64,000 nt of DNA from Bacteroidales bacterium (GTDB lineage: Bacteria; Bacteroidota; Bacteroidia; Bacteroidales; WCHB1-69): positions 16,915-80,914 of the forward strand of contig JAEEQE010000008.1 of the NCBI GenBank assembly GCA_016285145.1. The letters are read 5' to 3'. The position numbers and the translations under genes were made by a program. Shown here in pieces: positions 1-64,000 of this stretch; position 1 is the first letter of the stretch, and every line of letters starts with the position of its first letter. Under the pieces are notes generated by a model. That model saw only the letters and a list, made by a program, of their open reading frames with translations. It did not search any database and was not told the origin of the DNA.

Positions 1-419
1 CAAGGCCATCCGGTACGCACATTCTCAATGCGCTGGATGTCATCAGACGCATTTACCCATTGCGAGCCATCGAAATAGTTATAGCCCGTACCACGCAAGG
101 AGTTACCATTACGCGGGGCGGTCATCCAAACAACAGAAGCCGTTCCATCCGGAAAAACGGCAATCTTGTTGCGCTGGTTGTAGTTGGTCTGCTGCTCCTG
201 ATACGTGGTGCCGATGATATTCGCCGGCGTCACTAATCCGCGCATTCCTTGGGTAGGTAGAGCGGCCGTCTGTTTCAAGATGGGAGTCACTTTGGGATTA
301 TACGCTTCCGTAATCTTGATGTTTTTTGCCTGCTGCATCGTCATCGTCGGATGTGCCGATTGTGCGAACAGGGCGACGGTAAAGGATACCATCATGAATA
401 GCAAGTAAACTTTTTTCAT
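1..419 (-). CDS. Secreted protein, N-terminal part only (cut by window edge)
   Basis: The gene starts at the ATG at 419 and runs off the left edge, so only about 139 residues are visible. The start MKKVYLLFMMVSFTVALFAQ is a clear signal peptide with an Ala-Gln cleavage site. After it come IGTTYQEQQTNYNQ, a PDGTASVVWM stretch and RGTGYNYFDGSQW. This pattern (GTT.Y..QTN followed by a bladed W/G-rich repeat) is seen at the start of large T9SS-secreted proteins of Bacteroidota with sialidase- or propeller-like repeats, so I infer an exported surface protein. The enzymatic or binding role cannot be told from this fragment. It lies downstream of the exbD genes on the same strand but is separated from them by a strong terminator. 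No good -7 element was found before it. Confidence 0.7.
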   Translation of the reverse strand, partial: MKKVYLLFMMVSFTVALFAQSAHPTMTMQQAKNIKITEAYNPKVTPILKQTAALPTQGMRGLVTPANIIGTTYQEQQTNYNQRNKIAVFPDGTASVVWMTAPRNGNSLRGTGYNYFDGSQWVNASDDIQRIENVRTGWP

Positions 420-466
420 GTTTTGGAATTTTAGTTAATAATTATTAATATTAAAGGTTTATTTCA

Positions 467-502
467 AAAAACAGGCAGACCGAAACATATCGGCCTGCCT
501 GT
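467..502 (-). terminator. Rho-independent terminator of the exbB-exbD operon
   Basis: An almost perfect hairpin has arms ACAGGCAG (471-478) and CTGCCTGT (495-502), extended inward by CCGA/TCGG. On the minus strand it is followed by six T. It lies directly after the stop of the last exbD gene, so it should end that transcript before the gene at 1-419. Confidence 0.85.
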
Positions 503-515
503 AAAATCAGGAATA

Positions 516-998
516 TTAGTTGGCTTTTTTGCCAGCTGCATAATTGATTTTCAGGGCGTTGTTTTTACGCAACTCCTGCTTGATAGTGTTCACATAGCGC
601 ATCTGCACGTCCTTGTCCACCTTGAGGGAGAAGGTGAGACGGTCGCGGTCCTGTGCGTCGCGGGACTCCTTTTCGGTACCGATGAAGTCGCGCACATCGG
701 CCACCAAGTCTTCAGCCTTGATGGTCTGGTCGTTGAGCTGCACGGAGACCTCTCCCGGCGGGAGGGTGTTCTCGTTCTTGCTGATGGGCGCGCCCACGTA
801 GATGTTCGCCACGAGGGATTTCTTCTCCAACTTCTGCACTTCGGTGGCGGACGGCGGAGTGAAATGCACCTTCAGCGTAGCCTCACGCATGGTGGTGATC
901 ACCATGAAGAAGAACAGGAACATGAAGATGATGTCGGACATGGAACCCATATTGAGTTCCGGAGTCTCTTTCTTTTCTTTATTTTTAAAACGAGCCAT
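516..998 (-). CDS. Biopolymer transport protein, ExbD/TolR family (second copy)
   Basis: This 160-residue protein has the ExbD/TolR layout: a short basic cytoplasmic start, one membrane helix at about residues 22-38 and a periplasmic domain. The segment LNMGSMSDIIFMFLFFFMV carries the conserved membrane Asp (D22) that takes part in proton flow in this family. Its partner is the ExbB/TolQ-like protein encoded upstream; together they would convert proton-motive force into work on an outer-membrane or envelope partner. It is the last gene of the operon, 19 bp after the first exbD copy. The two ExbD proteins differ strongly in their periplasmic parts, which suggests a heteromeric stator rather than a recent duplicate. 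No TonB-like gene is next to it, so the driven partner is unknown. Confidence 0.9.
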   Translation of the reverse strand: MARFKNKEKKETPELNMGSMSDIIFMFLFFFMVITTMREATLKVHFTPPSATEVQKLEKKSLVANIYVGAPISKNENTLPPGEVSVQLNDQTIKAEDLVADVRDFIGTEKESRDAQDRDRLTFSLKVDKDVQMRYVNTIKQELRKNNALKINYAAGKKAN

Positions 999-1017
999 AG
1001 TTCCGTAGTTTAAAAGG

Positions 1018-1605
1018 TTAGTTGGATCCGGATTTGCTGTAGTCCATCGGCGGGGCCTCGGAGATGCTCATCGGGATGGCCGATGTTACGGCTCTTTGGG
1101 CGGAGGAGTCCAGCGCGGAGAACTTCTTCCCGAAATACTGGAGAGCAGTCTCATCGCGCAATTCGTTCACAGCCCGCTGCAATTCATTCTGAACCTGCAC
1201 ATACATGTTGTAACTCGTGCCTTGGTCGTTGGTCAGGGAGACAACGCCCTTCGACACCGGGAAGTCGCCAATACCGTCAATGGGCTTGTTGACTTTCTCC
1301 GGGAGGGAGGGGTCGTTGGTCGGGTTAGCGAAAAACTCCTTGGCCTTGTCCTTCAGTTCAGAAACCATCATCACCTCGCCGTTGACGGAGATCTCGTCAC
1401 GGAAGTTGACCAGCACGTTCAGCACGTTACGCCGGTTGATATCCACCTGTTGCTCCTTGGCGTCGTCCGCTTTTGGAGGCGGGAGCTTACGAGGGATACC
1501 CTGCTCGGTGTTGATGGAGGAGGTCAGCAAGAAGAAGGTCAACAGCAGAAAGGAAATATCTGACATTGAGCCTGTATTTAAACCTGGTGTTTTTCTCTTT
1601 GCCAT
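1018..1605 (-). CDS. Biopolymer transport protein, ExbD/TolR family (first copy)
   Basis: This 195-residue ExbD/TolR-type protein begins MAKRKTPGLNTGSMSDISF, with the conserved membrane Asp at D16 in a single N-terminal helix (about 16-32). The rest is periplasmic. It is longer than typical ExbD (about 140 residues), because of an extended middle and a Ser/Pro-rich tail. It starts 1 bp after the stop of the four-helix protein gene upstream, so the two are probably translationally coupled. With the ExbB-like protein and the second ExbD it should form an inner-membrane proton-driven motor. The start ATG at 1605 is the only sensible one. Confidence 0.9.
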   Translation of the reverse strand: MAKRKTPGLNTGSMSDISFLLLTFFLLTSSINTEQGIPRKLPPPKADDAKEQQVDINRRNVLNVLVNFRDEISVNGEVMMVSELKDKAKEFFANPTNDPSLPEKVNKPIDGIGDFPVSKGVVSLTNDQGTSYNMYVQVQNELQRAVNELRDETALQYFGKKFSALDSSAQRAVTSAIPMSISEAPPMDYSKSGSN

Positions 1606-1606
1606 T

Positions 1607-2557
1607 TTATTTTCTATTTTTAATGGCGCTCATGACAGCTGTGAAAATGATAGCCAGAATGGCGCACAACAAACAAACATAAAGGGTGAACGCGGCAGCG
1701 TTGACCATCTTGTAGCCGGACACGGACATGCCGAACTTGAGGGCGGATGGGCTCAACACGGGCGAACCGATCAGATAGCCGATGAAGACCACCACAACAA
1801 ACGCGACAAGCACGATGAGGAGCTTGTAGGAGGTCTTGATGTTCTTGACCACTTTCACGAGGCCGAACCAAAGCATCAGCAGCAGGGTGACAAAACCAAG
1901 CAGGTAGCCGATACCGACGAACCAGCTCTGGAGAGATGCCGAGGACTTGAAGCTCTTCAAATCGTCTTTCAGAGCCTGAAGGTCGTTGGCCTTCTTGGTG
2001 GCGGAAGCGGAAGCATTGATCATGTCAGCCTTGGCAATCAGGCTGTTGGCGGCCTTATAGTATTCACGACCCACAAGATAATCCTGCTTCATAGCGGAAT
2101 ATTCCTTGTCCATCTTGTTGATATAGGATTCCAGATCCTTGAAGGTGTTGACTTTGTTGAAGCCGTCCACATACTCCTGTTTCTTGTCGCAGCGGGCGAA
2201 GAGGCCTTCCGCGCGTTTCGCGAAATTGGTCTTGTAGGCTTCAAAGTTATTTTCGTCAAGGCCTTTCAGATCTTGAAGATAGGTATAAAGAATATCCTTT
2301 TGCAATTGTTTTTCGTTCAGTTGTTTGTTGTAGTCACCCATTTCCTTTTGGTACTTGGCGACCACCTCGGGAAGGTTTTCAGGGGTTGCTGCCTGGAAAT
2401 CCGCCAGCATGGCCGGATTCTGCTGCTCGATTTTCTGCACCTGGAAGTAGCTGTCCTTCTTGTCATTGTCGAAGGCAACATACGAGAACCAGCACGCAAG
2501 CAGAATACCAATTATTGCGACAGCAAAGGTTATGTATTTTAAAATTTTATAATTCAT
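1607..2557 (-). CDS. Uncharacterised inner-membrane protein with four helices, exbB-exbD operon
   Basis: I do not recognise a named family. The 316-residue protein has one N-terminal membrane helix (about residues 8-28), a charged, mostly helical segment of roughly 180 residues (30-205) likely on the outer face, and three C-terminal helices (about 212-234, 245-265, 285-310). The middle is rich in Lys, Glu, Gln and Ala, as in coiled coils. The gene sits between the exbB-like gene and the two exbD genes with very short gaps, so it is probably a subunit or adaptor of the same proton-driven complex. I chose the ATG at 2557 (MNYKILKY); a GTG just before it would add one residue. Confidence 0.75.
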   Translation of the reverse strand: MNYKILKYITFAVAIIGILLACWFSYVAFDNDKKDSYFQVQKIEQQNPAMLADFQAATPENLPEVVAKYQKEMGDYNKQLNEKQLQKDILYTYLQDLKGLDENNFEAYKTNFAKRAEGLFARCDKKQEYVDGFNKVNTFKDLESYINKMDKEYSAMKQDYLVGREYYKAANSLIAKADMINASASATKKANDLQALKDDLKSFKSSASLQSWFVGIGYLLGFVTLLLMLWFGLVKVVKNIKTSYKLLIVLVAFVVVVFIGYLIGSPVLSPSALKFGMSVSGYKMVNAAAFTLYVCLLCAILAIIFTAVMSAIKNRK

Positions 2558-2607
2558 CACAAAAGTGTTTTGAAGTCAATAAATTATTGTATATATAATA
2601 TTATTGT

Positions 2608-3417
2608 TTATTTATTCTTCACCAGAATATCCATGAAGGAGATGGTGGCATCTTCCATGTCGTTGACGATAGCGTCAATCTTGGTGAGGATGTAGTTGTA
2701 GAACACTTGGAGAATCATAGCGGAGATCAAACCGAAGACGGTGGTCAAAAGGGCCACTTTCATACCGCCAGCCACAATGGTCGGGGAGATATCGCCGGCG
2801 CGCTCGATGTCATCGAATGCCTGCACCATGCCGATCACCGTGCCGAAGAAACCGAGGGAAGGAGACAGGGCGATGAACAGGTTGATCCAAGTGAGGTTGG
2901 TTTCCAGCTTGGCCATTTGGACGCCACCGTAGGAGACGAGGGCTTTCTCAACGGAGTCGAGACCTTCGTCATAGCGGTCGAGGCCCTGATAGAAGACAGC
3001 GGCGAGGGGTCCTTTGGTGTCGCGGCAGAGTTCTTTGGCTTTCTCAACGCCACCGGTCTTGATGGCGTCTTCCACCTTCTGGAGAAGTTTTTGGGAGTTC
3101 ACAGAAGCGAGGTTGAGGTAGAATATACGTTCAATCACAAATGCAAGACCGAGGATCAAGCAGATGAGCACCGGTGTCATGAACGTGGCGCCACCTTGGA
3201 TGAATTTCTCCTTGAGGGTGTAGTGCAGGCCTTGGCTGACGGCCTCGTCGGGATCGACTGACAATTCTGCCTGTGCGGCGGGAGCGGCTTCAGGGGTTTC
3301 AGCCACCTGTTCGGTAGCGGCCTCGTCAGTTTTTTTCTGATTTTGGGCAAATGCTGTGTTTGCGATACCGATGGTTAAGAAACCGAAAACGGTAAGTAAG
3401 GCGATTAGCTTTTTCAT
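2608..3417 (-). CDS. MotA/TolQ/ExbB proton channel family protein
   Basis: This 269-residue protein has the ExbB/TolQ/MotA channel core: membrane helices at about residues 79-100, 177-200 and 217-240. The conserved block SPSLGFFGTVIGMVQAF (185-201) and the following AGGMKVALLTTVFGL are typical of the family. The N-terminus is unusual: it has a signal-peptide-like segment (MKKLIALLTVFGFL...AFAQ) and then a Glu/Ala/Pro-rich linker (about 26-60) before the core, as in some Bacteroidota members. It is the first gene of an operon with the four-helix protein and two ExbD proteins, with which it should form an energised inner-membrane complex. The leader upstream is long, and only a weak -7 element was found. 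Confidence 0.9.
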   Translation of the reverse strand: MKKLIALLTVFGFLTIGIANTAFAQNQKKTDEAATEQVAETPEAAPAAQAELSVDPDEAVSQGLHYTLKEKFIQGGATFMTPVLICLILGLAFVIERIFYLNLASVNSQKLLQKVEDAIKTGGVEKAKELCRDTKGPLAAVFYQGLDRYDEGLDSVEKALVSYGGVQMAKLETNLTWINLFIALSPSLGFFGTVIGMVQAFDDIERAGDISPTIVAGGMKVALLTTVFGLISAMILQVFYNYILTKIDAIVNDMEDATISFMDILVKNK

Positions 3418-3599
3418 AATAACTGTTGTAATTTTTAATGTTTAAAGAATTAGATTTATTTATATTTCGATTAAAATCAATTATTTACAAAACAAGAACA
3501 CACTACTTCCACCGCCTCATCCTGCACTCTTTCATCCTTTTTGGCCTGCTCCACCCCACAAACCAAAACCCGTCATTATGCCAATTTTCCAATTGGCGG

Positions 3600-3607
3600 T
3601 AAAAGTA
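3600..3607 (-). promoter_or_regulatory. Possible -7 element for the exbB operon
   Basis: The minus strand reads TACTTTTA followed by CCGCC, one base off the Bacteroidota consensus TAnnTTTG. It would give a leader of about 175 nt before the ATG at 3417. It is weak but the best candidate in the gap. Confidence 0.35.
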
Positions 3608-3700
3608 CAATTTTTTTCAGAATTTCCTCCCTTCAAAGTGCATTTTTTTCAACGATGAAAAATTTTAGTTTTTTTAAGATACTCGTATTTAAAAAAAGTA

Positions 3701-3708
3701 TACTTTTG
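3701..3708 (+). promoter_or_regulatory. -7 promoter element of the lipoprotein pair
   Basis: TACTTTTG matches the Bacteroidota -7 consensus TAnnTTTG exactly. It lies 60 nt before the ATG at 3769, in an A/T-rich context. No clear -33 TTTG was seen. Confidence 0.65.
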
Positions 3709-3768
3709 CGACCTGATTAAGTAGGCAAACTTAATAAAACACATTCAATAACTTAAATTATCAAAACA

Positions 3769-4299
3769 ATGAAAAAATTATTAGTATTAGCAGCTGCAGC
3801 CTTAATGGTTTGCTTCAACTCTTGTGGTCCCCAAGAAAAGACCCTCACCGATTATCTGACCGCTCCGAAGAAAGGTTGGGTTATGGAAGCCGCTACCTCC
3901 GCCCCTGGCTATCACATGTCAAGTGGTGCCATCGTTGAGAACCTGATGGAAGGCTATTTCTTCGATTATGAATTGGATGACATCATCTCTTTCGACGCTG
4001 AAGGCAACGAGACCATTGATCCGGGCAAAAAACTCGCTGATGACGGTGCCGCTTACCAGAACGTTGTTACAGCCAAATACTCTGTCAATGATGAGACGAA
4101 GATCCTCATGTGCCAAATGCCTTGGATCTATGAATTTGACGACAATGACCTTCCTATCGGCTACAGCCCTGCCCAGGAAATTTGCGAAATCATCACGCTG
4201 GATGAAAACATGCTGAAGATCCGCTGCACCATCGACGACGTGGCTGCTCCGACAAAGGAAGTTTACTCCTTCACCATCACCTACGTTCCTGCCAAATAA
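3769..4299 (+). CDS. Small secreted lipoprotein of unknown function
   Basis: The 176-residue product starts MKKLLVLAAAALMVCFNSC, a lipoprotein signal peptide with lipobox FNSC (lipid-anchored Cys at 19), followed by GPQEK. The mature part is an acidic domain of about 155 residues that starts with TLTDYLTAPKKGWVM and is rich in aromatic and Asp residues, consistent with a small beta-rich fold. The motif of a threonine/leucine-rich start followed by KGW resembles small Bacteroidota lipoproteins of unknown function, but I cannot assign a family. The gene is followed 35 bp later by a second lipoprotein gene and shares its promoter. Confidence 0.75.
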   Translation: MKKLLVLAAAALMVCFNSCGPQEKTLTDYLTAPKKGWVMEAATSAPGYHMSSGAIVENLMEGYFFDYELDDIISFDAEGNETIDPGKKLADDGAAYQNVVTAKYSVNDETKILMCQMPWIYEFDDNDLPIGYSPAQEICEIITLDENMLKIRCTIDDVAAPTKEVYSFTITYVPAK

Positions 4300-4334
4300 T
4301 TTAACCAAGCAAAAACCCTTAAATTTTTATAACA

Positions 4335-4649
4335 ATGAAAAAATTATTTTTATTAGCTCTTTGCGCAGGTCTTTTCGTGGCTTGCGGTAACAAAAACGCC
4401 AAAACTGAGGATGTGAAGGACACCGCAGTTGTGGAAGAAGTTGTAGCTCCCGTTGAGGAAGAGGCTGTTGTGGCTGAAGAAGCTCCTGTTCAAGAGGCTG
4501 CTCCCGCTCCTGCCAAAACCAACAACAAAAAACAGACCGTGAAAGAACACGCTCAGTCTGCTGCCGAGAACGTGGCTAACGCTGCTATCGACCAAGCTGA
4601 AAAAGACGCTACCAACACTGTTGTGAACAAGGGCGTAAGAAGAAGATAA
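4335..4649 (+). CDS. Small lipoprotein with acidic low-complexity body
   Basis: The 104-residue product starts MKKLFLLALCAGLFVACGNK, with lipobox FVAC and lipidated Cys at residue 17. The mature part is of low complexity: Val/Glu/Ala/Pro-rich (about 30-62, with repeated EEVVAPVEEEAVVAEE-like runs), then a Lys/Asn/Ala segment that may be helical, ending in RRR. Such proteins often act as envelope spacers, but no function can be assigned. It is the second gene of a two-gene operon and ends at a strong terminator. Confidence 0.7.
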   Translation: MKKLFLLALCAGLFVACGNKNAKTEDVKDTAVVEEVVAPVEEEAVVAEEAPVQEAAPAPAKTNNKKQTVKEHAQSAAENVANAAIDQAEKDATNTVVNKGVRRR

Positions 4650-4670
4650 TTATTTCTTTTTCCATAACAA

Positions 4671-4701
4671 AAAGGGCAACCGCATGGTTGCCCTTTTTTT
4701 T
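4671..4701 (+). terminator. Terminator after the lipoprotein pair
   Basis: The 11-bp perfect stem AAAGGGCAACC / GGTTGCCCTTT (4671-4681 and 4686-4696) with loop GCAT is followed by more T. It is a strong intrinsic terminator and lies just before the next promoter. Confidence 0.9.
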
Positions 4702-4702
4702 G

Positions 4703-4710
4703 TATCTTTG
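4703..4710 (+). promoter_or_regulatory. -7 promoter element of the aminotransferase gene
   Basis: TATCTTTG, a perfect TAnnTTTG match, starts 2 nt after the terminator tail and 56 nt before the ATG at 4759. Confidence 0.75.
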
Positions 4711-4758
4711 CAGCAACACTATTACATAAGTTATATCACAACAAATTAATACATTATA

Positions 4759-6069
4759 ATGAAAAACACACCCATTCCCGCTGAAATCGTCGATAAAATC
4801 GTCGCCGACAGCGGCCTCACATCCGTAGGAAAAGCCTCTATCCGCGAGGTGAAACGTCTGATCAACGAAATCGAAAAAGCGTCCGGCATGGAGTTCATCC
4901 GCATGGAAATGGGCATCCCCGGCCTGCCCCCCTGCCACGTGGGCGTGGAAGCTCAAATCCAAGCCCTGAAAAACGGCGTGGCCGCCATCTACCCCGACAT
5001 TGAGGGCATCCCCGACATCAAAAACGAGGCCGCCCGCTTCGTCAAGAACTTCATCGACCTGGAAGTGAACCCCGAGAACTGCATCCCGACCGTGGGCTCC
5101 ATGATGGCCGGCATGGCCTCCTTCATGACCTTCGTGCGCGCCCGCAAAGAACGCGACACGACGCTCTTCATCGACCCCGGCTTCCCCGTCCAGAAACAGC
5201 AGCACCGCGTGCTCGGCCTCAAATACGAGACCTTCGACGTGTATGAGCACCGCGGCCAGAAACTCCGCGCCAAACTTGAAAGCTATCTCCAGCAGGGACA
5301 CATCCACACCATCATCTACTCCAACCCCAACAACCCCTCCTGGATCTGTTTCACCGAGGAAGAGCTCCAGATTATCGGCGAACTCGCCAACCAGTACGAT
5401 GTGTTCGTGCTCGAAGACCTCGCCTATTTCGGTATGGACTTCCGTCACAACATCTCCACGCCCGGCGTGCCGCCCTTCCAGCCCTCCGTCGGCAAATACA
5501 CCGACAACTACGCGCTGATGATCTCCGGCTCCAAGGCCTTCAGTTATGCTGGCGAACGTATCGCCCTGCTCATTCTCTCCAACAAGATGTACAACCGCGA
5601 GTTCCCAGACCTTGTGCCCTACTTCAACAACGCGAAACTCGGACGCGCCATCATCTACGGCACCGTCTATGCCATCAGTTCCGGCGTGGCCCACTCGGCA
5701 CAATATGCCATGGCCGCCATCCTTAAAGCCTGCAACGACGGCACCTACAACTACATCGACGATGTGAAGGAGTATGGCGAGAAGGCTGCCATCATGAAGA
5801 AACTCTTCACCGACAACGGCTTTAAGATTGTCTATGACAAGGATGGCGACAAAGATCTGGCCGATGGCTTCTATTTCACGGTGGCCTACCCCGGCATGAC
5901 CAGTGACGAACTTTTGCGCGAATTCCTGTACTACGGCATCAGCGCCATCTCGCTGACGACCTGCGGCAGCGAGCGCGGCGAAGGCCTCCGCGCCTGCGTC
6001 TCCCTCACCCCGCGCCGCCAGTTCCCCATGCTGGAGGAGCGTCTCAAGATGTTCAAGGAGAACCACTGA
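4759..6069 (+). CDS. PLP-dependent aminotransferase, class I/II
   Basis: This 436-residue enzyme has the fold type I aminotransferase signature: NPNNP at 189-193, an Asp-containing EDLAYFG block (D220) for the pyridine nitrogen, the Schiff-base Lys in SGSKAFSYAGER (K259) and a phosphate-binding Arg (R267). A late Arg in the GLRACVSL block probably binds the substrate carboxylate. It transfers an amino group between an amino acid and a 2-oxo acid in the cytoplasm. The exact substrate is not visible; it resembles a Bacteroidota-specific branch near aspartate/aromatic aminotransferases. The gene stands alone with its own promoter and terminator. Its GC-rich third positions give long antisense open frames that are not genes. 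Confidence 0.88.
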   Translation: MKNTPIPAEIVDKIVADSGLTSVGKASIREVKRLINEIEKASGMEFIRMEMGIPGLPPCHVGVEAQIQALKNGVAAIYPDIEGIPDIKNEAARFVKNFIDLEVNPENCIPTVGSMMAGMASFMTFVRARKERDTTLFIDPGFPVQKQQHRVLGLKYETFDVYEHRGQKLRAKLESYLQQGHIHTIIYSNPNNPSWICFTEEELQIIGELANQYDVFVLEDLAYFGMDFRHNISTPGVPPFQPSVGKYTDNYALMISGSKAFSYAGERIALLILSNKMYNREFPDLVPYFNNAKLGRAIIYGTVYAISSGVAHSAQYAMAAILKACNDGTYNYIDDVKEYGEKAAIMKKLFTDNGFKIVYDKDGDKDLADGFYFTVAYPGMTSDELLREFLYYGISAISLTTCGSERGEGLRACVSLTPRRQFPMLEERLKMFKENH

Positions 6070-6103
6070 TTTAATTCAGAATTAAAAATTAAAAATTAAA
6101 AAT

Positions 6104-6137
6104 AACGGGGGACTCGGAAGGGTTCCCCGTTTTTTTA
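6104..6137. terminator. Bidirectional terminator between aminotransferase and FISUMP genes
   Basis: Arms AACGGGG (6104-6110) and CCCCGTT (6125-6131) flank a G/A-rich loop; T runs follow on both strands (seven T on plus, T-rich on minus). The core is nearly the same as the terminator at 12462-12488. Confidence 0.8.
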
Positions 6138-6167
6138 CATCATAAAGAATAAAGAAAATGATTTGAT

Positions 6168-9100
6168 TTAGTCGCGAAGACAGCGGACAGAGATTCCCAC
6201 ATCTTTATGACTCAAACCCTGCCACACAATCGACGCATTACAGTCTATTGTGCGACACCGGGCCAAGTTGCTGGTGGCTGACTCTGCTGAAGAACTCCAG
6301 AAGACGGCGTTAAGGCCTGGCGTTCCATTGTAATTACTTACAGGAACGGCGCCAAAACCTGAAAGATTGTTCAAGAGCTGGTTGTAGCCAGGGGTACAAG
6401 AATTAAAGGAAGACTGCCAGCCGCTCTGTGAGGCCATTGCTTTAGCGACAAAAGTGTTATTGCTTCCACAACAATAATCTGAGACCGACCCTAGATAGTT
6501 TATTAACTGTGACCATTCTGCGTTGCTTGGCAAATGCCACCCGTCGGGACAGATACCCTGTACCCCAGACGGGTTAGCTTCCGTTGATGATGCTCCGTGC
6601 ATCACAGCAGGCCAGTTATACAGATAGCCTCGTTCCACCAACGGTATTGATATCCCACTGTCATAATAGTAAGGATTGGTATAGCTCGTGTTGCTGTTTC
6701 CAGCAGGGATAGGTTCACCATCCGCATAGTAAGTGGAACGTAAGTTTTCTCGCATCCAGCATTGGTTTCCAATTTGTATGGTATTGTAAGAATTGCCTTC
6801 ATAGTCTAACACCCAAGGGGCGTTGGGACAAGGCTGGTTATTGGGAGTAGGAGGCTCTGTGGTAAACGCCATCGTCATACCATAGGTGGTACCGATACTA
6901 TTTGTAACGTAAGCTCGAACATAGTACGTGGTACCGGCGCTGAGACCCGTAATGTGGCTTGTGAAAGGGCCGAGGCCTGTGCTATCGGAGGTATGGTTTC
7001 CCGCAATAGTCGGGTTCTCCGATGTTCCCCAACACACACCGCGTCCAACAATCGTTGCACCGCCATCTGTTGTGGCCACACCGCCGCAAGTAGCCGAATT
7101 CGCCGTCACATTGCTCACAGAATCCGTTGTGACCGTGGGAAGGAAGACCGTATGGCCGCTTCCACCAAGTGAATCGCGGAGACAACGAACCGAAAGACCA
7201 TAAGCCTTGTCTTCTTCATAATTGAAAAAAACATCGTTGACGTAAGACAGATAACGAACCCGTGCAAAACTGTAATATGTCGTAGTGGACCAGAAAAGGG
7301 CAGTAACCCCCTGCTCGGCGAAGTCGTCCAAAGTGAATTTCCAAAGACCAACGGGTACGGCACTGAAACCTGTAACGTTATTAGTGCTTTGACTATTGCC
7401 GACAGTACAGAGTTGCGAGTTATTCCACCATCCCGTCGGAGAAGACAATGACTTGCCCACAGCAGCCGGATAGTCTCCACAAACGAACAAACTCTGGCTC
7501 TCCAAATAGTCCGAGAACTGCGTCCACTCCGCATAGCTCGGCAAATGCCAACCAATGGGACAAACGCCTTGCACTCCGGAAGGGTTGGTATTAGACGAGG
7601 AGGCTCCACGCATAGCGACATTCCAATTGTAAAAGAGACCACGATCCTCCAACGGAATACTGGAATTGCTGTGGTCATAGCACCCGTTTAGAGAAAGAGC
7701 TGCCCCATCGGAATAATGTGCCGTCCGCAGGTTTTCGCGCATCCAGCACTGAGCGCCAATCAGCACTGTGTTGTACACATTGCCTTCAATATCTGTCACC
7801 ACAGGGATGCCGGGACAAGGAGCGGCAATTGGAACGGAATCGGTAGGTTGCATGGAAAACACCACCTCATTTCCGTAAGCAATTCCTTCTTCGTTGGTGG
7901 CGTATGCCCGCACATAATATGTGGTATTGGCCATGAGACCTATAAGGGTGCTTGTGAACGAACCAAGGCTGTCGCCATTGAAGGTATGGGAATCCTCAAC
8001 AGTAGGGTTCGGAGAGGTACTCCAGCATACACCCCGTGTGAGAATCGGCGCACCGCCATCCGATACCACATCACCGCCACAAGTAACCATGGTTATCAAG
8101 GTATGCGTCACCATCACAGAATCGGTGGTGACCGTGGGCGGCGTTATGACAGAAAAGGTGTCGTCACCTCGGATGCAACGTACTGAATAACAATCACACT
8201 TGTTGCCGTATGCCCAATCAACAGTCGAACTACTGAACGGAAAGGAATGCGACTTTGCACTCCTTTTGGAATGTTGTGTGGCCGTCCAGAAATAGGCAGA
8301 GCAAAATGTGGGGAACACTGTAGGGAAAGTGTTGTTCGTAAAAGTACCCGCAGGCATTGCACTGAACCCCGTAGCATTGTTTGTGCTCAGGTTGTGTCCT
8401 GGTGAACATTCATCAGAGAAATAGCTCCATGAAGTTGTGGAAGCAAGCGCCTTGGCAATGTGATCATCAAAATAGCTGCCACACCAGTAATCCGGTTGTG
8501 ACATCACATAAGACAATAACTGCCACCACTCGTCTTCCGTAGGGAGATGCCAACCTGCTGGACAAATGCCACGTCTGTAACCGTTGTAATTCACAGAAAA
8601 AGCATGGTCGGCACTGTCGTCCACACTGGTCTCCCCATATGCTATGTTGAACGTGTCCATCATGGCATTCCAATTGTACAATAAACCAAAATTGCTGTCC
8701 ACCGTTATGGAATCGTAATGCCTATACCGCTTCGCCATTTTACCCGTATATGTGCTATTATAAGTTGTATCTACAATGTACGTACCTGTGCTCGGAGAGG
8801 TCACACAACGCATATTTTCCCGCATCCAACACTGATTTCCAATTTTTACGGTGTTGTAAATATTGCCTTCGTGATCTGCTACCGTGGGAGTGCTGGGACA
8901 AGGCATTCCATCCGCGACATCTACAGAGATGTCAAAATTTAACACAACTAATTGTGAAACATACTGTTCCTGCACAATATGATCACTTCCCCACTCCGCA
9001 CCGTCGATAGTGGCATAGCCCACGTATTCCATTTGGTCTCCAACTTCGAATAGGTTGTCGATGACATCCTTGACTCCGTTTTTGGGTTGCACGCCACCAA

Positions 9101-9617
9101 CAAACGCAATGGAATTTCCACCTCCATTGCTGCGGTTCACCATCTTCACCGAAGAGATCCGGCCGTTCTGCCGCGCCGTCAGGAAATAGATGCCCGCCGA
9201 GGAAAGGGTGATACGGATTTCGTGAATGCCTGGCTGTAGGGACGAATAATTATTCGCCCCTACGATACGTCCGGTGATATCGGTGATTTCCAACGACACA
9301 TCACCTCGTTCCGCCACCTGCAGAATTGCAAATGTGGTGCCGTCGAAAGGGTTAGGGGTGTTCTGCGAAAGCCGCAGAGGCGTTGCGCGCAACGCCTCTG
9401 CATCCTCGACACCCGTATGATCCGTCATCGTCAGCACGGTGTCATCGGGCCACGTCAGTGTCTCCTGCCACCCCTTGGTGAGGTTGCTGACAACCACTCG
9501 ATTCAAAGGAACATATTGGTTACTCGTATCGCGTCCCGTAAACGTCACGACTACCGTTTGCGCCGAAACCGCTGCAAACAGAAACACTATAATCATGAAT
9601 GTAAATGTCTTTTTCAT
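6168..9617 (-). CDS. Secreted protein with three FISUMP domains and an N-terminal sorting-domain-like module
   Basis: The 1149-residue protein starts with a signal peptide (MKKTFTFMIIVFLFAAVSAQ). Residues about 72-162 resemble a T9SS type A sorting domain or FlgD-like beta-sandwich (LSQNTPNPF, ITDITGRIV, AGIYFLTARQNG), but at the N-terminal side. Three Fibrobacter-succinogenes-major-paralogous (FISUMP) domains follow, at about 240-485, 600-820 and 925-1149. Each has GN.YNTV.IG.QCWMREN, W.LP...EW and ends in SVRC.RD. Between them are two beta modules with RGVCW.TS.NPT and TTYYVRAY motifs. FISUMP domains are lectin-like and found in surface proteins; a binding or matrix role is inferred. There is no C-terminal sorting domain. 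It lies 34 bp after the propeller-like gene, so both are probably in one operon. Confidence 0.85.
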   Translation of the reverse strand: MKKTFTFMIIVFLFAAVSAQTVVVTFTGRDTSNQYVPLNRVVVSNLTKGWQETLTWPDDTVLTMTDHTGVEDAEALRATPLRLSQNTPNPFDGTTFAILQVAERGDVSLEITDITGRIVGANNYSSLQPGIHEIRITLSSAGIYFLTARQNGRISSVKMVNRSNGGGNSIAFVGGVQPKNGVKDVIDNLFEVGDQMEYVGYATIDGAEWGSDHIVQEQYVSQLVVLNFDISVDVADGMPCPSTPTVADHEGNIYNTVKIGNQCWMRENMRCVTSPSTGTYIVDTTYNSTYTGKMAKRYRHYDSITVDSNFGLLYNWNAMMDTFNIAYGETSVDDSADHAFSVNYNGYRRGICPAGWHLPTEDEWWQLLSYVMSQPDYWCGSYFDDHIAKALASTTSWSYFSDECSPGHNLSTNNATGFSAMPAGTFTNNTFPTVFPTFCSAYFWTATQHSKRSAKSHSFPFSSSTVDWAYGNKCDCYSVRCIRGDDTFSVITPPTVTTDSVMVTHTLITMVTCGGDVVSDGGAPILTRGVCWSTSPNPTVEDSHTFNGDSLGSFTSTLIGLMANTTYYVRAYATNEEGIAYGNEVVFSMQPTDSVPIAAPCPGIPVVTDIEGNVYNTVLIGAQCWMRENLRTAHYSDGAALSLNGCYDHSNSSIPLEDRGLFYNWNVAMRGASSSNTNPSGVQGVCPIGWHLPSYAEWTQFSDYLESQSLFVCGDYPAAVGKSLSSPTGWWNNSQLCTVGNSQSTNNVTGFSAVPVGLWKFTLDDFAEQGVTALFWSTTTYYSFARVRYLSYVNDVFFNYEEDKAYGLSVRCLRDSLGGSGHTVFLPTVTTDSVSNVTANSATCGGVATTDGGATIVGRGVCWGTSENPTIAGNHTSDSTGLGPFTSHITGLSAGTTYYVRAYVTNSIGTTYGMTMAFTTEPPTPNNQPCPNAPWVLDYEGNSYNTIQIGNQCWMRENLRSTYYADGEPIPAGNSNTSYTNPYYYDSGISIPLVERGYLYNWPAVMHGASSTEANPSGVQGICPDGWHLPSNAEWSQLINYLGSVSDYCCGSNNTFVAKAMASQSGWQSSFNSCTPGYNQLLNNLSGFGAVPVSNYNGTPGLNAVFWSSSAESATSNLARCRTIDCNASIVWQGLSHKDVGISVRCLRD

Positions 9618-9651
9618 CTTAGTGATAAATTATTCAATTTTTTTTTATTCC

Positions 9652-11139
9652 CTACTCCGTAATCTTGTCAATGTAGTTGTCAGTTCCACGGTGCATAAGG
9701 AGATAGACCGCGTCGTCCGCCACCCGGATTACCTGATCGTAATAATCGCCAAATGAAAATGTCTTTTTCGGATTGGTTGGTGCATAAAGGATCTTCGGTT
9801 CAAAATCCAGATCGTTATCCAGGCGTCCCATCACAACACAACGGGGTTCCGGCTTCGTATAAACCAGACGATGCCATTTGTGCGGTTTTTGCGCCCCATA
9901 GTTGTTCTTCTCCCCGTTATACAACAGCCATAAATCCCCTTTCCACTCGAAAGCCACTGGAATGTCCTGATGATTATTTCCACCATCAACACAAGAATAA
10001 GGTAAAACGGCGGAATTCAGCAAATCGCCCTTTTTATCAAACAGATACAAGTAAATATTCTGATAATAATTGTTGGTATGCACATATTTTCCATCCGAAT
10101 AGACCACCTCTTTATGGCGGTAGGCCAAAACTAAAATCCGTCCGTCTTGTAAAGATATAATCTGTTCAGTATGGAAAGCCATATCCTTAACCTCATCCTC
10201 ATAGGTAATATTATCCGGAACGTCAGTTTTATCCATCTCAATAATGTTCTCCTCCGAGAGTTCCCCCTCTCCATTAATGATGAATGTGGCAATCCCTTTT
10301 TCTGTTTCGCCAAAGAAAAACATTTGCGCATTTTTTCCCGGCAACAAACTCATTCGATGGTCTGAAATTTTGCGGATGTTGTCGCTCGGCTCGAAGGGTA
10401 CGACTTCCCCATTAGTGGTGACGGTAAGGAAACCAAACTCCCTTCTAAGGTCTCTCCCCTGATTATTATCCCTGTAATACCTCGTTTCTTTCACAAAAAC
10501 CGTCCCATCCTCCGACAAAAAACCATCGACACCATAGGGCGCCTCGCCTTGGAACTGTTCCCGAAAATGAGTGACGGTATTGCCTTCCGCGTCAACAACC
10601 TGTACATCAAACCTATATCCTTGTGCACCCTTACCAGACGGTTCGGTATATGTCAGGAAAGCGATTTTGCTCAGATCCGAGGAAAGCAGGATTCGAGCCT
10701 CGCTCACAGATTGTCCTTCCGCTGGCACACTATATATCGTATTGCAAACCAGTTTTTTAGGTGTTTTCCCCATGATCGGGAACGCAGCCTCGTAATAATC
10801 CTCACTTTTGGTTTTCTTATTGTATTTTTCGCCGAGAAGCACCACATCATTCCCCCGCATATACGCGATTCTGAACTCATAATCCTCATCAATCTCATGC
10901 TCCACCGCTATGACATTCTTTTGCTTGTCATACACGGTGATGACCATATCGTCATAGGAACCGAGCCATCCCATTTTCAAGCAACCTAAATAAAGATAAT
11001 GTTCATCCTCGCCTAGCACAGTAAACCGTGCACCTTCCTCAATTTCTGTTTCCGGTCCGTTCGGCACAAGCGTTTGTGCGCGACCGCCAAGCATTATAAA
11101 CAGGAACAGGAAAGCTAACAACAATGCATTCTTTTTCAT
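9652..11139 (-). CDS. Secreted beta-propeller-like protein of unknown function
   Basis: The 495-residue product starts MKKNALLLAFLFLFIMLGG and is cut after ARAQ-like residues, so it is exported. The body is beta-rich with repeated patterns such as YLYLGCLK, VVLLGEKYNKK, YLYLFDKKGDLL and ILVLAYRHKE, as expected for a propeller of 40-60-residue blades, but no family could be named. There is no sorting domain at the end. The frame is open 129 nt further upstream, but I chose the ATG at 11139. It has the signal peptide, and two -7 elements lie between it and the upstream ATG. It is divergent from the LytTR regulator gene and leads the operon with the FISUMP gene. Confidence 0.75.
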   Translation of the reverse strand: MKKNALLLAFLFLFIMLGGRAQTLVPNGPETEIEEGARFTVLGEDEHYLYLGCLKMGWLGSYDDMVITVYDKQKNVIAVEHEIDEDYEFRIAYMRGNDVVLLGEKYNKKTKSEDYYEAAFPIMGKTPKKLVCNTIYSVPAEGQSVSEARILLSSDLSKIAFLTYTEPSGKGAQGYRFDVQVVDAEGNTVTHFREQFQGEAPYGVDGFLSEDGTVFVKETRYYRDNNQGRDLRREFGFLTVTTNGEVVPFEPSDNIRKISDHRMSLLPGKNAQMFFFGETEKGIATFIINGEGELSEENIIEMDKTDVPDNITYEDEVKDMAFHTEQIISLQDGRILVLAYRHKEVVYSDGKYVHTNNYYQNIYLYLFDKKGDLLNSAVLPYSCVDGGNNHQDIPVAFEWKGDLWLLYNGEKNNYGAQKPHKWHRLVYTKPEPRCVVMGRLDNDLDFEPKILYAPTNPKKTFSFGDYYDQVIRVADDAVYLLMHRGTDNYIDKITE

Positions 11140-11160
11140 AATTATTCGTTTTTTCGACAG

Positions 11161-11168
11161 CAAAAATA
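11161..11168 (-). promoter_or_regulatory. -7 promoter element, propeller/FISUMP operon
   Basis: The minus strand reads TATTTTTG, a perfect TAnnTTTG, 22 nt before the ATG at 11139. This also argues against the longer upstream start. Confidence 0.6.
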
Positions 11169-11201
11169 CTACAATTTCCCCAATCATTTTATCCTTCAAA
11201 G

Positions 11202-11209
11202 CAAAAATA
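11202..11209 (-). promoter_or_regulatory. Second possible -7 element, propeller/FISUMP operon
   Basis: A second TATTTTTG on the minus strand lies 41 nt further upstream. Either one or both could be used. Confidence 0.4.
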
Positions 11210-11348
11210 TGACGTTTCAACAAAAAAACAACAGCCTCATGGGGATGGGTAAAATATTTGATAATCAATGGTTTACAATCACCGAAAAATTAATACTCCA
11301 AGAGGGAGTTTTGGGGTATTAAACAGCCATTGGGGGAATAAAAATGAC

Positions 11349-11356
11349 TATCTTTG
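11349..11356 (+). promoter_or_regulatory. -7 promoter element of the LytTR regulator gene
   Basis: TATCTTTG matches the consensus and overlaps the first in-frame ATG (11344). Transcription should therefore begin near 11362, so translation must use the ATG at 11377. A TTG at 11330-11332 is a possible weak -33 partner. Confidence 0.65.
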
Positions 11357-11376
11357 CTGCTGTTAATAGTAATGTT

Positions 11377-12435
11377 ATGAGACATCCAAAGACAATTATC
11401 GCCATTTTGCTGAACATCCTGTTTTGTGCCACATTGCTATGGTTTTTTACGCGTAACGCATTCCTTCGTCCTTATCTGGGTAGCATGTCCAAAGAATTTT
11501 TCTCCGGATTGCTGTTGCTGGCCACCTTGTATGCCAACTATTATATTCTCTACCCGAAACTGTATCGGAGCCATACTTCTCTATATTGGCTTTTTGTTGT
11601 TATTGTCTGCTTGGTATCAGGAGGCATTGAGCTGGCTCTTGGCTATCCATTAATTTCAAAAAGCAGCTCAATGGTAATTAATGAAGTAGGAGCATTTAAT
11701 ATTCTCTCTAAATTCCTGTTTTTAATCTTTGGCCGCAACTTCGCTTTCAATCTCTTCTCGTATATGCTGAGAGAAAGGAAACAGTTGCAACAGTCTTTGG
11801 ATGAAGAGGTCAGGATAGTCTATCAATATGCCAGAATGCTTGATGTTTGCGATAACAAGAACAACTGCCAGCACATACCCGTTGACAATATACTTTATTG
11901 TAAGAAAAACGGGAATGAAACTGAAATACACACTGTTGACGGCATTAAATACACACGCTATTGCACCCTAAAATACTTGGAGCAGCATCTCGGAAACAAA
12001 GAGTTCATCCGTATTTCCTCCTCAGTTATCGTTCCTTTACAGTACATCGCCTCGTGCGACGGAAAAACTGTGACCATGAAGTCCATGCCTTCCACGGGAA
12101 CACCCATCATTTTCAAATTGGACACTAAAAAAGCCCTTCAGATTGCTGCCGCCATTAATGAGTATCTGCGTAGGGATATTGAAGAGAAAGAGGATGCGCA
12201 GCTGGAAATCGAAGAAGAAACGGTCAAAAAAGGACCGTCCATTCCACCGAAAGAGAAGCTTGATGCTGTGCTCCACTACATCAAAGAGCATCCCGGCTGC
12301 CGCTCCTCGGAAATCATTTCCCACACCTCCTTTTCGCAGACCACTATGGATCGCTGCCTCTTCGAACTCAAGAAGGAAGGGCTTATCGAATACACCGGCA
12401 GCAAGAAGAGCGGCGGATATTATCCGATTGGGTAA
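11377..12435 (+). CDS. Membrane-anchored LytTR regulator with C-terminal winged helix
   Basis: This 352-residue protein has four membrane helices in its first 135 residues, like the sensor part of LytS/YesM-type kinases. A short coiled segment (ERKQLQQSLDEEVRIVYQYA) follows. Next is a LytTR-type DNA-binding domain (about 165-265), with VDNILYCKKNGNETEIHTVDG and FIRISSSVIVPLQYI. After an acidic linker, the last 60 residues look like a winged helix-turn-helix (LDAVLHYIKEHPGCRSSEII, then FELKKEGLIEYTGSKKSGGYY). No kinase or receiver domain is present, so it appears to be a one-component membrane regulator. I use the ATG at 11377 because the promoter overlaps the earlier one. Its divergent neighbours, the propeller and FISUMP genes, are natural candidate targets. 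Confidence 0.8.
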   Translation: MRHPKTIIAILLNILFCATLLWFFTRNAFLRPYLGSMSKEFFSGLLLLATLYANYYILYPKLYRSHTSLYWLFVVIVCLVSGGIELALGYPLISKSSSMVINEVGAFNILSKFLFLIFGRNFAFNLFSYMLRERKQLQQSLDEEVRIVYQYARMLDVCDNKNNCQHIPVDNILYCKKNGNETEIHTVDGIKYTRYCTLKYLEQHLGNKEFIRISSSVIVPLQYIASCDGKTVTMKSMPSTGTPIIFKLDTKKALQIAAAINEYLRRDIEEKEDAQLEIEEETVKKGPSIPPKEKLDAVLHYIKEHPGCRSSEIISHTSFSQTTMDRCLFELKKEGLIEYTGSKKSGGYYPIG

Positions 12436-12461
12436 TTAAGAATTATGAATTATGAATTTTT

Positions 12462-12488
12462 GGGGACTCGAGAGGGTTCCCCTTTTTT
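12462..12488 (+). terminator. Terminator of the LytTR regulator gene
   Basis: Arms GGGGA (12462-12466) and TCCCC (12478-12482) are followed by six T. The stem-loop core GGGGACTCG..AGGGTTCCCC is shared with the terminator at 6104-6137. Confidence 0.75.
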
Positions 12489-12498
12489 GTATCGATTA

Positions 12499-12577
12499 AT
12501 CTCCGCGTATCGCTCGTATCCACACGTATATTTCCACAAAGCCAGAATACGCGCAGATTCGCGTGATACGTGGAGAT
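12499..12577. repeat. Imperfect inverted repeat
   Basis: ATCTCCGCGTATC (12499-12511) and GATACGTGGAGAT (12565-12577) are inverted copies with one mismatch, 53 bp apart. The space between has further CGCG/ATACG echoes. It lies between two convergent genes; its role is unknown, possibly a degenerate mobile or REP-like unit. Confidence 0.45.
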
Positions 12578-12606
12578 AAAATCACGTGAAGATACGGCGG
12601 AGAGAA

Positions 12607-13431
12607 TCACAGCCCGGCGACCATTTGATAGAACTCGCTTTCACGCATCCATTTGATGACATTCTCTTTGGTGTATCTGCTGCCGTAAAAATGATTTGAA
12701 AAACAGATCTCCACACCCAACCAGCGGATGCAATATCGTTCGTAAGTACCACGACCCGAAGAATAAGTCTTCGAGTAAACTCCATCAATGGCCTCATCTA
12801 ATTTCACCAGCAATTTGCGCTTACCAGCCAGTAAACTTTTTAGTTCGGCAATGATTTTCGAATTGCTGACCAACTCCGTATTGAAAACTTGAGGGAGAAG
12901 CTTTTCAATGGCTTTGTCGGGCTGGCCGAGTTTCTGGTAGATATCGGCATAGCGCAGGGCAGTGCGAATGTCATTTTCTGCGTATGCGTTGCCGCAATCG
13001 GTCAGATAGGGGTATGCGGTGTCGGAAAGAGCCAGATAATACAAGGCCGAGTCGTATTGCCGCAGTTCATAGTAGCAGTCGCTGATCTGAAGGGCGGCCC
13101 GATGCCGATAATTGGCGTATGGATCCGACATGATGCCACCACCTGAGGGCTCGCGCTCATCTTGCCCTCCTTGCAGAATCCTGTTAAACGCATTGATCGA
13201 CTTTTTATACTCCTTCTGCAAGAAATATACATGCCCAACATTGTACAACGCTCTCGGATAAAGCTCGTTGCGGGGATGATTCTCCACAATGTACATATAG
13301 CCGTCCAAGGCCTTGTCCATTTGACCTTCATCATAAAAACGATTCGCCTCCTTGAAATAGTCAGAAGGCACTTTCTGCCCAAAAGCAAAAACACTTATAA
13401 ACAGCAAATACAATATCAATCTGATTTTCAT
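12607..13431 (-). CDS. Secreted tetratricopeptide-repeat protein
   Basis: The 274-residue product starts MKIRLILYLLFISVFAFGQ, a signal peptide. The next 160 residues contain TPR-like units (EANRFYDEGQMDKALDGYMYI, ALYNVGHVYFLQKEYKKSINAF, ALQISDCYYELRQYDSALYYL, ALRYADIYQKLGQPDKAIEKL). The C-terminal 90 residues carry no recognised domain and include two Cys (YERYCIRWLGVEICF). TPR proteins mediate protein-protein contacts; the partner is not known. The start ATG overlaps the stop of the upstream gene (ATGA), which indicates translational coupling. A TTG further upstream would place the start inside that gene and is less likely. Confidence 0.75.
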   Translation of the reverse strand: MKIRLILYLLFISVFAFGQKVPSDYFKEANRFYDEGQMDKALDGYMYIVENHPRNELYPRALYNVGHVYFLQKEYKKSINAFNRILQGGQDEREPSGGGIMSDPYANYRHRAALQISDCYYELRQYDSALYYLALSDTAYPYLTDCGNAYAENDIRTALRYADIYQKLGQPDKAIEKLLPQVFNTELVSNSKIIAELKSLLAGKRKLLVKLDEAIDGVYSKTYSSGRGTYERYCIRWLGVEICFSNHFYGSRYTKENVIKWMRESEFYQMVAGL

Positions 13432-15017
13432 AATGTTAGAATAAATTGACAAATACTATTATTCCTTATTCCGAAAAAAATCACCTGACGTCCGTCAAAA
13501 TAACCTTGTTCTGAAAAAATCCGATCCACGTCACGTATCTCACTACAGATCCGACCATTGACGACAACCTGATACTTTTTTTCACCTGTATTCAAAACTG
13601 CAAAATAGCCATGTTCATTGAAAACGCCATCAATGACACCGCCCGGCTTCTGTTCCGACCAACTATACCCCTTAACCAAAGGCGGTAGCGGCTCCGACAG
13701 CTGGCCGTCATGCACAAAATAGCCGTTTTTCCCGTAAGTCAGACAGAATAGCGAATGACCGTTCTCCGGTCTTTTGTAAACATACAAGTGGGGCAGTACA
13801 TCTTCCCATGAACGAACCCAAAACCTTTCCGTCCTATGTATTGGTTCGAGAATCAGCGTGTCATCCTTATACACATAAACCGAATCATCCGTCTTGAAAT
13901 AGTGCAACGTGCTACCCTGCGGTGTGATATGCCACGGCATCGCCCGGACACCATATTTTGAAAGGGGTTCCTTGACCATACGACCGTCAACCACCTTGTA
14001 GAGGTAATAATCCTTCAAACCAAAATAGGCATAATGTCCGTTCGTGTCCATCGTAGGACAGTAAATATCATTAAAACCGACAGGATGGTTCACCCCATTC
14101 ACATTCAAATAGAGCTGTTTGTCCTGTTCAAAAGTGTACAAGGCATTCCGGCCGTCAAGAAGAGTGATATTCCGGATAGATTCTATCCCCCTATGGAGTC
14201 GACCGTTCACCACTATATAGTTCGGTCCATTGTCATCCCCAGAATAATAATACGCACCGCTTTCCATTAACGCATAGTGCCAAGTGGTTCTGACATAATC
14301 GAATGCGGTATCTTGAGTATGGATGAAGAACATATAGTTATATTTCCCAATAGGTTTTTTCGGTTTAAAGCCCTTGGCATAAATATAATTGCCTTTATCG
14401 TTGATGGACAGAGCATTATATTCAAAATCCGAGCTATCAACAGGCTGGCCGTTCACATAAAGCACAAAACGCTTATCCTTTTCCAGATAATAGATTACAT
14501 TGCCATTATCACTGAAATCCGCCCATTCGGGATCGCTCAACTCGAACTCACCGAGGGTCCTGTACAGACACGAATAGACCATTTTCCCGTCGAGATAAAA
14601 ATACGCGGTATCTTCAAGAACAGATATTACGGCCAAATGCTGACGAGTACCTCCTGAACCATACGATTGCACCGTGCCAGCTATGGGACCGTAAATATTC
14701 GCCCCTGCTTCATTCTTAATATAAAGATAATCAGCATCTTTTCGGTTACATAAGCGAAATTCTTGACTACCTCCAAATCTGCTATAACCAACACCTGCAT
14801 AACAAAGGTTGCCTTCAGGCGCATTATTCGAGATAGCGATGCGTTCCCCGTCCTTATCTACACAGAAACAATAATTTCCGTCACGGTCAAACGAAAATCG
14901 AGACTCCACATTCAGTGCAGTGCCTGTAGTGTCAGTCCACAGAACCCTTTCGGTGAGGGTCTGACTGTGCAGGGATAGTCCCGATAACACCATCAGAAAT
15001 AAAATCATCTTCCTCAT
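13428..15017 (-). CDS. Secreted repeat protein, propeller-like, unknown function
   Basis: The 529-residue protein starts MRKMILFLMVLSGLSLHSQ, a signal peptide. The body has repeating beta motifs at about 45-55-residue spacing: YFYLDGKMVYS, FVLYVNGQPVDS, YIVVNGRLHRG, YLNVNGVNHPV, YLYKVVDGRMV and YQVVVNGRICSE. Each has a Tyr-rich strand, then VNG or DG plus a basic residue. This suggests an extracellular propeller built from VNG repeats, reminiscent of WG-repeat proteins, but I cannot name the family. The ATG at 15017 is preferred to a GTG two codons earlier. It has its own -7 element and is coupled to the TPR protein gene downstream. Confidence 0.75.
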   Translation of the reverse strand: MRKMILFLMVLSGLSLHSQTLTERVLWTDTTGTALNVESRFSFDRDGNYCFCVDKDGERIAISNNAPEGNLCYAGVGYSRFGGSQEFRLCNRKDADYLYIKNEAGANIYGPIAGTVQSYGSGGTRQHLAVISVLEDTAYFYLDGKMVYSCLYRTLGEFELSDPEWADFSDNGNVIYYLEKDKRFVLYVNGQPVDSSDFEYNALSINDKGNYIYAKGFKPKKPIGKYNYMFFIHTQDTAFDYVRTTWHYALMESGAYYYSGDDNGPNYIVVNGRLHRGIESIRNITLLDGRNALYTFEQDKQLYLNVNGVNHPVGFNDIYCPTMDTNGHYAYFGLKDYYLYKVVDGRMVKEPLSKYGVRAMPWHITPQGSTLHYFKTDDSVYVYKDDTLILEPIHRTERFWVRSWEDVLPHLYVYKRPENGHSLFCLTYGKNGYFVHDGQLSEPLPPLVKGYSWSEQKPGGVIDGVFNEHGYFAVLNTGEKKYQVVVNGRICSEIRDVDRIFSEQGYFDGRQVIFFGIRNNSICQFILTL

Positions 15018-15053
15018 AAGCACATCCTATTCTTTCCCTTAAGTTTTGACATG

Positions 15054-15061
15054 CAAAGATA
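15054..15061 (-). promoter_or_regulatory. -7 promoter element, VNG-repeat/TPR operon
   Basis: TATCTTTG on the minus strand lies 37 nt before the ATG at 15017. It is divergent from the nspC promoter 50 bp away. Confidence 0.7.
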
Positions 15062-15108
15062 GAAAAATTCACAGATTTATTGTCATAACAACGAATCCTC
15101 AAAAATCT

Positions 15109-15116
15109 TATCTTTG
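15109..15116 (+). promoter_or_regulatory. -7 promoter element of nspC
   Basis: TATCTTTG followed by CCGCC is the classic Bacteroidota form. It lies 34 nt before the ATG at 15150. Confidence 0.75.
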
Positions 15117-15149
15117 CCGCCTCTAATCACAAATGCCTAATTGCCCATT

Positions 15150-16301
15150 ATGAATTATTCCCAATACCCCTCCCCCTGTTACATCCTCTCGGAAGAGGCC
15201 TTGTTGGCCAATCTGCAGCTGCTGAACCTCGTACAGCAGGAAGCCAATGTCTCCATCATCTGCGCCCTGAAGGGATACTCGTTCTGGCACTCCTTCCCGC
15301 TGGTCAAGCAGTACCTGGCGGGTGCCACGGCCTCCTCGCTCCACGAGGCGCGCCTCATCTCGGAGGAAATGTGCTGCGACGCACACACCTATGCCCCCGT
15401 CTATCTGGAACACGAGTTTCCGCAACTGCTCATCTATAGCAGCCATCTGACTTTCAACTCGTTGAGTCAGTGGGACAAGTATAAGGAAACCGCACTGAAC
15501 AGTCCAAAGAAGGTGAGTTTAGGGTTGCGCGTGAACCCGGAATACTCGGAAATCGAGACCGACCTCTACAACCCCGCCCTGCCAGGCTCGCGCTTAGGCA
15601 TCTTGGCCGAAGACCTGCCGGAAACATTGCCTGAGGGCATTGAAGGTCTGCACTTTCACGTGCTGTGCGAAAACGACAGCTATGCCTTGGAGCACTGTTT
15701 AGAGGCCTTTGAGCAGCGCTTCGCCCACCATATTCGCCAATGCAAATGGGTGAATTTCGGCGGCGGGCACCACATCACGCGAAAAGATTACAATATCCCC
15801 CACCTCATCCAGCTGCTGAAGGATTTCCGCAGCCGCTACCCGAATTTAGAGGACGTGATTCTGGAGCCGGGCGAGGCCGTGGGCTGGCAAACCGGCGTGC
15901 TCACCTCCACCGTGGAGGACATCGTGGTGAACAAGGACATCAAAATCGCGATGCTCAACGTCTCCTTCGCCTGCCACATGCCCGACTGCTTAGAAATGCC
16001 CTACAAACCCACCGTTTTAGGGGCGCACGAGCCCACTCCCGATGACAAATTTGTCTATCGGTTGGGCGGATGCTCTTGTTTGGCAGGAGATTACATCGGG
16101 ATGGGCGACTTCGCCTTCAACGAGCCGTTGGAGGTAGGCGACCGCATCGTCTTCGACGATATGATTCATTACACGATGGTGAAGACCACCTTCTTCAACG
16201 GGGTGGCCCACCCCTCCATCGGGATGATTCACCGGGATGGCGAATTTGAGCTGCTGGCAGAGCCGAGCGACTATGCCTTTTATAAAGCCAAATTAGGGTA
16301 A
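15150..16301 (+). CDS. nspC: Carboxynorspermidine decarboxylase
   Basis: This 383-residue PLP enzyme belongs to the alanine-racemase-fold decarboxylases and matches the NspC branch. It decarboxylates carboxyspermidine or carboxynorspermidine, the last step of the alternative polyamine route. Visible features are the PLP Lys in ICALKGYSFW (K41), the glycine loop FGGGHHIT, EPGEAVGWQTG for phosphate binding, and the active-site Cys region CSCLAGD near the C-terminus. Length fits the family. I use the ATG at 15150; a TTG three codons upstream is less likely. The partner carboxyspermidine dehydrogenase gene, often close by in other bacteria, is not in the window. The next gene follows after 6 bp. 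Confidence 0.9.
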   Translation: MNYSQYPSPCYILSEEALLANLQLLNLVQQEANVSIICALKGYSFWHSFPLVKQYLAGATASSLHEARLISEEMCCDAHTYAPVYLEHEFPQLLIYSSHLTFNSLSQWDKYKETALNSPKKVSLGLRVNPEYSEIETDLYNPALPGSRLGILAEDLPETLPEGIEGLHFHVLCENDSYALEHCLEAFEQRFAHHIRQCKWVNFGGGHHITRKDYNIPHLIQLLKDFRSRYPNLEDVILEPGEAVGWQTGVLTSTVEDIVVNKDIKIAMLNVSFACHMPDCLEMPYKPTVLGAHEPTPDDKFVYRLGGCSCLAGDYIGMGDFAFNEPLEVGDRIVFDDMIHYTMVKTTFFNGVAHPSIGMIHRDGEFELLAEPSDYAFYKAKLG

Positions 16302-16307
16302 AACATT

Positions 16308-16721
16308 ATGGCCTACACACTTAAAATACGGGAAAACGAATCGCGACAGGAGATTTTCGATCCAGTGCGGAGAAAATGGGTGGCCCTGACTCCCGAAGAG
16401 CGCGTGCGACAGATTTTCATCCTCTACTTACTGAATGTCAAAGGGTTTCCTCTTTCACATCTTTCGGTGGAACATGCCATCACGGTGAATGGCCAGACAC
16501 AACGTTATGATTTAGTGGCTTTTGATGATGCACTACAGCCTTACCTGGTGGTGGAGTGCAAGGCTCCATACGTAAAACTCACTCAGGAAGTTGTGGAGCA
16601 GGCGGGACGCTACAACAGCACGCTGCGCGCACCCCTGTTATGTATCACCAACAGTCTGGAACACAAAGTATTCCATATCGACTTCACCAATGGTGTCATC
16701 ACGTCCGTAACGAACTTCTGA
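16308..16721 (+). CDS. HsdR N-terminal-like (HSDR_N_2) protein
   Basis: The 137-residue protein is a stand-alone domain related to the N-terminal nuclease domain of type I restriction enzyme R subunits. The PD-(D/E)XK-type pattern is visible: RYDLVAFD, then YLVVECKAP with the Glu-x-Lys pair. It ends soon after LLCITNSLEHKVFHID. Such short proteins are common in Bacteroidota chromosomes outside restriction systems and no methylase or specificity gene is nearby, so a housekeeping DNA role is more likely than restriction. It is co-transcribed with nspC (6 bp gap) and converges on amn with only 5 bp between the stops. Confidence 0.8.
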   Translation: MAYTLKIRENESRQEIFDPVRRKWVALTPEERVRQIFILYLLNVKGFPLSHLSVEHAITVNGQTQRYDLVAFDDALQPYLVVECKAPYVKLTQEVVEQAGRYNSTLRAPLLCITNSLEHKVFHIDFTNGVITSVTNF

Positions 16722-16726
16722 CGTTC

Positions 16727-17512
16727 CTACTCGTAATAGTCGTATTTCAGATGTTTTACGGTTATTCCCTTGTTTATCAACTGCTTTAGGGAATCGATAC
16801 CGATTTGCAGATGGCGCATGCTGTAGTTTTTGCTGACCATCTTGTCCGATTTTTCCGTTTTAATGCCGTCGGGCAGCATGGGCTGGTCCGAGATGAGCAG
16901 CAACGCGCCGGTCGGGATGCGGTTGTAGAAGCCCACCGAGAAGAGCGTGGCCGTTTCCATATCCACGGCAGTGGCGCGTATTTCCCGCAGATACTCCTTG
17001 AAATCGTCGTCGTGTTCCCACACGCGGCGGTTGGTGGTATAGACCGTGCCTGTCCAGTAGTCCAGTCCATAATCGCGGATGGTGGTGGAGATGGCCTTTT
17101 CCAGATTGAAGGCGGGCAGCGCCGGCACCTCCTCCGGGAAATAGTCCAATGACGTACCCTCGCCGCGTATGCCGGCAATGGGCAGCAGTAATTCGCCGAT
17201 GCCGATATTAGCCTTCAGGCTGCCGCATTTGCCGAGAAACAGAACCGCCTTGGGCTTGATGGCCGACAAAAGGTCCATGATGGTAGCTGCATTGGGACTG
17301 CCCATCGTGAAATTGATGATGGTGATATTCTCCCATGTGGCACTTTTCATAGGATGACCTTCTCCGCGTATTTGCGCACCAGTAAGTTCGGCGAAATTTT
17401 CCAAATAATCCTGAAAATTGGTCAGCAGGACATACTGGCCGAACTCCTCTAACTGCATCCCCGTATAGCGTGGCAGCCAATTTTGTACGATATCTAATTT
17501 TGTTTTAAGCAT
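16727..17512 (-). CDS. amn: AMP nucleosidase
   Basis: The 261-residue protein is the short Bacteroidota form of AMP nucleosidase, which splits AMP into adenine and ribose 5-phosphate, and belongs to the PNP/UDP phosphorylase fold. Visible signatures are ITIINFTMGSPNAATIMDLL, LFLGKCGSLK in the phosphate-binding part, the nucleoside-binding AVDMETATLFSVGF (Glu in META) and LLISDQPMLPDG near the end. It lacks the long N-terminal domain of the E. coli enzyme. It has its own -7 element in the 64-bp gap after aroB. Confidence 0.88.
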   Translation of the reverse strand: MLKTKLDIVQNWLPRYTGMQLEEFGQYVLLTNFQDYLENFAELTGAQIRGEGHPMKSATWENITIINFTMGSPNAATIMDLLSAIKPKAVLFLGKCGSLKANIGIGELLLPIAGIRGEGTSLDYFPEEVPALPAFNLEKAISTTIRDYGLDYWTGTVYTTNRRVWEHDDDFKEYLREIRATAVDMETATLFSVGFYNRIPTGALLLISDQPMLPDGIKTEKSDKMVSKNYSMRHLQIGIDSLKQLINKGITVKHLKYDYYE

Positions 17513-17545
17513 ATACAGTATTTGTTATAATCCTTTATTGGGAAG

Positions 17546-17553
17546 CAAAAATA
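17546..17553 (-). promoter_or_regulatory. -7 promoter element of amn
   Basis: The minus strand reads TATTTTTG, a perfect TAnnTTTG, 34 nt before the ATG at 17512. Confidence 0.6.
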
Positions 17554-17576
17554 AGAAAAACATCCTTACTCTCTTG

Positions 17577-18572
17577 TTATACTTCCTTATAAAACAATCC
17601 ACCAATTCGATGGATTTCCACAAAGCCCACCTTATCGGACACATTTTTCTTATCCTGAAAAAGATAGGGATTCAATTGTTCCATGACCGGTTCATCCCAT
17701 TCGGGCACGTCGAAATGCCGTCGTACCAATTGTTCTATGCGTTGGGCATCCTCTTGCGGCATCGTCCCCAAATGTGCCAGCCGCCGCGACTCATAGAGCA
17801 TACCGATGGCCACGGCCACGCCGTGGGGCACGGGATTTCCCTGGGCGGCACACAAACTCTCCCACGCGTGGCCGTAAGTGTGCCCGAAGTTCAGCACCCG
17901 ACGTTCGCTCCGGTCATCAGGATCCAATGCGACCACAGTCTCTTTGAAATACACGCACTTCGCAACCCACTCAGGCCGTATCTGATTCGCTGTCAAACAG
18001 TTCATCCCCTCCAATTCCGAAAAAAGATCCGTTGAAAAGAGTACCGCATACTTGATCAATTCGCCGAAGCCGCTTTTCAGTTCTTCTACGGGCAGTGTCT
18101 GCAAAAACGCCACATCGGCGGGCACCACGAGGTCGGGCTGGCGGATGACACCGACGCAGTTCTTGACATGGTCCACATCGACACCCGTTTTCCCGCCGTA
18201 TGCCGCATCAATCATGGCCAACAACGTGGTGGGAACGTTCACACAGCGCACGCCCCGTTTGTAGGTGGCAGCCACAAAGCCGCCGAGGTCGCAAATCATG
18301 CCACCACCGAAATTCACCATAACCACATCTTTACCATATTGTCTGTCAAGCAGTTCTCGCCATATCTTTTCGGCCTGGCCCAGCGTTTTGGAGGCTTCTC
18401 CCGCGGGTACCACTATCGTATGGCAGTCGAAAGAGGCGGCCAGCGGCGACAGATAGTGCGGATACAGGGCCTGCACATTGGCATCGGCCAGCACCACGAC
18501 CTGACGGACAGAGTGCTTCCGGAGATAATCCACAAGATGTTGAACAAGATTACAGTCCTCTTTCATTTCCAT
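17577..18572 (-). CDS. aroB: 3-dehydroquinate synthase
   Basis: The 331-residue protein is AroB, which makes 3-dehydroquinate from DAHP in the shikimate pathway using NAD and a metal ion. Visible are the NAD-binding FGGGMICDLGGFVAATYKRG, the block PTTLLAMIDAAYGGKTGVD, the ELKSGFGELIKYAV active-site helix, and RRVLNFGHTYGHAWE with the metal-binding His residues. The usual length is about 350, so the N-terminus is compact. I chose the ATG at 18572; an open TTG 14 codons upstream would overlap the methyltransferase gene. It is the last of three same-strand genes (typA, methyltransferase, aroB), an unusual mixture. Confidence 0.9.
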   Translation of the reverse strand: MEMKEDCNLVQHLVDYLRKHSVRQVVVLADANVQALYPHYLSPLAASFDCHTIVVPAGEASKTLGQAEKIWRELLDRQYGKDVVMVNFGGGMICDLGGFVAATYKRGVRCVNVPTTLLAMIDAAYGGKTGVDVDHVKNCVGVIRQPDLVVPADVAFLQTLPVEELKSGFGELIKYAVLFSTDLFSELEGMNCLTANQIRPEWVAKCVYFKETVVALDPDDRSERRVLNFGHTYGHAWESLCAAQGNPVPHGVAVAIGMLYESRRLAHLGTMPQEDAQRIEQLVRRHFDVPEWDEPVMEQLNPYLFQDKKNVSDKVGFVEIHRIGGLFYKEV

Positions 18573-18600
18573 GTTTGCTATATGTGAAAACGCGGAACCG

Positions 18601-19416
18601 TCACGGCTTTTCAAACACCATATTCAATCCGAAGAAGGCGTAATGACGTTTCACGCGGCTTTTGGCTAAACGCTGTTCCTGTTCGATAATCTGCTGTGTG
18701 TTGTCCTTCTCGTAACGCCACGGGAAGCGGTAGCGTATATAGCGCACCGAGTTCTCCACCAATTGGAAGCCGGTGCCATCGAACGCCTTCCGCCATTGTT
18801 GCTCTGTGCGGATGTTCTCATTGCCCATCAAAACCTCCTTCTGTAAAATCTCATCATACACCGAGACAATACGTTTGAAACCCCGTTGTTTGAAAAGCAT
18901 GGCCCGTTTGACAAGGCATCCGCCATTCTCTTCTATCAAAATCAGTTTCCCGCCCTTTTTCAATGCCTTGTAAAAAATGCGCAAGGCCTGGTCCAGCGGC
19001 TCAATATGATGAAGCGTGTCCTGAAGAATGATATAATCGTATTTCTCCTCCGGCACCTGCTGGTCAAAGACATTGGCATACTCGTAATCAAACAAGTCGG
19101 CATCACCGAATGCCCGCCAGAAGGCCTTCCGTTGTTCAATCTGGTCGGCGTAAAACTCCAGCGTGGTTCCATAGGTGGGCTGGCCTTTCATGGCCAGATA
19201 GAGGCATGTGGAGCCATACCCGCATCCGCAATCCCAGATAGCCGGCTTTGTGGAAATGTCCACATACTGGTCCACATACGCCAGTCGCTGCATGAAATAG
19301 GCCTTGCGAAACAGCTGTTGCCGCACCGAACCGTCCGTAAGCTTGTAATACGGATACAATGAACGGTTCTGGCGCAGTTCCTCACACAGATGCTGGTAAA
19401 ACTCCTCCCTTTGCAT
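18601..19416 (-). CDS. SAM-dependent methyltransferase, class I
   Basis: This 271-residue protein has a Rossmann methyltransferase core: motif I IWDCGCGYGSTCLYLA (about 60-75), an acidic strand-2 residue near TTLEFYADQ, motif IV-like YDYIILQDTLHHIEPLDQAL, and KKGGKLILIEENGG after it. The HHIEPLD pattern resembles small-molecule or ubiquinone-like methyltransferases, but the substrate cannot be told. The C-terminal part has a Tyr/Arg-rich stretch (VRYIRYRFPW) and no added domain. It starts 8 bp after typA and is followed 28 bp later by aroB, so it is in the same transcription unit. Confidence 0.8.
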   Translation of the reverse strand: MQREEFYQHLCEELRQNRSLYPYYKLTDGSVRQQLFRKAYFMQRLAYVDQYVDISTKPAIWDCGCGYGSTCLYLAMKGQPTYGTTLEFYADQIEQRKAFWRAFGDADLFDYEYANVFDQQVPEEKYDYIILQDTLHHIEPLDQALRIFYKALKKGGKLILIEENGGCLVKRAMLFKQRGFKRIVSVYDEILQKEVLMGNENIRTEQQWRKAFDGTGFQLVENSVRYIRYRFPWRYEKDNTQQIIEQEQRLAKSRVKRHYAFFGLNMVFEKP

Positions 19417-19424
19417 ACATACAG

Positions 19425-21242
19425 CTATTCGTTGGCACCCGCACGCTTGTCAGCGCGTTTCCTTTCCAGTTCATCCAGGATGATCTTGCGCAGGCGCAAC
19501 GACTGGGGCGTGATTTCCAAGTATTCGTCTTTGGCAATGAACTCCATGTACTGTTCCAGCGAGTATTTGATGGCTGGGGCAAGCACGAGCTTCTCGTCGG
19601 AGCCGGCGGCACGCATGTTGGAGAGTTTCTTGGACTTGCATACATTAACCACAAGGTCGCCCTGGCGGATATGCTCGCCAATGACCTGACCGGCATACAC
19701 TTGATCGTTGGGTTCGATGAAGAAGCGGCCGCGATCCTGCAACTTGTTGAGCGAGTACGCGTATGCCTGGCCTGTCTCCATAGCAATCAAAGAGCCGGCG
19801 TGACGGCCCGGAATCTCTCCTTTCCACGGTTGGAATTCCATGAAACGATGCGACACGATGGCTTCGCCCTCTGTAGCCGTCAACAACTGGTTGCTCAGAC
19901 CTATCAATCCGCGGGAGGGGATGGTGAAAGTAAGGTGCACGCGGTCGTTGAGGGTATCCATCGACTGCATCTCCCCTTTCCGGCGCGACACGTAGTCGAT
20001 GACACGCGATGACATCTCTTCCGGAACCAGCACGGTAAGCTCCTCGATAGGCTCGCATTTCTGGCCGTCAATCTCCTTGATAATCACCTGTGGCTGACCC
20101 ACTTGAAGCTCATATCCCTCACGACGCATGGTCTCAATGAGGATGGAGAGGTGCAGGATGCCGCGTCCGAATACGTTGAGCCGGTCGGGCGAATCGGTTT
20201 CCTCGATGCGCATGGCAAGATTCCGTTCCAACTCAGCGAAAAGCCTGTCGCGCAGGTGCCGCGAGGTGACGTATTTGCCCTCCTTGCCGAAGAAGGGCGA
20301 ATTGTTGATAGTGAAGAGCATGCTCATAGTAGGCTCATCCACCTTGATGGGGGGCAACTGCTCGGGATTCTCAAAGTCGGCCACGGTGTCGCCAATCTCG
20401 AAATCATCCAGACCCAAGACGGCGCAAATCTCACCCGCCTCCACCGGCGTTTTGATTTTTTCTTTGCCAAGTCCCTCAAACACATATAGTTCCTTCACCT
20501 TTGACTGTTGAACAGAGCCGTCTCTCTTAACGAGGGAGACCGTCTGGCCCCAGTTGATGCTGCCGCGTTTCACACGTCCCACGGCGATACGTCCCACATA
20601 GGAAGAGAAATCCAATGAGGAGATCATCATCTGCAAAGTGCCGGGGTCGGCCTTAGGCGCGGGGATATATTTCACGATAGTATCCAGCAGATAGGAGATA
20701 TCGGTTGTCGGGGTTTGCCAATCGGGGCCCATCCAGCCGTTTTTGGCGGAGCCGTAAACGGTGGGGAAGTCGAGCTGGTCGTCGGTGGCACCGAGGTTGA
20801 ACATCAGTTCGAAGACAGCCTCTTGGGCCAGTTCGGGCTGGCAGTTCGGTTTATCCACCTTGTTGATGACCACGATAGGCTTGAGGCCCAGCTCGATAGC
20901 CTTCTGCGTCACGAAGCGGGTTTGCGGCATGGGGCCCTCAAAGGCGTCCACCACGAGCAGCACGCCGTCGGCCATATTGAGCACACGCTCCACCTCACCG
21001 CCGAAGTCGCTGTGGCCCGGCGTGTCAATAATGTTAATTTTCACACCCTTATAGCGTACAGACACATTTTTGGAAAGGATGGTAATGCCTCTTTCGCGCT
21101 CGAGGTCGTTGTTATCGAGCACCAGATCCTGCACCTGCTGGTTATCGCGGAACAGGTGTGCCTGATGCAAAAAGCGATCCACCAGCGTGGTTTTGCCGTG
21201 ATCGACATGGGCAATGATAGCTATATTTCTAATATCCTGCAT
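19425..21242 (-). CDS. typA: Ribosome-associated GTPase TypA/BipA
   Basis: This 605-residue translational GTPase has the EF-G-like start [19 protein letters not shown] (P-loop AHVDHGKT), switch [25 protein letters not shown] for guanine binding, and the BipA-specific C-terminal part ([20 protein letters not shown], then [16 protein letters not shown]). It acts on ribosomes, helping 50S assembly and stress growth. The ATG at 21242 gives the standard N-terminus; the longer frame from a TTG at 21269 overlaps the promoter. It leads the typA-methyltransferase-aroB group. Confidence 0.95.
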
Positions 21243-21266
21243 TTTACATCTTTTTATAAAAACTTG

Positions 21267-21274
21267 CAAATGTA
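21267..21274 (-). promoter_or_regulatory. -7 promoter element of typA
   Basis: The minus strand reads TACATTTG, a perfect TAnnTTTG, 25 nt before the ATG at 21242. It fixes the start codon, because the TTG at 21269 lies inside it. Confidence 0.75.
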
Positions 21275-21490
21275 CATAAAATTTTAAAATGTCACATTAC
21301 AAGTCTGCGGGATTTGTGGAGTTAGGGAATTCTCGAATTACGGTTTGCGGTTCTTTGTTCTCGTACCTCCGTCAGGCGTTGCTTATCTGTAGAAAATATG
21401 CCCTCGCACACAATATCGCGGCGCGGCACACACCGCCTTAACTCCTTGGTTTCTTAATTTCTTAACTATAGCCCCAATCGCAAATCGCAA
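21275..21490. other. Intergenic spacer between mreB and typA
   Basis: No gene is seen. It contains simple short repeats such as CTTAACTCC..CTTAATTTCTTAACT and AATCGCAAATCGCAA, typical of the noncoding filler elsewhere in this window. Confidence 0.5.
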
Positions 21491-21516
21491 AAAAGGCGAC
21501 CCGAAAGCCGCCTTTT
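21491..21516 (-). terminator. Terminator of mreB
   Basis: Perfect arms AAAAGGCG (21491-21498) and CGCCTTTT (21509-21516) sit about 30 nt after the mreB stop, with a T run on the minus strand. Confidence 0.85.
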
Positions 21517-21543
21517 ATCGTCAAAAAATATTCACCTAAACCG

Positions 21544-22566
21544 TTATTTCATCAAGAACGGGAACTTGTCGAAGTTCTTCAGGGCGATAGCGGTACCGCG
21601 GGCCACCGCTTTGAGGGGATCCTCGGCCACATGCACCTGCAGTTTGGTCTTCTTGTGGATACGTTTGTCGAGGCCGCGCAAGAGCGAGCCGCCACCAGCC
21701 AGGTATATACCTGTCTTGTAGATATCGGCGGAAAGCTCGGGCGGAGTCTTCTCCAAGGCATTGATGACGGAGGCCTCAATCAGGGCGATGGAGCGGTCCA
21801 GCGCCTGCGCTATCTCACGGTAGCTCACCTTCACGGCCACCGGAATGCCTTGCAGCAGGTCGCGACCATAGACCTCATAGTCCGCGGGCGGGTTCTCCAG
21901 ATCCTCGATGGCCGACCCCACGTTGATCTTGATCTGCTCGGCAGTGGCCACACCAATGGCGATGTTGTGTTTTTTACGCATATAGTCGATGATATCGCTG
22001 TTGAAACGGTCACCGGCGATCTTGACAGACGTGCTGGTGGTGATACCGCCCAAAGCGATGACGGCGATCTCGCTCGTGCCGCCGCCGATGTCGATAATCA
22101 TGTTACCGTTGGCATCCAGCACATCGATGCCGATACCGATAGCTGCGGCCATCGGCTCGTGAATCATCCTAACCTCTTTGGCACCAGCCTGTTCGGCGGA
22201 GTCACGCACAGCGCGTTCCTCCACTTCCGTGATGCCGGAAGGGATACAAATCACCATCTTCAACGCGGGCGGGATGATATACCCTTTCGAGCCCGTCATC
22301 TTGATGAATTCCCGCAACATCATCTCCGTGGCCTGGAAGTCAGCGATGACGCCATCGCGCAAAGGACGGTTGGTGATGATGCCCGGAGGGGTACGTCCTT
22401 CCATCATCAGCGCCTTCTTCCCGACGGCCTTGACGGTCTTCGTCTTCTGGTCGATGGCAATAATGGAGGGCTCGTCCACCACCACCTGGTTATTATGAAG
22501 AATAACAGTGTTGGCCGTACCCAAGTCAATGGCAAGTTCCTTTGTTAAAATCGAAAATAGACCCAT
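21544..22566 (-). CDS. mreB: Rod-shape determining protein MreB
   Basis: The 340-residue protein is MreB, the bacterial actin that organises cell-wall synthesis along the cytoplasmic face of the membrane. The actin-fold signatures are visible: ELAIDLGTANTVIL (phosphate 1), DIGGGTSEIAVIALGGI (phosphate 2), and the adenosine motif IYLAGGGSLLRGLD. Length is normal (about 340). The usual neighbours mreC and mreD are not downstream on this strand; a terminator and typA follow instead. It is divergent from the NlpC/P60-LysM gene, which also serves the cell wall. Confidence 0.95.
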   Translation of the reverse strand: MGLFSILTKELAIDLGTANTVILHNNQVVVDEPSIIAIDQKTKTVKAVGKKALMMEGRTPPGIITNRPLRDGVIADFQATEMMLREFIKMTGSKGYIIPPALKMVICIPSGITEVEERAVRDSAEQAGAKEVRMIHEPMAAAIGIGIDVLDANGNMIIDIGGGTSEIAVIALGGITTSTSVKIAGDRFNSDIIDYMRKKHNIAIGVATAEQIKINVGSAIEDLENPPADYEVYGRDLLQGIPVAVKVSYREIAQALDRSIALIEASVINALEKTPPELSADIYKTGIYLAGGGSLLRGLDKRIHKKTKLQVHVAEDPLKAVARGTAIALKNFDKFPFLMK

Positions 22567-22600
22567 CTATCTATAAAATTTAATTTGTTTTGCGAAAGTG

Positions 22601-22608
22601 CAAAATTA
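22601..22608 (-). promoter_or_regulatory. -7 promoter element of mreB
   Basis: TAATTTTG on the minus strand, a perfect TAnnTTTG, is 35 nt before the mreB ATG. Confidence 0.7.
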
Positions 22609-22679
22609 GGCTTTTTTACGATAATATCCTTATTATGTTACATAGAAAAGAAAGATTTTTTCAAACAGGGTAAAAATCG

Positions 22680-22687
22680 TATTTTTG
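22680..22687 (+). promoter_or_regulatory. -7 promoter element of the NlpC/P60-LysM gene
   Basis: TATTTTTG followed by CAGCG is a perfect consensus match, 45 nt before the ATG at 22732. It lies inside the longer open frame, which confirms the later start. Confidence 0.7.
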
Positions 22688-22731
22688 CAGCGTTGATTTT
22701 CTGTTCCCAACGAACACATCTGATCCGAATT

Positions 22732-23547
22732 ATGAAATCCAAACATCTGATTATACTCTTCTTCCTGACGGCACTTTTTGCCAGCCATCCCGTGCAGGCA
22801 CAGCACGGCAGCAAAGGCCGGCACAAGCCCGCCTCGTCCGCCGCCACCTCCGACTGTCCGCTCATCGACTCCATCATCGCCTTTGCCAAGACCAAACTCG
22901 GATGTGCCTACCGCTCGGGCGGCACGGGTCCCAACTCCTTCGACTGCTCGGGATTCATGTACTACACGTTCGACCATTTCGGCATCCGCCTCGGTCGCAG
23001 CTCCCGCGACCAGATCCTGATGGGCCGCAAGGTGGAGAAGAAAGACATCCGCCCGGGCGACTTAGTGTTCTGGTACCGGGGCAAAGGCTACGTGGGACAC
23101 GCCGGCCTGGTGGTGAAAGTGGACAGTGCGCACAATTTCACCTTCATCCACGCCTCCACACACGGGAAGGGCGTGCGGTTAGACGAGTCCACGGGCGACT
23201 GGTATGCCCGAACCTACGCGGGCGCGCGACGCATCATCGAATGCGACGAACAGCACCGCGCCCGGATGATCCAGCCCGACGGGAAACCCTCCGCCATCGC
23301 AGTTGAAACACCTGTTGTCCGCGATTCCGCACAAACCGCCACCTCCAACCAATCCGGCACACCCCAAAAGGCGGAAACGCACACCACGCCCGCCCCGAAA
23401 ATCATCTACCATAAAATCAAATCCGGAGAAACCCTAACCTCCATCGCCAAGAAATACCATGTCACCGTCAAGCAAATCAAACAGTGGAACCATTTGCGGT
23501 CGGATATGATACGGGCGGGAGAAAAATTGAAAATCCATCGAAAGTAA
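22732..23547 (+). CDS. Secreted NlpC/P60 peptidoglycan endopeptidase with LysM
   Basis: The 271-residue protein has a signal peptide (MKSKHLIILFFLTALFASHP...AQ), an NlpC/P60 domain (about 42-165) and a C-terminal LysM domain (about 225-271). The catalytic Cys is C72 in NSFDCSGFMYY, with His H123 in YVGHAGLVV and H140 in FIHAST. NlpC/P60 enzymes cut stem peptides of peptidoglycan, and LysM binds the glycan (YHKIKSGETLTSIAKKYHV). A Thr/Ser/Pro-rich linker joins them. I start at the ATG at 22732, since the promoter lies within the longer frame. It is 10 bp before the T9SS subtilase gene. Confidence 0.92.
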   Translation: MKSKHLIILFFLTALFASHPVQAQHGSKGRHKPASSAATSDCPLIDSIIAFAKTKLGCAYRSGGTGPNSFDCSGFMYYTFDHFGIRLGRSSRDQILMGRKVEKKDIRPGDLVFWYRGKGYVGHAGLVVKVDSAHNFTFIHASTHGKGVRLDESTGDWYARTYAGARRIIECDEQHRARMIQPDGKPSAIAVETPVVRDSAQTATSNQSGTPQKAETHTTPAPKIIYHKIKSGETLTSIAKKYHVTVKQIKQWNHLRSDMIRAGEKLKIHRK

Positions 23548-23557
23548 TTATACCCTT

Positions 23558-25225
23558 ATGACAAAAAATCTTTTCCTAACCCTTTTAGCCGCTTGTATGT
23601 TCTTGTGTATCCATGCGCAAGATGCCCCGACCTGCTACCGCGTCAGCCTTACCGACAAGAACAACTCGCCCTATTCAGTGGACAATCCTTCAGCGTTTCT
23701 GTCCGACCGGGCCATCGCCAAACGGCTCCGGTTCAACATACCTGTCACGGAGCAGGATTTGCCCATCAATCCACAATACATACAGCAAATCAAGGACTTA
23801 GACACCACCATCCGACTGCTTTGCGTTTCCAAATGGATGAACACCTTGACCATATACTGTCCTGACAGTACCCGACTGGAGGCCATTGAAGCGTTACCGT
23901 TCGTGTCGTCCTTACTGCCCGTGGCCGCCTATCACTTTGAGGATACCGTCTCGGAGCAGCCCGCCACACCTCCCTTCGACAAATCATCGTTGGTTTACAA
24001 TCCGTTGCGGGACTCCATTGGATTTTATGATTATGGTGCCGGCTATGGCCAGATTGCATTGCACAACGGCCATTTGCTGCATCAGGCGGGCTTCACCGGC
24101 GAGGGTATGCTCATCGCCGTCTTCGATGCCGGCTGGGACTTTGTGGACTCCAGCTACTTTTTCCGCCGCTTCTTCGACGAAGGCCAGCTGTTAGGCACCC
24201 GTGACCTGATGCCTTATACCGACTACGTTTTCAAGGGCCACTCGCACGGCACCCTCGTCACCTCCGCCATGGCCTGCGAAGATGAGGGAACCCTTGTTGG
24301 CACCGCCCCCAAGGCCAACTACTTCCTGATTCGCTCGGAAGACCCTCTGTTCGAGCAGCTTATCGAGGAGGATTATTGGGCGCAGGCCGCTGAGATCGCC
24401 GACAGCATCGGGGCCGATGTCATCAACTCCTCGTTGGGATACACCACCTTTCCCGACTTCCCACAAGGCAACTATACCTACAGCGACATGGATGGCAATA
24501 CCAGCATTGCCTCCCGGGCGGCCTCTCTGTTAGGAGAGAAGGGCATCATCGCCTGCATCAGCGCCGGCAATGACGGGGATAATCCGTGGCACTATATCAG
24601 CCATCCTTGTGATGCCACCAACGTGTTGGCTGTGGGCGCCGCCGACATATACGGCAACATCGCGCCGTTTTCCTCCCGCGGGCCCTCATCTGACGGACGA
24701 GTGAAGCCCGACATCACCTCCTGCGGGGTGGAAACCGCCTGCATCTGGCCGGGTGACTGGCAAGGCAACGGCAACGGCACCAGCCTCGCCGCCCCCGTGG
24801 CCACTGGACTTTGCGCCTGTCTGTGGCAAGCTCTTCCCAGCGCCACCGCCACCCAAGTGATGCAGTACGTGCGTGAAAGTGCCTCCTGCTACCAACAGCC
24901 CAACGACTCCCTCGGCTACGGCATCCCCGACTTCTTCGCCGCCTACACCGCTCACGCCTCCGATGCCATTGGCACTTACAAACCGACAACATTGCAGGTC
25001 TTCCCCAACCCCTGCACCGATTTCTTCCAGATCCCGAATCCCCAGCAGGACATCACCCGCGTGGAGCTCTTCTCCATCACCGGGAGACTGGTGGCCACGC
25101 ACACCAACCCGTCACAGCTGATCATCACAATTCCCGTTCAAAACCTTCCCGACGGCATCTATATCGGCAAGGTGCATCACCGCAACGGCCAGACAAAATC
25201 ATTCAAGATACTCACCACGCGGTAA
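23558..25225 (+). CDS. Secreted subtilisin-like serine protease (S8) with T9SS sorting domain
   Basis: The 555-residue protein has a signal peptide, an N-terminal prodomain-like part (about 22-150), an S8 catalytic domain (about 160-465) and a C-terminal T9SS type A sorting domain (about 480-555: VFPNPCTDFFQI, ELFSITGRLVATH, LPDGIYIGKV). The triad is visible: D190 in IAVFDAGWDF, H230 in GHSHGTLVTSAMA and S409 in GNGTSLAAPVATG, with oxyanion N338 in ISAGND. The Asp motif is DAG rather than DTG/DSG, as in other Bacteroidota S8 proteins. The protein should be exported and bound to, or released from, the cell surface. It is co-transcribed with the NlpC/P60 gene. Confidence 0.92.
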   Translation: MTKNLFLTLLAACMFLCIHAQDAPTCYRVSLTDKNNSPYSVDNPSAFLSDRAIAKRLRFNIPVTEQDLPINPQYIQQIKDLDTTIRLLCVSKWMNTLTIYCPDSTRLEAIEALPFVSSLLPVAAYHFEDTVSEQPATPPFDKSSLVYNPLRDSIGFYDYGAGYGQIALHNGHLLHQAGFTGEGMLIAVFDAGWDFVDSSYFFRRFFDEGQLLGTRDLMPYTDYVFKGHSHGTLVTSAMACEDEGTLVGTAPKANYFLIRSEDPLFEQLIEEDYWAQAAEIADSIGADVINSSLGYTTFPDFPQGNYTYSDMDGNTSIASRAASLLGEKGIIACISAGNDGDNPWHYISHPCDATNVLAVGAADIYGNIAPFSSRGPSSDGRVKPDITSCGVETACIWPGDWQGNGNGTSLAAPVATGLCACLWQALPSATATQVMQYVRESASCYQQPNDSLGYGIPDFFAAYTAHASDAIGTYKPTTLQVFPNPCTDFFQIPNPQQDITRVELFSITGRLVATHTNPSQLIITIPVQNLPDGIYIGKVHHRNGQTKSFKILTTR

Positions 25226-25274
25226 CCTACCTTATTCATAGTTGATATCTGCTTGAGATGGCTTTTAGCTATTG

Positions 25275-25324
25275 GCCTTTGGCTATTGGCTATGGAATAT
25301 TCGCAAAAGCCAATGGCTAATGGC
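25275..25324. repeat. ATTGGC-type inverted repeat, possible terminator of the S8 operon
   Basis: GCCTTTGGCTATTGGC (25275-25290) and GCCAATGGCTAATGGC (25309-25324) pair at 13 of 16 positions. It lies about 50 nt after the protease stop. There is no T run, so a role as terminator is uncertain. Confidence 0.55.
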
Positions 25325-25406
25325 CAAAGCAAAAGACACAGTTGTTTGAATAATAGGAGAGAATAATCAAGGCTACTTCTTTTCTTCCACCTCGCCAATT
25401 ATTATC

Positions 25407-25498
25407 GCCAAATTCGGGAACAAATTTCGGCCAACTTCGTTAATGAAAATTGGCCAATCTCGGTAATAAAAATCAGCCAATCTCGGTAATGGATTTCC
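25407..25498. repeat. Tandem array of four 23-bp units
   Basis: Units begin GCCAA at 25407, 25430, 25453 and 25476, exactly 23 bp apart. The last two share the 15-mer GCCAATCTCGGTAAT; the first two are more diverged. The array is too short and has no spacers, so it is not CRISPR. Confidence 0.8.
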
Positions 25499-25610
25499 GC
25501 AACTCCTGTCTTTGTGTATAAATCCATCCGAACAATTCCAATAAGATTTTATTTAAAAATTTTATAATCTTAATATAATAAACATCCACAACCTCCGTTC
25601 TTCTTTCACG

Positions 25611-26306
25611 ATGAACATACGGATATTGGACAATATTATCTCCCTTTTCTACCCACGGCTGTGTGCCGCCTGCGGGAACGCGCTCCAGCAGCATGAGCAG
25701 GAAATCTGCCTGCCCTGCATGTTGCATCTGCCGGAAACCAACTATCATTTGGACCACGACAATCCGCTGCGGGAGATTTTTGCGGGTCGGGTGAAGGTGG
25801 AGGAGGTGGCTGCCCTCCTGTTTTATAAGAAAGGGAACCGCGTACAACATATTTTACATCATTTAAAATACAATGGAAAGAAGGAGATTGGGGCTTATTT
25901 GGGCGAATACTACGGAAAAAAACTGAAAGACGAGCCACGCTTTCAGGATATTGACGGCATCATCCCTATTCCACTGCATCCTAAGAAGTTGCGCAAGCGC
26001 GGCTACAACCAGAGCGAGTGGATCGCCAACGGCCTTGCCTGCGGCATGGGACGCGAGGTATGGACGGACGTGCTCGTGCGCACGCAATTCACGGACACGC
26101 AGACGCGCAAAAGCCGCTTCAGCCGGTGGGAGAACGTCAAGGAGGTGTTTGCCGTGCAACATCCGGAGAAGATCGAGGGAAAACACCTGCTGGTCTGCGA
26201 CGATGTGCTGACCACCGGTGCCACAATGGAAGCCGCCATTCATCAGTTAGAGAGCGTTAACGGGGTGAGGGTCAGCGTGGTGACGTTAGCCACCGCACAC
26301 AATTGA
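25611..26306 (+). CDS. comF: ComF-family phosphoribosyltransferase-like protein
   Basis: The 231-residue protein has an N-terminal four-Cys zinc-finger-like segment (C18, C21, C33, C36) and a phosphoribosyltransferase fold with the PRPP loop LLVCDDVLTTGATMEAA near the C-terminus. It also has the family blocks GIIPIPLHPKKLRKRGYNQS and RKSRFSRWENVKEVF. ComF proteins are needed for DNA uptake in naturally competent bacteria, but homologues are widespread and the substrate is unknown. The gene stands between the 23-bp repeat array and a PfkB kinase with its own promoter. The symbol is by family resemblance only. Confidence 0.85.
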   Translation: MNIRILDNIISLFYPRLCAACGNALQQHEQEICLPCMLHLPETNYHLDHDNPLREIFAGRVKVEEVAALLFYKKGNRVQHILHHLKYNGKKEIGAYLGEYYGKKLKDEPRFQDIDGIIPIPLHPKKLRKRGYNQSEWIANGLACGMGREVWTDVLVRTQFTDTQTRKSRFSRWENVKEVFAVQHPEKIEGKHLLVCDDVLTTGATMEAAIHQLESVNGVRVSVVTLATAHN

Positions 26307-26315
26307 TTTTTGTTC

Positions 26316-26323
26316 TATCTTTG
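26316..26323 (+). promoter_or_regulatory. -7 promoter element of the PfkB kinase gene
   Basis: TATCTTTG followed by CAACG is a perfect match, 35 nt before the ATG at 26359. Confidence 0.75.
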
Positions 26324-26358
26324 CAACGTTTTTCTAACGATAATAAAACATTTAAAAA

Positions 26359-27330
26359 ATGAAGAAAATATTAGGCATCGGCAACGCCCTCGTGGATATC
26401 CTGGTCCACATTGAAAACGACAACATCTTATCACAAAACCAGTTGGACAAAGGCGGGATGGTCATGATTGATGCAGACCGCAAGCGGCAGCTGCACGAGC
26501 AGATCGGGCACATGGAGCAGTCGTGCGCCACGGGCGGTTCCACCTCCAACACCATCCACGGCATCGCCCGTTTGGGAGCGCCGGCAGGCTATATCGGCAA
26601 GATCGGACGTGACCCGATGGGGCAGTTCTTCCGCAGCGAGATGGAACGCTTCGGCGTGACCCCGCACCTCATCGAATCGGACGTGGACACGGGCATCGCC
26701 ACCACCTTCATCTCCACCGACGCGGAGCGCACCTTCGCCACCTACCTCGGCGCCGCCGCCATGATGACTCCCGACGAACTCGACCCAGCCGTATTCGAAC
26801 AGTACGACTGCATCCATGTGGAGGGATACCTCATCTTCAACCACGACCTCATCCTCAAAATCTGCCAGATTGCCAAGGAAAAGGGACTCCAAATCTCCAT
26901 GGACATGGCCAGTTACAACATCATCGAGGCCAATTACGACTTTGTGAAGATGCTGCTCACCGACTATGTGGACATCATCTTCGCCAACGAGGAGGAGGCG
27001 AAAGCCTTTACAGGCAAAGAGGGCATAGACGCACTGAACGTGCTGTCCGAATACTGCCCCACCGCCATCGTCAAGGTGGGGAAAGAGGGTTCCTTCATCA
27101 AGATGGATGGAAAAACCACCAAGGTGGGCGTCATTCCGGTGAAGGCGGTGGACACCACCGGCGCTGGCGACATCTACGCCTCCGGCATCCTGTACGGCCT
27201 CATGAACGGCTATACCCCGGAGCAGGCCGGCGAGTTGGCCGCATACTTGGCCGGACACGTGATTGAATACGTGGGAGCCAAGCTGCCGGACAATGTGTGG
27301 ACCGCCGTACACGAAAAATTCTTCAAATAG
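26359..27330 (+). CDS. PfkB-family sugar/nucleoside kinase, probably adenosine kinase
   Basis: This 323-residue kinase has the ribokinase (PfkB) fold. The start IGNALVDILVHI, the glycine pair in CATGGSTSNTIHGIARLG (58-72), and the catalytic DTTGAGD motif (265-271, base D271) are visible. The family phosphorylates a hydroxymethyl group of sugars or nucleosides with ATP. The AEEAK-like FANEEEAKAFTG block and overall length match proteins usually called adenosine kinase in Bacteroidota, which would fit with AMP nucleosidase in purine salvage, but the substrate is inferred. It has its own promoter and converges with the tRNA gene. Confidence 0.85.
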   Translation: MKKILGIGNALVDILVHIENDNILSQNQLDKGGMVMIDADRKRQLHEQIGHMEQSCATGGSTSNTIHGIARLGAPAGYIGKIGRDPMGQFFRSEMERFGVTPHLIESDVDTGIATTFISTDAERTFATYLGAAAMMTPDELDPAVFEQYDCIHVEGYLIFNHDLILKICQIAKEKGLQISMDMASYNIIEANYDFVKMLLTDYVDIIFANEEEAKAFTGKEGIDALNVLSEYCPTAIVKVGKEGSFIKMDGKTTKVGVIPVKAVDTTGAGDIYASGILYGLMNGYTPEQAGELAAYLAGHVIEYVGAKLPDNVWTAVHEKFFK

Positions 27331-27348
27331 GAAATTTTCACAACAAAA

Positions 27349-27370
27349 AAGGGACACTTTCGCGTCCCTT
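27349..27370 (-). terminator. Terminator of tRNA-Thr
   Basis: Perfect arms AAGGGAC (27349-27355) and GTCCCTT (27364-27370), with six T on the minus strand, follow the 3' end of the tRNA. The plus side lacks a T run. Confidence 0.8.
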
Positions 27371-27373
27371 CTG

Positions 27374-27446
<73 letters not shown>

Positions 27447-27461
27447 TTGTTTTTGAGGCTG

Positions 27462-27469
27462 CAAAAATA
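27462..27469 (-). promoter_or_regulatory. -7 promoter element of tRNA-Thr
   Basis: TATTTTTG on the minus strand ends 16 nt before the mature 5' end of the tRNA, as expected. Confidence 0.7.
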
Positions 27470-27498
27470 GAAAAAAAATTGATACAAACACTTTTAAA

Positions 27499-28782
27499 AT
27501 GAAAAAAATATTCTGCACCCTACTGGCATACGTTTTCTGCCTTGGTGTGACCTCTGCCCAGGACTTCAACACCTACTTCACAGACAGAACGTTACGAATC
27601 AACTACCTCCATATCGGAAACGGCACGGAGGAGTCGTTGGAAATAGACCATTACACGGCTGGCGGCATCTGGAGCGGCACACGTGCCTACCTCATCGAGC
27701 CGAACAACTACGGAGACCTTACGCTGGAAGTGTTCGATTCCCTCTCCAACAAGCTGATTTACAGTCGGAGCTACTCCAACCTTTTCATCGAATACCGCAC
27801 AACGGAACGTGGCAAAACGGAAATCGATTCCATGGAGGAATGCGTCAACATGCCTTTCCCGAAGAACACGGTGCGTCTCAAGTTCACCAGCTTCGACCGC
27901 AACCGCAAGCCGACCACCCTTTCCATTTCCTATTTCAATCCCAAAACTACGGAATGCACCCCCGTTGTAAAGTATTACAAAACTTTGAACCTCCATGTCG
28001 GCAACAAGCCCTCCAAAGCCATTGACATCCTGTTCATCCCCGACGGGTACGCCCAGTCGGACAAGAAGTTACTGAAATACGACATGAAGCGCTTTGCCTC
28101 CTATGTGATGAATTGCTCCCCTTACAAAGAGATGAAGAAGAAGGTCAACATACGGGCCATCATGGGATTCTCGGAGGAGTCAGGCATCACGCAGCCTCAA
28201 AACAACATTTACCGAAACACACTTTTGAACTGCACCTATAATGCGTTGGATTTGGACCGTTACCTGATGTGTCCCGGCGTTTGGAATTTGCACGAGGTGG
28301 CCGATGACGCACCCTACGATGCCATTGTAATCATCTGTAACAGTGAAAAATATGGCGGTGGTGGCATCTACAATTTCTATTGTACGGTTTACAACCACGG
28401 CGAGTATCCCGATTATGTCATTGTACATGAGATGGGGCACCTGATTGGCGGTCTTGCCGATGAATACTACACTTCCGAGGTGTCGGTACAGGATTTCTAC
28501 CCCGAGGGGGTGGAGCCAGTGGAACCGAATGTCACCACACTGGTAGATTTCAAATCGAAATGGCAGGACATGCTGCCCGCGGGAACGCCCGTGCCCACGC
28601 CTCCGGCGAAAAAAAGCAGTCCAGAATATGACCAGCTCGGCGTGTTCGAGGGCGGCGGATATGCGGCCAAAGGCGTGTATCGTCCCGCCATGCACTGCAC
28701 CATGCACCAAATCCGCTACGACGACTTCTGCCCGGTGTGCAAAAAGACGCTGGAAGATGTGCTGGAATATTATTCCAAGTAA
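27499..28782 (+). CDS. Secreted M64 family metallopeptidase (IgA-peptidase-like)
   Basis: The 427-residue protein has a signal peptide (MKKIFCTLLAYVFCLGVTSA), an N-terminal beta domain (about 25-160) and a zinc metallopeptidase domain (about 165-425). The zinc site is VHEMGHLIGGLADEYY: HExxH with H310, E311 and H314, and a third ligand further on. Other M64 marks are DILFIPDGYAQ and a cysteine-rich end (HCTMHQIRYDDFCPVC). Family M64 includes IgA-cleaving peptidases from gut bacteria; the substrate here is not known. There is no C-terminal sorting domain, so it should stop in the periplasm or use another route. No clear promoter was found. Confidence 0.9.
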   Translation: MKKIFCTLLAYVFCLGVTSAQDFNTYFTDRTLRINYLHIGNGTEESLEIDHYTAGGIWSGTRAYLIEPNNYGDLTLEVFDSLSNKLIYSRSYSNLFIEYRTTERGKTEIDSMEECVNMPFPKNTVRLKFTSFDRNRKPTTLSISYFNPKTTECTPVVKYYKTLNLHVGNKPSKAIDILFIPDGYAQSDKKLLKYDMKRFASYVMNCSPYKEMKKKVNIRAIMGFSEESGITQPQNNIYRNTLLNCTYNALDLDRYLMCPGVWNLHEVADDAPYDAIVIICNSEKYGGGGIYNFYCTVYNHGEYPDYVIVHEMGHLIGGLADEYYTSEVSVQDFYPEGVEPVEPNVTTLVDFKSKWQDMLPAGTPVPTPPAKKSSPEYDQLGVFEGGGYAAKGVYRPAMHCTMHQIRYDDFCPVCKKTLEDVLEYYSK

Positions 28783-29072
28783 AAGATTAGAGTTGAGAGT
28801 TTAGAGTTGAGAGATTAGCTATTGGCCGTTGGCCGTTGGAATTTGGGAATTAGAAATTGGGATTTGATATTGGCTTTTAGCTATTGGCCGTTGGCCGTTG
28901 GCTTTTGGACTTTGTGTTAATGCCTGAATAAGGTTGACCGTTGGTCACTATTCACTATTCACTGATCACTGGTCTTAGTTCCTTAACCCCTTACTTTAAC
29001 GCTTCAACGAAAAAGGAGCCGACACCTTCCAGCATCGACTCCTTTGATTTTATTCACGTATTCTGCGTGTGC
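28783..29072. repeat. Intergenic repeat-rich region
   Basis: A 24-bp exact direct repeat of the form TAGCTATTGGCC followed by two GTTGGCC-like units lies at 28816-28839 and 28878-28901. A 60-bp segment at 28911-28970 is repeated at 46141-46200 with one difference. The region ends in the terminator for the gene at 29073-37028. No gene is seen. Confidence 0.75.
29011..29050 (-). terminator. Terminator of the 2651-residue surface protein gene (family copy 1)
   Basis: Arms AAAGGAGCCGA (29012-29022) and TCGACTCCTTT (29035-29045) pair with one wobble and are followed by a T run on the minus strand. The loop CACCTTCCAGCA is shared with three other terminators in the window. Confidence 0.85.
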
Positions 29073-32000
29073 CTATTTCTTCACGAAACTCTTCGTCACC
29101 ACGCCCTTCTCGGTGCTGATGCGCACGAAATACATGCCGGCAGAGAGCTCCCTCACATCCAACTCAACCGTATTGGCATTCACTTCCACCGTTTTCAACA
29201 ACTTGCCATAGACATCATACACCTGAACATTGTTCATTGTAAACTGTTCATTGTAAATTGTCAATTGTCCGGAGGTCGGGTTCGGGAAGAGGCTGGTAGC
29301 CAGTTCGTAGTCGGTGATGCCATCGGCCAACGTGGTGAAATTGATCATGCCCGATGTCGCTGTCTGTCCATCAGTGCAATTCGCCACCACATACACAGAA
29401 TACGTCGTTTCCGGCAGCAGGCCCGTAAGCACATACGGGTGCTCGCTCACTGTAACGGTGGATTCCTGAGACACACCATTCTCCTTGTAATGGATAGTCC
29501 AAGAGGTGGCGGTGCCGTTCTCCGTCCAGTTCAGTTTCACGCTGTTCTTTGTCATCTCCGTGGCCGTCAGGTTGGTCGGCTCCTGGCATCCGGATGGCAA
29601 AGCCATCGTAGTGAACGTCAACTCGGCAGACCAGTCGCTGCTGGCATTGTCACCGCACACGGCCTTGACCGCCACCTTGTATTCGGTTGCCGGGTCAAGG
29701 TTGCTGAGCGTATAATGATTCGTGGCAACAGGTTGCTGATTCCAATTCGTTTCACTGGTTTTTCTATATTGTAAAATCCAGGAAACCGCGTTATTGGCAT
29801 CCCAAGAAAGTTCCACCGAAGAGGTTGTGATGGTGCCAGACGTCAGACCCGTAGGGGCCAGACAAGCATCTGCCTGCGGCGTGGTGAACGTGAGCGTGTT
29901 GCTCCATTCGCTACTCATGTTGCCACCGCAGAGGGCACGCACGCGAACTTCGTAGTTGGTTTCTGCCGTCAGGTTGGACAACACACAGTTCGGTGCGCTG
30001 ACATTCATCGTCTGCCACGTGGCATCCGATTGGGTCTTGTAGTTCACCTCCCATTGGCTGGCTCCATTAGGACTCCAGCTGATAGAAGCACTGTTGGCCG
30101 TCAAATTGGAGTATGCCAAGTTGGTGGGTTGGTCGCACACCACAATCGGACGCACGGCGATGTCGTCAACGCAGCAGCGGTACGCCAGCGTAGTGGATGT
30201 TGGGTAAGTGTTCACCCACTTGAAGGCGATGCGGGCACCCGCCGGCACATTAGTGACATTCTGGAACGTGACGGAATCTCTGGTTATCGCCGTGACGGGT
30301 ACAATATTGGCCACCGGTACGAACGTGCCGATATTGTACGGATCCGTCGTGTATCCGACCTCCAAACGCACGTATGTGGCATCGGCAGTACCCATACGTT
30401 TGGAGAAAGCAATGCTGATGTTGGACAATGACTCGTTGAATTCCGGCAACGCCACCAAGGTGGAATCCGTGGGATAAGCCTGCATCAACAGCGTGTTGGG
30501 CTCGCTGGAAGCGAATGCGTATGATGTGGAGGCCAGACGGGAAACCACGTGCGGCTGCCATGCGGAAGCCTCAAAGGTGCTGTAACCGTGCCAGCAATCC
30601 GGAAGCACACCCTCTGTCTGATAGGTGGCATTTGTCGTAATGGCATCAAAGTTCTCAAGATAAGGCAGAGCTTGCGGAGCACACACCGTTTGGGCTGTGA
30701 CAGCATCCGAATATGCGCTACCGTCGCTTGCGGTACAGTTCGCCATCACGGCAAATTCATACGTCGTACCCGCTTGCAAACCGGTCACCACATACGGGTG
30801 GGTTGTCACATTCGGGAGATAGGAATACGTGCTCGTGCCCGCTTCAGCGTAACGGATGGTGTAGCTGGCCGGCGAGTCATTCCACGGGTCGTTCCAATCC
30901 AACGTTGCCGAGTTGGCGGTCACCTGAGTCACCATCAAACCTTCCGGATCGAAACAAGACGGGATCTCTGACACCACAACATTGTCCACATAAACCGTGT
31001 TATAGGCAGGAGTCCGCGACAGGAAAGCAATAAAGTTTCCATTACCGCTGTACTGGCTGAACACCACGCGCTTGGGCTCAAAGATGCTGGGCAGAGGAGA
31101 CGACACCGTATCCACAGGCACAAAGGTGCTCAGGTCATGCGGATCCGTCATTACACCTACTATCAGGAAATAGTCGGCAGAGGAGGCTTTATAGTCAAAT
31201 TGTACCTGTAACGTGTTGATATTCCGGTTAAACGGAGGTGTCGTGGCCAACGAGTAAGTAGTGCTGCTGGAATAGAAATACAGTGCCGCACCCGATGTGA
31301 TATACGGATAATTTGTGGTAGCCGAATAGGTATTTTCCCTCTCCCAACAATGCGGGAAAGCGGCAGATCCCGTTCCCTGATTTTCAAAATCTTGCACAAA
31401 CGGCAGCGAGTCAATCGGCGTACAATCTGTGCGGAACGAGTAAACCTGGCTCCAAGCGCTGTTTTCGGTAGGGCTACAGATTGAGCGAGCATATACGTCA
31501 TAGTTGGTGCCCGGGGTAAGACCGGTGATGGTGAGACTGTCTTCGTAAGCAATCACCGAGGTGGCACCCGCCACCAGCACATCAGGACTGAAGCCTTCAG
31601 GACCGTAGGCCACTTCCCATTCGGTTTCACCACTGCCGTTACGCCATTTCAGGGAGGCCGAGGTCATGGTGATATCGGTGGCCGTGAGGTTGGCCGGCTT
31701 CACACAACCCGGAGCATACGTCACCGACAGGTTGTCGATATACAACGTGGCCGCCGTCTGTACGGAACGGATAGCGAGGAACTTGCCTGTTCCGACATAC
31801 GAGGTGAATGGGATGTGGAACTCGTTCCACACCGTGGTGCGGGCATTGACCGTCTCTACATGCTCAAATGTACTCATATCCGACGGATTGCTCATCACAC
31901 CCACCTCAACAGAATAGTTGAGATTAGAGAATTTTCCGAAGAAATTCAATTGTAACACATTGATATTGGCATCAAATTCGGGCAGAACGGCATAGTTGCT

Positions 32001-35000
32001 CGTTGTCGAGCTGGTGTAGAAATAAAGATAGTTGCCAATATAGACATACGAAGCGCTGTTGTTCGTATATAATGTTCCATTACCTGTCTTGGTCCAACAC
32101 TCCGGAACATTGCCCGTCCCAGTGGACATATTGTCGAAATCATGGGAATACGGTACCGGGAACGGAGCGCACGTTGTGGTGAAATTGCAGGCAAACGACC
32201 ACGGAGAGGGGGATCCATCCGGACAAATGTTGCGAACGTAGAACGTATATTCCGTGTTGGGTTGCAGGTTGTCCAAGAGGAATGAGCTTCCCGGATTGTA
32301 GATTGTAATCGGCGTGGCCGTGTCGGGCAGGAAGCCAGGCTCGCCATATACATATTCACAACTGCTGACGTTCGGCGTGGAATACCATACGATTTCGGCA
32401 CTTTCCGATGAGACACCGTGGACCGTGACATCCAACGGCATAAAACAACTTTCTGCCGTGTCAATCACCATATCATCTATTCTAACCGTGTTGGTCCGCT
32501 CCTTATCTCCGCACTTGATCGCGATAAAGCGGCCCGTGCCAGTATAATTGGCAAAATAGACGCTCATATCCTCCCATGTGGACAATGTAGAAGGACAAAT
32601 GGCCTGAACCGGAACAAACGAGTTGGGATTCGCCGGATTATCCATCACACCCACCACCACTTTGTTTTCGGCGGTTGTGATTTTAGCCTTGAATGACATC
32701 TTCAACGTGGTGAGGTCGATAGAGGCATCCAACTCCGGCAGAATGGCTATATCAAAATAGGTGGTCGTTGCGTATAAATAGAGGGCTCCGGGAAGCGTGT
32801 TCACATTGCCAACCGCCGTATTGACATACGGATAGGTGGTCGTGGTGCCACTGTAATATTTGCTCCAACAGTCAGGCAGATTTGTGTAACGGCTGACACT
32901 TCCATCGAAATTCTCTGTATAAGGGATGGTCGTAATGGCATTGCAAAGAGTGGTGGTCGTAATCTCATCCGTATAGGCGCTTTCATCACCATAGCCACAC
33001 ACAGATTTGATTTTGAACTGATAGATGGTACCGGCATTCAGCCCATGAAGCGTGTAAACCGTATCCGTAATACCTGGAACAGACGTCCACTGGGAAACGG
33101 TGTCCTCTTTGTATGCGATTTCCCATTCCGTTTCCATAGCACCCGGGCTCCAAGAAAGCGTGATGGATGTCTGGGTCTGTTCTTCCACCGACACATTCAC
33201 CGGTTTGTAGCAAGTGTGGATTTGGTCCAATGTAAAATTATCCAAATACATATTTGAAGTTATATTCGTGCCACCAAACTTAAAAGCGAGGAAACGGCCC
33301 GTGCCGGTATAGTTGGTGAATTCCACCAATTTCTCTTCCCACGTGTTCGTGGTGCTCACCTGAATTGTATCATACGGAACAAAAGTGTTGATATTCATGG
33401 AATCCGTCATGAATCCAATCATCAACATATAAGATGTGCTACTGCTTCTTACACGGAAAGTGGCAGCCAAACTCGAGATGTTGAAAGAATCGTCGATTCT
33501 GGGCGTGGCAAGAAAGTTCGAGTAGTACGTGTAATCGGATTGGCCACTCTGCGTACCACTGCTGAAATACACGGAAGCGGGTGCGGAGAAGTTTGTGGTA
33601 GTCAAATACGGATAGTAATTGTACGTGCCCGTATTGGTGCAGCCATGCGTCCAACAGGTGGGATGCGCATTGGAGCCCGTGCCATACGTATCGAAATTGT
33701 CGGTGAATGGCAGCGTGGAGATGATACCGCACTCTGTCATAAACGAATATTCCAACGACCAGGGACTCGCACTGCCCATACCGCAGTCGGCCTGTACCTG
33801 GACAGTGTAATTCGTGGAGGGTATCAGGTTGGCAACCGGACAGTTGCTCGTGGTCAGCCCACTATATTCCGTCCAAGCCGCATCATCATCGTTTGTAGGC
33901 TTTATGCGCAAGGTCCAGGATGACACATCGGGATTAGATTGCCAGGCAACATCCGCACTCGTGGTCGTGATATTGCTGGACGTCACATTTTCCGGTCTCG
34001 GACAGTCGTTCGTGAAATCCAAGTTCAATTCGTCAATATAATACATGCCAGTGCCCGTCGTGTTCAAACGGAAAGCGATATGGCGGTTGAAGCCTGTGGT
34101 CTGCACACTGTCGAAGCGGACTTCCACAAACTGATGTGAACCTGTAGCCGTAGGTACTGTATGAACCAATTCGAAGGTGGAGGTGTCAAACGGATTGCTC
34201 ATGACACCAATCTCCAGATTGCCAGAAGTGACAGCCACCTGGTAAGCCCAGAAATTGAGGGTCAAGCCCTCTATATTGGCATTGATCGGCGGGGTGGCCG
34301 CCCATGCGTTTTTACTGCTGAAACGCAAGGCCGCAGCGCCATCATGTGCATACGAAGTGGAGGTGTAAACCGACGGATAGGTCAGCGTGGCAGAGGAGGC
34401 ATACGCCATCGGACGGGTCCAGCAGTCCAGATAAGCATTATTGGCATAGGTGTTGAAATCCTGCATATATGGCACATCCAGCACATCCGAGCACAAGGTG
34501 GTGAATTCCTCCTCGAAGCAATAGGGACTTTCTCCACTGGCACAGGTCATCTTCACCTTGAATTTATATTTGTTGTCGTCGATAAGGCCCGTAACCGTAT
34601 ATGTGGTATCGGTAATGTTGGTGATTTCCACCCAAGTGGCCGCCGGGTCTTCCGCATCAAGGTAGGCCAATGTATAAGAGAGGGGCGTGCTGCCGGCAGG
34701 CGCATTCCATGAACAGGAAATGCTGTTGTCACTACCATTTGTCTGCACCAGATTCTCCGGCATGGAACATCCTGGTATAGTGACCGTCAAGTTGTCGATG
34801 AAAATTCCATTGTACCCATACGATGATCCCATAGGTGGCTTGGCTACTATAAAGGCAATGTAGCCGGCCGGGCCATTGTAATTGGCCAACGACAAGGTGT
34901 ACTCTTCATAATTCGTGGTTGTATTTTCAAGAGAATCCAATGGAATAAAAGTATTAAAGTCCACGGGATCTGTCACGATACCGATGACGACCTTGCTCTG

Positions 35001-37028
35001 ATAAGTTGCACTGGAGGAAGATTTTCGAGACATAAAACTAAGTTCCAGTGTATTCAGCGGATTGGTAAATGCCGGCAACACCACATAATTGGTACCACTG
35101 CTTGTGGCTGAATAGGAATACATATACAGATAATTGTTTCCGGAATATGCATTCGTGGTGGAGTTGTTGACATACGGGAAATTCTGGTTGGGCAACGAAT
35201 TGTCCTTGCGCCAGCAGTTCGGCACCGGATAGCCGCCGGCAGAACCGCCAGCGAAGCTTTCAAAGTCCTCTACATACGGGGCGGTTTTGGGCATACAAAC
35301 CGTCACAAAGGAAAGCGACGTGGCATAGTAATAGTCGCTGCCACAGTTCGGACGCACACGAACATCCACAGTATAGGAGGTGGCATCATCCAATCCGGTA
35401 ATCGTGTAGAAGGTATCCGTAACGCCGGTCACATCCGTCCAGGTGGCATCACCCGGCATCTTATAACTGAAATCGTAGGAAGACACTCCCGTGGAACTCC
35501 AGGAGATCTGCACCGAATTGGTGGTCATACCCGAAACCTCCATCGTGGAAGGATACATACAATCCGACCAATACATGCCGAAGTCGTCCAAGTATGAGGT
35601 GGCCCCTGTGGATCTAAGCGTGATGTACCGACCTTGGGCCGTGGTGCCTGCCAGATTTATTATGGCTTGCTGCCAGTCGGTATTTGCTGCCGGGGTGAAG
35701 GTTTGGATAGAGGTGAACGTATTAATATCCGTGGGATCGCTCATCACACCCACCTGGATGGCCGCCGCCGATGTGGCCGACGATTTTTTCAACCAAAACT
35801 GAACCGTCACATTTCTTGCCAGAGTGTCTGACAACAACGGCGGCGCGATGATATAAGAGCTGAGCGTTGATGACGCATACATATACACACTCGCGTTACC
35901 GGAATAATGGTACGTAGTGTACAAATAGGGATAAGAAGTGGCTGTTGTGGTATATTTCCGGTTCCAGCAGGGCACCTCAAAATGACCTGAACCCGTAGTG
36001 TAACCATCAAATTGCTCAGTGAACGGAAGCTGGGCTGCAACACAAGGATCAATGGGGGCAAGAGGCGTGGCTTCGCACACCGAACCGGACATAGCCGGAC
36101 TGCCCGTGCTATAGACAGCTTCCACCGTATAGCAGTAAGGAGTGTTTTCCAAAAGACCTGTATCAACATAAGAGAAACCCTCCTCCAAGGAGGTGTTCAG
36201 CAAATTGTAGTCGCGATAGACGCGGAAGCCGGAAAGGTTGTCAGAGACGAACTCGCCCTTCACCACAAACGGAATACCCATCTGTTCCAGGGAGGTGCCA
36301 TCCGTCAAAGCCGTCCAGTTTCCAGAATTGATGCTGTACTGTATGGCATTACCCGTGCTCAACTCGGTGAGGATGGAGCGAGGGGCAATCCAGGGCGTGT
36401 TGGAGGCTGTGAAGCAGACGGCCACCCAATACGTGCCGGCAGCCAACGATGTGTTGATATTGGCAGTAATCTGCATAATCGGACGATCGGTGTTCGTCAA
36501 AGCCGTAGCCGTGGTACGATAGATGCCCGTCCACTCCTGGGAGGCCATGCAGCTGACCGCACCGCTGGTCCACACCGGCACGGCGGTGGAATCTATCGGT
36601 TGGGTGTCGTAGATGCGCACATAGCAACCCGTAAACGGCGAGGATGTCGGTGTGCTGCCCGTCACGTAGGCAAAGAAATCGATTTTCGAAACCACCGCCG
36701 CCGCAGTCAAGGTGAAATCATCGGCAATCCAGTACGAATGGTCCATATCGCTAACCGTGGCATGGGCATTGTAACCATAATTGCCCTGACCGCCATACAT
36801 TGCGCTGACATCCGCACCATCCGCACCCGCTCCCGGACGCGTGACAAGGTCGGCCTGATCGAAAAGATTCAGACGGGAAGGCTGGGTGGTGCCATACGGC
36901 ACATCCCAAGTGATTTTCATTTTGGAATCAGATAACGGGATAACCGTCACGTTTTCAGGCGGATTCGTCTGGGCAAATCCTAAAACACTCACGAAAAGTG
37001 TTAAACATAATACAAACAGTTTTTTCAT
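29073..37028 (-). CDS. Giant modular surface protein, jelly-roll/FN3 repeats, T9SS type A (2651 residues)
   Basis: After a signal peptide (MKKLFVLCLTLFVSVLGFAQ) and an N-terminal unit of about 320 residues (SYWIADDFTL, TYWVAVCF), eight modules follow. Each begins with a Cys, then PY or PF..xFD or FE, then P.CW. It continues as a jelly-roll with GVM.DP and ends in a fibronectin type III (FN3) domain. Three extra FN3 domains and a T9SS type A sorting domain (YGKLLKTVEVNAN, GMYFVRISTEKGVVTKSFVKK) close the chain. Such proteins are exported through the outer membrane and anchored at the surface; adhesion or glycan binding is inferred from the jelly-roll and FN3 units. It is co-linear with the protein at 52427-60346, module by module. 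It has its own -7 element and terminator. Usual proteins of this kind are 500-1500 residues, so it is exceptionally long. Confidence 0.85.
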   Translation of the reverse strand: MKKLFVLCLTLFVSVLGFAQTNPPENVTVIPLSDSKMKITWDVPYGTTQPSRLNLFDQADLVTRPGAGADGADVSAMYGGQGNYGYNAHATVSDMDHSYWIADDFTLTAAAVVSKIDFFAYVTGSTPTSSPFTGCYVRIYDTQPIDSTAVPVWTSGAVSCMASQEWTGIYRTTATALTNTDRPIMQITANINTSLAAGTYWVAVCFTASNTPWIAPRSILTELSTGNAIQYSINSGNWTALTDGTSLEQMGIPFVVKGEFVSDNLSGFRVYRDYNLLNTSLEEGFSYVDTGLLENTPYCYTVEAVYSTGSPAMSGSVCEATPLAPIDPCVAAQLPFTEQFDGYTTGSGHFEVPCWNRKYTTTATSYPYLYTTYHYSGNASVYMYASSTLSSYIIAPPLLSDTLARNVTVQFWLKKSSATSAAAIQVGVMSDPTDINTFTSIQTFTPAANTDWQQAIINLAGTTAQGRYITLRSTGATSYLDDFGMYWSDCMYPSTMEVSGMTTNSVQISWSSTGVSSYDFSYKMPGDATWTDVTGVTDTFYTITGLDDATSYTVDVRVRPNCGSDYYYATSLSFVTVCMPKTAPYVEDFESFAGGSAGGYPVPNCWRKDNSLPNQNFPYVNNSTTNAYSGNNYLYMYSYSATSSGTNYVVLPAFTNPLNTLELSFMSRKSSSSATYQSKVVIGIVTDPVDFNTFIPLDSLENTTTNYEEYTLSLANYNGPAGYIAFIVAKPPMGSSYGYNGIFIDNLTVTIPGCSMPENLVQTNGSDNSISCSWNAPAGSTPLSYTLAYLDAEDPAATWVEITNITDTTYTVTGLIDDNKYKFKVKMTCASGESPYCFEEEFTTLCSDVLDVPYMQDFNTYANNAYLDCWTRPMAYASSATLTYPSVYTSTSYAHDGAAALRFSSKNAWAATPPINANIEGLTLNFWAYQVAVTSGNLEIGVMSNPFDTSTFELVHTVPTATGSHQFVEVRFDSVQTTGFNRHIAFRLNTTGTGMYYIDELNLDFTNDCPRPENVTSSNITTTSADVAWQSNPDVSSWTLRIKPTNDDDAAWTEYSGLTTSNCPVANLIPSTNYTVQVQADCGMGSASPWSLEYSFMTECGIISTLPFTDNFDTYGTGSNAHPTCWTHGCTNTGTYNYYPYLTTTNFSAPASVYFSSGTQSGQSDYTYYSNFLATPRIDDSFNISSLAATFRVRSSSTSYMLMIGFMTDSMNINTFVPYDTIQVSTTNTWEEKLVEFTNYTGTGRFLAFKFGGTNITSNMYLDNFTLDQIHTCYKPVNVSVEEQTQTSITLSWSPGAMETEWEIAYKEDTVSQWTSVPGITDTVYTLHGLNAGTIYQFKIKSVCGYGDESAYTDEITTTTLCNAITTIPYTENFDGSVSRYTNLPDCWSKYYSGTTTTYPYVNTAVGNVNTLPGALYLYATTTYFDIAILPELDASIDLTTLKMSFKAKITTAENKVVVGVMDNPANPNSFVPVQAICPSTLSTWEDMSVYFANYTGTGRFIAIKCGDKERTNTVRIDDMVIDTAESCFMPLDVTVHGVSSESAEIVWYSTPNVSSCEYVYGEPGFLPDTATPITIYNPGSSFLLDNLQPNTEYTFYVRNICPDGSPSPWSFACNFTTTCAPFPVPYSHDFDNMSTGTGNVPECWTKTGNGTLYTNNSASYVYIGNYLYFYTSSTTSNYAVLPEFDANINVLQLNFFGKFSNLNYSVEVGVMSNPSDMSTFEHVETVNARTTVWNEFHIPFTSYVGTGKFLAIRSVQTAATLYIDNLSVTYAPGCVKPANLTATDITMTSASLKWRNGSGETEWEVAYGPEGFSPDVLVAGATSVIAYEDSLTITGLTPGTNYDVYARSICSPTENSAWSQVYSFRTDCTPIDSLPFVQDFENQGTGSAAFPHCWERENTYSATTNYPYITSGAALYFYSSSTTYSLATTPPFNRNINTLQVQFDYKASSADYFLIVGVMTDPHDLSTFVPVDTVSSPLPSIFEPKRVVFSQYSGNGNFIAFLSRTPAYNTVYVDNVVVSEIPSCFDPEGLMVTQVTANSATLDWNDPWNDSPASYTIRYAEAGTSTYSYLPNVTTHPYVVTGLQAGTTYEFAVMANCTASDGSAYSDAVTAQTVCAPQALPYLENFDAITTNATYQTEGVLPDCWHGYSTFEASAWQPHVVSRLASTSYAFASSEPNTLLMQAYPTDSTLVALPEFNESLSNISIAFSKRMGTADATYVRLEVGYTTDPYNIGTFVPVANIVPVTAITRDSVTFQNVTNVPAGARIAFKWVNTYPTSTTLAYRCCVDDIAVRPIVVCDQPTNLAYSNLTANSASISWSPNGASQWEVNYKTQSDATWQTMNVSAPNCVLSNLTAETNYEVRVRALCGGNMSSEWSNTLTFTTPQADACLAPTGLTSGTITTSSVELSWDANNAVSWILQYRKTSETNWNQQPVATNHYTLSNLDPATEYKVAVKAVCGDNASSDWSAELTFTTMALPSGCQEPTNLTATEMTKNSVKLNWTENGTATSWTIHYKENGVSQESTVTVSEHPYVLTGLLPETTYSVYVVANCTDGQTATSGMINFTTLADGITDYELATSLFPNPTSGQLTIYNEQFTMNNVQVYDVYGKLLKTVEVNANTVELDVRELSAGMYFVRISTEKGVVTKSFVKK

Positions 37029-37094
37029 AATGGTTTGTTTTTGTTATTATCTATTTGTTACTCTTTTTTCCTTTTTGTTACAAGAATAAAAATA

Positions 37095-37102
37095 CAAAAA
37101 TA
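37095..37102 (-). promoter_or_regulatory. -7 promoter element of the 2651-residue protein gene
   Basis: TATTTTTG on the minus strand lies 67 nt before the ATG at 37028, right after the upstream terminator. Confidence 0.6.
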
Positions 37103-37103
37103 C

Positions 37104-37136
37104 AAAAAAAACGGCATCAGAAGATACCGTTTTTTG
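37104..37136 (-). terminator. Terminator of the 2948-residue protein gene
   Basis: The hairpin CGGTATC/GATGCCG (minus sense) is flanked by A and T runs, with eight T after it on the minus strand. Its sequence differs from the family shared by the other four surface-protein genes. Confidence 0.85.
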
Positions 37137-37164
37137 TTTCTAACAAATATTAAGGATACACCCG

Positions 37165-40100
37165 CTACTTCTTCACGAAGCTCTTCGTCACCACACCCTT
37201 TTCGGTGCTGATGCGCACGAAGTACATACCGGCAGAAAGCTCTCTCACATCAAGTTCCACCGTATTGGCATTCACCTCCACCGTCTTCAACAACTTGCCA
37301 TACACATCATACACCTTAACATTGTTCATTATTAATTGTTCATTGTTAATTGTAAATTGTCCATTGTTCGGGTTCGGGAAAAGGTTCGTGGCCAACTCGT
37401 AGTCGGTGATGCCGTCCGCCAATGTGGTGAAATTGATTGTACTCGATGTCGCTGTCTGTCCATCGGGGCAATTCGCCACCACATACACGGAGTAGGTTGT
37501 CTCCGGCAGCAGGCCCGTCAGCACATACGGGTGCTCACTCACCGTGACGGTGGATTCCTGGGCCACACCCGTCTCCTGATAGTTGATAGTCCATGAGGTG
37601 GCGGTGCCGTTCTCCGTCCAGTTCAGTTTCACGCTGTTCTTCGTCATCTCCGTAGCCGTTAGGTTGGTAGGCTCTGCGCAGCCGGGAACCGCCTCAGTGG
37701 AGAAGGTCTGCACAGCGGACCAGTCGCTGCGGGCGGTGCCACAGGCGGCACGCACACGTGCATCGTACGAGGTGCTCGCGGCAAGACTGTTGATTCCGTA
37801 CGTCGGGGTGTTGTGCACCGGAATGGTGATGTTCCACTCCGAACTTGCGGAAGCCTTATACTCGAAATCCCAATCGGTTTCGCTGTTGCCCGCCGTCCAG
37901 GTGGCTGTAGCCGTTGATGTCGTGATATTGGAGATGGTAAGCGCTGACGGTGCGGCACATGGCAGTGTAGTGAACGATTGCGTCGTCCAGTCGCTGGTGT
38001 TGCCGCCACCGCAATCCGTCTGCACACGCACCTGATACGTGGTGTTCGGCTGCAAGCCCGTCATGGTATAGGAAGGTGTCGTCACCGGAACAGCGGTACT
38101 CCAATCGTTGTTACCCGTCTTGTACTGCACATTCCAGCCGGAGGATCCGTCATTGGTCCAGCTCATCTGCGCGGACGTAGGCGCAATGCCGCCCACGGCA
38201 AGACCTGTAGGCGCGGCACACGGCAAAAGGCTCAGTACCAAGCTGTCCACATAACCTATATTCGATCCGTTAGCAGGCTTCGGAGCCACCAGCACAATAT
38301 ACTTGCCCACACCCGCAAAGTTGTCAAAACGGACAGTCACGGGTTGGTAGGCAGAGCTGTTCGAAATGAACGTGTCCACCACCATCATGGTGTATGGATC
38401 GTTCGCATTCCCCAAAACACCTACCAAAAGGAAGAACTGATTAGTGTTGGAGTTGCTTTGGCTACGACCCTTAAAGGTGAGTTGCAACGTGTTGATCGGA
38501 TTTTGGGTGATGTCGATCGGCGGCAACACCGCAAACTGATCCCCGCTGGAACCACTTTTAGTGGTATAAAAATGCAAACTGTTCAATCCATTGGCTGAAT
38601 AATTCTGACCTTCATAAACAGTGGGGCATCCGGTATTGGAGGAATACATGCCTGTATTGATATACCGCCAGCAGTCAGGAAGGACATTTACATTCCGATC
38701 AGTAGTTCCTGTTACATTGTCAAAATTTTCTATATAAGGTAATTGTACACCATCATTACATTCCGTTTCAAACAGGATTGATGCACTCCAATCGGAATTA
38801 CAGGCGGCTTGGACCTGGACTTCGTAGATAGTATTACTCGTCAAGCCTGTGAGGGTGGCGGTTGTGCTTGTGGCAGAAGAGGTACTCCAAACCGTATCCC
38901 CTACCGGACGATAACGGATGTTCCATGCTGTTTCCGTGCCGTTGGGATGCCATGTCAACACAGCCGATTGGTTGGTGACATTAGAAGCGGTGACATTATC
39001 CACCGGCAGACAGGTTTGAGCCTGTGAAATCATAATATTATCAAAACAACCCTGGTTGGTGTACGTTAGTTTCGGCACTTTGATGGTCAAGAAGCGACCA
39101 TTTCCTGTGTAATTATTGAAGAATATACGGTAATGCTGATAGGCCTCCGTATTAATGACCAAGGAGTCAACCATTTCAAAAGTGCTTTCATCCAAATAGT
39201 CGGACATCACGCCAATCAAGCATGTAAAGGTGGGCACCGACGAGTACACCGCATAGGCCCGCACATCAAACGACAATTCAAGACCGCTGACGGTGGCTAC
39301 CGTGGGGTCAATTTCCGGCAAAACGGCATACTGGGTGCCGTAGGTACCGGATGTGCCGACAAAGAATTGCAAACTGTAATTTCCGGATTGAGCATATTCA
39401 TTACCATACACAACATATGGATAATTCGAGTAGGAGGTCCCGTTGTTCAGCGTGTGCCAGCAAGTAGGCACATTCGTGGGACCGGTTGTCGGATAGTTGA
39501 TATGCAGATAGTTGTCGAAATTCACGGCATACGGCAGCGAATCCAGAGGCTCGCAGTCTGTACTCGCCACGAGCACCTGCGATGGGATGGCATAATCATC
39601 CGGTCCGCAGACAGCCACCACACGGATTTCGTATTCGGTGTTGGCTTGCAATCCAGAGATGGTACTCGGATTGACGGACACATCCTCACTCTCCCATATG
39701 GAATCCGAAACCGGCTTGTACTGAATCTTCCAATCCGATTCTGTTCCATTGACACCCCACTGTATTGTCAACGAGTGCGGTGTGGCTTGCGTTAGCACCG
39801 GACGGTTCACCGGCATACAAACGGAAGAGACATCCAACCTCAAATTATCCACATAACCGGCGTTGGTACCAGCGGGCAACAATTTGGCGGCTATTGCAAT
39901 CCTTCGCCCATCCGTGTGCTGGTATTTGTTCATAAAGACCGTAAAATGGTCATATGTGGTTTCTGTCACATATACTGTATCTACTGGCCTGAAAGTTAAG
40001 AAGTTGGATGTGTCGATAATCACACCCACAATCAGTGTGAACGTAGGATATGAGACATTTCCCTTTCGGGCATCGAACGAGAGTTCCAACGACTGCATCG

Positions 40101-43100
40101 GGAAGAGGGTCGTGTCTATTTCCGGCAGAATGGCATACTGGTCAGCGTAATAGTTGCTTATAGTTCCCCGATTGAAATAGAGAACATTGGGAGCGGATTG
40201 GGACAAAGAGGAAGTTCTGTACACCAACGGGAAACCATCGTAGGATGTGGAAGTTGCACCACCTTCGTTGATATAACCCCAGCACAATGGCAGATTATTC
40301 GCAGAAGATGTAGAAGTGGTTCCGTCTTCCGCATCAAAGTTTTCCTGCCACGGCATCTGGTTGATGGGTTCGCACTCGGTCTGGAAGGGTACCTGCACAA
40401 AGTTCGAATAGCCGGCATTGTTTGCGCACACGCTGCGTATAAAGAGCGTGTAATGCGTGCCTGCGGTCAGGCCTGTCAGCGTGCAGGGAGAGGATGTCAC
40501 CACCATCGGCGTCACATCCGACACGGAGATGTTGTAGCCATAGGGCACCGGGTAAAGTTCGTAGGCGCTACTACTGGATGAGATAGTCCACGAGACGGTG
40601 GCATCATGGGTCCCTGTCTGGCTCACCGTCACGTTGCCGGGAGGAGTACAATTCGATATGAAGTCTATAAACACGTCATCCAAAAGAATCTGGGTACCCT
40701 GCGCCTTGAAGGCAATATTCCGTCCAATGCCATTATAGGACGCCAACGAGGCCGTATGTGTCTCCCAAACATTGCCGGTAGAGTTATGGAATGTAGCAAT
40801 AGGAACAAAGGTGCTAATATCGGATGGGGTGCTCAACACACCTACAGTCATAGCGGTACTCAAATACGACGGCTGTGCATACGTCTTGAAGGTAACCTGC
40901 AGAGTATTCATAGCTAAAGACGGGTCAATCTCCTGCATAATCGCCATACTGTAAGAGGCAGCGGTGCTGTTGGCAAAATAAATGGCATTCGGAACAGAAG
41001 CAGCATACATACTGGTCCGGTACGGATACGGATTGGGGTCGTCGGTTGATTTCGTCCAACAGTCCGTCAGATATGCCGTACCCGTGACCGTATAGGAATC
41101 GAAGTTCTCAATGTATGGCAACGAGGAGATAGGCGAACATGTGGTAGTGAACGTGTATTTCATCCAGTCGCTGGTGGAATTGGACCCGCAATCGGCCTGA
41201 ATGAAGACATCGTAATCGGTTTGGCTCACAAGGTTGGTGAGAACCGCCGTGTTCGTGGAAGTGCTATTGACCATTGCATTGTCCAGATCCACGGAATCCT
41301 TCGGTCCATACACAAAGTTCCAATTACCCTCCAAGCCTCTCGGAATCCACGTGATGGTAGCCTCATCATGATGAATCTCCAACGCACTGATATTATCCAC
41401 CGATGTACAGCCTTTCTTGTATTTTACATCAATATCATCCAGATACATAATTGATTGCGACAGGGCTGACGGCGTGCGGAAAGCGATATAACGTCCGGTT
41501 CCCACATACGAGGTGGTGAAAATCTCCATCAACTCCCAATTGTCTTTGGCTAAGGGATAGCAAACACCCACCCGTTCGAACGTACTCCGGTCGGCAGGAT
41601 CCGACATGATACCCACCTCCACGTAATAGCTGTTACTGGATTTCCTTGCGTAGAATTTGATTTGCAGGCTGTCCATCTTGACCGAGGCTTCCATCGGCGG
41701 CATGATGGCATAGCAGTAGTTTGACGAAGTGCCGTTCATATAGAGGCACCCGGCTCCGCTGTAATGCTGTCCGGAATAGATATACGGATACGGGGTTGAC
41801 ATATTGGACAATGCCGTCCAGCAAGGGGGGAACAGACCCGGAGTGGCCACAGATGTGGATGAGGACGGCGTTCCGTATGTGTCGAAATTGTCAAAATAGG
41901 GAATGGTGATCTCCGTGCAGGGAGTGTGGGTATTCAGCGTGGTTTTGTTCAAACTGGTACTCGTACCACACACGGAAGTGAGCCGGAACTGATAATTGGT
42001 GTTCGGCGTGAGATTGCCAAGCGAATAGGGATGTATGGTGATATTACCCGCCGATGTCCAGTTAGAGGATCCGCTCACGCGGTATTCCAACAGCCATTCT
42101 GTCTCGCCGTTGCCGGGTGAAAAGTCAATGGTCACACTGGTGCTGCTGACATTGTCAAACCAAGCCACTGGGGGCACGCAGGTGGCGGCATTGCACGAGG
42201 TGAAACGGATGTTGTTACGTTCCGCCGAGCCAGTACCCGCCACTAACATGTTATAAGGATTGAAATTATCCACAGAGGCAAGCGACGTGGTGTTCACATA
42301 ACGGGTGATATTGCTGGTAGAGGTATGCGTCTTGAAATTCTTGGCCGCCGTGCCGCCCGTTTCCATGCTGTTGTTATCCACAATCAGCACCAGATTACTG
42401 GTTCCATTATAATGGAAAACAGAATCCAGCAAAAGAGTGTTCCATCCGGAGTCTTCCGTGTTAGGCTGCCAGACAACGGTTCCGTCAAAGACCTTTTGGG
42501 CATTGGTGATGGGAAGCCAGGAGGCAATGGCTGTGGCCGTGGTGTGCATCAGATAAATGGTCAGATTCCGTTTTGCCGATGAGGTTCCAGCATACTGGAA
42601 ACTGATGCTGGAAATATCTTGCGCACCACCCATCTCGCTGGCCAAATATATCTGTTGCGAATAGCTGTATTTGTACGTGTTATACGCCGGCACAAAAGCA
42701 CTGTTTGTTGTACCCGTTCCCACTTCTATATTTTGAGGAACGGCACAGCCTGTGGAGAAGGAAATCTCCAACGGCGTTCCTGTACCGTATTGGCAATCCG
42801 AATACACCCGCACATCATAACGGGTGTTGGGCTGCAGTTCGGACAAACGACATGATGCTCCTGTTACCGTTTGGGGCGATGACCAGTTATTGCTGCCCGA
42901 GACGGCGTATTCCACCATGTAATCGCGTACGCCATACGGGGCCATAGTCCAGGAGATCTTGGCCGTTGAACCGGTCACCTCATTCACACGCAATCCGGAA
43001 GGCTCCATACAGGTGGGAGCCACATCCATTTTCACGTCATCAATATAAACATAACTGTTCTCCGATGCAGGCTGGTAGAAGGCCAAATAGAACGTCCGAT

Positions 43101-46011
43101 CAGTGTACGGAATCTTGACAATATGCTCATACCAAGTGCCCGTGGCCGGGTAATCTGAAGCAAACAGATCTTTAAGAGGCATGAATGTATTCATATCATC
43201 AGGGTTGGTCATGACACCCACGCTCACTCGCCCGTAGCCACCTGTAGAGGAGCCGCTTCTCAACGCCTTGAAAGAGAGTGTCACATCCGTGCCGCTATAA
43301 TTGGAAAGGTCGAAAGCCTCCGACACCGCCAAAGAATAACAGGTGGCACTTCCATTCACCATATACAAAGAACCCACGCCATTGTATTTGTATGTGGATG
43401 ATACAAAGGGATACGGGCTTGTGTAATTGCTTTCCCTCGTCCAGCAGGTCGGGAACGGACCCGGTACCGCCACAGTGGAAGAAGTAGCTGTACCATAGGA
43501 ATCAAACGTCTCCACGTATGGTAGTGTGGTGACCGCGTCGCACCGCGTGGTGAAACAGGTCATGAAGGTCCACTGGCTCTGTGTGGACCCGCAATTTGCG
43601 CGAACGAACGCACAATAGTCGGTATTGGGAATCAAATTAGTATAGTCGAACTCTGTTGTTGTGCTGGTCATACTCGTGCCTGACGACGGGTGGTCACCCA
43701 CCGGCACAACCACCACATCCCAGCTGCTCTCCGACCCCACCGGGATCCAGCGAATGGTGGCTGAAGATTCCGTAATTCCTGTCACGGAAACGGACGCGGG
43801 CCTCACACATGCGGAGTGCACATCCAATTGGATATCATCCACGTATGCCGCATTTGTACCGCTGGTTGGACGTGGCAACATGATGGCTATGTATTCACCT
43901 CTACCCGTATAAGAGGCGAACGAAACCGACTTGCTGTGATAGCCGCCTTCATTTGAAGCAAGACCGATAGTACTCACCGGGGTGAAAGTGGCAGCATTGG
44001 TCGGGTCGGTCATCACACCCACCTTCACCTGGCAGGACCATGACGATGTGGTACTCCCGCGCATTATCTTGAACATCAACTCCAACGTACGAATGGGATG
44101 CACGGCCGTGTCTATACGCGGCAAGATGGCATATTGGTCGCCGTTGCCATACGAAGAACCAGAAGAGACCGCATAAAACCGCACAGCATTAGCTCCAGAA
44201 TAAGCGGATGTGGCACTGCTGAACACAACGGGATACCCCACCCAGTTGGTACCCATATTAAGGTAATTCCAACAATTGGGAAGATTGTTGACAGCAGAAC
44301 CACCTGTCACGGCCGGCCATGAGTCGAAATCCTCCATGTAAGGCAGCACTGTCAACAGGTTGCATGAGGTCTGCGCCCGACAAACCCAGCTATAAGCACT
44401 GGTATCGCTGGCCACACCCAATGCCCGCACATAAAAGTCATAATCGGTACCGGCGCTCAAGCCGGAAATCGTCGTATGCGTAGTGTTGGCATCCGCAAGG
44501 CTACCCGTGCCCGGAGCAAACCCTTTCGTACCATATTCTATGATCCAGTTGCCGGCGGAGCCGTTTTCGCGCCACGACAGGCTTACCGAAGAGGCGGTTG
44601 TCTGATAGGCAACCACGCTGTCGGGCTTCGGCAACAGGTTGACATCGCCCAACAACACATTATCCACATAACCGGTGTTTGTAACAGTCCCTTTCAGCGC
44701 CTTCAACGCCACATAATCGCCATTGCCGGAGAAAGTGCTGAAATCCACCCGTATGGTGGTATAGTTTGTGCCGTTGACCGGATACAGCGCCACCTGCTGG
44801 AACGTGGCAGGATCTGTGGGGTCACTCATCACCCCCACTGCCAGGTTGAACGGATTGGTGGCCGAAGAACTCCGGGCATCGAACTCCATTTTCAATCTAT
44901 TGACAGAATAGGCTACATTGTCCAATTTCGGGAGAATGGCATACTGGTTGCCATCCGTAGAACCCGTACCCACATTAAAACGGATGGAATTCATTCCCGA
45001 TTGGGCGTATGATTCGGAAGCATACGTGGAAGGAAGACCCGGATTGGCGGTACCTTCGTTCAGATATTTCCAACAGTCAGGCAACACATGGCTGGCAACA
45101 GTCGTGGCCGTGTTGCCCGCATAGCCATCGAAATTCTGCCAATACGGCAGCTGTGAAAGCACACAAGGAGCACCCAATTGGACAGAAATATTGGCAGGGG
45201 CAGATTCGCAACCGTTGGCATAAACTGAAGTCACCCCATATTCATACATATCACTGACTTGCGGATTGTCCATATAAGTGTGTTGCGTGACAGGAGAGGT
45301 TGTCAGGAGTATGCCGTCACGGTAAACGTTGTAGCCGGAAGGAATGCCGTCGCCCCTGTCCACGATACCGAAGATGGAATAATTGGCTGTCGTCTGCAAC
45401 TCCCAGCTATCGGTGATATTGTTCAACCAAAGGTTTTTGAACGGCACCACTGTATTCGTACCCACATATATCGGCATACCCGATGTTGTCAGCTGGCAAC
45501 TGATCCCGATCCACACTTCGCGGGACGGGTCGATGTTGTATTCACGGCTCAACGCGACCACGTTCTGAGTGTTCACAGTGAGACTCTGGGTGACCGCTTG
45601 TTCGTGTACCAAGCTGCCGGGCCTGATGGTGGAGGTGGTCTCATCCACGGAACCGCTCTCCCATATCCGGATGGTATAGGTGCACAGATAGGACGGAATC
45701 GCCGGGATAAACGACACGGATGTCAGCACATAGCCCGAATAGGGTTGAAGGTCGGTGGTGGTGAAGCGCACCACCGCCGCACCGTTGGTGCCATTGCCCC
45801 ATCCTGCGGGCGAAGAGGCTGCCGCCGGTGTGGCCCAACTGAGAATCTGCTGGTTAGGACTTTGCGGTGCTTCCCAATTCAACGTCACATTGCCGGTGCT
45901 CGGCGTGTGGGGGGATGCCGTCAGCCCCGAAGGGGCTATACAGGTGTTCTGCGCTTCCAGCATCCATATTCCTGCCAGAAACATTATCAGAGTAAAAAAA
46001 GCTCTTTTCAT
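37165..46011 (-). CDS. Giant modular surface protein, jelly-roll/FN3 repeats, T9SS type A (2948 residues)
   Basis: It starts MKRAFFTLIMFLAGIWMLEAQ. An N-terminal unit of about 285 residues (QQILSWATP, REVWIGISCQL) is followed by eight jelly-roll modules (each starting C...LPY..xFD and P.CW), mostly paired with FN3 domains. Between the third and fourth lies another unit (VGTGTTNSAFVPAYNTYKYS, QQIYLASEMGG, FHYNGTSNLVLIVDNN) also found twice in the next gene. The chain ends with three FN3 domains and a T9SS type A sorting domain. The last FN3 (EPTNLTATEMTKNSVKLNW) is almost identical to that of the protein at 29073-37028. It is the longest protein in the window. Surface exposure follows from the sorting domain; binding partners are unknown. 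Confidence 0.85.
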   Translation of the reverse strand: MKRAFFTLIMFLAGIWMLEAQNTCIAPSGLTASPHTPSTGNVTLNWEAPQSPNQQILSWATPAAASSPAGWGNGTNGAAVVRFTTTDLQPYSGYVLTSVSFIPAIPSYLCTYTIRIWESGSVDETTSTIRPGSLVHEQAVTQSLTVNTQNVVALSREYNIDPSREVWIGISCQLTTSGMPIYVGTNTVVPFKNLWLNNITDSWELQTTANYSIFGIVDRGDGIPSGYNVYRDGILLTTSPVTQHTYMDNPQVSDMYEYGVTSVYANGCESAPANISVQLGAPCVLSQLPYWQNFDGYAGNTATTVASHVLPDCWKYLNEGTANPGLPSTYASESYAQSGMNSIRFNVGTGSTDGNQYAILPKLDNVAYSVNRLKMEFDARSSSATNPFNLAVGVMSDPTDPATFQQVALYPVNGTNYTTIRVDFSTFSGNGDYVALKALKGTVTNTGYVDNVLLGDVNLLPKPDSVVAYQTTASSVSLSWRENGSAGNWIIEYGTKGFAPGTGSLADANTTHTTISGLSAGTDYDFYVRALGVASDTSAYSWVCRAQTSCNLLTVLPYMEDFDSWPAVTGGSAVNNLPNCWNYLNMGTNWVGYPVVFSSATSAYSGANAVRFYAVSSGSSYGNGDQYAILPRIDTAVHPIRTLELMFKIMRGSTTSSWSCQVKVGVMTDPTNAATFTPVSTIGLASNEGGYHSKSVSFASYTGRGEYIAIMLPRPTSGTNAAYVDDIQLDVHSACVRPASVSVTGITESSATIRWIPVGSESSWDVVVVPVGDHPSSGTSMTSTTTEFDYTNLIPNTDYCAFVRANCGSTQSQWTFMTCFTTRCDAVTTLPYVETFDSYGTATSSTVAVPGPFPTCWTRESNYTSPYPFVSSTYKYNGVGSLYMVNGSATCYSLAVSEAFDLSNYSGTDVTLSFKALRSGSSTGGYGRVSVGVMTNPDDMNTFMPLKDLFASDYPATGTWYEHIVKIPYTDRTFYLAFYQPASENSYVYIDDVKMDVAPTCMEPSGLRVNEVTGSTAKISWTMAPYGVRDYMVEYAVSGSNNWSSPQTVTGASCRLSELQPNTRYDVRVYSDCQYGTGTPLEISFSTGCAVPQNIEVGTGTTNSAFVPAYNTYKYSYSQQIYLASEMGGAQDISSISFQYAGTSSAKRNLTIYLMHTTATAIASWLPITNAQKVFDGTVVWQPNTEDSGWNTLLLDSVFHYNGTSNLVLIVDNNSMETGGTAAKNFKTHTSTSNITRYVNTTSLASVDNFNPYNMLVAGTGSAERNNIRFTSCNAATCVPPVAWFDNVSSTSVTIDFSPGNGETEWLLEYRVSGSSNWTSAGNITIHPYSLGNLTPNTNYQFRLTSVCGTSTSLNKTTLNTHTPCTEITIPYFDNFDTYGTPSSSTSVATPGLFPPCWTALSNMSTPYPYIYSGQHYSGAGCLYMNGTSSNYCYAIMPPMEASVKMDSLQIKFYARKSSNSYYVEVGIMSDPADRSTFERVGVCYPLAKDNWELMEIFTTSYVGTGRYIAFRTPSALSQSIMYLDDIDVKYKKGCTSVDNISALEIHHDEATITWIPRGLEGNWNFVYGPKDSVDLDNAMVNSTSTNTAVLTNLVSQTDYDVFIQADCGSNSTSDWMKYTFTTTCSPISSLPYIENFDSYTVTGTAYLTDCWTKSTDDPNPYPYRTSMYAASVPNAIYFANSTAASYSMAIMQEIDPSLAMNTLQVTFKTYAQPSYLSTAMTVGVLSTPSDISTFVPIATFHNSTGNVWETHTASLASYNGIGRNIAFKAQGTQILLDDVFIDFISNCTPPGNVTVSQTGTHDATVSWTISSSSSAYELYPVPYGYNISVSDVTPMVVTSSPCTLTGLTAGTHYTLFIRSVCANNAGYSNFVQVPFQTECEPINQMPWQENFDAEDGTTSTSSANNLPLCWGYINEGGATSTSYDGFPLVYRTSSLSQSAPNVLYFNRGTISNYYADQYAILPEIDTTLFPMQSLELSFDARKGNVSYPTFTLIVGVIIDTSNFLTFRPVDTVYVTETTYDHFTVFMNKYQHTDGRRIAIAAKLLPAGTNAGYVDNLRLDVSSVCMPVNRPVLTQATPHSLTIQWGVNGTESDWKIQYKPVSDSIWESEDVSVNPSTISGLQANTEYEIRVVAVCGPDDYAIPSQVLVASTDCEPLDSLPYAVNFDNYLHINYPTTGPTNVPTCWHTLNNGTSYSNYPYVVYGNEYAQSGNYSLQFFVGTSGTYGTQYAVLPEIDPTVATVSGLELSFDVRAYAVYSSVPTFTCLIGVMSDYLDESTFEMVDSLVINTEAYQHYRIFFNNYTGNGRFLTIKVPKLTYTNQGCFDNIMISQAQTCLPVDNVTASNVTNQSAVLTWHPNGTETAWNIRYRPVGDTVWSTSSATSTTATLTGLTSNTIYEVQVQAACNSDWSASILFETECNDGVQLPYIENFDNVTGTTDRNVNVLPDCWRYINTGMYSSNTGCPTVYEGQNYSANGLNSLHFYTTKSGSSGDQFAVLPPIDITQNPINTLQLTFKGRSQSNSNTNQFFLLVGVLGNANDPYTMMVVDTFISNSSAYQPVTVRFDNFAGVGKYIVLVAPKPANGSNIGYVDSLVLSLLPCAAPTGLAVGGIAPTSAQMSWTNDGSSGWNVQYKTGNNDWSTAVPVTTPSYTMTGLQPNTTYQVRVQTDCGGGNTSDWTTQSFTTLPCAAPSALTISNITTSTATATWTAGNSETDWDFEYKASASSEWNITIPVHNTPTYGINSLAASTSYDARVRAACGTARSDWSAVQTFSTEAVPGCAEPTNLTATEMTKNSVKLNWTENGTATSWTINYQETGVAQESTVTVSEHPYVLTGLLPETTYSVYVVANCPDGQTATSSTINFTTLADGITDYELATNLFPNPNNGQFTINNEQLIMNNVKVYDVYGKLLKTVEVNANTVELDVRELSAGMYFVRISTEKGVVTKSFVKK

Positions 46012-46390
46012 ACTATTGGGATTTTATATTTTTCTACTGGAATAATAAATTTGAAAACGGCGGTAAAGATACGAATTTTTCGGTTAACAAATACTGGGAG
46101 TTGCTATTAGCCATTGGCCGTTAGCCGTTAGCTATTGGCTTTTGTGTTAATGCCTGAATAAGGTTGACCGTTTGTCACTATTCACTATTCACTGATCACT
46201 AATCACTGGTCTCTGGTCTTTGGCCATTGGCTTTCTTTCACTTTAAGGTATTATAATTCATTATATTACTACCCCGGCCTGCGGCCACCCCTTCTTAAAG
46301 AAGGGGAATTTAACTTCTTAGTTTCTTAACTCCCTACATCCTCTCAACTCTAATCTCTAAACTCTCAACTCTCCCCCCCTCCCCATCAAC
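46012..46390. repeat. Intergenic repeat-rich region
   Basis: No gene is seen. It holds the -7 element of the gene at 37165-46011 (46064-46071), ATTGGC/TTAGCC tracts (46100-46140), the second copy of a 60-bp repeat (46141-46200), a compact palindrome CCCCTTCTT/AAGAAGGGG (46288-46306) after GGCCTGCGGCC, and pyrimidine-rich short repeats (46330-46385). Confidence 0.7.
46064..46071 (-). promoter_or_regulatory. Possible -7 element of the 2948-residue protein gene
   Basis: TATCTTTA followed by CCGCC on the minus strand is one base off the consensus, 53 nt before the ATG at 46011. Confidence 0.5.
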
Positions 46391-46434
46391 AAAAAAGGAA
46401 CCGACACCTTCCGGCATCGGCTCCTTTGGCTTTT
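46391..46434 (-). terminator. Terminator of the 1915-residue surface protein gene (family copy 2)
   Basis: Arms AAAGGAACCGA (46394-46404) and TCGGCTCCTTT (46417-46427) enclose CACCTTCCGGCA, the same loop as the copies at 29011, 52361 and 61658. Confidence 0.85.
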
Positions 46435-46451
46435 ATTATCGTATTAAATGT

Positions 46452-49400
46452 TTACTTCTTCACGAAGTTCTTCGTAACCACGCCCTTCTCGGTGCTGATG
46501 CGCACGAAGTACATGCCAGATGAAAGATCTCTCACATCAAGTTCTACCGTATTGGCATTCGCTTCAACCGTCTTTAACAACTTGCCATACACATCGTAAA
46601 CCTGAACATTGTTAATTGTAAATTGTTCATTGTTAATTATGAATTGTCCATTGTTCGGGTTCGGATAGAGGGTGGTGAACATGTCGTAGTCGGCGATGCC
46701 GTCGCCAGCGGTGCGGAAGGTCACAGTGTTGGACGGAGCGCTGGTACCCTCGGTGCAGTTGGCTACCACATACGCTGTGTAGTTAACCTGCTGCTCCAGT
46801 CCCGTAAGTGTAAACGGGTGGGAAGTGGCCGTCACGGTGGACAATTGGGAGACTCCTTCCGCCCTGTAGTTAATCGTCCAACTGACAACATTAGTACCTG
46901 TCTGCGACCAATCCAACTTCACGCTGGTCTTCGTGATGTCCGTTGCCGTCAGGCCCGTAGGAGTTTCACACGGATCGGGTGTAGGCGGTGTGGGAGGTGC
47001 CGCATTGCAATCCGTGGTGAAGGTGGTCAACTGGTTGGAGCTTATCATGCTCATATCCTGCTGACTATAGATTACATTGCCCACTCTGTCCAAAACGACC
47101 ACACTGACCTCATAATCATAATCACCCTCAACCCAAGTCAGCGTAGTGGGCACGTTATTGCACAGCATTACGCGGACGGTATCCACACTGGAGGAAGTGC
47201 CGTGGTCGAGAGCCTCCACATTGGCCACTGTGGTACCATTTTGTTTCACAATGATATAGCCATCGTTCCAGCCATCGCCATAATCGTCATAGCATACGAA
47301 GCGGAATTCGCACTGGTCGCTGACGACACACAAGTTGGTGGAGGCGGTTATCGGCCCTACCCACACGCTGTTGCCGTCGGCACCGCAATCCGTCTGCACA
47401 TAGAAGTCGTATTCGGTGGCAAGCGTGAGGTTGTTCACCGTGAATGTCTGCGTGGTGGCCTGCATGATGGTTCCGCCCGAGCTGGGCGATTCTGGATTGA
47501 ATCCGCGCGGGCCATACGCCACGTTCCAAAGCGTCTCGTTGTCAAGGGCATCCCATTGCAACGTCACGGAATTGTCGGTGGACGACACATGTGTGAAATT
47601 AACGGGATACAGACAGGCAGGCTTTACCTCCAATTTTAAATTGTCCACATAACCAGCATTGTATGTCACATTGGTAAACTGGGGTGCCATCAACGCAATA
47701 CGTCCGCCGGCCATGCTGGTGTTCAAGAAGAGAACATTGTAATGGCTGTAGGTGGCTTCCGTAATGACCAAAGTATCCACTGGAACAAATGTGGATGCAT
47801 CTGAAGCATCTGCCATCACACCCACCACCAAATTAAAGGAGGCATACGAGTTGGAGTATTTGCGAGCATCGAAGGAAAGCATCAGATTGTTAATCGGATA
47901 CAAGGTGGAGTCAAATGTCGGCATGATAGCGTACTGGTCGCTCATCGTCGTGGCTGTGTAGGTGTAGAAACGGATACAGTTGGGTGAACTCTGTGCAAGA
48001 GAGCTATAGACAAGAGGATAAGCGCGATACGAACTATTGGAACCGGTATTCAAGTTATTCCAGCAGTCGGGCAGGTTGTTGTATCCCGTTCCAGAAGTGG
48101 TACCCGGAATGCTGTCAAAGTTCTGAACATAAGGCAGTGTGTTGATTGGATCACAAAGCGTGGTGAAAGTAATCTTCACCGCATTGCTGTAATAGCCGTC
48201 ATCGCAGGAGGCGAACAAATACACGTCATACGCGGTGTTGGACAACAGGCCTTGCAGGTCAAGCTGGTTGGTATAGATGTCTATCGGTGTTTCTATGGTA
48301 AGGTCCACCGAATCGGCCAAGCCATAAACGTAAGCCCAGGCCTGTTCGCCATCACCAGCCTGCCAAGTGATCGTCGCCTCTGAATTTGTGATTCCAGTGG
48401 CGGCAACATTTTGCACATGTGCACAGTGCGGCAGATAGTCGATACGGACATTATCCAAATACATGTAATCGGTCACCCATTGCGGTACACGGAAGGCCAG
48501 ATAACGACCTGCACCCGTGTAGTTCTCAGTGGTAAACTCTGTCATCTCCCAATTCGAGACATCTGCCGGGCTGAACCGTCCGATAGGCTCAAACGTGGAG
48601 ATATCGTTCGGGTTGCTCATCATACCATATTCAATAAAATAATTGGCCGAAGTCTTGTATGCATAGAATTGGACAAAGAGGCTGTCCGTAGGAATATTGT
48701 CAGACAATCTGGGCGCAACAGCGTAAGAATAGTAAGCGGATGTGCCATAGAAATAGAGGGAATACGGGGCCGACCGGTTGTAACTGCTGGACGGATAAGG
48801 ATAAGCCGTACTGGAGTTGGTGCCCTTCGACCAGCAAGGAATTGTATGCGTGGAGCCGGAGCCGGTGGCATGGTCAAAATTCTCCTCATACGGGAGAGAG
48901 GTGATCATACAGATGGTGTGCGCCGTGGCAACAACCCAATTGCTGGTGTCGGTGCCTGAGCAAAGTGAGCGCATGCGGATGTAATACGTCACATCCGATG
49001 TTAGTCCGGTCAATGTGATGGGCGATGCGGTCACCTGGCCCATGGAAGTCCAAACCGTATCTCTTTCTGACTTGTACTCAAACTCCCAGGTATCTTCCAC
49101 CGAACCGGGAACCCAAGCCACCGTCGCGGTCACATCTGTAATATCGCTCACAAACACATTCGGGGCGATACAGACAGCCACACTGTCACACGGAGAACCG
49201 AACTTCACATTGTTGCGAGTGCCGTTGGAATAACTGCTGCTGGCACCTGCCGAAGAGGGGTTGCTCGGGTCTGGATTGGCACTGTCGCTGTAATAATACA
49301 AGGAACGGTATGCCCCCGCACTGTGTACGTGGAAGACGTAGCTGCTGCTATTGTAGGAACCGGAATTGTCATCCACTGCGAGTACAAGATTGTCGGTACC

Positions 49401-52199
49401 ATTGTAATGGAAAACACTATCCAACATGAAGGTGTTCCATCCCTGCTGGCAGTTCAGACTGCCACTATATACGAGCTGCAAGTTCGTCAACGGCACATAG
49501 TTGCTGGCAGAAGAGAACGTGCTCTGCGAAGTGTGTCCAAGATAAATCTTCACATTGGTCTTGGCGGTCATGGAAGTAGAATAAGCATAGTCAAAAGCAA
49601 TACTGAGAATGTCGCGAGGGCCACCCATTTCAGAGGCCAGATAGATTTGCTGGGTATAAGAATAGTTGTAAAAATTGTTGAGCGGGAAATAATAGTTGGT
49701 TGATGTGCCGGAACCCACGGCCACCTCGCCACCGGACAGACATCTGGTTGAGAAAGTTTCAATGAGCGTATCCGATGTGCCGTCAACGCAATCCGAGTAA
49801 ACATACACGGTATAGTTGGTTTCCGGGGTGAGTCCGGTAAGCATGGTTTGCGTACCCGTTATCAAACTGTATTGTATATTGCCGGTACCTGTCTCTTCAT
49901 ATTCCAGCACATAGTCGGTCACGCCATACGGGGCAGCGTGCCAACTCAGCATGGCCGAAGTTCCGGCAATGGAGGATACCGTCAGCGCAGAGGGGCTGGA
50001 ACAGCCCACCATCTCGCTCACCCGAACATCATCAATATACAGATAGGAGGTGCTTCCGCCCATGGGCACCATGAAGGCCAAATAGAGCGGAGTGGCTGTC
50101 ACATTCGTCAACGGAATCAGGAAGGAGTGCCAGCTTGACACATTGACGAAGTCGCTCGGATATATCGATTTCAAGATGGTGAACGTATTGATATCGTTGG
50201 GATTCGTCATATAGCCCACATCCACACGTCCGTATGCGGCGGAAGTCTTCATGGCCTTGAACGTCAGAGCCACCGGATTGGCGGCCAATGACAGATCCAA
50301 AGGCGGCATAATCGCCGTATTGAATGTGCTGGAAGTCGTGTAGAAGTAAAGGGCGTGCGTGGAATCCGGCGCCATATTCACATACGGATAAGCCCCATTG
50401 CTGGTGATTTTGGACCAACATTCGGGGAAAGCCATCGTGCCGGTGCCGGCGCTCTCGAAATTCTCCTCGTAAGGCAGCACATCGGAAGTGAGACAAGGTG
50501 TGGTAAACGAACGCTGCACCCAGGAACTGTAGCCGTCAATGCCACAATTCGCCCGCAGATAGACTTTATAGTTCGTTTTCTCCGACAAGGTGGTGAACGT
50601 ATAGAATGTATCCGAAACCGTTATCGGGGTTGCACTGTTGAAATCGTCGGAATCGGACACTATCACCAGTTCATAATCAATGCCGGGAGCATGAGGTGTC
50701 CAACTGACCGTGGCCGTACTGCTGGTGATGTCGGAAAAGACAAAGTGGGTGGGCATGAAGCAGGTGATCGGGTCACCAATCAAAAAGCGGATGTTGGGAC
50801 GGATGCTTCCCATCGTACCCGAAGGCAGGGCTGTCGTCAAATCATACGGAGTGGTACGATACGAGTACAGGGTTTTCGACGACATGCTGTGCGTGTAGAA
50901 ATATGAAGTGCTTGAGTTCAACGTGCCGGTTTCATCCTGGATGGCCACCACAACGTTACTGGTGCCATCCCATTCAAACGGCGTGGTCAGCGGAACGTTC
51001 ACCCAATTGTTGGCATTCTGGTTGGTGAAATACACTGCTCCCTCATATACCAGCACCAGATCATCCAAACCAATCCAATCGGAAGTGGAAGAAAAGGCGC
51101 TCTTGTCAGTGTTGCCCATATAGACTTTCAAGACCCGGGTGACTGGGTTCGCGTTGATATATTGGAACGAGATACAGGGAATATAGCCATTGACGGCACT
51201 GATTTCAGAAGCTGTATAGATCTGCTGGGCATAGGAATAATAGTAATAGGGGTTAAATGGGACATAGTATGTACCCGTGGTGCCGGTACCCACAATGAGG
51301 CTGTCGGTACAGTTCTCGCAAGGGTAGTCCGTCATCGTCACCGTTTTGGTGATGGGTGACGTCTCGCATCCGTTCGCGTAAAGGGCCGTCACATCATATG
51401 TGTAAGTGCCGTTGGCCAAAGTGTCCATATAACTGGGGGTGGACAGCGGCGTGGATGTCTGCAAGGCCTGGTTGCGATAGAGACGGTAACCGGCCAGCAC
51501 CTGATCGGGGTCTTTCAACACACCTTCAATCAGCCAGTTGTATCCTGGAACACCCACATTGCCCAACCGGCCATATCCCCAACTTCCATTCGAGTTCCGC
51601 ATGGCGATAATATCCGCTTTGAACGGTACCACCGTGTTATTACTGGCTCCTAACGGGTGTCCCGTTGTGGTATTGCAACGGATGGCTATCCACAACTCCT
51701 CCGAAGGATCGACAGAGATTATGGAATCCAACAACACCGTATTCACCACATTGAGAGTCAAGGGTGCTGTCACTTGCTGGTTGAGAACCAGAGTGCCGAG
51801 ATTAAGGATGGTGTCCGATGGGTTAAAGGTCATGGAGCCACCTTTATAAATTTCGATGTAATACGTACATACAGTCTGTAGCTCACCTGGAACGAAACTC
51901 ACAGCCGCCAGAATGCGACCGCCAAGACCTGCCAAGTCTGTTGTGTCGAATCGGGCAAATCCCTTGAAATCCATTGCCACACCGTCACCCCCACCGATTC
52001 GGGTGGCATACGTGGTGGACCATTTGATGATTTGTTCCGTGGTGTCCACAGGGGCAACCCAGTTCAATTGCACATTGCGCCATTGCGGTGCATGTGGAAT
52101 GGCACTCAGATTCGTTGGCGGCGTGCATGTGGTTTGTGACCACAACAACGTGGGTACCAACAACATAAAAGCAAAAACAAAGAATAAAACTTTTTTCAT
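46452..52199 (-). CDS. Large modular surface protein with two QQIY modules, T9SS type A (1915 residues)
   Basis: A signal peptide (MKKVLFFVFAFMLLVPTLLW) and an N-terminal unit of about 285 residues are followed by modules in this order (rough). They are a QQIY module (VGTGTTGTYYVPF, AQQIYTASE; 290-465), FN3, jelly-roll 1, FN3, a second QQIY module (SYTQQIYLASEMGG; 815-1000), FN3, jelly-roll 2, FN3, jelly-roll 3 and FN3. A unit with CYDDYGDGWNDGYIIVKQNG (about 1605-1705), a last FN3 and the T9SS type A sorting domain close it. The Asp-rich DDYGDGWND element looks like a calcium- or ligand-binding beta unit found in other Bacteroidota surface proteins; that role is inferred. It shares the N-terminal layout of the 2948-residue protein but is shorter. 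Confidence 0.85.
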   Translation of the reverse strand: MKKVLFFVFAFMLLVPTLLWSQTTCTPPTNLSAIPHAPQWRNVQLNWVAPVDTTEQIIKWSTTYATRIGGGDGVAMDFKGFARFDTTDLAGLGGRILAAVSFVPGELQTVCTYYIEIYKGGSMTFNPSDTILNLGTLVLNQQVTAPLTLNVVNTVLLDSIISVDPSEELWIAIRCNTTTGHPLGASNNTVVPFKADIIAMRNSNGSWGYGRLGNVGVPGYNWLIEGVLKDPDQVLAGYRLYRNQALQTSTPLSTPSYMDTLANGTYTYDVTALYANGCETSPITKTVTMTDYPCENCTDSLIVGTGTTGTYYVPFNPYYYYSYAQQIYTASEISAVNGYIPCISFQYINANPVTRVLKVYMGNTDKSAFSSTSDWIGLDDLVLVYEGAVYFTNQNANNWVNVPLTTPFEWDGTSNVVVAIQDETGTLNSSTSYFYTHSMSSKTLYSYRTTPYDLTTALPSGTMGSIRPNIRFLIGDPITCFMPTHFVFSDITSSTATVSWTPHAPGIDYELVIVSDSDDFNSATPITVSDTFYTFTTLSEKTNYKVYLRANCGIDGYSSWVQRSFTTPCLTSDVLPYEENFESAGTGTMAFPECWSKITSNGAYPYVNMAPDSTHALYFYTTSSTFNTAIMPPLDLSLAANPVALTFKAMKTSAAYGRVDVGYMTNPNDINTFTILKSIYPSDFVNVSSWHSFLIPLTNVTATPLYLAFMVPMGGSTSYLYIDDVRVSEMVGCSSPSALTVSSIAGTSAMLSWHAAPYGVTDYVLEYEETGTGNIQYSLITGTQTMLTGLTPETNYTVYVYSDCVDGTSDTLIETFSTRCLSGGEVAVGSGTSTNYYFPLNNFYNYSYTQQIYLASEMGGPRDILSIAFDYAYSTSMTAKTNVKIYLGHTSQSTFSSASNYVPLTNLQLVYSGSLNCQQGWNTFMLDSVFHYNGTDNLVLAVDDNSGSYNSSSYVFHVHSAGAYRSLYYYSDSANPDPSNPSSAGASSSYSNGTRNNVKFGSPCDSVAVCIAPNVFVSDITDVTATVAWVPGSVEDTWEFEYKSERDTVWTSMGQVTASPITLTGLTSDVTYYIRMRSLCSGTDTSNWVVATAHTICMITSLPYEENFDHATGSGSTHTIPCWSKGTNSSTAYPYPSSSYNRSAPYSLYFYGTSAYYSYAVAPRLSDNIPTDSLFVQFYAYKTSANYFIEYGMMSNPNDISTFEPIGRFSPADVSNWEMTEFTTENYTGAGRYLAFRVPQWVTDYMYLDNVRIDYLPHCAHVQNVAATGITNSEATITWQAGDGEQAWAYVYGLADSVDLTIETPIDIYTNQLDLQGLLSNTAYDVYLFASCDDGYYSNAVKITFTTLCDPINTLPYVQNFDSIPGTTSGTGYNNLPDCWNNLNTGSNSSYRAYPLVYSSLAQSSPNCIRFYTYTATTMSDQYAIMPTFDSTLYPINNLMLSFDARKYSNSYASFNLVVGVMADASDASTFVPVDTLVITEATYSHYNVLFLNTSMAGGRIALMAPQFTNVTYNAGYVDNLKLEVKPACLYPVNFTHVSSTDNSVTLQWDALDNETLWNVAYGPRGFNPESPSSGGTIMQATTQTFTVNNLTLATEYDFYVQTDCGADGNSVWVGPITASTNLCVVSDQCEFRFVCYDDYGDGWNDGYIIVKQNGTTVANVEALDHGTSSSVDTVRVMLCNNVPTTLTWVEGDYDYEVSVVVLDRVGNVIYSQQDMSMISSNQLTTFTTDCNAAPPTPPTPDPCETPTGLTATDITKTSVKLDWSQTGTNVVSWTINYRAEGVSQLSTVTATSHPFTLTGLEQQVNYTAYVVANCTEGTSAPSNTVTFRTAGDGIADYDMFTTLYPNPNNGQFIINNEQFTINNVQVYDVYGKLLKTVEANANTVELDVRDLSSGMYFVRISTEKGVVTKNFVKK

Positions 52200-52237
52200 A
52201 TTGATGAGTTTTTAGAATTTCCCCGAAAAATCGTCAG

Positions 52238-52245
52238 CAAAAATA
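52238..52245 (-). promoter_or_regulatory. -7 promoter element of the 1915-residue protein gene
   Basis: TATTTTTG on the minus strand lies 39 nt before the ATG at 52199. Confidence 0.6.
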
Positions 52246-52360
52246 CAATATTTATTATTATTTATCAACAAAAAAAATACAGGTGCAAAAAAAAGGCTGA
52301 CCCCATGACAGATCAGTCCTAAAGTATTCGTATTCATTTGGAGTATTTCAAAACGGAACG

Positions 52361-52402
52361 AAAAAGGAGCCGACACCTTCCGGCATCGTCTCCTTTGATT
52401 TT
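52361..52402 (-). terminator. Terminator of the 2639-residue surface protein gene (family copy 3)
   Basis: Arms AAAGGAGCCGA (52363-52373) and TCGTCTCCTTT (52386-52396) with loop CACCTTCCGGCA; T-rich on the minus strand. Confidence 0.85.
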
Positions 52403-52426
52403 ATGTTTTGTATAAAGCGTGTTCGC

Positions 52427-55400
52427 TTACTTCTTCACGAAGCTCTTCGTCACCACGCCCTTCTCGGTGCTGATGCGCACGAAATACATGCCCGAAGCCA
52501 GCTCCCTCACATCCAGCTCAACCGTATTGGCATTCATCCCAACCGTCTTCAACAACTTGCCATACACATCATACACCTGAACATTGTTCATTGTTAATTG
52601 TTCATTGTTAATTATAAACCGTCCGTTGTTCGGGTTTGGATAGAGGTTAACACCCAGCTCGTAATCGGCGATGCCATCGGGCAAGGTGTTGAAGGAAATC
52701 ATGGCGAATTCGCTGTTCAACTCGTCGCAAACGGCCTGAACGCGCACCTGATACGGCGTGTTGGGCTGCAAGTTGTTGAACACATGGTCCGTATGCGTCT
52801 CCACAATGATCTCTGACCACTCGTCGGTATTCGCCCTGATTTGGACATTCCACCTGTTCTCATCGTCTCCCGGAGTCCATACCACCGTGGCACGATAGAT
52901 GTCGGCAGCCACCGCCAAATCCGTAGGCGCATTGCACACCGGAGCTTGCAAGGTGGTGAAGCTTACACTTGCCGTCCAGTCGCTGGTGAGGTTGTTGTCG
53001 CATACTGCCTGAACCTGCACTTCGTATGGTGTCTCTGCATCCAAGCCTATCAAGTCATATTGGTTGGTGCTGAGCGGTATCACGGTCCAAGTAGTGACAG
53101 CTGTCTTATAGCGGAGATTCCATGAATGGGCATTGTTCTGATCCCAAGAGAGATGAACGGAGGAATAGCCAACATTCGAATACGTCAGGGAGGTGGGATC
53201 CAGACAGACATTAGCCTGCTGGGTGGTAAACGTGAACAGTTCGCTCCACGGGCCAGAGATATTGTTAACGCAGATGGGCTGCGCCTGAAGCTCATAGTTG
53301 GTCATCTCCGACAAGTTGGTGAGCGTGCAGGTGGGCGCATTCACTGTCATCGTAATCCAGTTAGCACCGTTGACAGGTCTGTAGCGCACATTCCAACGCT
53401 GGGCGTCATATCCGTTCCAGCTGACAACAGCTCCCTCCGCCGTGACATTGGAGGCAACGAAGTCTGTCGGACGGTCGCAGACGATGGCCGGCATAACCTT
53501 GATGTCATCAATACAGCAGCGGTACGTGATAAAGGCACCGGTATAGGTGTTTATCCATCGGAACGCGATGCGCGCGCCCGCTGGCACATTCGTCACATAC
53601 AGGAACGTCACCGTATCACGCGTCGGCGAGGTCTCCGGCGACACATCGGAAACTGGCACAAATGAGCTCATATCGTACGGATCCGTGACATAGCCCACCA
53701 TAAGCTGGACGCTCGCGACATCGGATGTGGTCATGCGGCGGGTGAACGCCAACTTCACATTCGACATCGGTTCGTCAAAGAGCGGCAATACGGTCAAAGC
53801 GGTGTCTGTCGGCGTGGCCTGCAGCAGCAGACAATTGGGTGCCGAACTCGGATAGGAATACATGGATGTGGCACTGGAAATGATGTGCGGCTGCATGGCC
53901 GGATAGATGTTTGTGCTGTATCCGCTCCAACAGTCGGGCAGAAAACCAGCTGTCTGATACGTAGCCGTCGTGGTCACGGAATCAAATTTTTCCACGTAAG
54001 GCAATGACATCATTCCATTGCATATTGTTTGAGCATACACTGGTCCGATAAACTGGCTGCTGTCAAACACCGAGCATCTTGTACCCACCTCGAACGCATA
54101 CGTCGTACCCGGCTGCAAACCCGTCACCACATACGGATGCGTGGTGACATTCCGGATATAGGTATAGTTGCCCGTACCCTGCTCCGCGTAACGGATCGTA
54201 TAACTCATCGGCGATTGCGACAGTCCTGCATTCCAATCCAACGTGACGGAATTGTTGGTTGTCGAGGTTGCCACTAAGTCTTCTGGCTCGAAACAGTTGG
54301 GTAGAGCCGAGATTTTCACATTATCCACATACACATAATTGTAACCTGTCGTCCATGTCAGGAAGGCAATATAATGCCCTTGGCCTGTATAGTTGGTAAA
54401 CAGGATCCTATACGGAATATTCTGATCCACCAAGGTGGTGTAAATGGTATCCATCGGTACAAACGTGCTGATGTCATACGGGTCATCCATCACACCCACA
54501 TAGAGATTATACCCCATGGTAGCGGATCTGAAGTCAAACTGCAGCTGCAGGTCGCTGACATTGAAATCCAACGGCGGTGTGGTCGCCAAGGAGTACTTGT
54601 CAAGACCTGAAGAGAAATAGAGAGCGGAACCGGTGACATGCGGGTATTGTGTCGTGGTCGAGAAATTGCTCATGCGCTCCCAGCATGACGGGAACACATC
54701 CGGACCAACGCTCACCACGTTATTGAAATCTTCTTCAAATGGCAGCGTAGAAATCGGCACACAATCGGTACGGAACGAGCATTTCTGGCTCCACTCGCTT
54801 CTTTCAAGGGTGTCGCACACCGAGCGCACATACGCATCGTAATAGGTGGCCGGAGTAAGGTTGGTGAGGAGAAGGGAATCCTCCGTTGTTATAATAGAAA
54901 CGGCACCCGACGAAACAGAAGGATTGAAGCCCATAGGACCGTAAACAAGCTGCCAGCTGTTTTCCGTATTGCCGGGCCGCCAGCCCAACTTCGCGGTGGT
55001 CGTCGTCAATTCTTGAACAATGAGATTGGACGGACGCACACAGCCAGGTGCGTACGTGACGGACAAGTTATCCATATAAAGGGTGGTTCCCGTAGATACA
55101 GAATGCAAAGCGATAAACTTGCCCGTTCCCAGATAGGATGTCAACGGAATATGGAACTCGTTCCACACGGTGGTCCGTGCCTGCACTGTCTCCACATGTT
55201 CAAACGTGCTGGGGTCATTCGGGTCGCTCATCACACCCACCTCCAACGAATAGTTCAGATTACTGAATCTGCCAAAGAAGTTCAACTGCAATTCATTAAG
55301 CGTTGCATCCAGTTCCGGCAGAACGACATACGCCTCCGCCGCAGAACCGGCAATCATATAGAGGGAATTACCACTGTAGCAAGTGGAATTGTTATTTACA

Positions 55401-58400
55401 TAAACGGTACCATTACCTATTTTCCGCCAGCAGTCCGGCATGATGGACGGTCCGTTGTCGCCACTGTCGAAATCCTGAACATACGGAATGGTATGTGGCG
55501 AGCAGCCCGTGGTGAAGGAGCACGGCTCCGACCACGAAGAAAAACCGCCGTTGGGACATACGTTCCGGAGATAAAATGTGTAGGTCGTATTCGGCTCCAG
55601 ATTATCCAACACAAACGAATGGTTCTGATTGCTTACCAGATAAGTGGTGGCGGTATCCGGACGGAAGCCAGGGACGCCATACACATACTCGCAAGTATTG
55701 ATATTGGAAGTAGAGAACCACGTCATCTCGGCCTGATCAGATGTGATATTCCGTGCCGCCACACTCAACGGAATGAAACAGTCTTCGGCTATATCCAATA
55801 CGAGATTGTCGATACGCAAGGTGTTGAACTTGACACCATCACCGCAGCGGATGGCAATAAAACGTCCATAGCCTGTATAGGTGGCGAAAAAGATTTCCTC
55901 ATCCTCCCAAACGCCCAGCGTGGAGGGCACGATGCTCTTTATCGGCACAAATGTGTTCGGATTCATGGGATTGTTCATCACACCTACCACCACACCATTG
56001 TCGGCAGTAGTGCTCTTGGCCTTGAATGTCATCTTCAGGCTGCTGATATCTATCGTGCCATCTATCTCCGGCAAAACGGCAATGTCGAAATAGGCGGATG
56101 TGGCGTAACAATAAAGTGCTCCTGGAGGGGAATAAACATTCACGTCTGACGTGGAAACGTACGGGTAATTTGTAATCAACCCACTAAAATATTTGAGCCA
56201 ACAGGGTGGCAGATTGTAGGCGATGGTCAACACACTGTCGAAATTCTCCACGTATGGTATAGTGGTGATGGCATCGCAAAGGGTTGTCCCCATCACAGGA
56301 TCCGTGTAATCGGTCCCCGTGCCAGAACACACCGACTTGACCTTGAAATAATAAGTGGTGCCGGGTAATAACTGGTCTATTGTGAAAACGGTGTCATAAA
56401 TATAGGGGAACGACATCCATTGGGTTGCGGTGTCCTCCCTATAGGCTATTTCCCATTCGTACTCCGTATCGCCCGGTATCCAGGAAAGAGTGACGGATGT
56501 CAGGGACACCGAATCAATTTTCACCCTCTTCGGTTTGAAGCAGGTGGGGACATAATCCAGTACAAAATTATCCAGAAGCATCGACATATTAGAAGTTCCA
56601 CCTCCTATCAGAAAGGCTACGAAACGTCCGTTGCCCGCGTAGTCGTTGAACATGACGGTCTTCTCTTCCCAAACGGCCGCAGCATCCACCCGGATAGTAT
56701 CGTAGGGAACAAAAGTGGCGATATCCGAGGAGTCGGTCATAAAGCCAATCTGCAACCAAGTAGTGGAGGTGCTGCCTCTGACGCGGAACGTGGCGGCCAA
56801 GGTCTGGATATTGATGGCATCATCAATCCGGGGAGTGGCCGCGAATGATGAATAATAAGGAGGCGTCTGACCACTGCCGTTACTGCCACTGTAGAAAAGA
56901 AAAGCAGCGGGTGCCGAATAGTGGTAGTTGGGGTCAAAATAGGGCAGATAATTATAACTCGGATTATCGCAACCGTGTGTCCAACAATCAGGATAGGTGT
57001 AAGGAAGAGTCATATCATAATGGTCAAAATTCTCCTTGTACGGAAGATTGGCTATCGGCCCGCATCCGGTCATGAAGACATACTCCACCGACCAGTAGCT
57101 AAGGCTGCCCGGCCCACAATATGATTGCACCTGCACCACGTAGGCGGTGGAAGGTATCAGGTTGATGAAATTCTTGCTGTTGCCGACCTCCTGGTTGTAC
57201 TCTGTCCAATCCTCATTCCCATACAAGGGTTTGATGCGCACATTCCATAGGGCAACTATAGGATCATTCGTCCAAGTAGCTGTCGCCGTTGTGGCGGTGA
57301 TGTTGCTGAACCATACACTATCGGGACGGGGACAGGAATTGGTGACGTTCAAATCAAGGTCATCAATGTAATAGGCATACGCATTCGAACCTGTAGGATG
57401 GATGGCGATATAGCGATTGTGACCAGTGAGATGGACGCTGTCGAAGGAGATTTCCACAAACTGGTAGCTGTTGCCCGCCGGCAGTTGTACCGAACGAACC
57501 AACTCAAACGTCGTGGTATCACAGGGGTTGCTCATCACGCCCACATCCAGCGTGCCGCCGGCGGAGTTGTGACGGCTGGCCCAGAAGCTGAGCGTCAGCG
57601 TTTCAATATCGGCATTGATGGCCGGCGAAGCCATCCAACAATAATCATTCCCGAAACGCATAGAGTTGGTACCACTATGCGCATGATTGCTCTGCTGATG
57701 CACCGACGGCAATGTGATGGTGGAAACATACGCCGAAGGACGGGTCCAACACTCCATGTAGGATAAATCCTGCATAAAGTCGAAATTCTCATAATAGGGA
57801 ATTTCCAACGGATCGGAACAAAGCGTATAGAAAGTCTCGGTAAAGGTATATGCACTCTCGCCCGCAGAACAGACCACCTTCACCTTGAACAGATATTGAT
57901 GATTGTCCAAAAGCCCACTTACTGTATTGAAGGTATCCGTGATGTTTGGAATTTCAATCCATTGGTCATCGGTAGCCTCCACATCACGATAAGCCAACGT
58001 GTAGGATTGCGCGACTGTTCCCGCTGCCGGCGACCATGAACAGGTGATGGAATTGTCTGTCGCAGCCGTCTGCACCAAATTCTCTGGCTGGGAACAGTTG
58101 GCCACTGCCACTACCAGATTGTCCATATAGACGGTATTGAAGCCCGAAAGGGGCTTTGGAGCCTTCAGGGCAATACGCCCTGCGGGACCTGTGTAATTGG
58201 CAAAGGAGACCGCAAACGGCGCATACACGTTGGTGGTAGGCTCAATACTGCCCACCTGAACAAAGGTGCTGAAATCCATCGGATCGCTCATCACCCCCAC
58301 CAGAACCTTACCCACATACATGCCCGAGTTGTTGATCTCACGAGCCATACAACTCAACTCCAAAGAGCTGATCGGATTCGTGAAGGCCGGCAGTATGACA

Positions 58401-60346
58401 TAGTTGTCGCCATACGTGGCAGACGATGCGCTGGTTTGGAATTGAAGCAGGTTGCTGCCGCCATAGGCGTTGGCCACTGATGTGTAGATGCCCGGATAAT
58501 TTGATGATGCCACCGAATTTCTTTTAATCCAACACGTTGGCACCGGAAAACCCGTTGTCGTATTTCCCGTATAGCCTTCGAAATCCTGAACGTATGGGGC
58601 GGTGAGTTCAGGGCAGGCCGTCACAAACGACACCGATGTGGTGTACCAGGCCTCTCCGCCGCAACCGGGTTTCAATCGGATTTCCATCGTATAAGAAGTT
58701 GACGGATTCAATCCAGTAATCGTATAGAAGGTATCCGTAATTGGCTGTACGTCAATCCAATTCTCTTCTCCCGCCTCGCGATAGCTGATCAGATAGTCAG
58801 CCACACCCGTGGAGGGCCACGACAACTGTACCGAAGAGGAGGTGATTCCTGTGATGTCTATATCCGTAGGATACATACAATCGCTGGCAAAAATGCGGAA
58901 ATCATCCACATACGACAAGGCACCTAAGGAGAGGAGTGTGATATAACGCCCTTGGAAAGCATAGTTAGACAAGTCCACCGTTACTTTTTGCCAGTTGGTG
59001 TTGGAGGCCGGGTTCACTGTGCCAATAGGCGTGAATGTGTTTATATTGGTCGGGTCCGTCATATATCCTAACCGCATAATCGCCGCCGAGGTGGCATTAT
59101 CCTTTCTCATCATAAACTGCACCGTAACATGACGCAGCATGGTGTCATGAGGCAGCGGCGGGGCAACAATGTAGGAGCCTGTGGTGTTCGCCGCGTTCAT
59201 GTACACACAGGCATTATCGGTATAGCCATTCGTGGTAATATAAGGATACGACGTGCTGTTTATGGAATACAACCGATGCCAGCAAGGCACATTGAAATGT
59301 CCTAATCCTGTGGTCAATCCCTCAAACGACTGCATATAGGGCAGTGAATCCAGAATGCACGGGTCCACCGGCGCGTTGTCTGTCACCACGCACGTCTGCT
59401 GCGACATGGCCGGCGTGCCCACACTGTACACTGCCTCCACTGTATAGCAGTATTGCGTGGTTTCTGCCAGGCCGGTGTCTGTATAAGAATAACCTTCCAC
59501 TAAAGAGGTGTTCACCTGAAGACCATTTCTATAAATATTGTAACCGGCAAGATGGTCAGTGACAAACTCGCCCCGCACTATCAGCGGCAGGCCCATCTGC
59601 TCTAAGGAGGCGTTGTCCGTCATCGGCAGCCACAAGCCATTATCCTGCGAGTATTGCACCGCATTACCTGTGCTCAACTCAGCCACCGTGGCACGCGGCA
59701 CTGCATACACATCGCCCGGTCGCGAACCTGTGAAGCACACCGCAACCCAATAAGTGCCCGCCGCCAACGATGTGTTAATCTGCGCCGACACTTTCATGAT
59801 CGGGCGCGTGGTGTCCGCCAAATTGGTGTTTGTGGTACGGAAAATACCCGACCACTCGGTCGAAGCCATGCAGTTCACCGCATTGCCGGACCAAATGGGA
59901 ACAGCCGTGGAGTCCTCCGGACGACTATTGTAAATGCGCACATAACAACCCGTTATCGTAGAGATTGTTCCGCTGTTCGACTGGAAAGCATAAAAGTCAA
60001 TGTATGTCACCTGCGCCGAAGCGGCCAATGTGAAGTCGTCCGCCAGCCAGTACGAATGGTTTAAGTCCGCAGTATTGGCGGTTGCCCTATAGGACAAGGT
60101 GCTTTGTCCACCGTAAAGGGCACACAAATCCGCCCCGTGATAGCCCGCTCCGGGCCTTGTGACCATGTCGGCAGTATTGTACAGATAGGCACGCGTGGGT
60201 TGCGTGGCCCCCGCCGGCACACCCCAATCCAAACGCACCGAAGATGATGACAATACCGTTGCCGTCACATTCTGCGGCGGGTTGTTCTGGGCCATTGCCA
60301 TCATAGACAAAAATAGAGTTGCAAGCAACAGGTGAATCTTTTTCAT
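52427..60346 (-). CDS. Giant modular surface protein, paralogue of the 2651-residue protein, T9SS type A (2639 residues)
   Basis: The order matches the protein at 29073-37028: signal peptide (MKKIHLLLATLFLSMMAMAQ), N-terminal unit (HSYWLADDFTL, TYWVAVCFTGS, SLEQMG), eight jelly-roll plus FN3 modules, three more FN3 domains and a T9SS type A sorting domain. Corresponding modules keep the same landmarks: CWTHGC in module 4, GNGT in module 6, TYQTAGFLPDCW in module 8. This points to duplication of a whole gene. The C-terminal FN3 differs (CNAPTDLAVAADIYRATVVW), while the sorting domain is nearly identical, so exchange has affected only parts. A surface adhesin-like role is inferred. It has its own -7 element and terminator. 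Confidence 0.85.
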   Translation of the reverse strand: MKKIHLLLATLFLSMMAMAQNNPPQNVTATVLSSSSVRLDWGVPAGATQPTRAYLYNTADMVTRPGAGYHGADLCALYGGQSTLSYRATANTADLNHSYWLADDFTLAASAQVTYIDFYAFQSNSGTISTITGCYVRIYNSRPEDSTAVPIWSGNAVNCMASTEWSGIFRTTNTNLADTTRPIMKVSAQINTSLAAGTYWVAVCFTGSRPGDVYAVPRATVAELSTGNAVQYSQDNGLWLPMTDNASLEQMGLPLIVRGEFVTDHLAGYNIYRNGLQVNTSLVEGYSYTDTGLAETTQYCYTVEAVYSVGTPAMSQQTCVVTDNAPVDPCILDSLPYMQSFEGLTTGLGHFNVPCWHRLYSINSTSYPYITTNGYTDNACVYMNAANTTGSYIVAPPLPHDTMLRHVTVQFMMRKDNATSAAIMRLGYMTDPTNINTFTPIGTVNPASNTNWQKVTVDLSNYAFQGRYITLLSLGALSYVDDFRIFASDCMYPTDIDITGITSSSVQLSWPSTGVADYLISYREAGEENWIDVQPITDTFYTITGLNPSTSYTMEIRLKPGCGGEAWYTTSVSFVTACPELTAPYVQDFEGYTGNTTTGFPVPTCWIKRNSVASSNYPGIYTSVANAYGGSNLLQFQTSASSATYGDNYVILPAFTNPISSLELSCMAREINNSGMYVGKVLVGVMSDPMDFSTFVQVGSIEPTTNVYAPFAVSFANYTGPAGRIALKAPKPLSGFNTVYMDNLVVAVANCSQPENLVQTAATDNSITCSWSPAAGTVAQSYTLAYRDVEATDDQWIEIPNITDTFNTVSGLLDNHQYLFKVKVVCSAGESAYTFTETFYTLCSDPLEIPYYENFDFMQDLSYMECWTRPSAYVSTITLPSVHQQSNHAHSGTNSMRFGNDYCWMASPAINADIETLTLSFWASRHNSAGGTLDVGVMSNPCDTTTFELVRSVQLPAGNSYQFVEISFDSVHLTGHNRYIAIHPTGSNAYAYYIDDLDLNVTNSCPRPDSVWFSNITATTATATWTNDPIVALWNVRIKPLYGNEDWTEYNQEVGNSKNFINLIPSTAYVVQVQSYCGPGSLSYWSVEYVFMTGCGPIANLPYKENFDHYDMTLPYTYPDCWTHGCDNPSYNYLPYFDPNYHYSAPAAFLFYSGSNGSGQTPPYYSSFAATPRIDDAINIQTLAATFRVRGSTSTTWLQIGFMTDSSDIATFVPYDTIRVDAAAVWEEKTVMFNDYAGNGRFVAFLIGGGTSNMSMLLDNFVLDYVPTCFKPKRVKIDSVSLTSVTLSWIPGDTEYEWEIAYREDTATQWMSFPYIYDTVFTIDQLLPGTTYYFKVKSVCSGTGTDYTDPVMGTTLCDAITTIPYVENFDSVLTIAYNLPPCWLKYFSGLITNYPYVSTSDVNVYSPPGALYCYATSAYFDIAVLPEIDGTIDISSLKMTFKAKSTTADNGVVVGVMNNPMNPNTFVPIKSIVPSTLGVWEDEEIFFATYTGYGRFIAIRCGDGVKFNTLRIDNLVLDIAEDCFIPLSVAARNITSDQAEMTWFSTSNINTCEYVYGVPGFRPDTATTYLVSNQNHSFVLDNLEPNTTYTFYLRNVCPNGGFSSWSEPCSFTTGCSPHTIPYVQDFDSGDNGPSIMPDCWRKIGNGTVYVNNNSTCYSGNSLYMIAGSAAEAYVVLPELDATLNELQLNFFGRFSNLNYSLEVGVMSDPNDPSTFEHVETVQARTTVWNEFHIPLTSYLGTGKFIALHSVSTGTTLYMDNLSVTYAPGCVRPSNLIVQELTTTTAKLGWRPGNTENSWQLVYGPMGFNPSVSSGAVSIITTEDSLLLTNLTPATYYDAYVRSVCDTLERSEWSQKCSFRTDCVPISTLPFEEDFNNVVSVGPDVFPSCWERMSNFSTTTQYPHVTGSALYFSSGLDKYSLATTPPLDFNVSDLQLQFDFRSATMGYNLYVGVMDDPYDISTFVPMDTIYTTLVDQNIPYRILFTNYTGQGHYIAFLTWTTGYNYVYVDNVKISALPNCFEPEDLVATSTTNNSVTLDWNAGLSQSPMSYTIRYAEQGTGNYTYIRNVTTHPYVVTGLQPGTTYAFEVGTRCSVFDSSQFIGPVYAQTICNGMMSLPYVEKFDSVTTTATYQTAGFLPDCWSGYSTNIYPAMQPHIISSATSMYSYPSSAPNCLLLQATPTDTALTVLPLFDEPMSNVKLAFTRRMTTSDVASVQLMVGYVTDPYDMSSFVPVSDVSPETSPTRDTVTFLYVTNVPAGARIAFRWINTYTGAFITYRCCIDDIKVMPAIVCDRPTDFVASNVTAEGAVVSWNGYDAQRWNVRYRPVNGANWITMTVNAPTCTLTNLSEMTNYELQAQPICVNNISGPWSELFTFTTQQANVCLDPTSLTYSNVGYSSVHLSWDQNNAHSWNLRYKTAVTTWTVIPLSTNQYDLIGLDAETPYEVQVQAVCDNNLTSDWTASVSFTTLQAPVCNAPTDLAVAADIYRATVVWTPGDDENRWNVQIRANTDEWSEIIVETHTDHVFNNLQPNTPYQVRVQAVCDELNSEFAMISFNTLPDGIADYELGVNLYPNPNNGRFIINNEQLTMNNVQVYDVYGKLLKTVGMNANTVELDVRELASGMYFVRISTEKGVVTKSFVKK

Positions 60347-60410
60347 AATATTGTTATTTAATTAAAAATCAAGTTTTTAGATGTCGGCTTTTTTTATAAA
60401 TATAAAATGA

Positions 60411-60418
60411 CAAATATA
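60411..60418 (-). promoter_or_regulatory. -7 promoter element of the 2639-residue protein gene
   Basis: TATATTTG on the minus strand, a perfect TAnnTTTG, is 65 nt before the ATG at 60346. Confidence 0.6.
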
Positions 60419-60532
60419 TATAAAAAAGATAAAACCTATTAGGTATCCCCAAAAAACAAAAAGTTATTCTATCCTTTCATCTGTCGAGTGTGAAAAGGAT
60501 CATACTGAAGAAGAGACCGCCTCGACAATATC

Positions 60533-61486
60533 CTATTTACACTTCGGATTCTGAATGATTTGCTGGATTTGAGGAATCTCCAAATCCAAATATACCGCTA
60601 TTTGCTCCAAACTCATCCCATGGGTCATAAGGCGTATTATCAATTCACGCTTCCCTGTCAAAACACCTTGCTCCATACCTTGCTGTAAACCTTGTTTTAA
60701 ACCTTGTTCCAAACCTTGTGCAAGACCTTGATTGAGACCCTTTTCCATCGCTTTCTTTACTGAGAAATCAAAGATATTCTGACTGTCGCGTTCATGCTTG
60801 AGGTTGTCTTCATAATTCAAATACTCTTGACGACTCAGATTCGCGATTTCCGCCTGCTCGAACAGTTGATCGAAGACAGGCTCGCACAACTCCGCCGGAC
60901 GTTCTTCCAGTTGTTCCAGATTACACATCACATACGTCCATTTATCCAGCATCGTTTCAAGTTCTCCCACGCTTTTTCGAAACTTCGGCAATTCTATGTA
61001 GAAAAATGTCAGCTTTTCGTAAAACACGCTGTGATTGTGCGTGTCCAGCAACTTCACTTCATGACTATAATAGGTGTCCGAATCCTTGTCGTCCGTGAAT
61101 TCGAAATTCACAATCCCTACCGTGTAGATCCCCTTCAACTCGAAATTCCATTTCCCTTTCACCGCTTGCTCCTGTATCGGGAACGTTGTGTAGTAGATAC
61201 TCCTGTCCTTGAAAAAGGGCTGCATGGAGTTCTGCATCTCCACGATGAGCTTTTCCCCTCGCTCATTGTCACATTGCACGTCCAACACTCCATAGCGAGA
61301 ATCCCGCACCATCCCCAAATGCTCATTCCGTGTATATGTCACATCCCGTATTACCTCGTAACCTTCCAGCAAAGCATTCAAAAAACTGATCAACAGCGCC
61401 TTGTTCGCCTCCGTGGCAAACAATCGCTTGAATCCGAAGTCGAATCTCGGACATACATATCGTGCACCATAACCCCTGTTTATCAT
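60533..61486 (-). CDS. Rpn-family PD-(D/E)XK nuclease (transposase-like)
   Basis: The 317-residue protein belongs to the Rpn/PDDEXK_2 family, often annotated as transposase, whose studied members (E. coli RpnA) are recombination-promoting nucleases. Visible are the start ARYVCPRFDFGFKRLFATEANK, the nuclease core GVLDVQCDN plus KLIVEMQNSMQ (Asp and Glu-x-Gln), and the block RSIYYTTFPIQEQAVKG. The C-terminal tail carries a heptad-free QGL repeat (GLAQGLEQGLKQGLQQG) typical of the family. The ATG at 61486 is chosen because a -7 element lies 28 nt before it; the frame stays open for another 34 codons. It sits alone between two surface-protein genes. Terminal inverted repeats are not seen. Confidence 0.88.
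   Translation of the reverse strand: MINRGYGARYVCPRFDFGFKRLFATEANKALLISFLNALLEGYEVIRDVTYTRNEHLGMVRDSRYGVLDVQCDNERGEKLIVEMQNSMQPFFKDRSIYYTTFPIQEQAVKGKWNFELKGIYTVGIVNFEFTDDKDSDTYYSHEVKLLDTHNHSVFYEKLTFFYIELPKFRKSVGELETMLDKWTYVMCNLEQLEERPAELCEPVFDQLFEQAEIANLSRQEYLNYEDNLKHERDSQNIFDFSVKKAMEKGLNQGLAQGLEQGLKQGLQQGMEQGVLTGKRELIIRLMTHGMSLEQIAVYLDLEIPQIQQIIQNPKCK
60651..60730 (-). repeat. Short tandem repeats coding the QGL tail
   Basis: Repeated 12-nt-like units of CTTGTTTTAAACCTTG type encode the QG[LM] tail of the Rpn protein. Such repeats can change in number between strains. Confidence 0.6.
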
Positions 61487-61657
61487 ATATGTGTTTTTTA
61501 ATTTTTTCGAGCGCAAATATAATAAAAATATATTAAAACAAACAATTAAATTAAAATATTTTTTATATTCTGCATTTTTAACAATCAATTCTTAATTTTA
61601 AACACTGATAATTGGAGTTAAGAAACTTTGAATTTTGAAAATGCCCCCTTCACAAAA
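61487..61657. other. Intergenic region upstream of the Rpn gene
   Basis: A/T-rich spacer. It holds the Rpn gene -7 element at 61514-61521 and no gene. Confidence 0.5.
61514..61521 (-). promoter_or_regulatory. -7 promoter element of the Rpn-family gene
   Basis: TATATTTG on the minus strand, 28 nt before the ATG at 61486. Confidence 0.65.
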
Positions 61658-61700
61658 AAAAAAGGAGCCGACGCCTTCCGGCATCGGCTCCATTGAAATT
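61658..61700 (-). terminator. Terminator of the rightmost surface protein gene (family copy 4)
   Basis: Arms AAAGGAGCCGA (61661-61671) and TCGGCTCCATT (61684-61694) enclose CGCCTTCCGGCA; the A/T tracts continue on both sides. Confidence 0.85.
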
Positions 61701-61722
61701 TTTTCGTGTATAACGTGTGAGG

Positions 61723-64000
61723 CTACTTCTTCACGAAGCTCTTCGTAACAACGCCCTTCTCCGTACTGATGCGCACGAAGTACATGCCAGCGGAGAGCTC
61801 ATGGGCATCGATGACGGCCGTGTTGCTGTTCACCTCAACCGTCTTCAACAGCTTACCATAAACATCATACACATTCACACTGTTAATTGTAAATTGTTCA
61901 TTGTTAATTGTAAACTGTCCGTTGTTCGGGTTCGGGTAGAGGCTGGTAGCCAGCTCGTAGTCGGCGATACCGTCCGGCTCCGTGGTGAACGTCACCGTGT
62001 TGGAAGGCTCGCTCTGACCATTGGCACAGTTGGCAACCACATTCACCGTGTAGGTCGTGGCCGGCTGCAAGCCCGTAAGGGTGTAAGGCTTGCTGGTTGC
62101 GGTCGTCGTGCTCATATTGGCTGCATTTTCCTCTTTGTAGTTCACCGTCCAGGAGGTGGCATCGCCATTCTCCGTCCAGTTCAGCACCACGCTGTTCTTC
62201 GTCATGCCCGTGGCGGTGAGGTTGGAAGGAGCCATACAGGTATCCGGTTGCGGCGTGCCGCCGACAGTGATGGTAATGTCATCCAACAGGATTACGTCTT
62301 GGTCGTAGCAGTCATAGTGACGGAATGCCACATAGACCTGCTGGCCTGCGTACGCGCTGAGGTCAAGCGTCTGCTGCGTCCATGCGCCGTGCGTGTTGTC
62401 CGGAACGATGGTGAACAACGGCGTCGTGAAATCGGACACCGTGTTGCCCGTGCTTACATACACAGAGTATTTATCTGCAGGATAGCTGGCATCAACCATG
62501 AAATACCAGGAAAGCGTGATGGTGGATGATGCAGGAAGGTTGAATTTCGGCGAAATCAGATAGTTGTCCGGATATAGAGCATCATCGTCGTACGACAACG
62601 ATGCGGCCATATAACTGCCTGTATGCGGGGTCAAAGAGGTAGATCCGGTTGTGAGGAACCACGGCATACCGTCTCCGTCGTTATCCACTATCTGCCAACA
62701 GCCAAGACCGTTCTCGAAGCCTTCAGTGTAGGGGAATGTGGCAACAGCATCACACTCGGTGCTGGCGCTTACCGTCACCATGGTGGAGTGGTCTCCGCCA
62801 CCGCAATCGACTTCAACTCCAAAATTATAGTTGGTGCTGCTGGTCAGGCCCGTCACCGTGTAGGTGGTACCGTTAACATTCTGGGCAATCGGCGTGCTGG
62901 CATTAGCCATATCATAAATGTTATAGGTGGCGCCCGTGTTGTTGGCATCCGTCCACGTCAACGTGATACTGTTTGCCGTTGTCGCACTCACGGTAAGATT
63001 GGTCACAGGAATACAGGTCGGCGGAACATCAATGGAGATGTTGTCAATATACAAATAATACTGGTCATCCGACGTGCACTGGATAGCGATGTACTTGGCT
63101 CCAGCCGGGATGAGATCGCTATAATGCATCCAGTTGGACGATCCTGTGATTGAAATCTCATTGCCCCATGTGAAGGCTGTCACATCGTTCGTAGTGGTGG
63201 AATAGCCCACTTTGAATGTCTCCAAATAATATGTGGAATTGGATCCGTAATCAAATTCCAGTTGCAGCGGTGTGGTAGCAGCGGCAAATTGCGGTGAGAT
63301 CAGATACTGGGGATAGTCTGAGGTATAGTAGAATCTGAATCCATAGGAACCGGTATTAGCTGCAGAATTATTCACACCCGTGTAGGAATAGCAATTGTTC
63401 AGTGTCCAGCAGTCAATGCCGTTTTCAAAGCCCTCGGCAAACGGGATGGTTTGGATTCCACATTCTGTGTGAGCTGTCACTGTCACAATACCCGACAAAT
63501 CACCGCCTCCGCAATCGGTCTCCACCGCAAATGTGTAACCCGTGTTGGATATCAAAGAGGTAACCGTGAAGGTGGTGTCCGTGATACCAGAGGCCAACAC
63601 ACTGCTGTCGGACATATCGTAAACCGTGTAGGTGGCACCAATGTTCAAGTCATCCGACCAAACAAGCGTGATGCTGTTGTCCGTAGCAGCGCCAACGGCA
63701 AGATTAGTCACCGCCAAGCAGCTCGGAGCTTCCGTCACATGAAGGGTGTAATCGTGGAATACCATGTAGGAAGAGGAGGCACAAGGATCGTGTGCAGCCG
63801 TGGCGTCGCCAGCAATATAACTATCGAAGTAACTGTCAGCTCCTCCTATGCGCATACGGTAGAGGCCCGTATCCTGTGTGGCAGGAACCATGAATGATGC
63901 ATTAAGCGTGGTAGGACTCGAACTCGTGCTCGTACCCGTATAAACAACCTCATTGTCATCAAACACCATGTTGTTGTTCCAGTCCACCCAGATAAGTGTT
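61723..64000 (-). CDS. Modular surface protein with GEVED-like, FN3 and cleaved-adhesin domains, T9SS type A (5' end outside window)
   Basis: At least 758 residues are visible; the start lies beyond position 64000. From the edge inwards are a GEVED-like unit (MDWNNNMVFDDNEVVYTG), FN3, a jelly-roll (IPFAEGFENGIDCW), FN3, and a cleaved-adhesin-like jelly-roll. The last has FPYTEGFENGLGCWQIVDND, SPKFNLP and VAFRHYDCYDQDVILLDDI. A last FN3 and the T9SS type A sorting domain complete it. The cleaved-adhesin type is known from gingipain/hemagglutinin proteins, where it binds host or matrix molecules; here that is inference. The two FN3 domains have a distinct DCGGGD signature and differ from those of its neighbours, so it is not a simple copy of the other four. 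Confidence 0.85.
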   Translation of the reverse strand, partial: TLIWVDWNNNMVFDDNEVVYTGTSTSSSPTTLNASFMVPATQDTGLYRMRIGGADSYFDSYIAGDATAAHDPCASSSYMVFHDYTLHVTEAPSCLAVTNLAVGAATDNSITLVWSDDLNIGATYTVYDMSDSSVLASGITDTTFTVTSLISNTGYTFAVETDCGGGDLSGIVTVTAHTECGIQTIPFAEGFENGIDCWTLNNCYSYTGVNNSAANTGSYGFRFYYTSDYPQYLISPQFAAATTPLQLEFDYGSNSTYYLETFKVGYSTTTNDVTAFTWGNEISITGSSNWMHYSDLIPAGAKYIAIQCTSDDQYYLYIDNISIDVPPTCIPVTNLTVSATTANSITLTWTDANNTGATYNIYDMANASTPIAQNVNGTTYTVTGLTSSTNYNFGVEVDCGGGDHSTMVTVSASTECDAVATFPYTEGFENGLGCWQIVDNDGDGMPWFLTTGSTSLTPHTGSYMAASLSYDDDALYPDNYLISPKFNLPASSTITLSWYFMVDASYPADKYSVYVSTGNTVSDFTTPLFTIVPDNTHGAWTQQTLDLSAYAGQQVYVAFRHYDCYDQDVILLDDITITVGGTPQPDTCMAPSNLTATGMTKNSVVLNWTENGDATSWTVNYKEENAANMSTTTATSKPYTLTGLQPATTYTVNVVANCANGQSEPSNTVTFTTEPDGIADYELATSLYPNPNNGQFTINNEQFTINSVNVYDVYGKLLKTVEVNSNTAVIDAHELSAGMYFVRISTEKGVVTKSFVKK

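Follow-up and report, generated by a model that had tools for sequence, protein, structure and literature searches.

The window, a stretch of 64,000 nucleotides from a Bacteroidales bacterium, carries five giant genes on its minus strand between positions 29073 and 63999. In the list of open reading frames, their products span 1915 to 2948 amino acids, with one gene truncated at the contig end. The original prediction described a block of about 35 kb whose five same-strand genes combine jelly-roll and FN3 modules with a T9SS sorting end, and this description is confirmed by the open reading frames, by Pfam and NCBIfam matches, and by our own profiles. It left unmentioned a sixth gene inside the block that encodes an Rpn-family/PDDEXK_2 nuclease-transposase (60533..61588, minus strand, 351 amino acids; Pfam and NCBIfam).

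Gene A1 (29073..37028) encodes 2651 amino acids arranged as an N-terminal domain, eight jelly-roll plus FN3 units, two extra FN3 domains, and a T9SS sorting domain. Its start resembles a signal peptide when read by eye, and its orthologues in three related MAGs are 2647 to 2650 amino acids long. B1 (37165..46011; 2948 amino acids) carries 8 jelly-rolls, 11 FN3 domains, and a sorting domain, with orthologues of 2947 and 2949 amino acids in two MAGs. B2 (46452..52199; 1915 amino acids) has 3 jelly-rolls, 6 FN3 domains, and a sorting domain, a module string that is identical in three related MAGs. A2 (52427..60346; 2639 amino acids) follows the plan of A1, with 55% identity over the full length. 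E (61723..63999) is visible as a 3′ part of 758 amino acids that lacks a start, because the window end coincides with the contig end; this part includes GEVED, Cleaved_Adhesin, FN3, and sorting domains. The 5′ part of E lies on contig C23, joined through an exact 54-bp overlap at the contig ends; C23 also carries another gene with the same tail (2877 amino acids).

The Rpn gene lies between E and A2 and probably stands outside the adhesin set. It is missing from this gap in two of three related MAGs, while the third has it at 80% identity. A role for it as mover of the array finds no support, given its absence from two of three relatives in which the flanking genes keep their order.

All five window proteins match fn3 and Por_Secre_tail in Pfam (the latter at 54.5 to 57.5 bits; cut-off 27) and TIGR04183 in NCBIfam (54 to 59 bits; cut-off 23). 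The C-terminal sorting domain is of type A. The choice-of-anchor J family NF038128 (cut-off 30) is reported for A1 (123.6 bits), A2 (135.8 bits), and the 3′ part of E (144.8 bits), whereas B1, B2, and the 5′ part of E lack a reported match. Cleaved_Adhesin (PF07675; cut-off 21.4) matches both the 3′ and 5′ parts of E (108.5 and 28.2 bits), with zero matches in A1, B1, B2, and A2. Our own profiles yield the module counts given above, including 8 jelly-rolls and 10 FN3 domains in A1 and A2 alike, and 2 and 3, respectively, in the visible part of E. A structure model of a module is nearly all beta (pLDDT 92.8), and Foldseek returned partial matches to it, the best reaching a TMq of 0.40 among the 50 matches listed. 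The model of the N-terminal domain is weak (pLDDT 74.9), and its fold search gave partial, mostly FN3-like matches; an FN3 domain interrupted by an insert is suggested by the sequence profile. At E ≤ 1e-30, this A-type domain occurs in 9 of 40 genomes of the genus, our own included. The genome also encodes the translocon SprA (2458.6 bits) and the sortase PorU (1221.3 bits), and the starts of the giant proteins resemble signal peptides when read by eye.

Neither Pfam nor NCBIfam reports a catalytic domain in any of the five window proteins or in the 5′ portion of E. Matches to Pur_ac_phosph_N, GH101_dom-5, and RGI_lyase were considered as signs of hidden enzymes and are read instead as FN3-like or accessory stretches, as is a CbhB match far below its cut-off. 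A phage origin was also considered; A2, the sole query, had no match at 1e-10 among 50,697 phage records.

Conservation and transcription signals of the block

The relatives are Bacteroidales MAGs (sheep rumen, water buffalo reticulum, RUI486). The order E-A2-B2 recurs in three related MAGs, one of which has a diverged A2. A1 occurs in the same neighbourhood in two different MAGs, where 12 neighbouring genes match at 88 to 100%. A chimeric assembly of the whole block is unlikely, because independent MAGs repeat its order and E continues through the exact contig overlap. The bodies of A1 to A4, B1, and B2 are 79 to 95% identical to their orthologues, except for the gene at the place of A2 in genome G035 (54%). 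Module counts are fixed in most members: B2 has three jelly-rolls, and every complete A-type gene examined has eight (A1 in four genomes, A2 in four, A3 in three, A4 in four). Variability sits above all in the 3′ sorting cassette, and in addition in gene position and in E.

The sequence TAnnTTTG, which we take to be the −7 motif, is present in exact form at three of four gene starts in the window, as minus-strand candidates for A1 (37095..37102), B2 (52238..52245), and A2 (60411..60418), and at nine of ten giant-gene starts in this genome. By simulation for the four window starts, its chance of occurring in a 120-nt region is 0.03 to 0.17. One near-identical terminator hairpin is common to four of the five window genes, with its core on the minus strand after A1 (29015..29036), B2 (46397..46418), A2 (52366..52387), and E (61664..61685), whereas a different hairpin follows B1 (37106..37135, minus strand). 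This core has nine copies in the genome (at most 3 mismatches), each 31 to 39 nt past the stop of a giant gene, so that 9 of 11 genes possess it. Two giant genes on separate contigs (F and C26c) have the first 27 nt past the stop in common.

Most genes appear to be individually equipped with a promoter and a terminator. The original prediction of an individual −7 element for most genes agrees with these candidates, and that of a terminator for each gene stands insofar as a hairpin follows all five, but four of them are near-identical. Its view of the genes as separately controlled variants fits the apparently separate promoters, but the implied change of modules is misleading, given the fixed jelly-roll counts and the conserved bodies. 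Likewise, the expected conserved block with variable modules is conserved as a block, but its modules are mostly fixed and the variation lies at the 3′ end.

A phase-variable switch was considered and seems unlikely, given no 5′ tandem repeat and no convincing inverted pair. No tandem repeats occur at the gene starts; within the block they are confined to the 3′ cassettes and the Rpn gene. Inverted pairs of at least 14 nt are absent from the four starts, save for one AT-rich 14-nt pair at B2, 218 nt apart, and two short palindrome-like pairs upstream of A2.

Histories of tails and bodies

T9SS tails are usually regarded as conserved tags that travel with their gene. In this family, paralogues share a terminal stretch of 75 codons, in most members together with post-stop sequence and in 9 of 11 cases with the terminator; silent sites in the bodies of these paralogues have reached saturation. 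In the window, these cassettes lie on the minus strand at 29076..29300 (A1), 37168..37392 (B1), 46455..46679 (B2), 52430..52654 (A2), and 61726..61950 (E), and they contain a DNA tract with a 7-bp period. When codon identity is counted at identical residues, the tails of nine paralogues in this genome score 1596/2179 (0.73) versus 6708/16011 (0.42) for their bodies. The control tails of A3 and A4 score 0.49 and 0.36. The tail and body values are 0.70 and 0.42 in G028, 0.73 and 0.41 in G018, and 0.72 and 0.41 in G035, and tails exceed bodies in six of six further genomes of the genus, picked for having several such genes on one contig.

Of 33 genes, 7 have their nearest tail in the orthologue, 14 in a paralogue from the same genome, and 12 in another gene. 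For equal-sized upstream segments, the nearest is the orthologue in 22/33, 26/33, 27/33, 27/33, and 26/30 cases. In AU tests on tail alignments of only 225 nt, a single clade of orthologous tails is rejected at p<0.05 in seven of nine sets and in five of nine at the Bonferroni level of 0.0056, with A2 (0.012) and an LRR set (0.018) failing the strict cut. The tails of B2 (p 0.08) and C26b (p 0.33) are compatible with orthology, and those of A3 and A4 form orthologous clades. Mapping genome labels onto the tails takes 21 changes versus 24.8 after shuffling (6 of 200 shuffles were as low), with clear clustering only in G035. The A2 tail is 63 to 65% identical in amino acids to its orthologues' tails in G028 and G018 (63% for G028), whereas the bodies are 92% identical. 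Judged from these sequence comparisons, tail and body have uncoupled histories. Tail and terminator are not always coupled to each other, because A3 has a distinct tail yet the common terminator; B1 has the array tail and another terminator.

An unrelated LRR protein bears the array tail in two species, represented by G018 and G035. These passengers are 95% identical to each other, and each tail is nearest to that of an array gene in the same genome. The orthologue in our own genome (69%) has another tail, with the break at the YPNP that starts the sorting domain. Fourteen other genomes of the genus have a match to this protein, and in the nine of them that were inspected the tail is likewise of another type; two of these nine tails are array-like in their first half.

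Probable adhesive rods and competing explanations

We consider it likely that these genes encode surface-anchored adhesive rods of a known kind, members of a multigene family of giant T9SS proteins in which recombination exchanges the sorting cassette. Each protein would be exported via the T9SS, its tail removed, and the chain attached to the outer face of the cell. There, the jelly-rolls may recognise glycans or proteins on feed particles, in host mucus, or on neighbouring cells. The similar 3′ ends would recombine homologously by gene conversion, perhaps assisted by the 7-bp-periodic tract. Such recombination would maintain a common pool of interchangeable tails, may help genes of the array to swap positions, and could occasionally hand an array tail to an unrelated passenger such as the LRR protein.

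Sorting domains are under functional constraint, and the genes might instead form a plain duplicated adhesin family in which purifying selection by the sortase or translocon keeps the tails alike in the absence of exchange. The B2 and C26b tails, which fit orthology, and the weak overall clustering of tails by genome are consistent with this explanation, but codons at identical residues also agree better in the array tails than in the bodies or in the tails of A3 and A4, genes have the terminator and some of the post-stop stretch in common, and the A2 tails of G000 and G028 diverge behind similar bodies. We therefore find it unlikely. Less probable still is that assemblers jumped at near-identical 3′ ends and created chimeras that mimic tail exchange. 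Contigs of this MAG do break inside the family, and the longest exact stretch between 3′ ends reaches 65 nt in our own genome and 71 nt in G018, so some short-read MAGs may contain chimeric joins. However, no tail in our own genome copies another (the best pair is 0.93 identical), the E-A2-B2 order and the A1 neighbourhood recur in other MAGs, and the tails of A3 and A4 agree with orthology.

A different function is somewhat easier to entertain, although we doubt it: as structural matrix or S-layer-like material, the rods could mainly bind each other and build the coat of the cell or its gliding tracks. The constant eight jelly-rolls of A-type genes suit a ruler better than a variable adhesin, but the A-type N-terminal domain is patchily distributed in the genus, and related gingipain/HagA modules are described as haemagglutinin-adhesins. 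We retain the preferred reading of adhesive rods; an adhesin-type build of this conserved giant T9SS block is supported by its sequence features.

Related systems and implications for the surface repertoire

The view that no described system matches the block holds only in part: known T9SS adhesin-like proteins have the same modular build, and gingipain/HagA offers a described parallel. Choice-of-anchor J/FN3 T9SS proteins of Bacteroidota (NF038128, TIGR04183) have the same module types and sorting domain; a multi-gene array having a common 3′ cassette does not belong to the definitions of these families. BspA-like LRR_5 proteins with a T9SS tail share the array tail in G018 and G035, on an unrelated passenger. 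In meningococcal TpsA, a functional C-terminus is reportedly exchanged behind a constant secretion part, whereas in the array the constant secretion signal would be exchanged. PMC3848433 describes domain exchange at the 3′ end of the TpsA gene, a likeness to the array in that both concern secreted-protein genes.

For gingipain/HagA of Porphyromonas gingivalis, PMC5266723 describes combinatorial modularity and recombination of the adhesin region, with mention of gene conversion; T9SS export, repeated adhesin domains, and a conserved sorting domain are common to both systems. Adhesin modules of the body (cleaved adhesin domains, DUF2436) are exchanged there, whereas in the array the sorting domain and mostly the terminator would be exchanged while most bodies stay stable. 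The array also differs in that its jelly-rolls alternate with FN3 domains. It appears to work like gingipain/HagA and not to be a member, because no protease family was found: the gingipain protease domain (RgpA, Kgp) is absent from the Pfam and NCBIfam results, which cover the window proteins together with the 5′ portion of E. No account of T9SS sorting-domain exchange was found in searches of an open-access library, which is not proof of absence; in the T9SS papers retrieved there, “concerted evolution” and “gene conversion” stood in the reference lists.

We tentatively propose, as a possibility short of even odds, that the sorting domain, heptamer tract, post-stop stretch, and terminator form an exchangeable secretion cassette that circulates among giant genes and can reach unrelated passengers. 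Heptamers of this kind are also found between genes and vary from genome to genome; the peptide encoded within the sorting domain may therefore have arisen as a side effect of a DNA repeat that initiates exchange.

Orthology or typing of such genes based on their 3′ ends will mislead, and short-read assemblies can break within such families. In this family, the tail and, in most cases, the terminator have followed a course of their own, and the surface repertoire could therefore be renewed through exchange of the export signal, beyond that of the binding modules.

Gene content and conservation of the array

Five giant genes lie on the minus strand within positions 29073–63999, and encode A1 (2651 aa; eight jelly-rolls and 10 FN3 modules), B1 (2948 aa; 8 and 11), B2 (1915 aa; 3 and 6), A2 (2639 aa; 8 and 10) and E (758 aa visible, with 2 and 3 modules), as counted with profiles made from the array proteins themselves. 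Each of the five proteins matches fn3 and the sorting domain in Pfam. NCBIfam recovers the sorting domain in every one as well and assigns choice-of-anchor J to A1, A2, and E; E also carries Cleaved_Adhesin and GEVED domains (Pfam/NCBIfam). The original prediction of same-strand giant genes with jelly-roll and FN3 modules and a common sorting-domain end is borne out by the open reading frames and the profile searches. The genome holds 85 sorting-domain matches and encodes SprA and PorU. The A-type N-terminal domain (36054–36968 and 59372–60286) resembles an FN3 domain interrupted by an insert of ~210 residues, and is matched by solved FN3-type structures at its two ends only.

The window's right end is the contig end, and E runs into it. 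An exact 54-bp overlap joins this end to the right end of contig C23; the 54-mer has three copies in the genome, namely two in C23 (one at its end) and the one at the window's contig end. The 1096-aa 5′ part of E on C23 is 96% identical to an 1841-aa gene of a relative, and likewise carries FN3, GEVED, and Cleaved_Adhesin domains. These observations fit a single gene that was cut at a repeated GEVED stretch. On C23, this part is preceded by F, a giant gene of 2877 aa with the same tail type.

Conservation of the block in related genomes was one of the proposed checks, and synteny supports it. The order E-A2-B2 recurs in three related metagenome-assembled genomes, G028 (RGIG6923, sheep rumen), G018 (RUI486), and G035 (RGIG7861, water buffalo reticulum), although in G035 the A2 place is taken by a gene only about 55% identical to A2. 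B2 and B1 are neighbors in G028, in G018, and in the window. The G035 contig stops after B2, and B1 of this genome is located on a separate contig behind unrelated genes. In both G035 and the window, A1 comes next after B1. In G028, the genes lying downstream in the window come after B1 instead, and A1 resides elsewhere, with the same neighbors as in G018. The gene preceding E is F in the source genome and G018, X in G028, and Y in G035, and the nearest bodies to Y in the source genome and G018 are on other contigs (C55 and C26, which carries a second array). The block is therefore genuine and predates these species, yet its members change places. An Rpn-family gene (PDDEXK_2, T_den_put_tspse; 60533–61588, 351 aa) between A2 and E has an 80% identical counterpart in the corresponding gap of G035, and is absent from this gap in G018 and G028. 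The second array includes a 4142-aa family member (locus L012 on C26, 5567–18010) with giant relatives on G035 contig C12 and G018 contigs, and an apparent transposase-like ORF (3865–4812, by eye from the ORF listing) between two giants.

Module variation is seen in E, whose module string has 5 jelly-rolls in G028, 3 in G018, and 4 in G035. Eight jelly-rolls alternate with FN3 in every complete A1 (4), A2 (4), A3 (3), and A4 (4) examined, and the count for B2 is three in each of the four genomes. Body identities to orthologues are 83–94% for A1, 85–92% for B2, 79% for B1 (G035), and, for A2, 92% in G028 and G018 and 54% in G035. For most members, fixed counts and high body identity contradict a shuffling module repertoire.

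Separate histories of tails and bodies

The tail, defined as the last 75 codons, often does not follow the body. An orthologous body exists for 40 of the 45 genes taken from four genomes, and the nearest tail of these 40 belongs to the orthologue in 14 cases, to a paralogue of the same genome in 14, and to another gene in 12. All seven genes of A3 and A4, which served as controls, pick the orthologue; without them (n = 33) the numbers are 7, 14, and 12. A short segment might simply carry too little signal. However, equal-sized upstream segments pick the orthologue in 22/33 (last FN3), 26/33, 27/33, 27/33, and 26/30 cases, so short length alone does not explain the result.

Codon usage gives a similar picture. 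At identical residues, the tails of nine paralogues in the source genome share the same codon at 1596/2179 positions (0.73), compared to 6708/16011 (0.42) for their bodies, and to 206/420 (0.49) and 109/306 (0.36) when A3 and A4 tails are compared with the same nine. Tail/body values are 0.70/0.42 in G028, 0.73/0.41 in G018, and 0.72/0.41 in G035. Six other genus genomes, chosen for several such genes on one contig (two to five each), yield 0.57/0.39, 0.69/0.46, 0.81/0.45, 0.62/0.39, 0.78/0.38, and 0.78/0.52. The clearest case is A2: relative to G028 A2, identity is 92% up to the last FN3, and then only 63% in the tail.

AU tests reject a single clade of orthologous tails (p < 0.05) for A1, A2, B1, E, F, the second-array gene C26a, and a leucine-rich repeat (LRR) protein; after Bonferroni correction for nine tests, five of these remain significant, and A2 (0.012) and the LRR protein (0.018) do not. 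A single clade is not rejected for B2 (0.08) or C26b (0.33), and A3 and A4 tails form clades outright. Homogenization within each genome would cluster tails by genome. In the tail tree, 21 changes of genome label are counted, compared with a mean of 24.8 after shuffling (6 of 200 shuffles give as few), and clustering is clear in G035 only. This weak clustering argues for exchange in a shared pool, rather than complete homogenization.

The putative exchanged segment and its surroundings

The proposed exchange cassette extends past the stop codon. F and C26c, on different contigs, have the first 27 nt past the stop in common, and the post-stop gaps of the E genes in G018 and G028 open with nearly the same letters. 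A 22-nt hairpin core (≤3 mismatches) has nine copies in the source genome, all 31–39 nt past a giant-gene stop, and follows 9 of 11 giant genes (absent after B1 and A4). Among 60 genomes, including the source, it occurs only in the four compared here, plus one two-mismatch match in G052. A3 has the hairpin despite its distinct tail, so hairpin and tail are not always coupled.

A tail of this type is also found on an unrelated body. In G035 and G018, a 512-aa BspA-like LRR protein is encoded close to array genes; its passengers are 95% identical, yet in each case the closest tail is that of an array gene from the same genome. The tail of the orthologue in the source genome (69%, contig C28) is entirely different, the break falling where the sorting domain begins with YPNP. 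The passenger is matched in 17 of 40 genus genomes, these three among them, and none of nine LRR tails read from the 14 others is of the window's array type, although the first half is array-like in G010 and G007. This suggests that the LRR protein acquired an array tail, the direction of transfer being inferred. The LRR tails of loci L105 and L109 combine an array-like first half with the usual LRR-type second half, possibly a partial exchange.

Between the PNP and YDVYG motifs, self-matching of the DNA reaches 0.57, 0.57, and 0.60 at lags 7, 14, and 21 (other lags 0.20–0.30) in 64 segments from ten genomes, which are related and hence not independent. Shuffling codons within segments lowers lag 7 to 0.283 (maximum 0.304 of 300). 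The encoded peptides differ among genomes. Forty other sorting domains of the source genome average 0.268 at lag 7; the four that reach 0.45 all have YDVYGK- or YDVFGK-type tails. Degenerate 7-bp repeat runs (AGTGAAT-, CCAACGG-, and GAGTTGA-like, by eye) in the intergenic regions 28784–29000 and 46012–46451 are apparently of one kind with those in the sorting domains. Heptamer repeats between genes of some Bacteroidetes have been described in another setting (PMC4679880).

Predicted function and significance

One module is modeled confidently by AlphaFold2 as nearly all-beta (pLDDT 92.8). Its Foldseek matches are all partial and comprise FN3 tandems, MAM-Ig-FN proteins, and glycoside hydrolase chains, the matched part of the enzymes being left unspecified in the output. 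Given this fold kinship and the likeness to the known gingipain/HagA adhesins, the jelly-rolls may bind glycans or proteins. The array is real and conserved, and its giant T9SS rods are of a known kind. What is unusual is the evolutionary behavior of their secretion tails.
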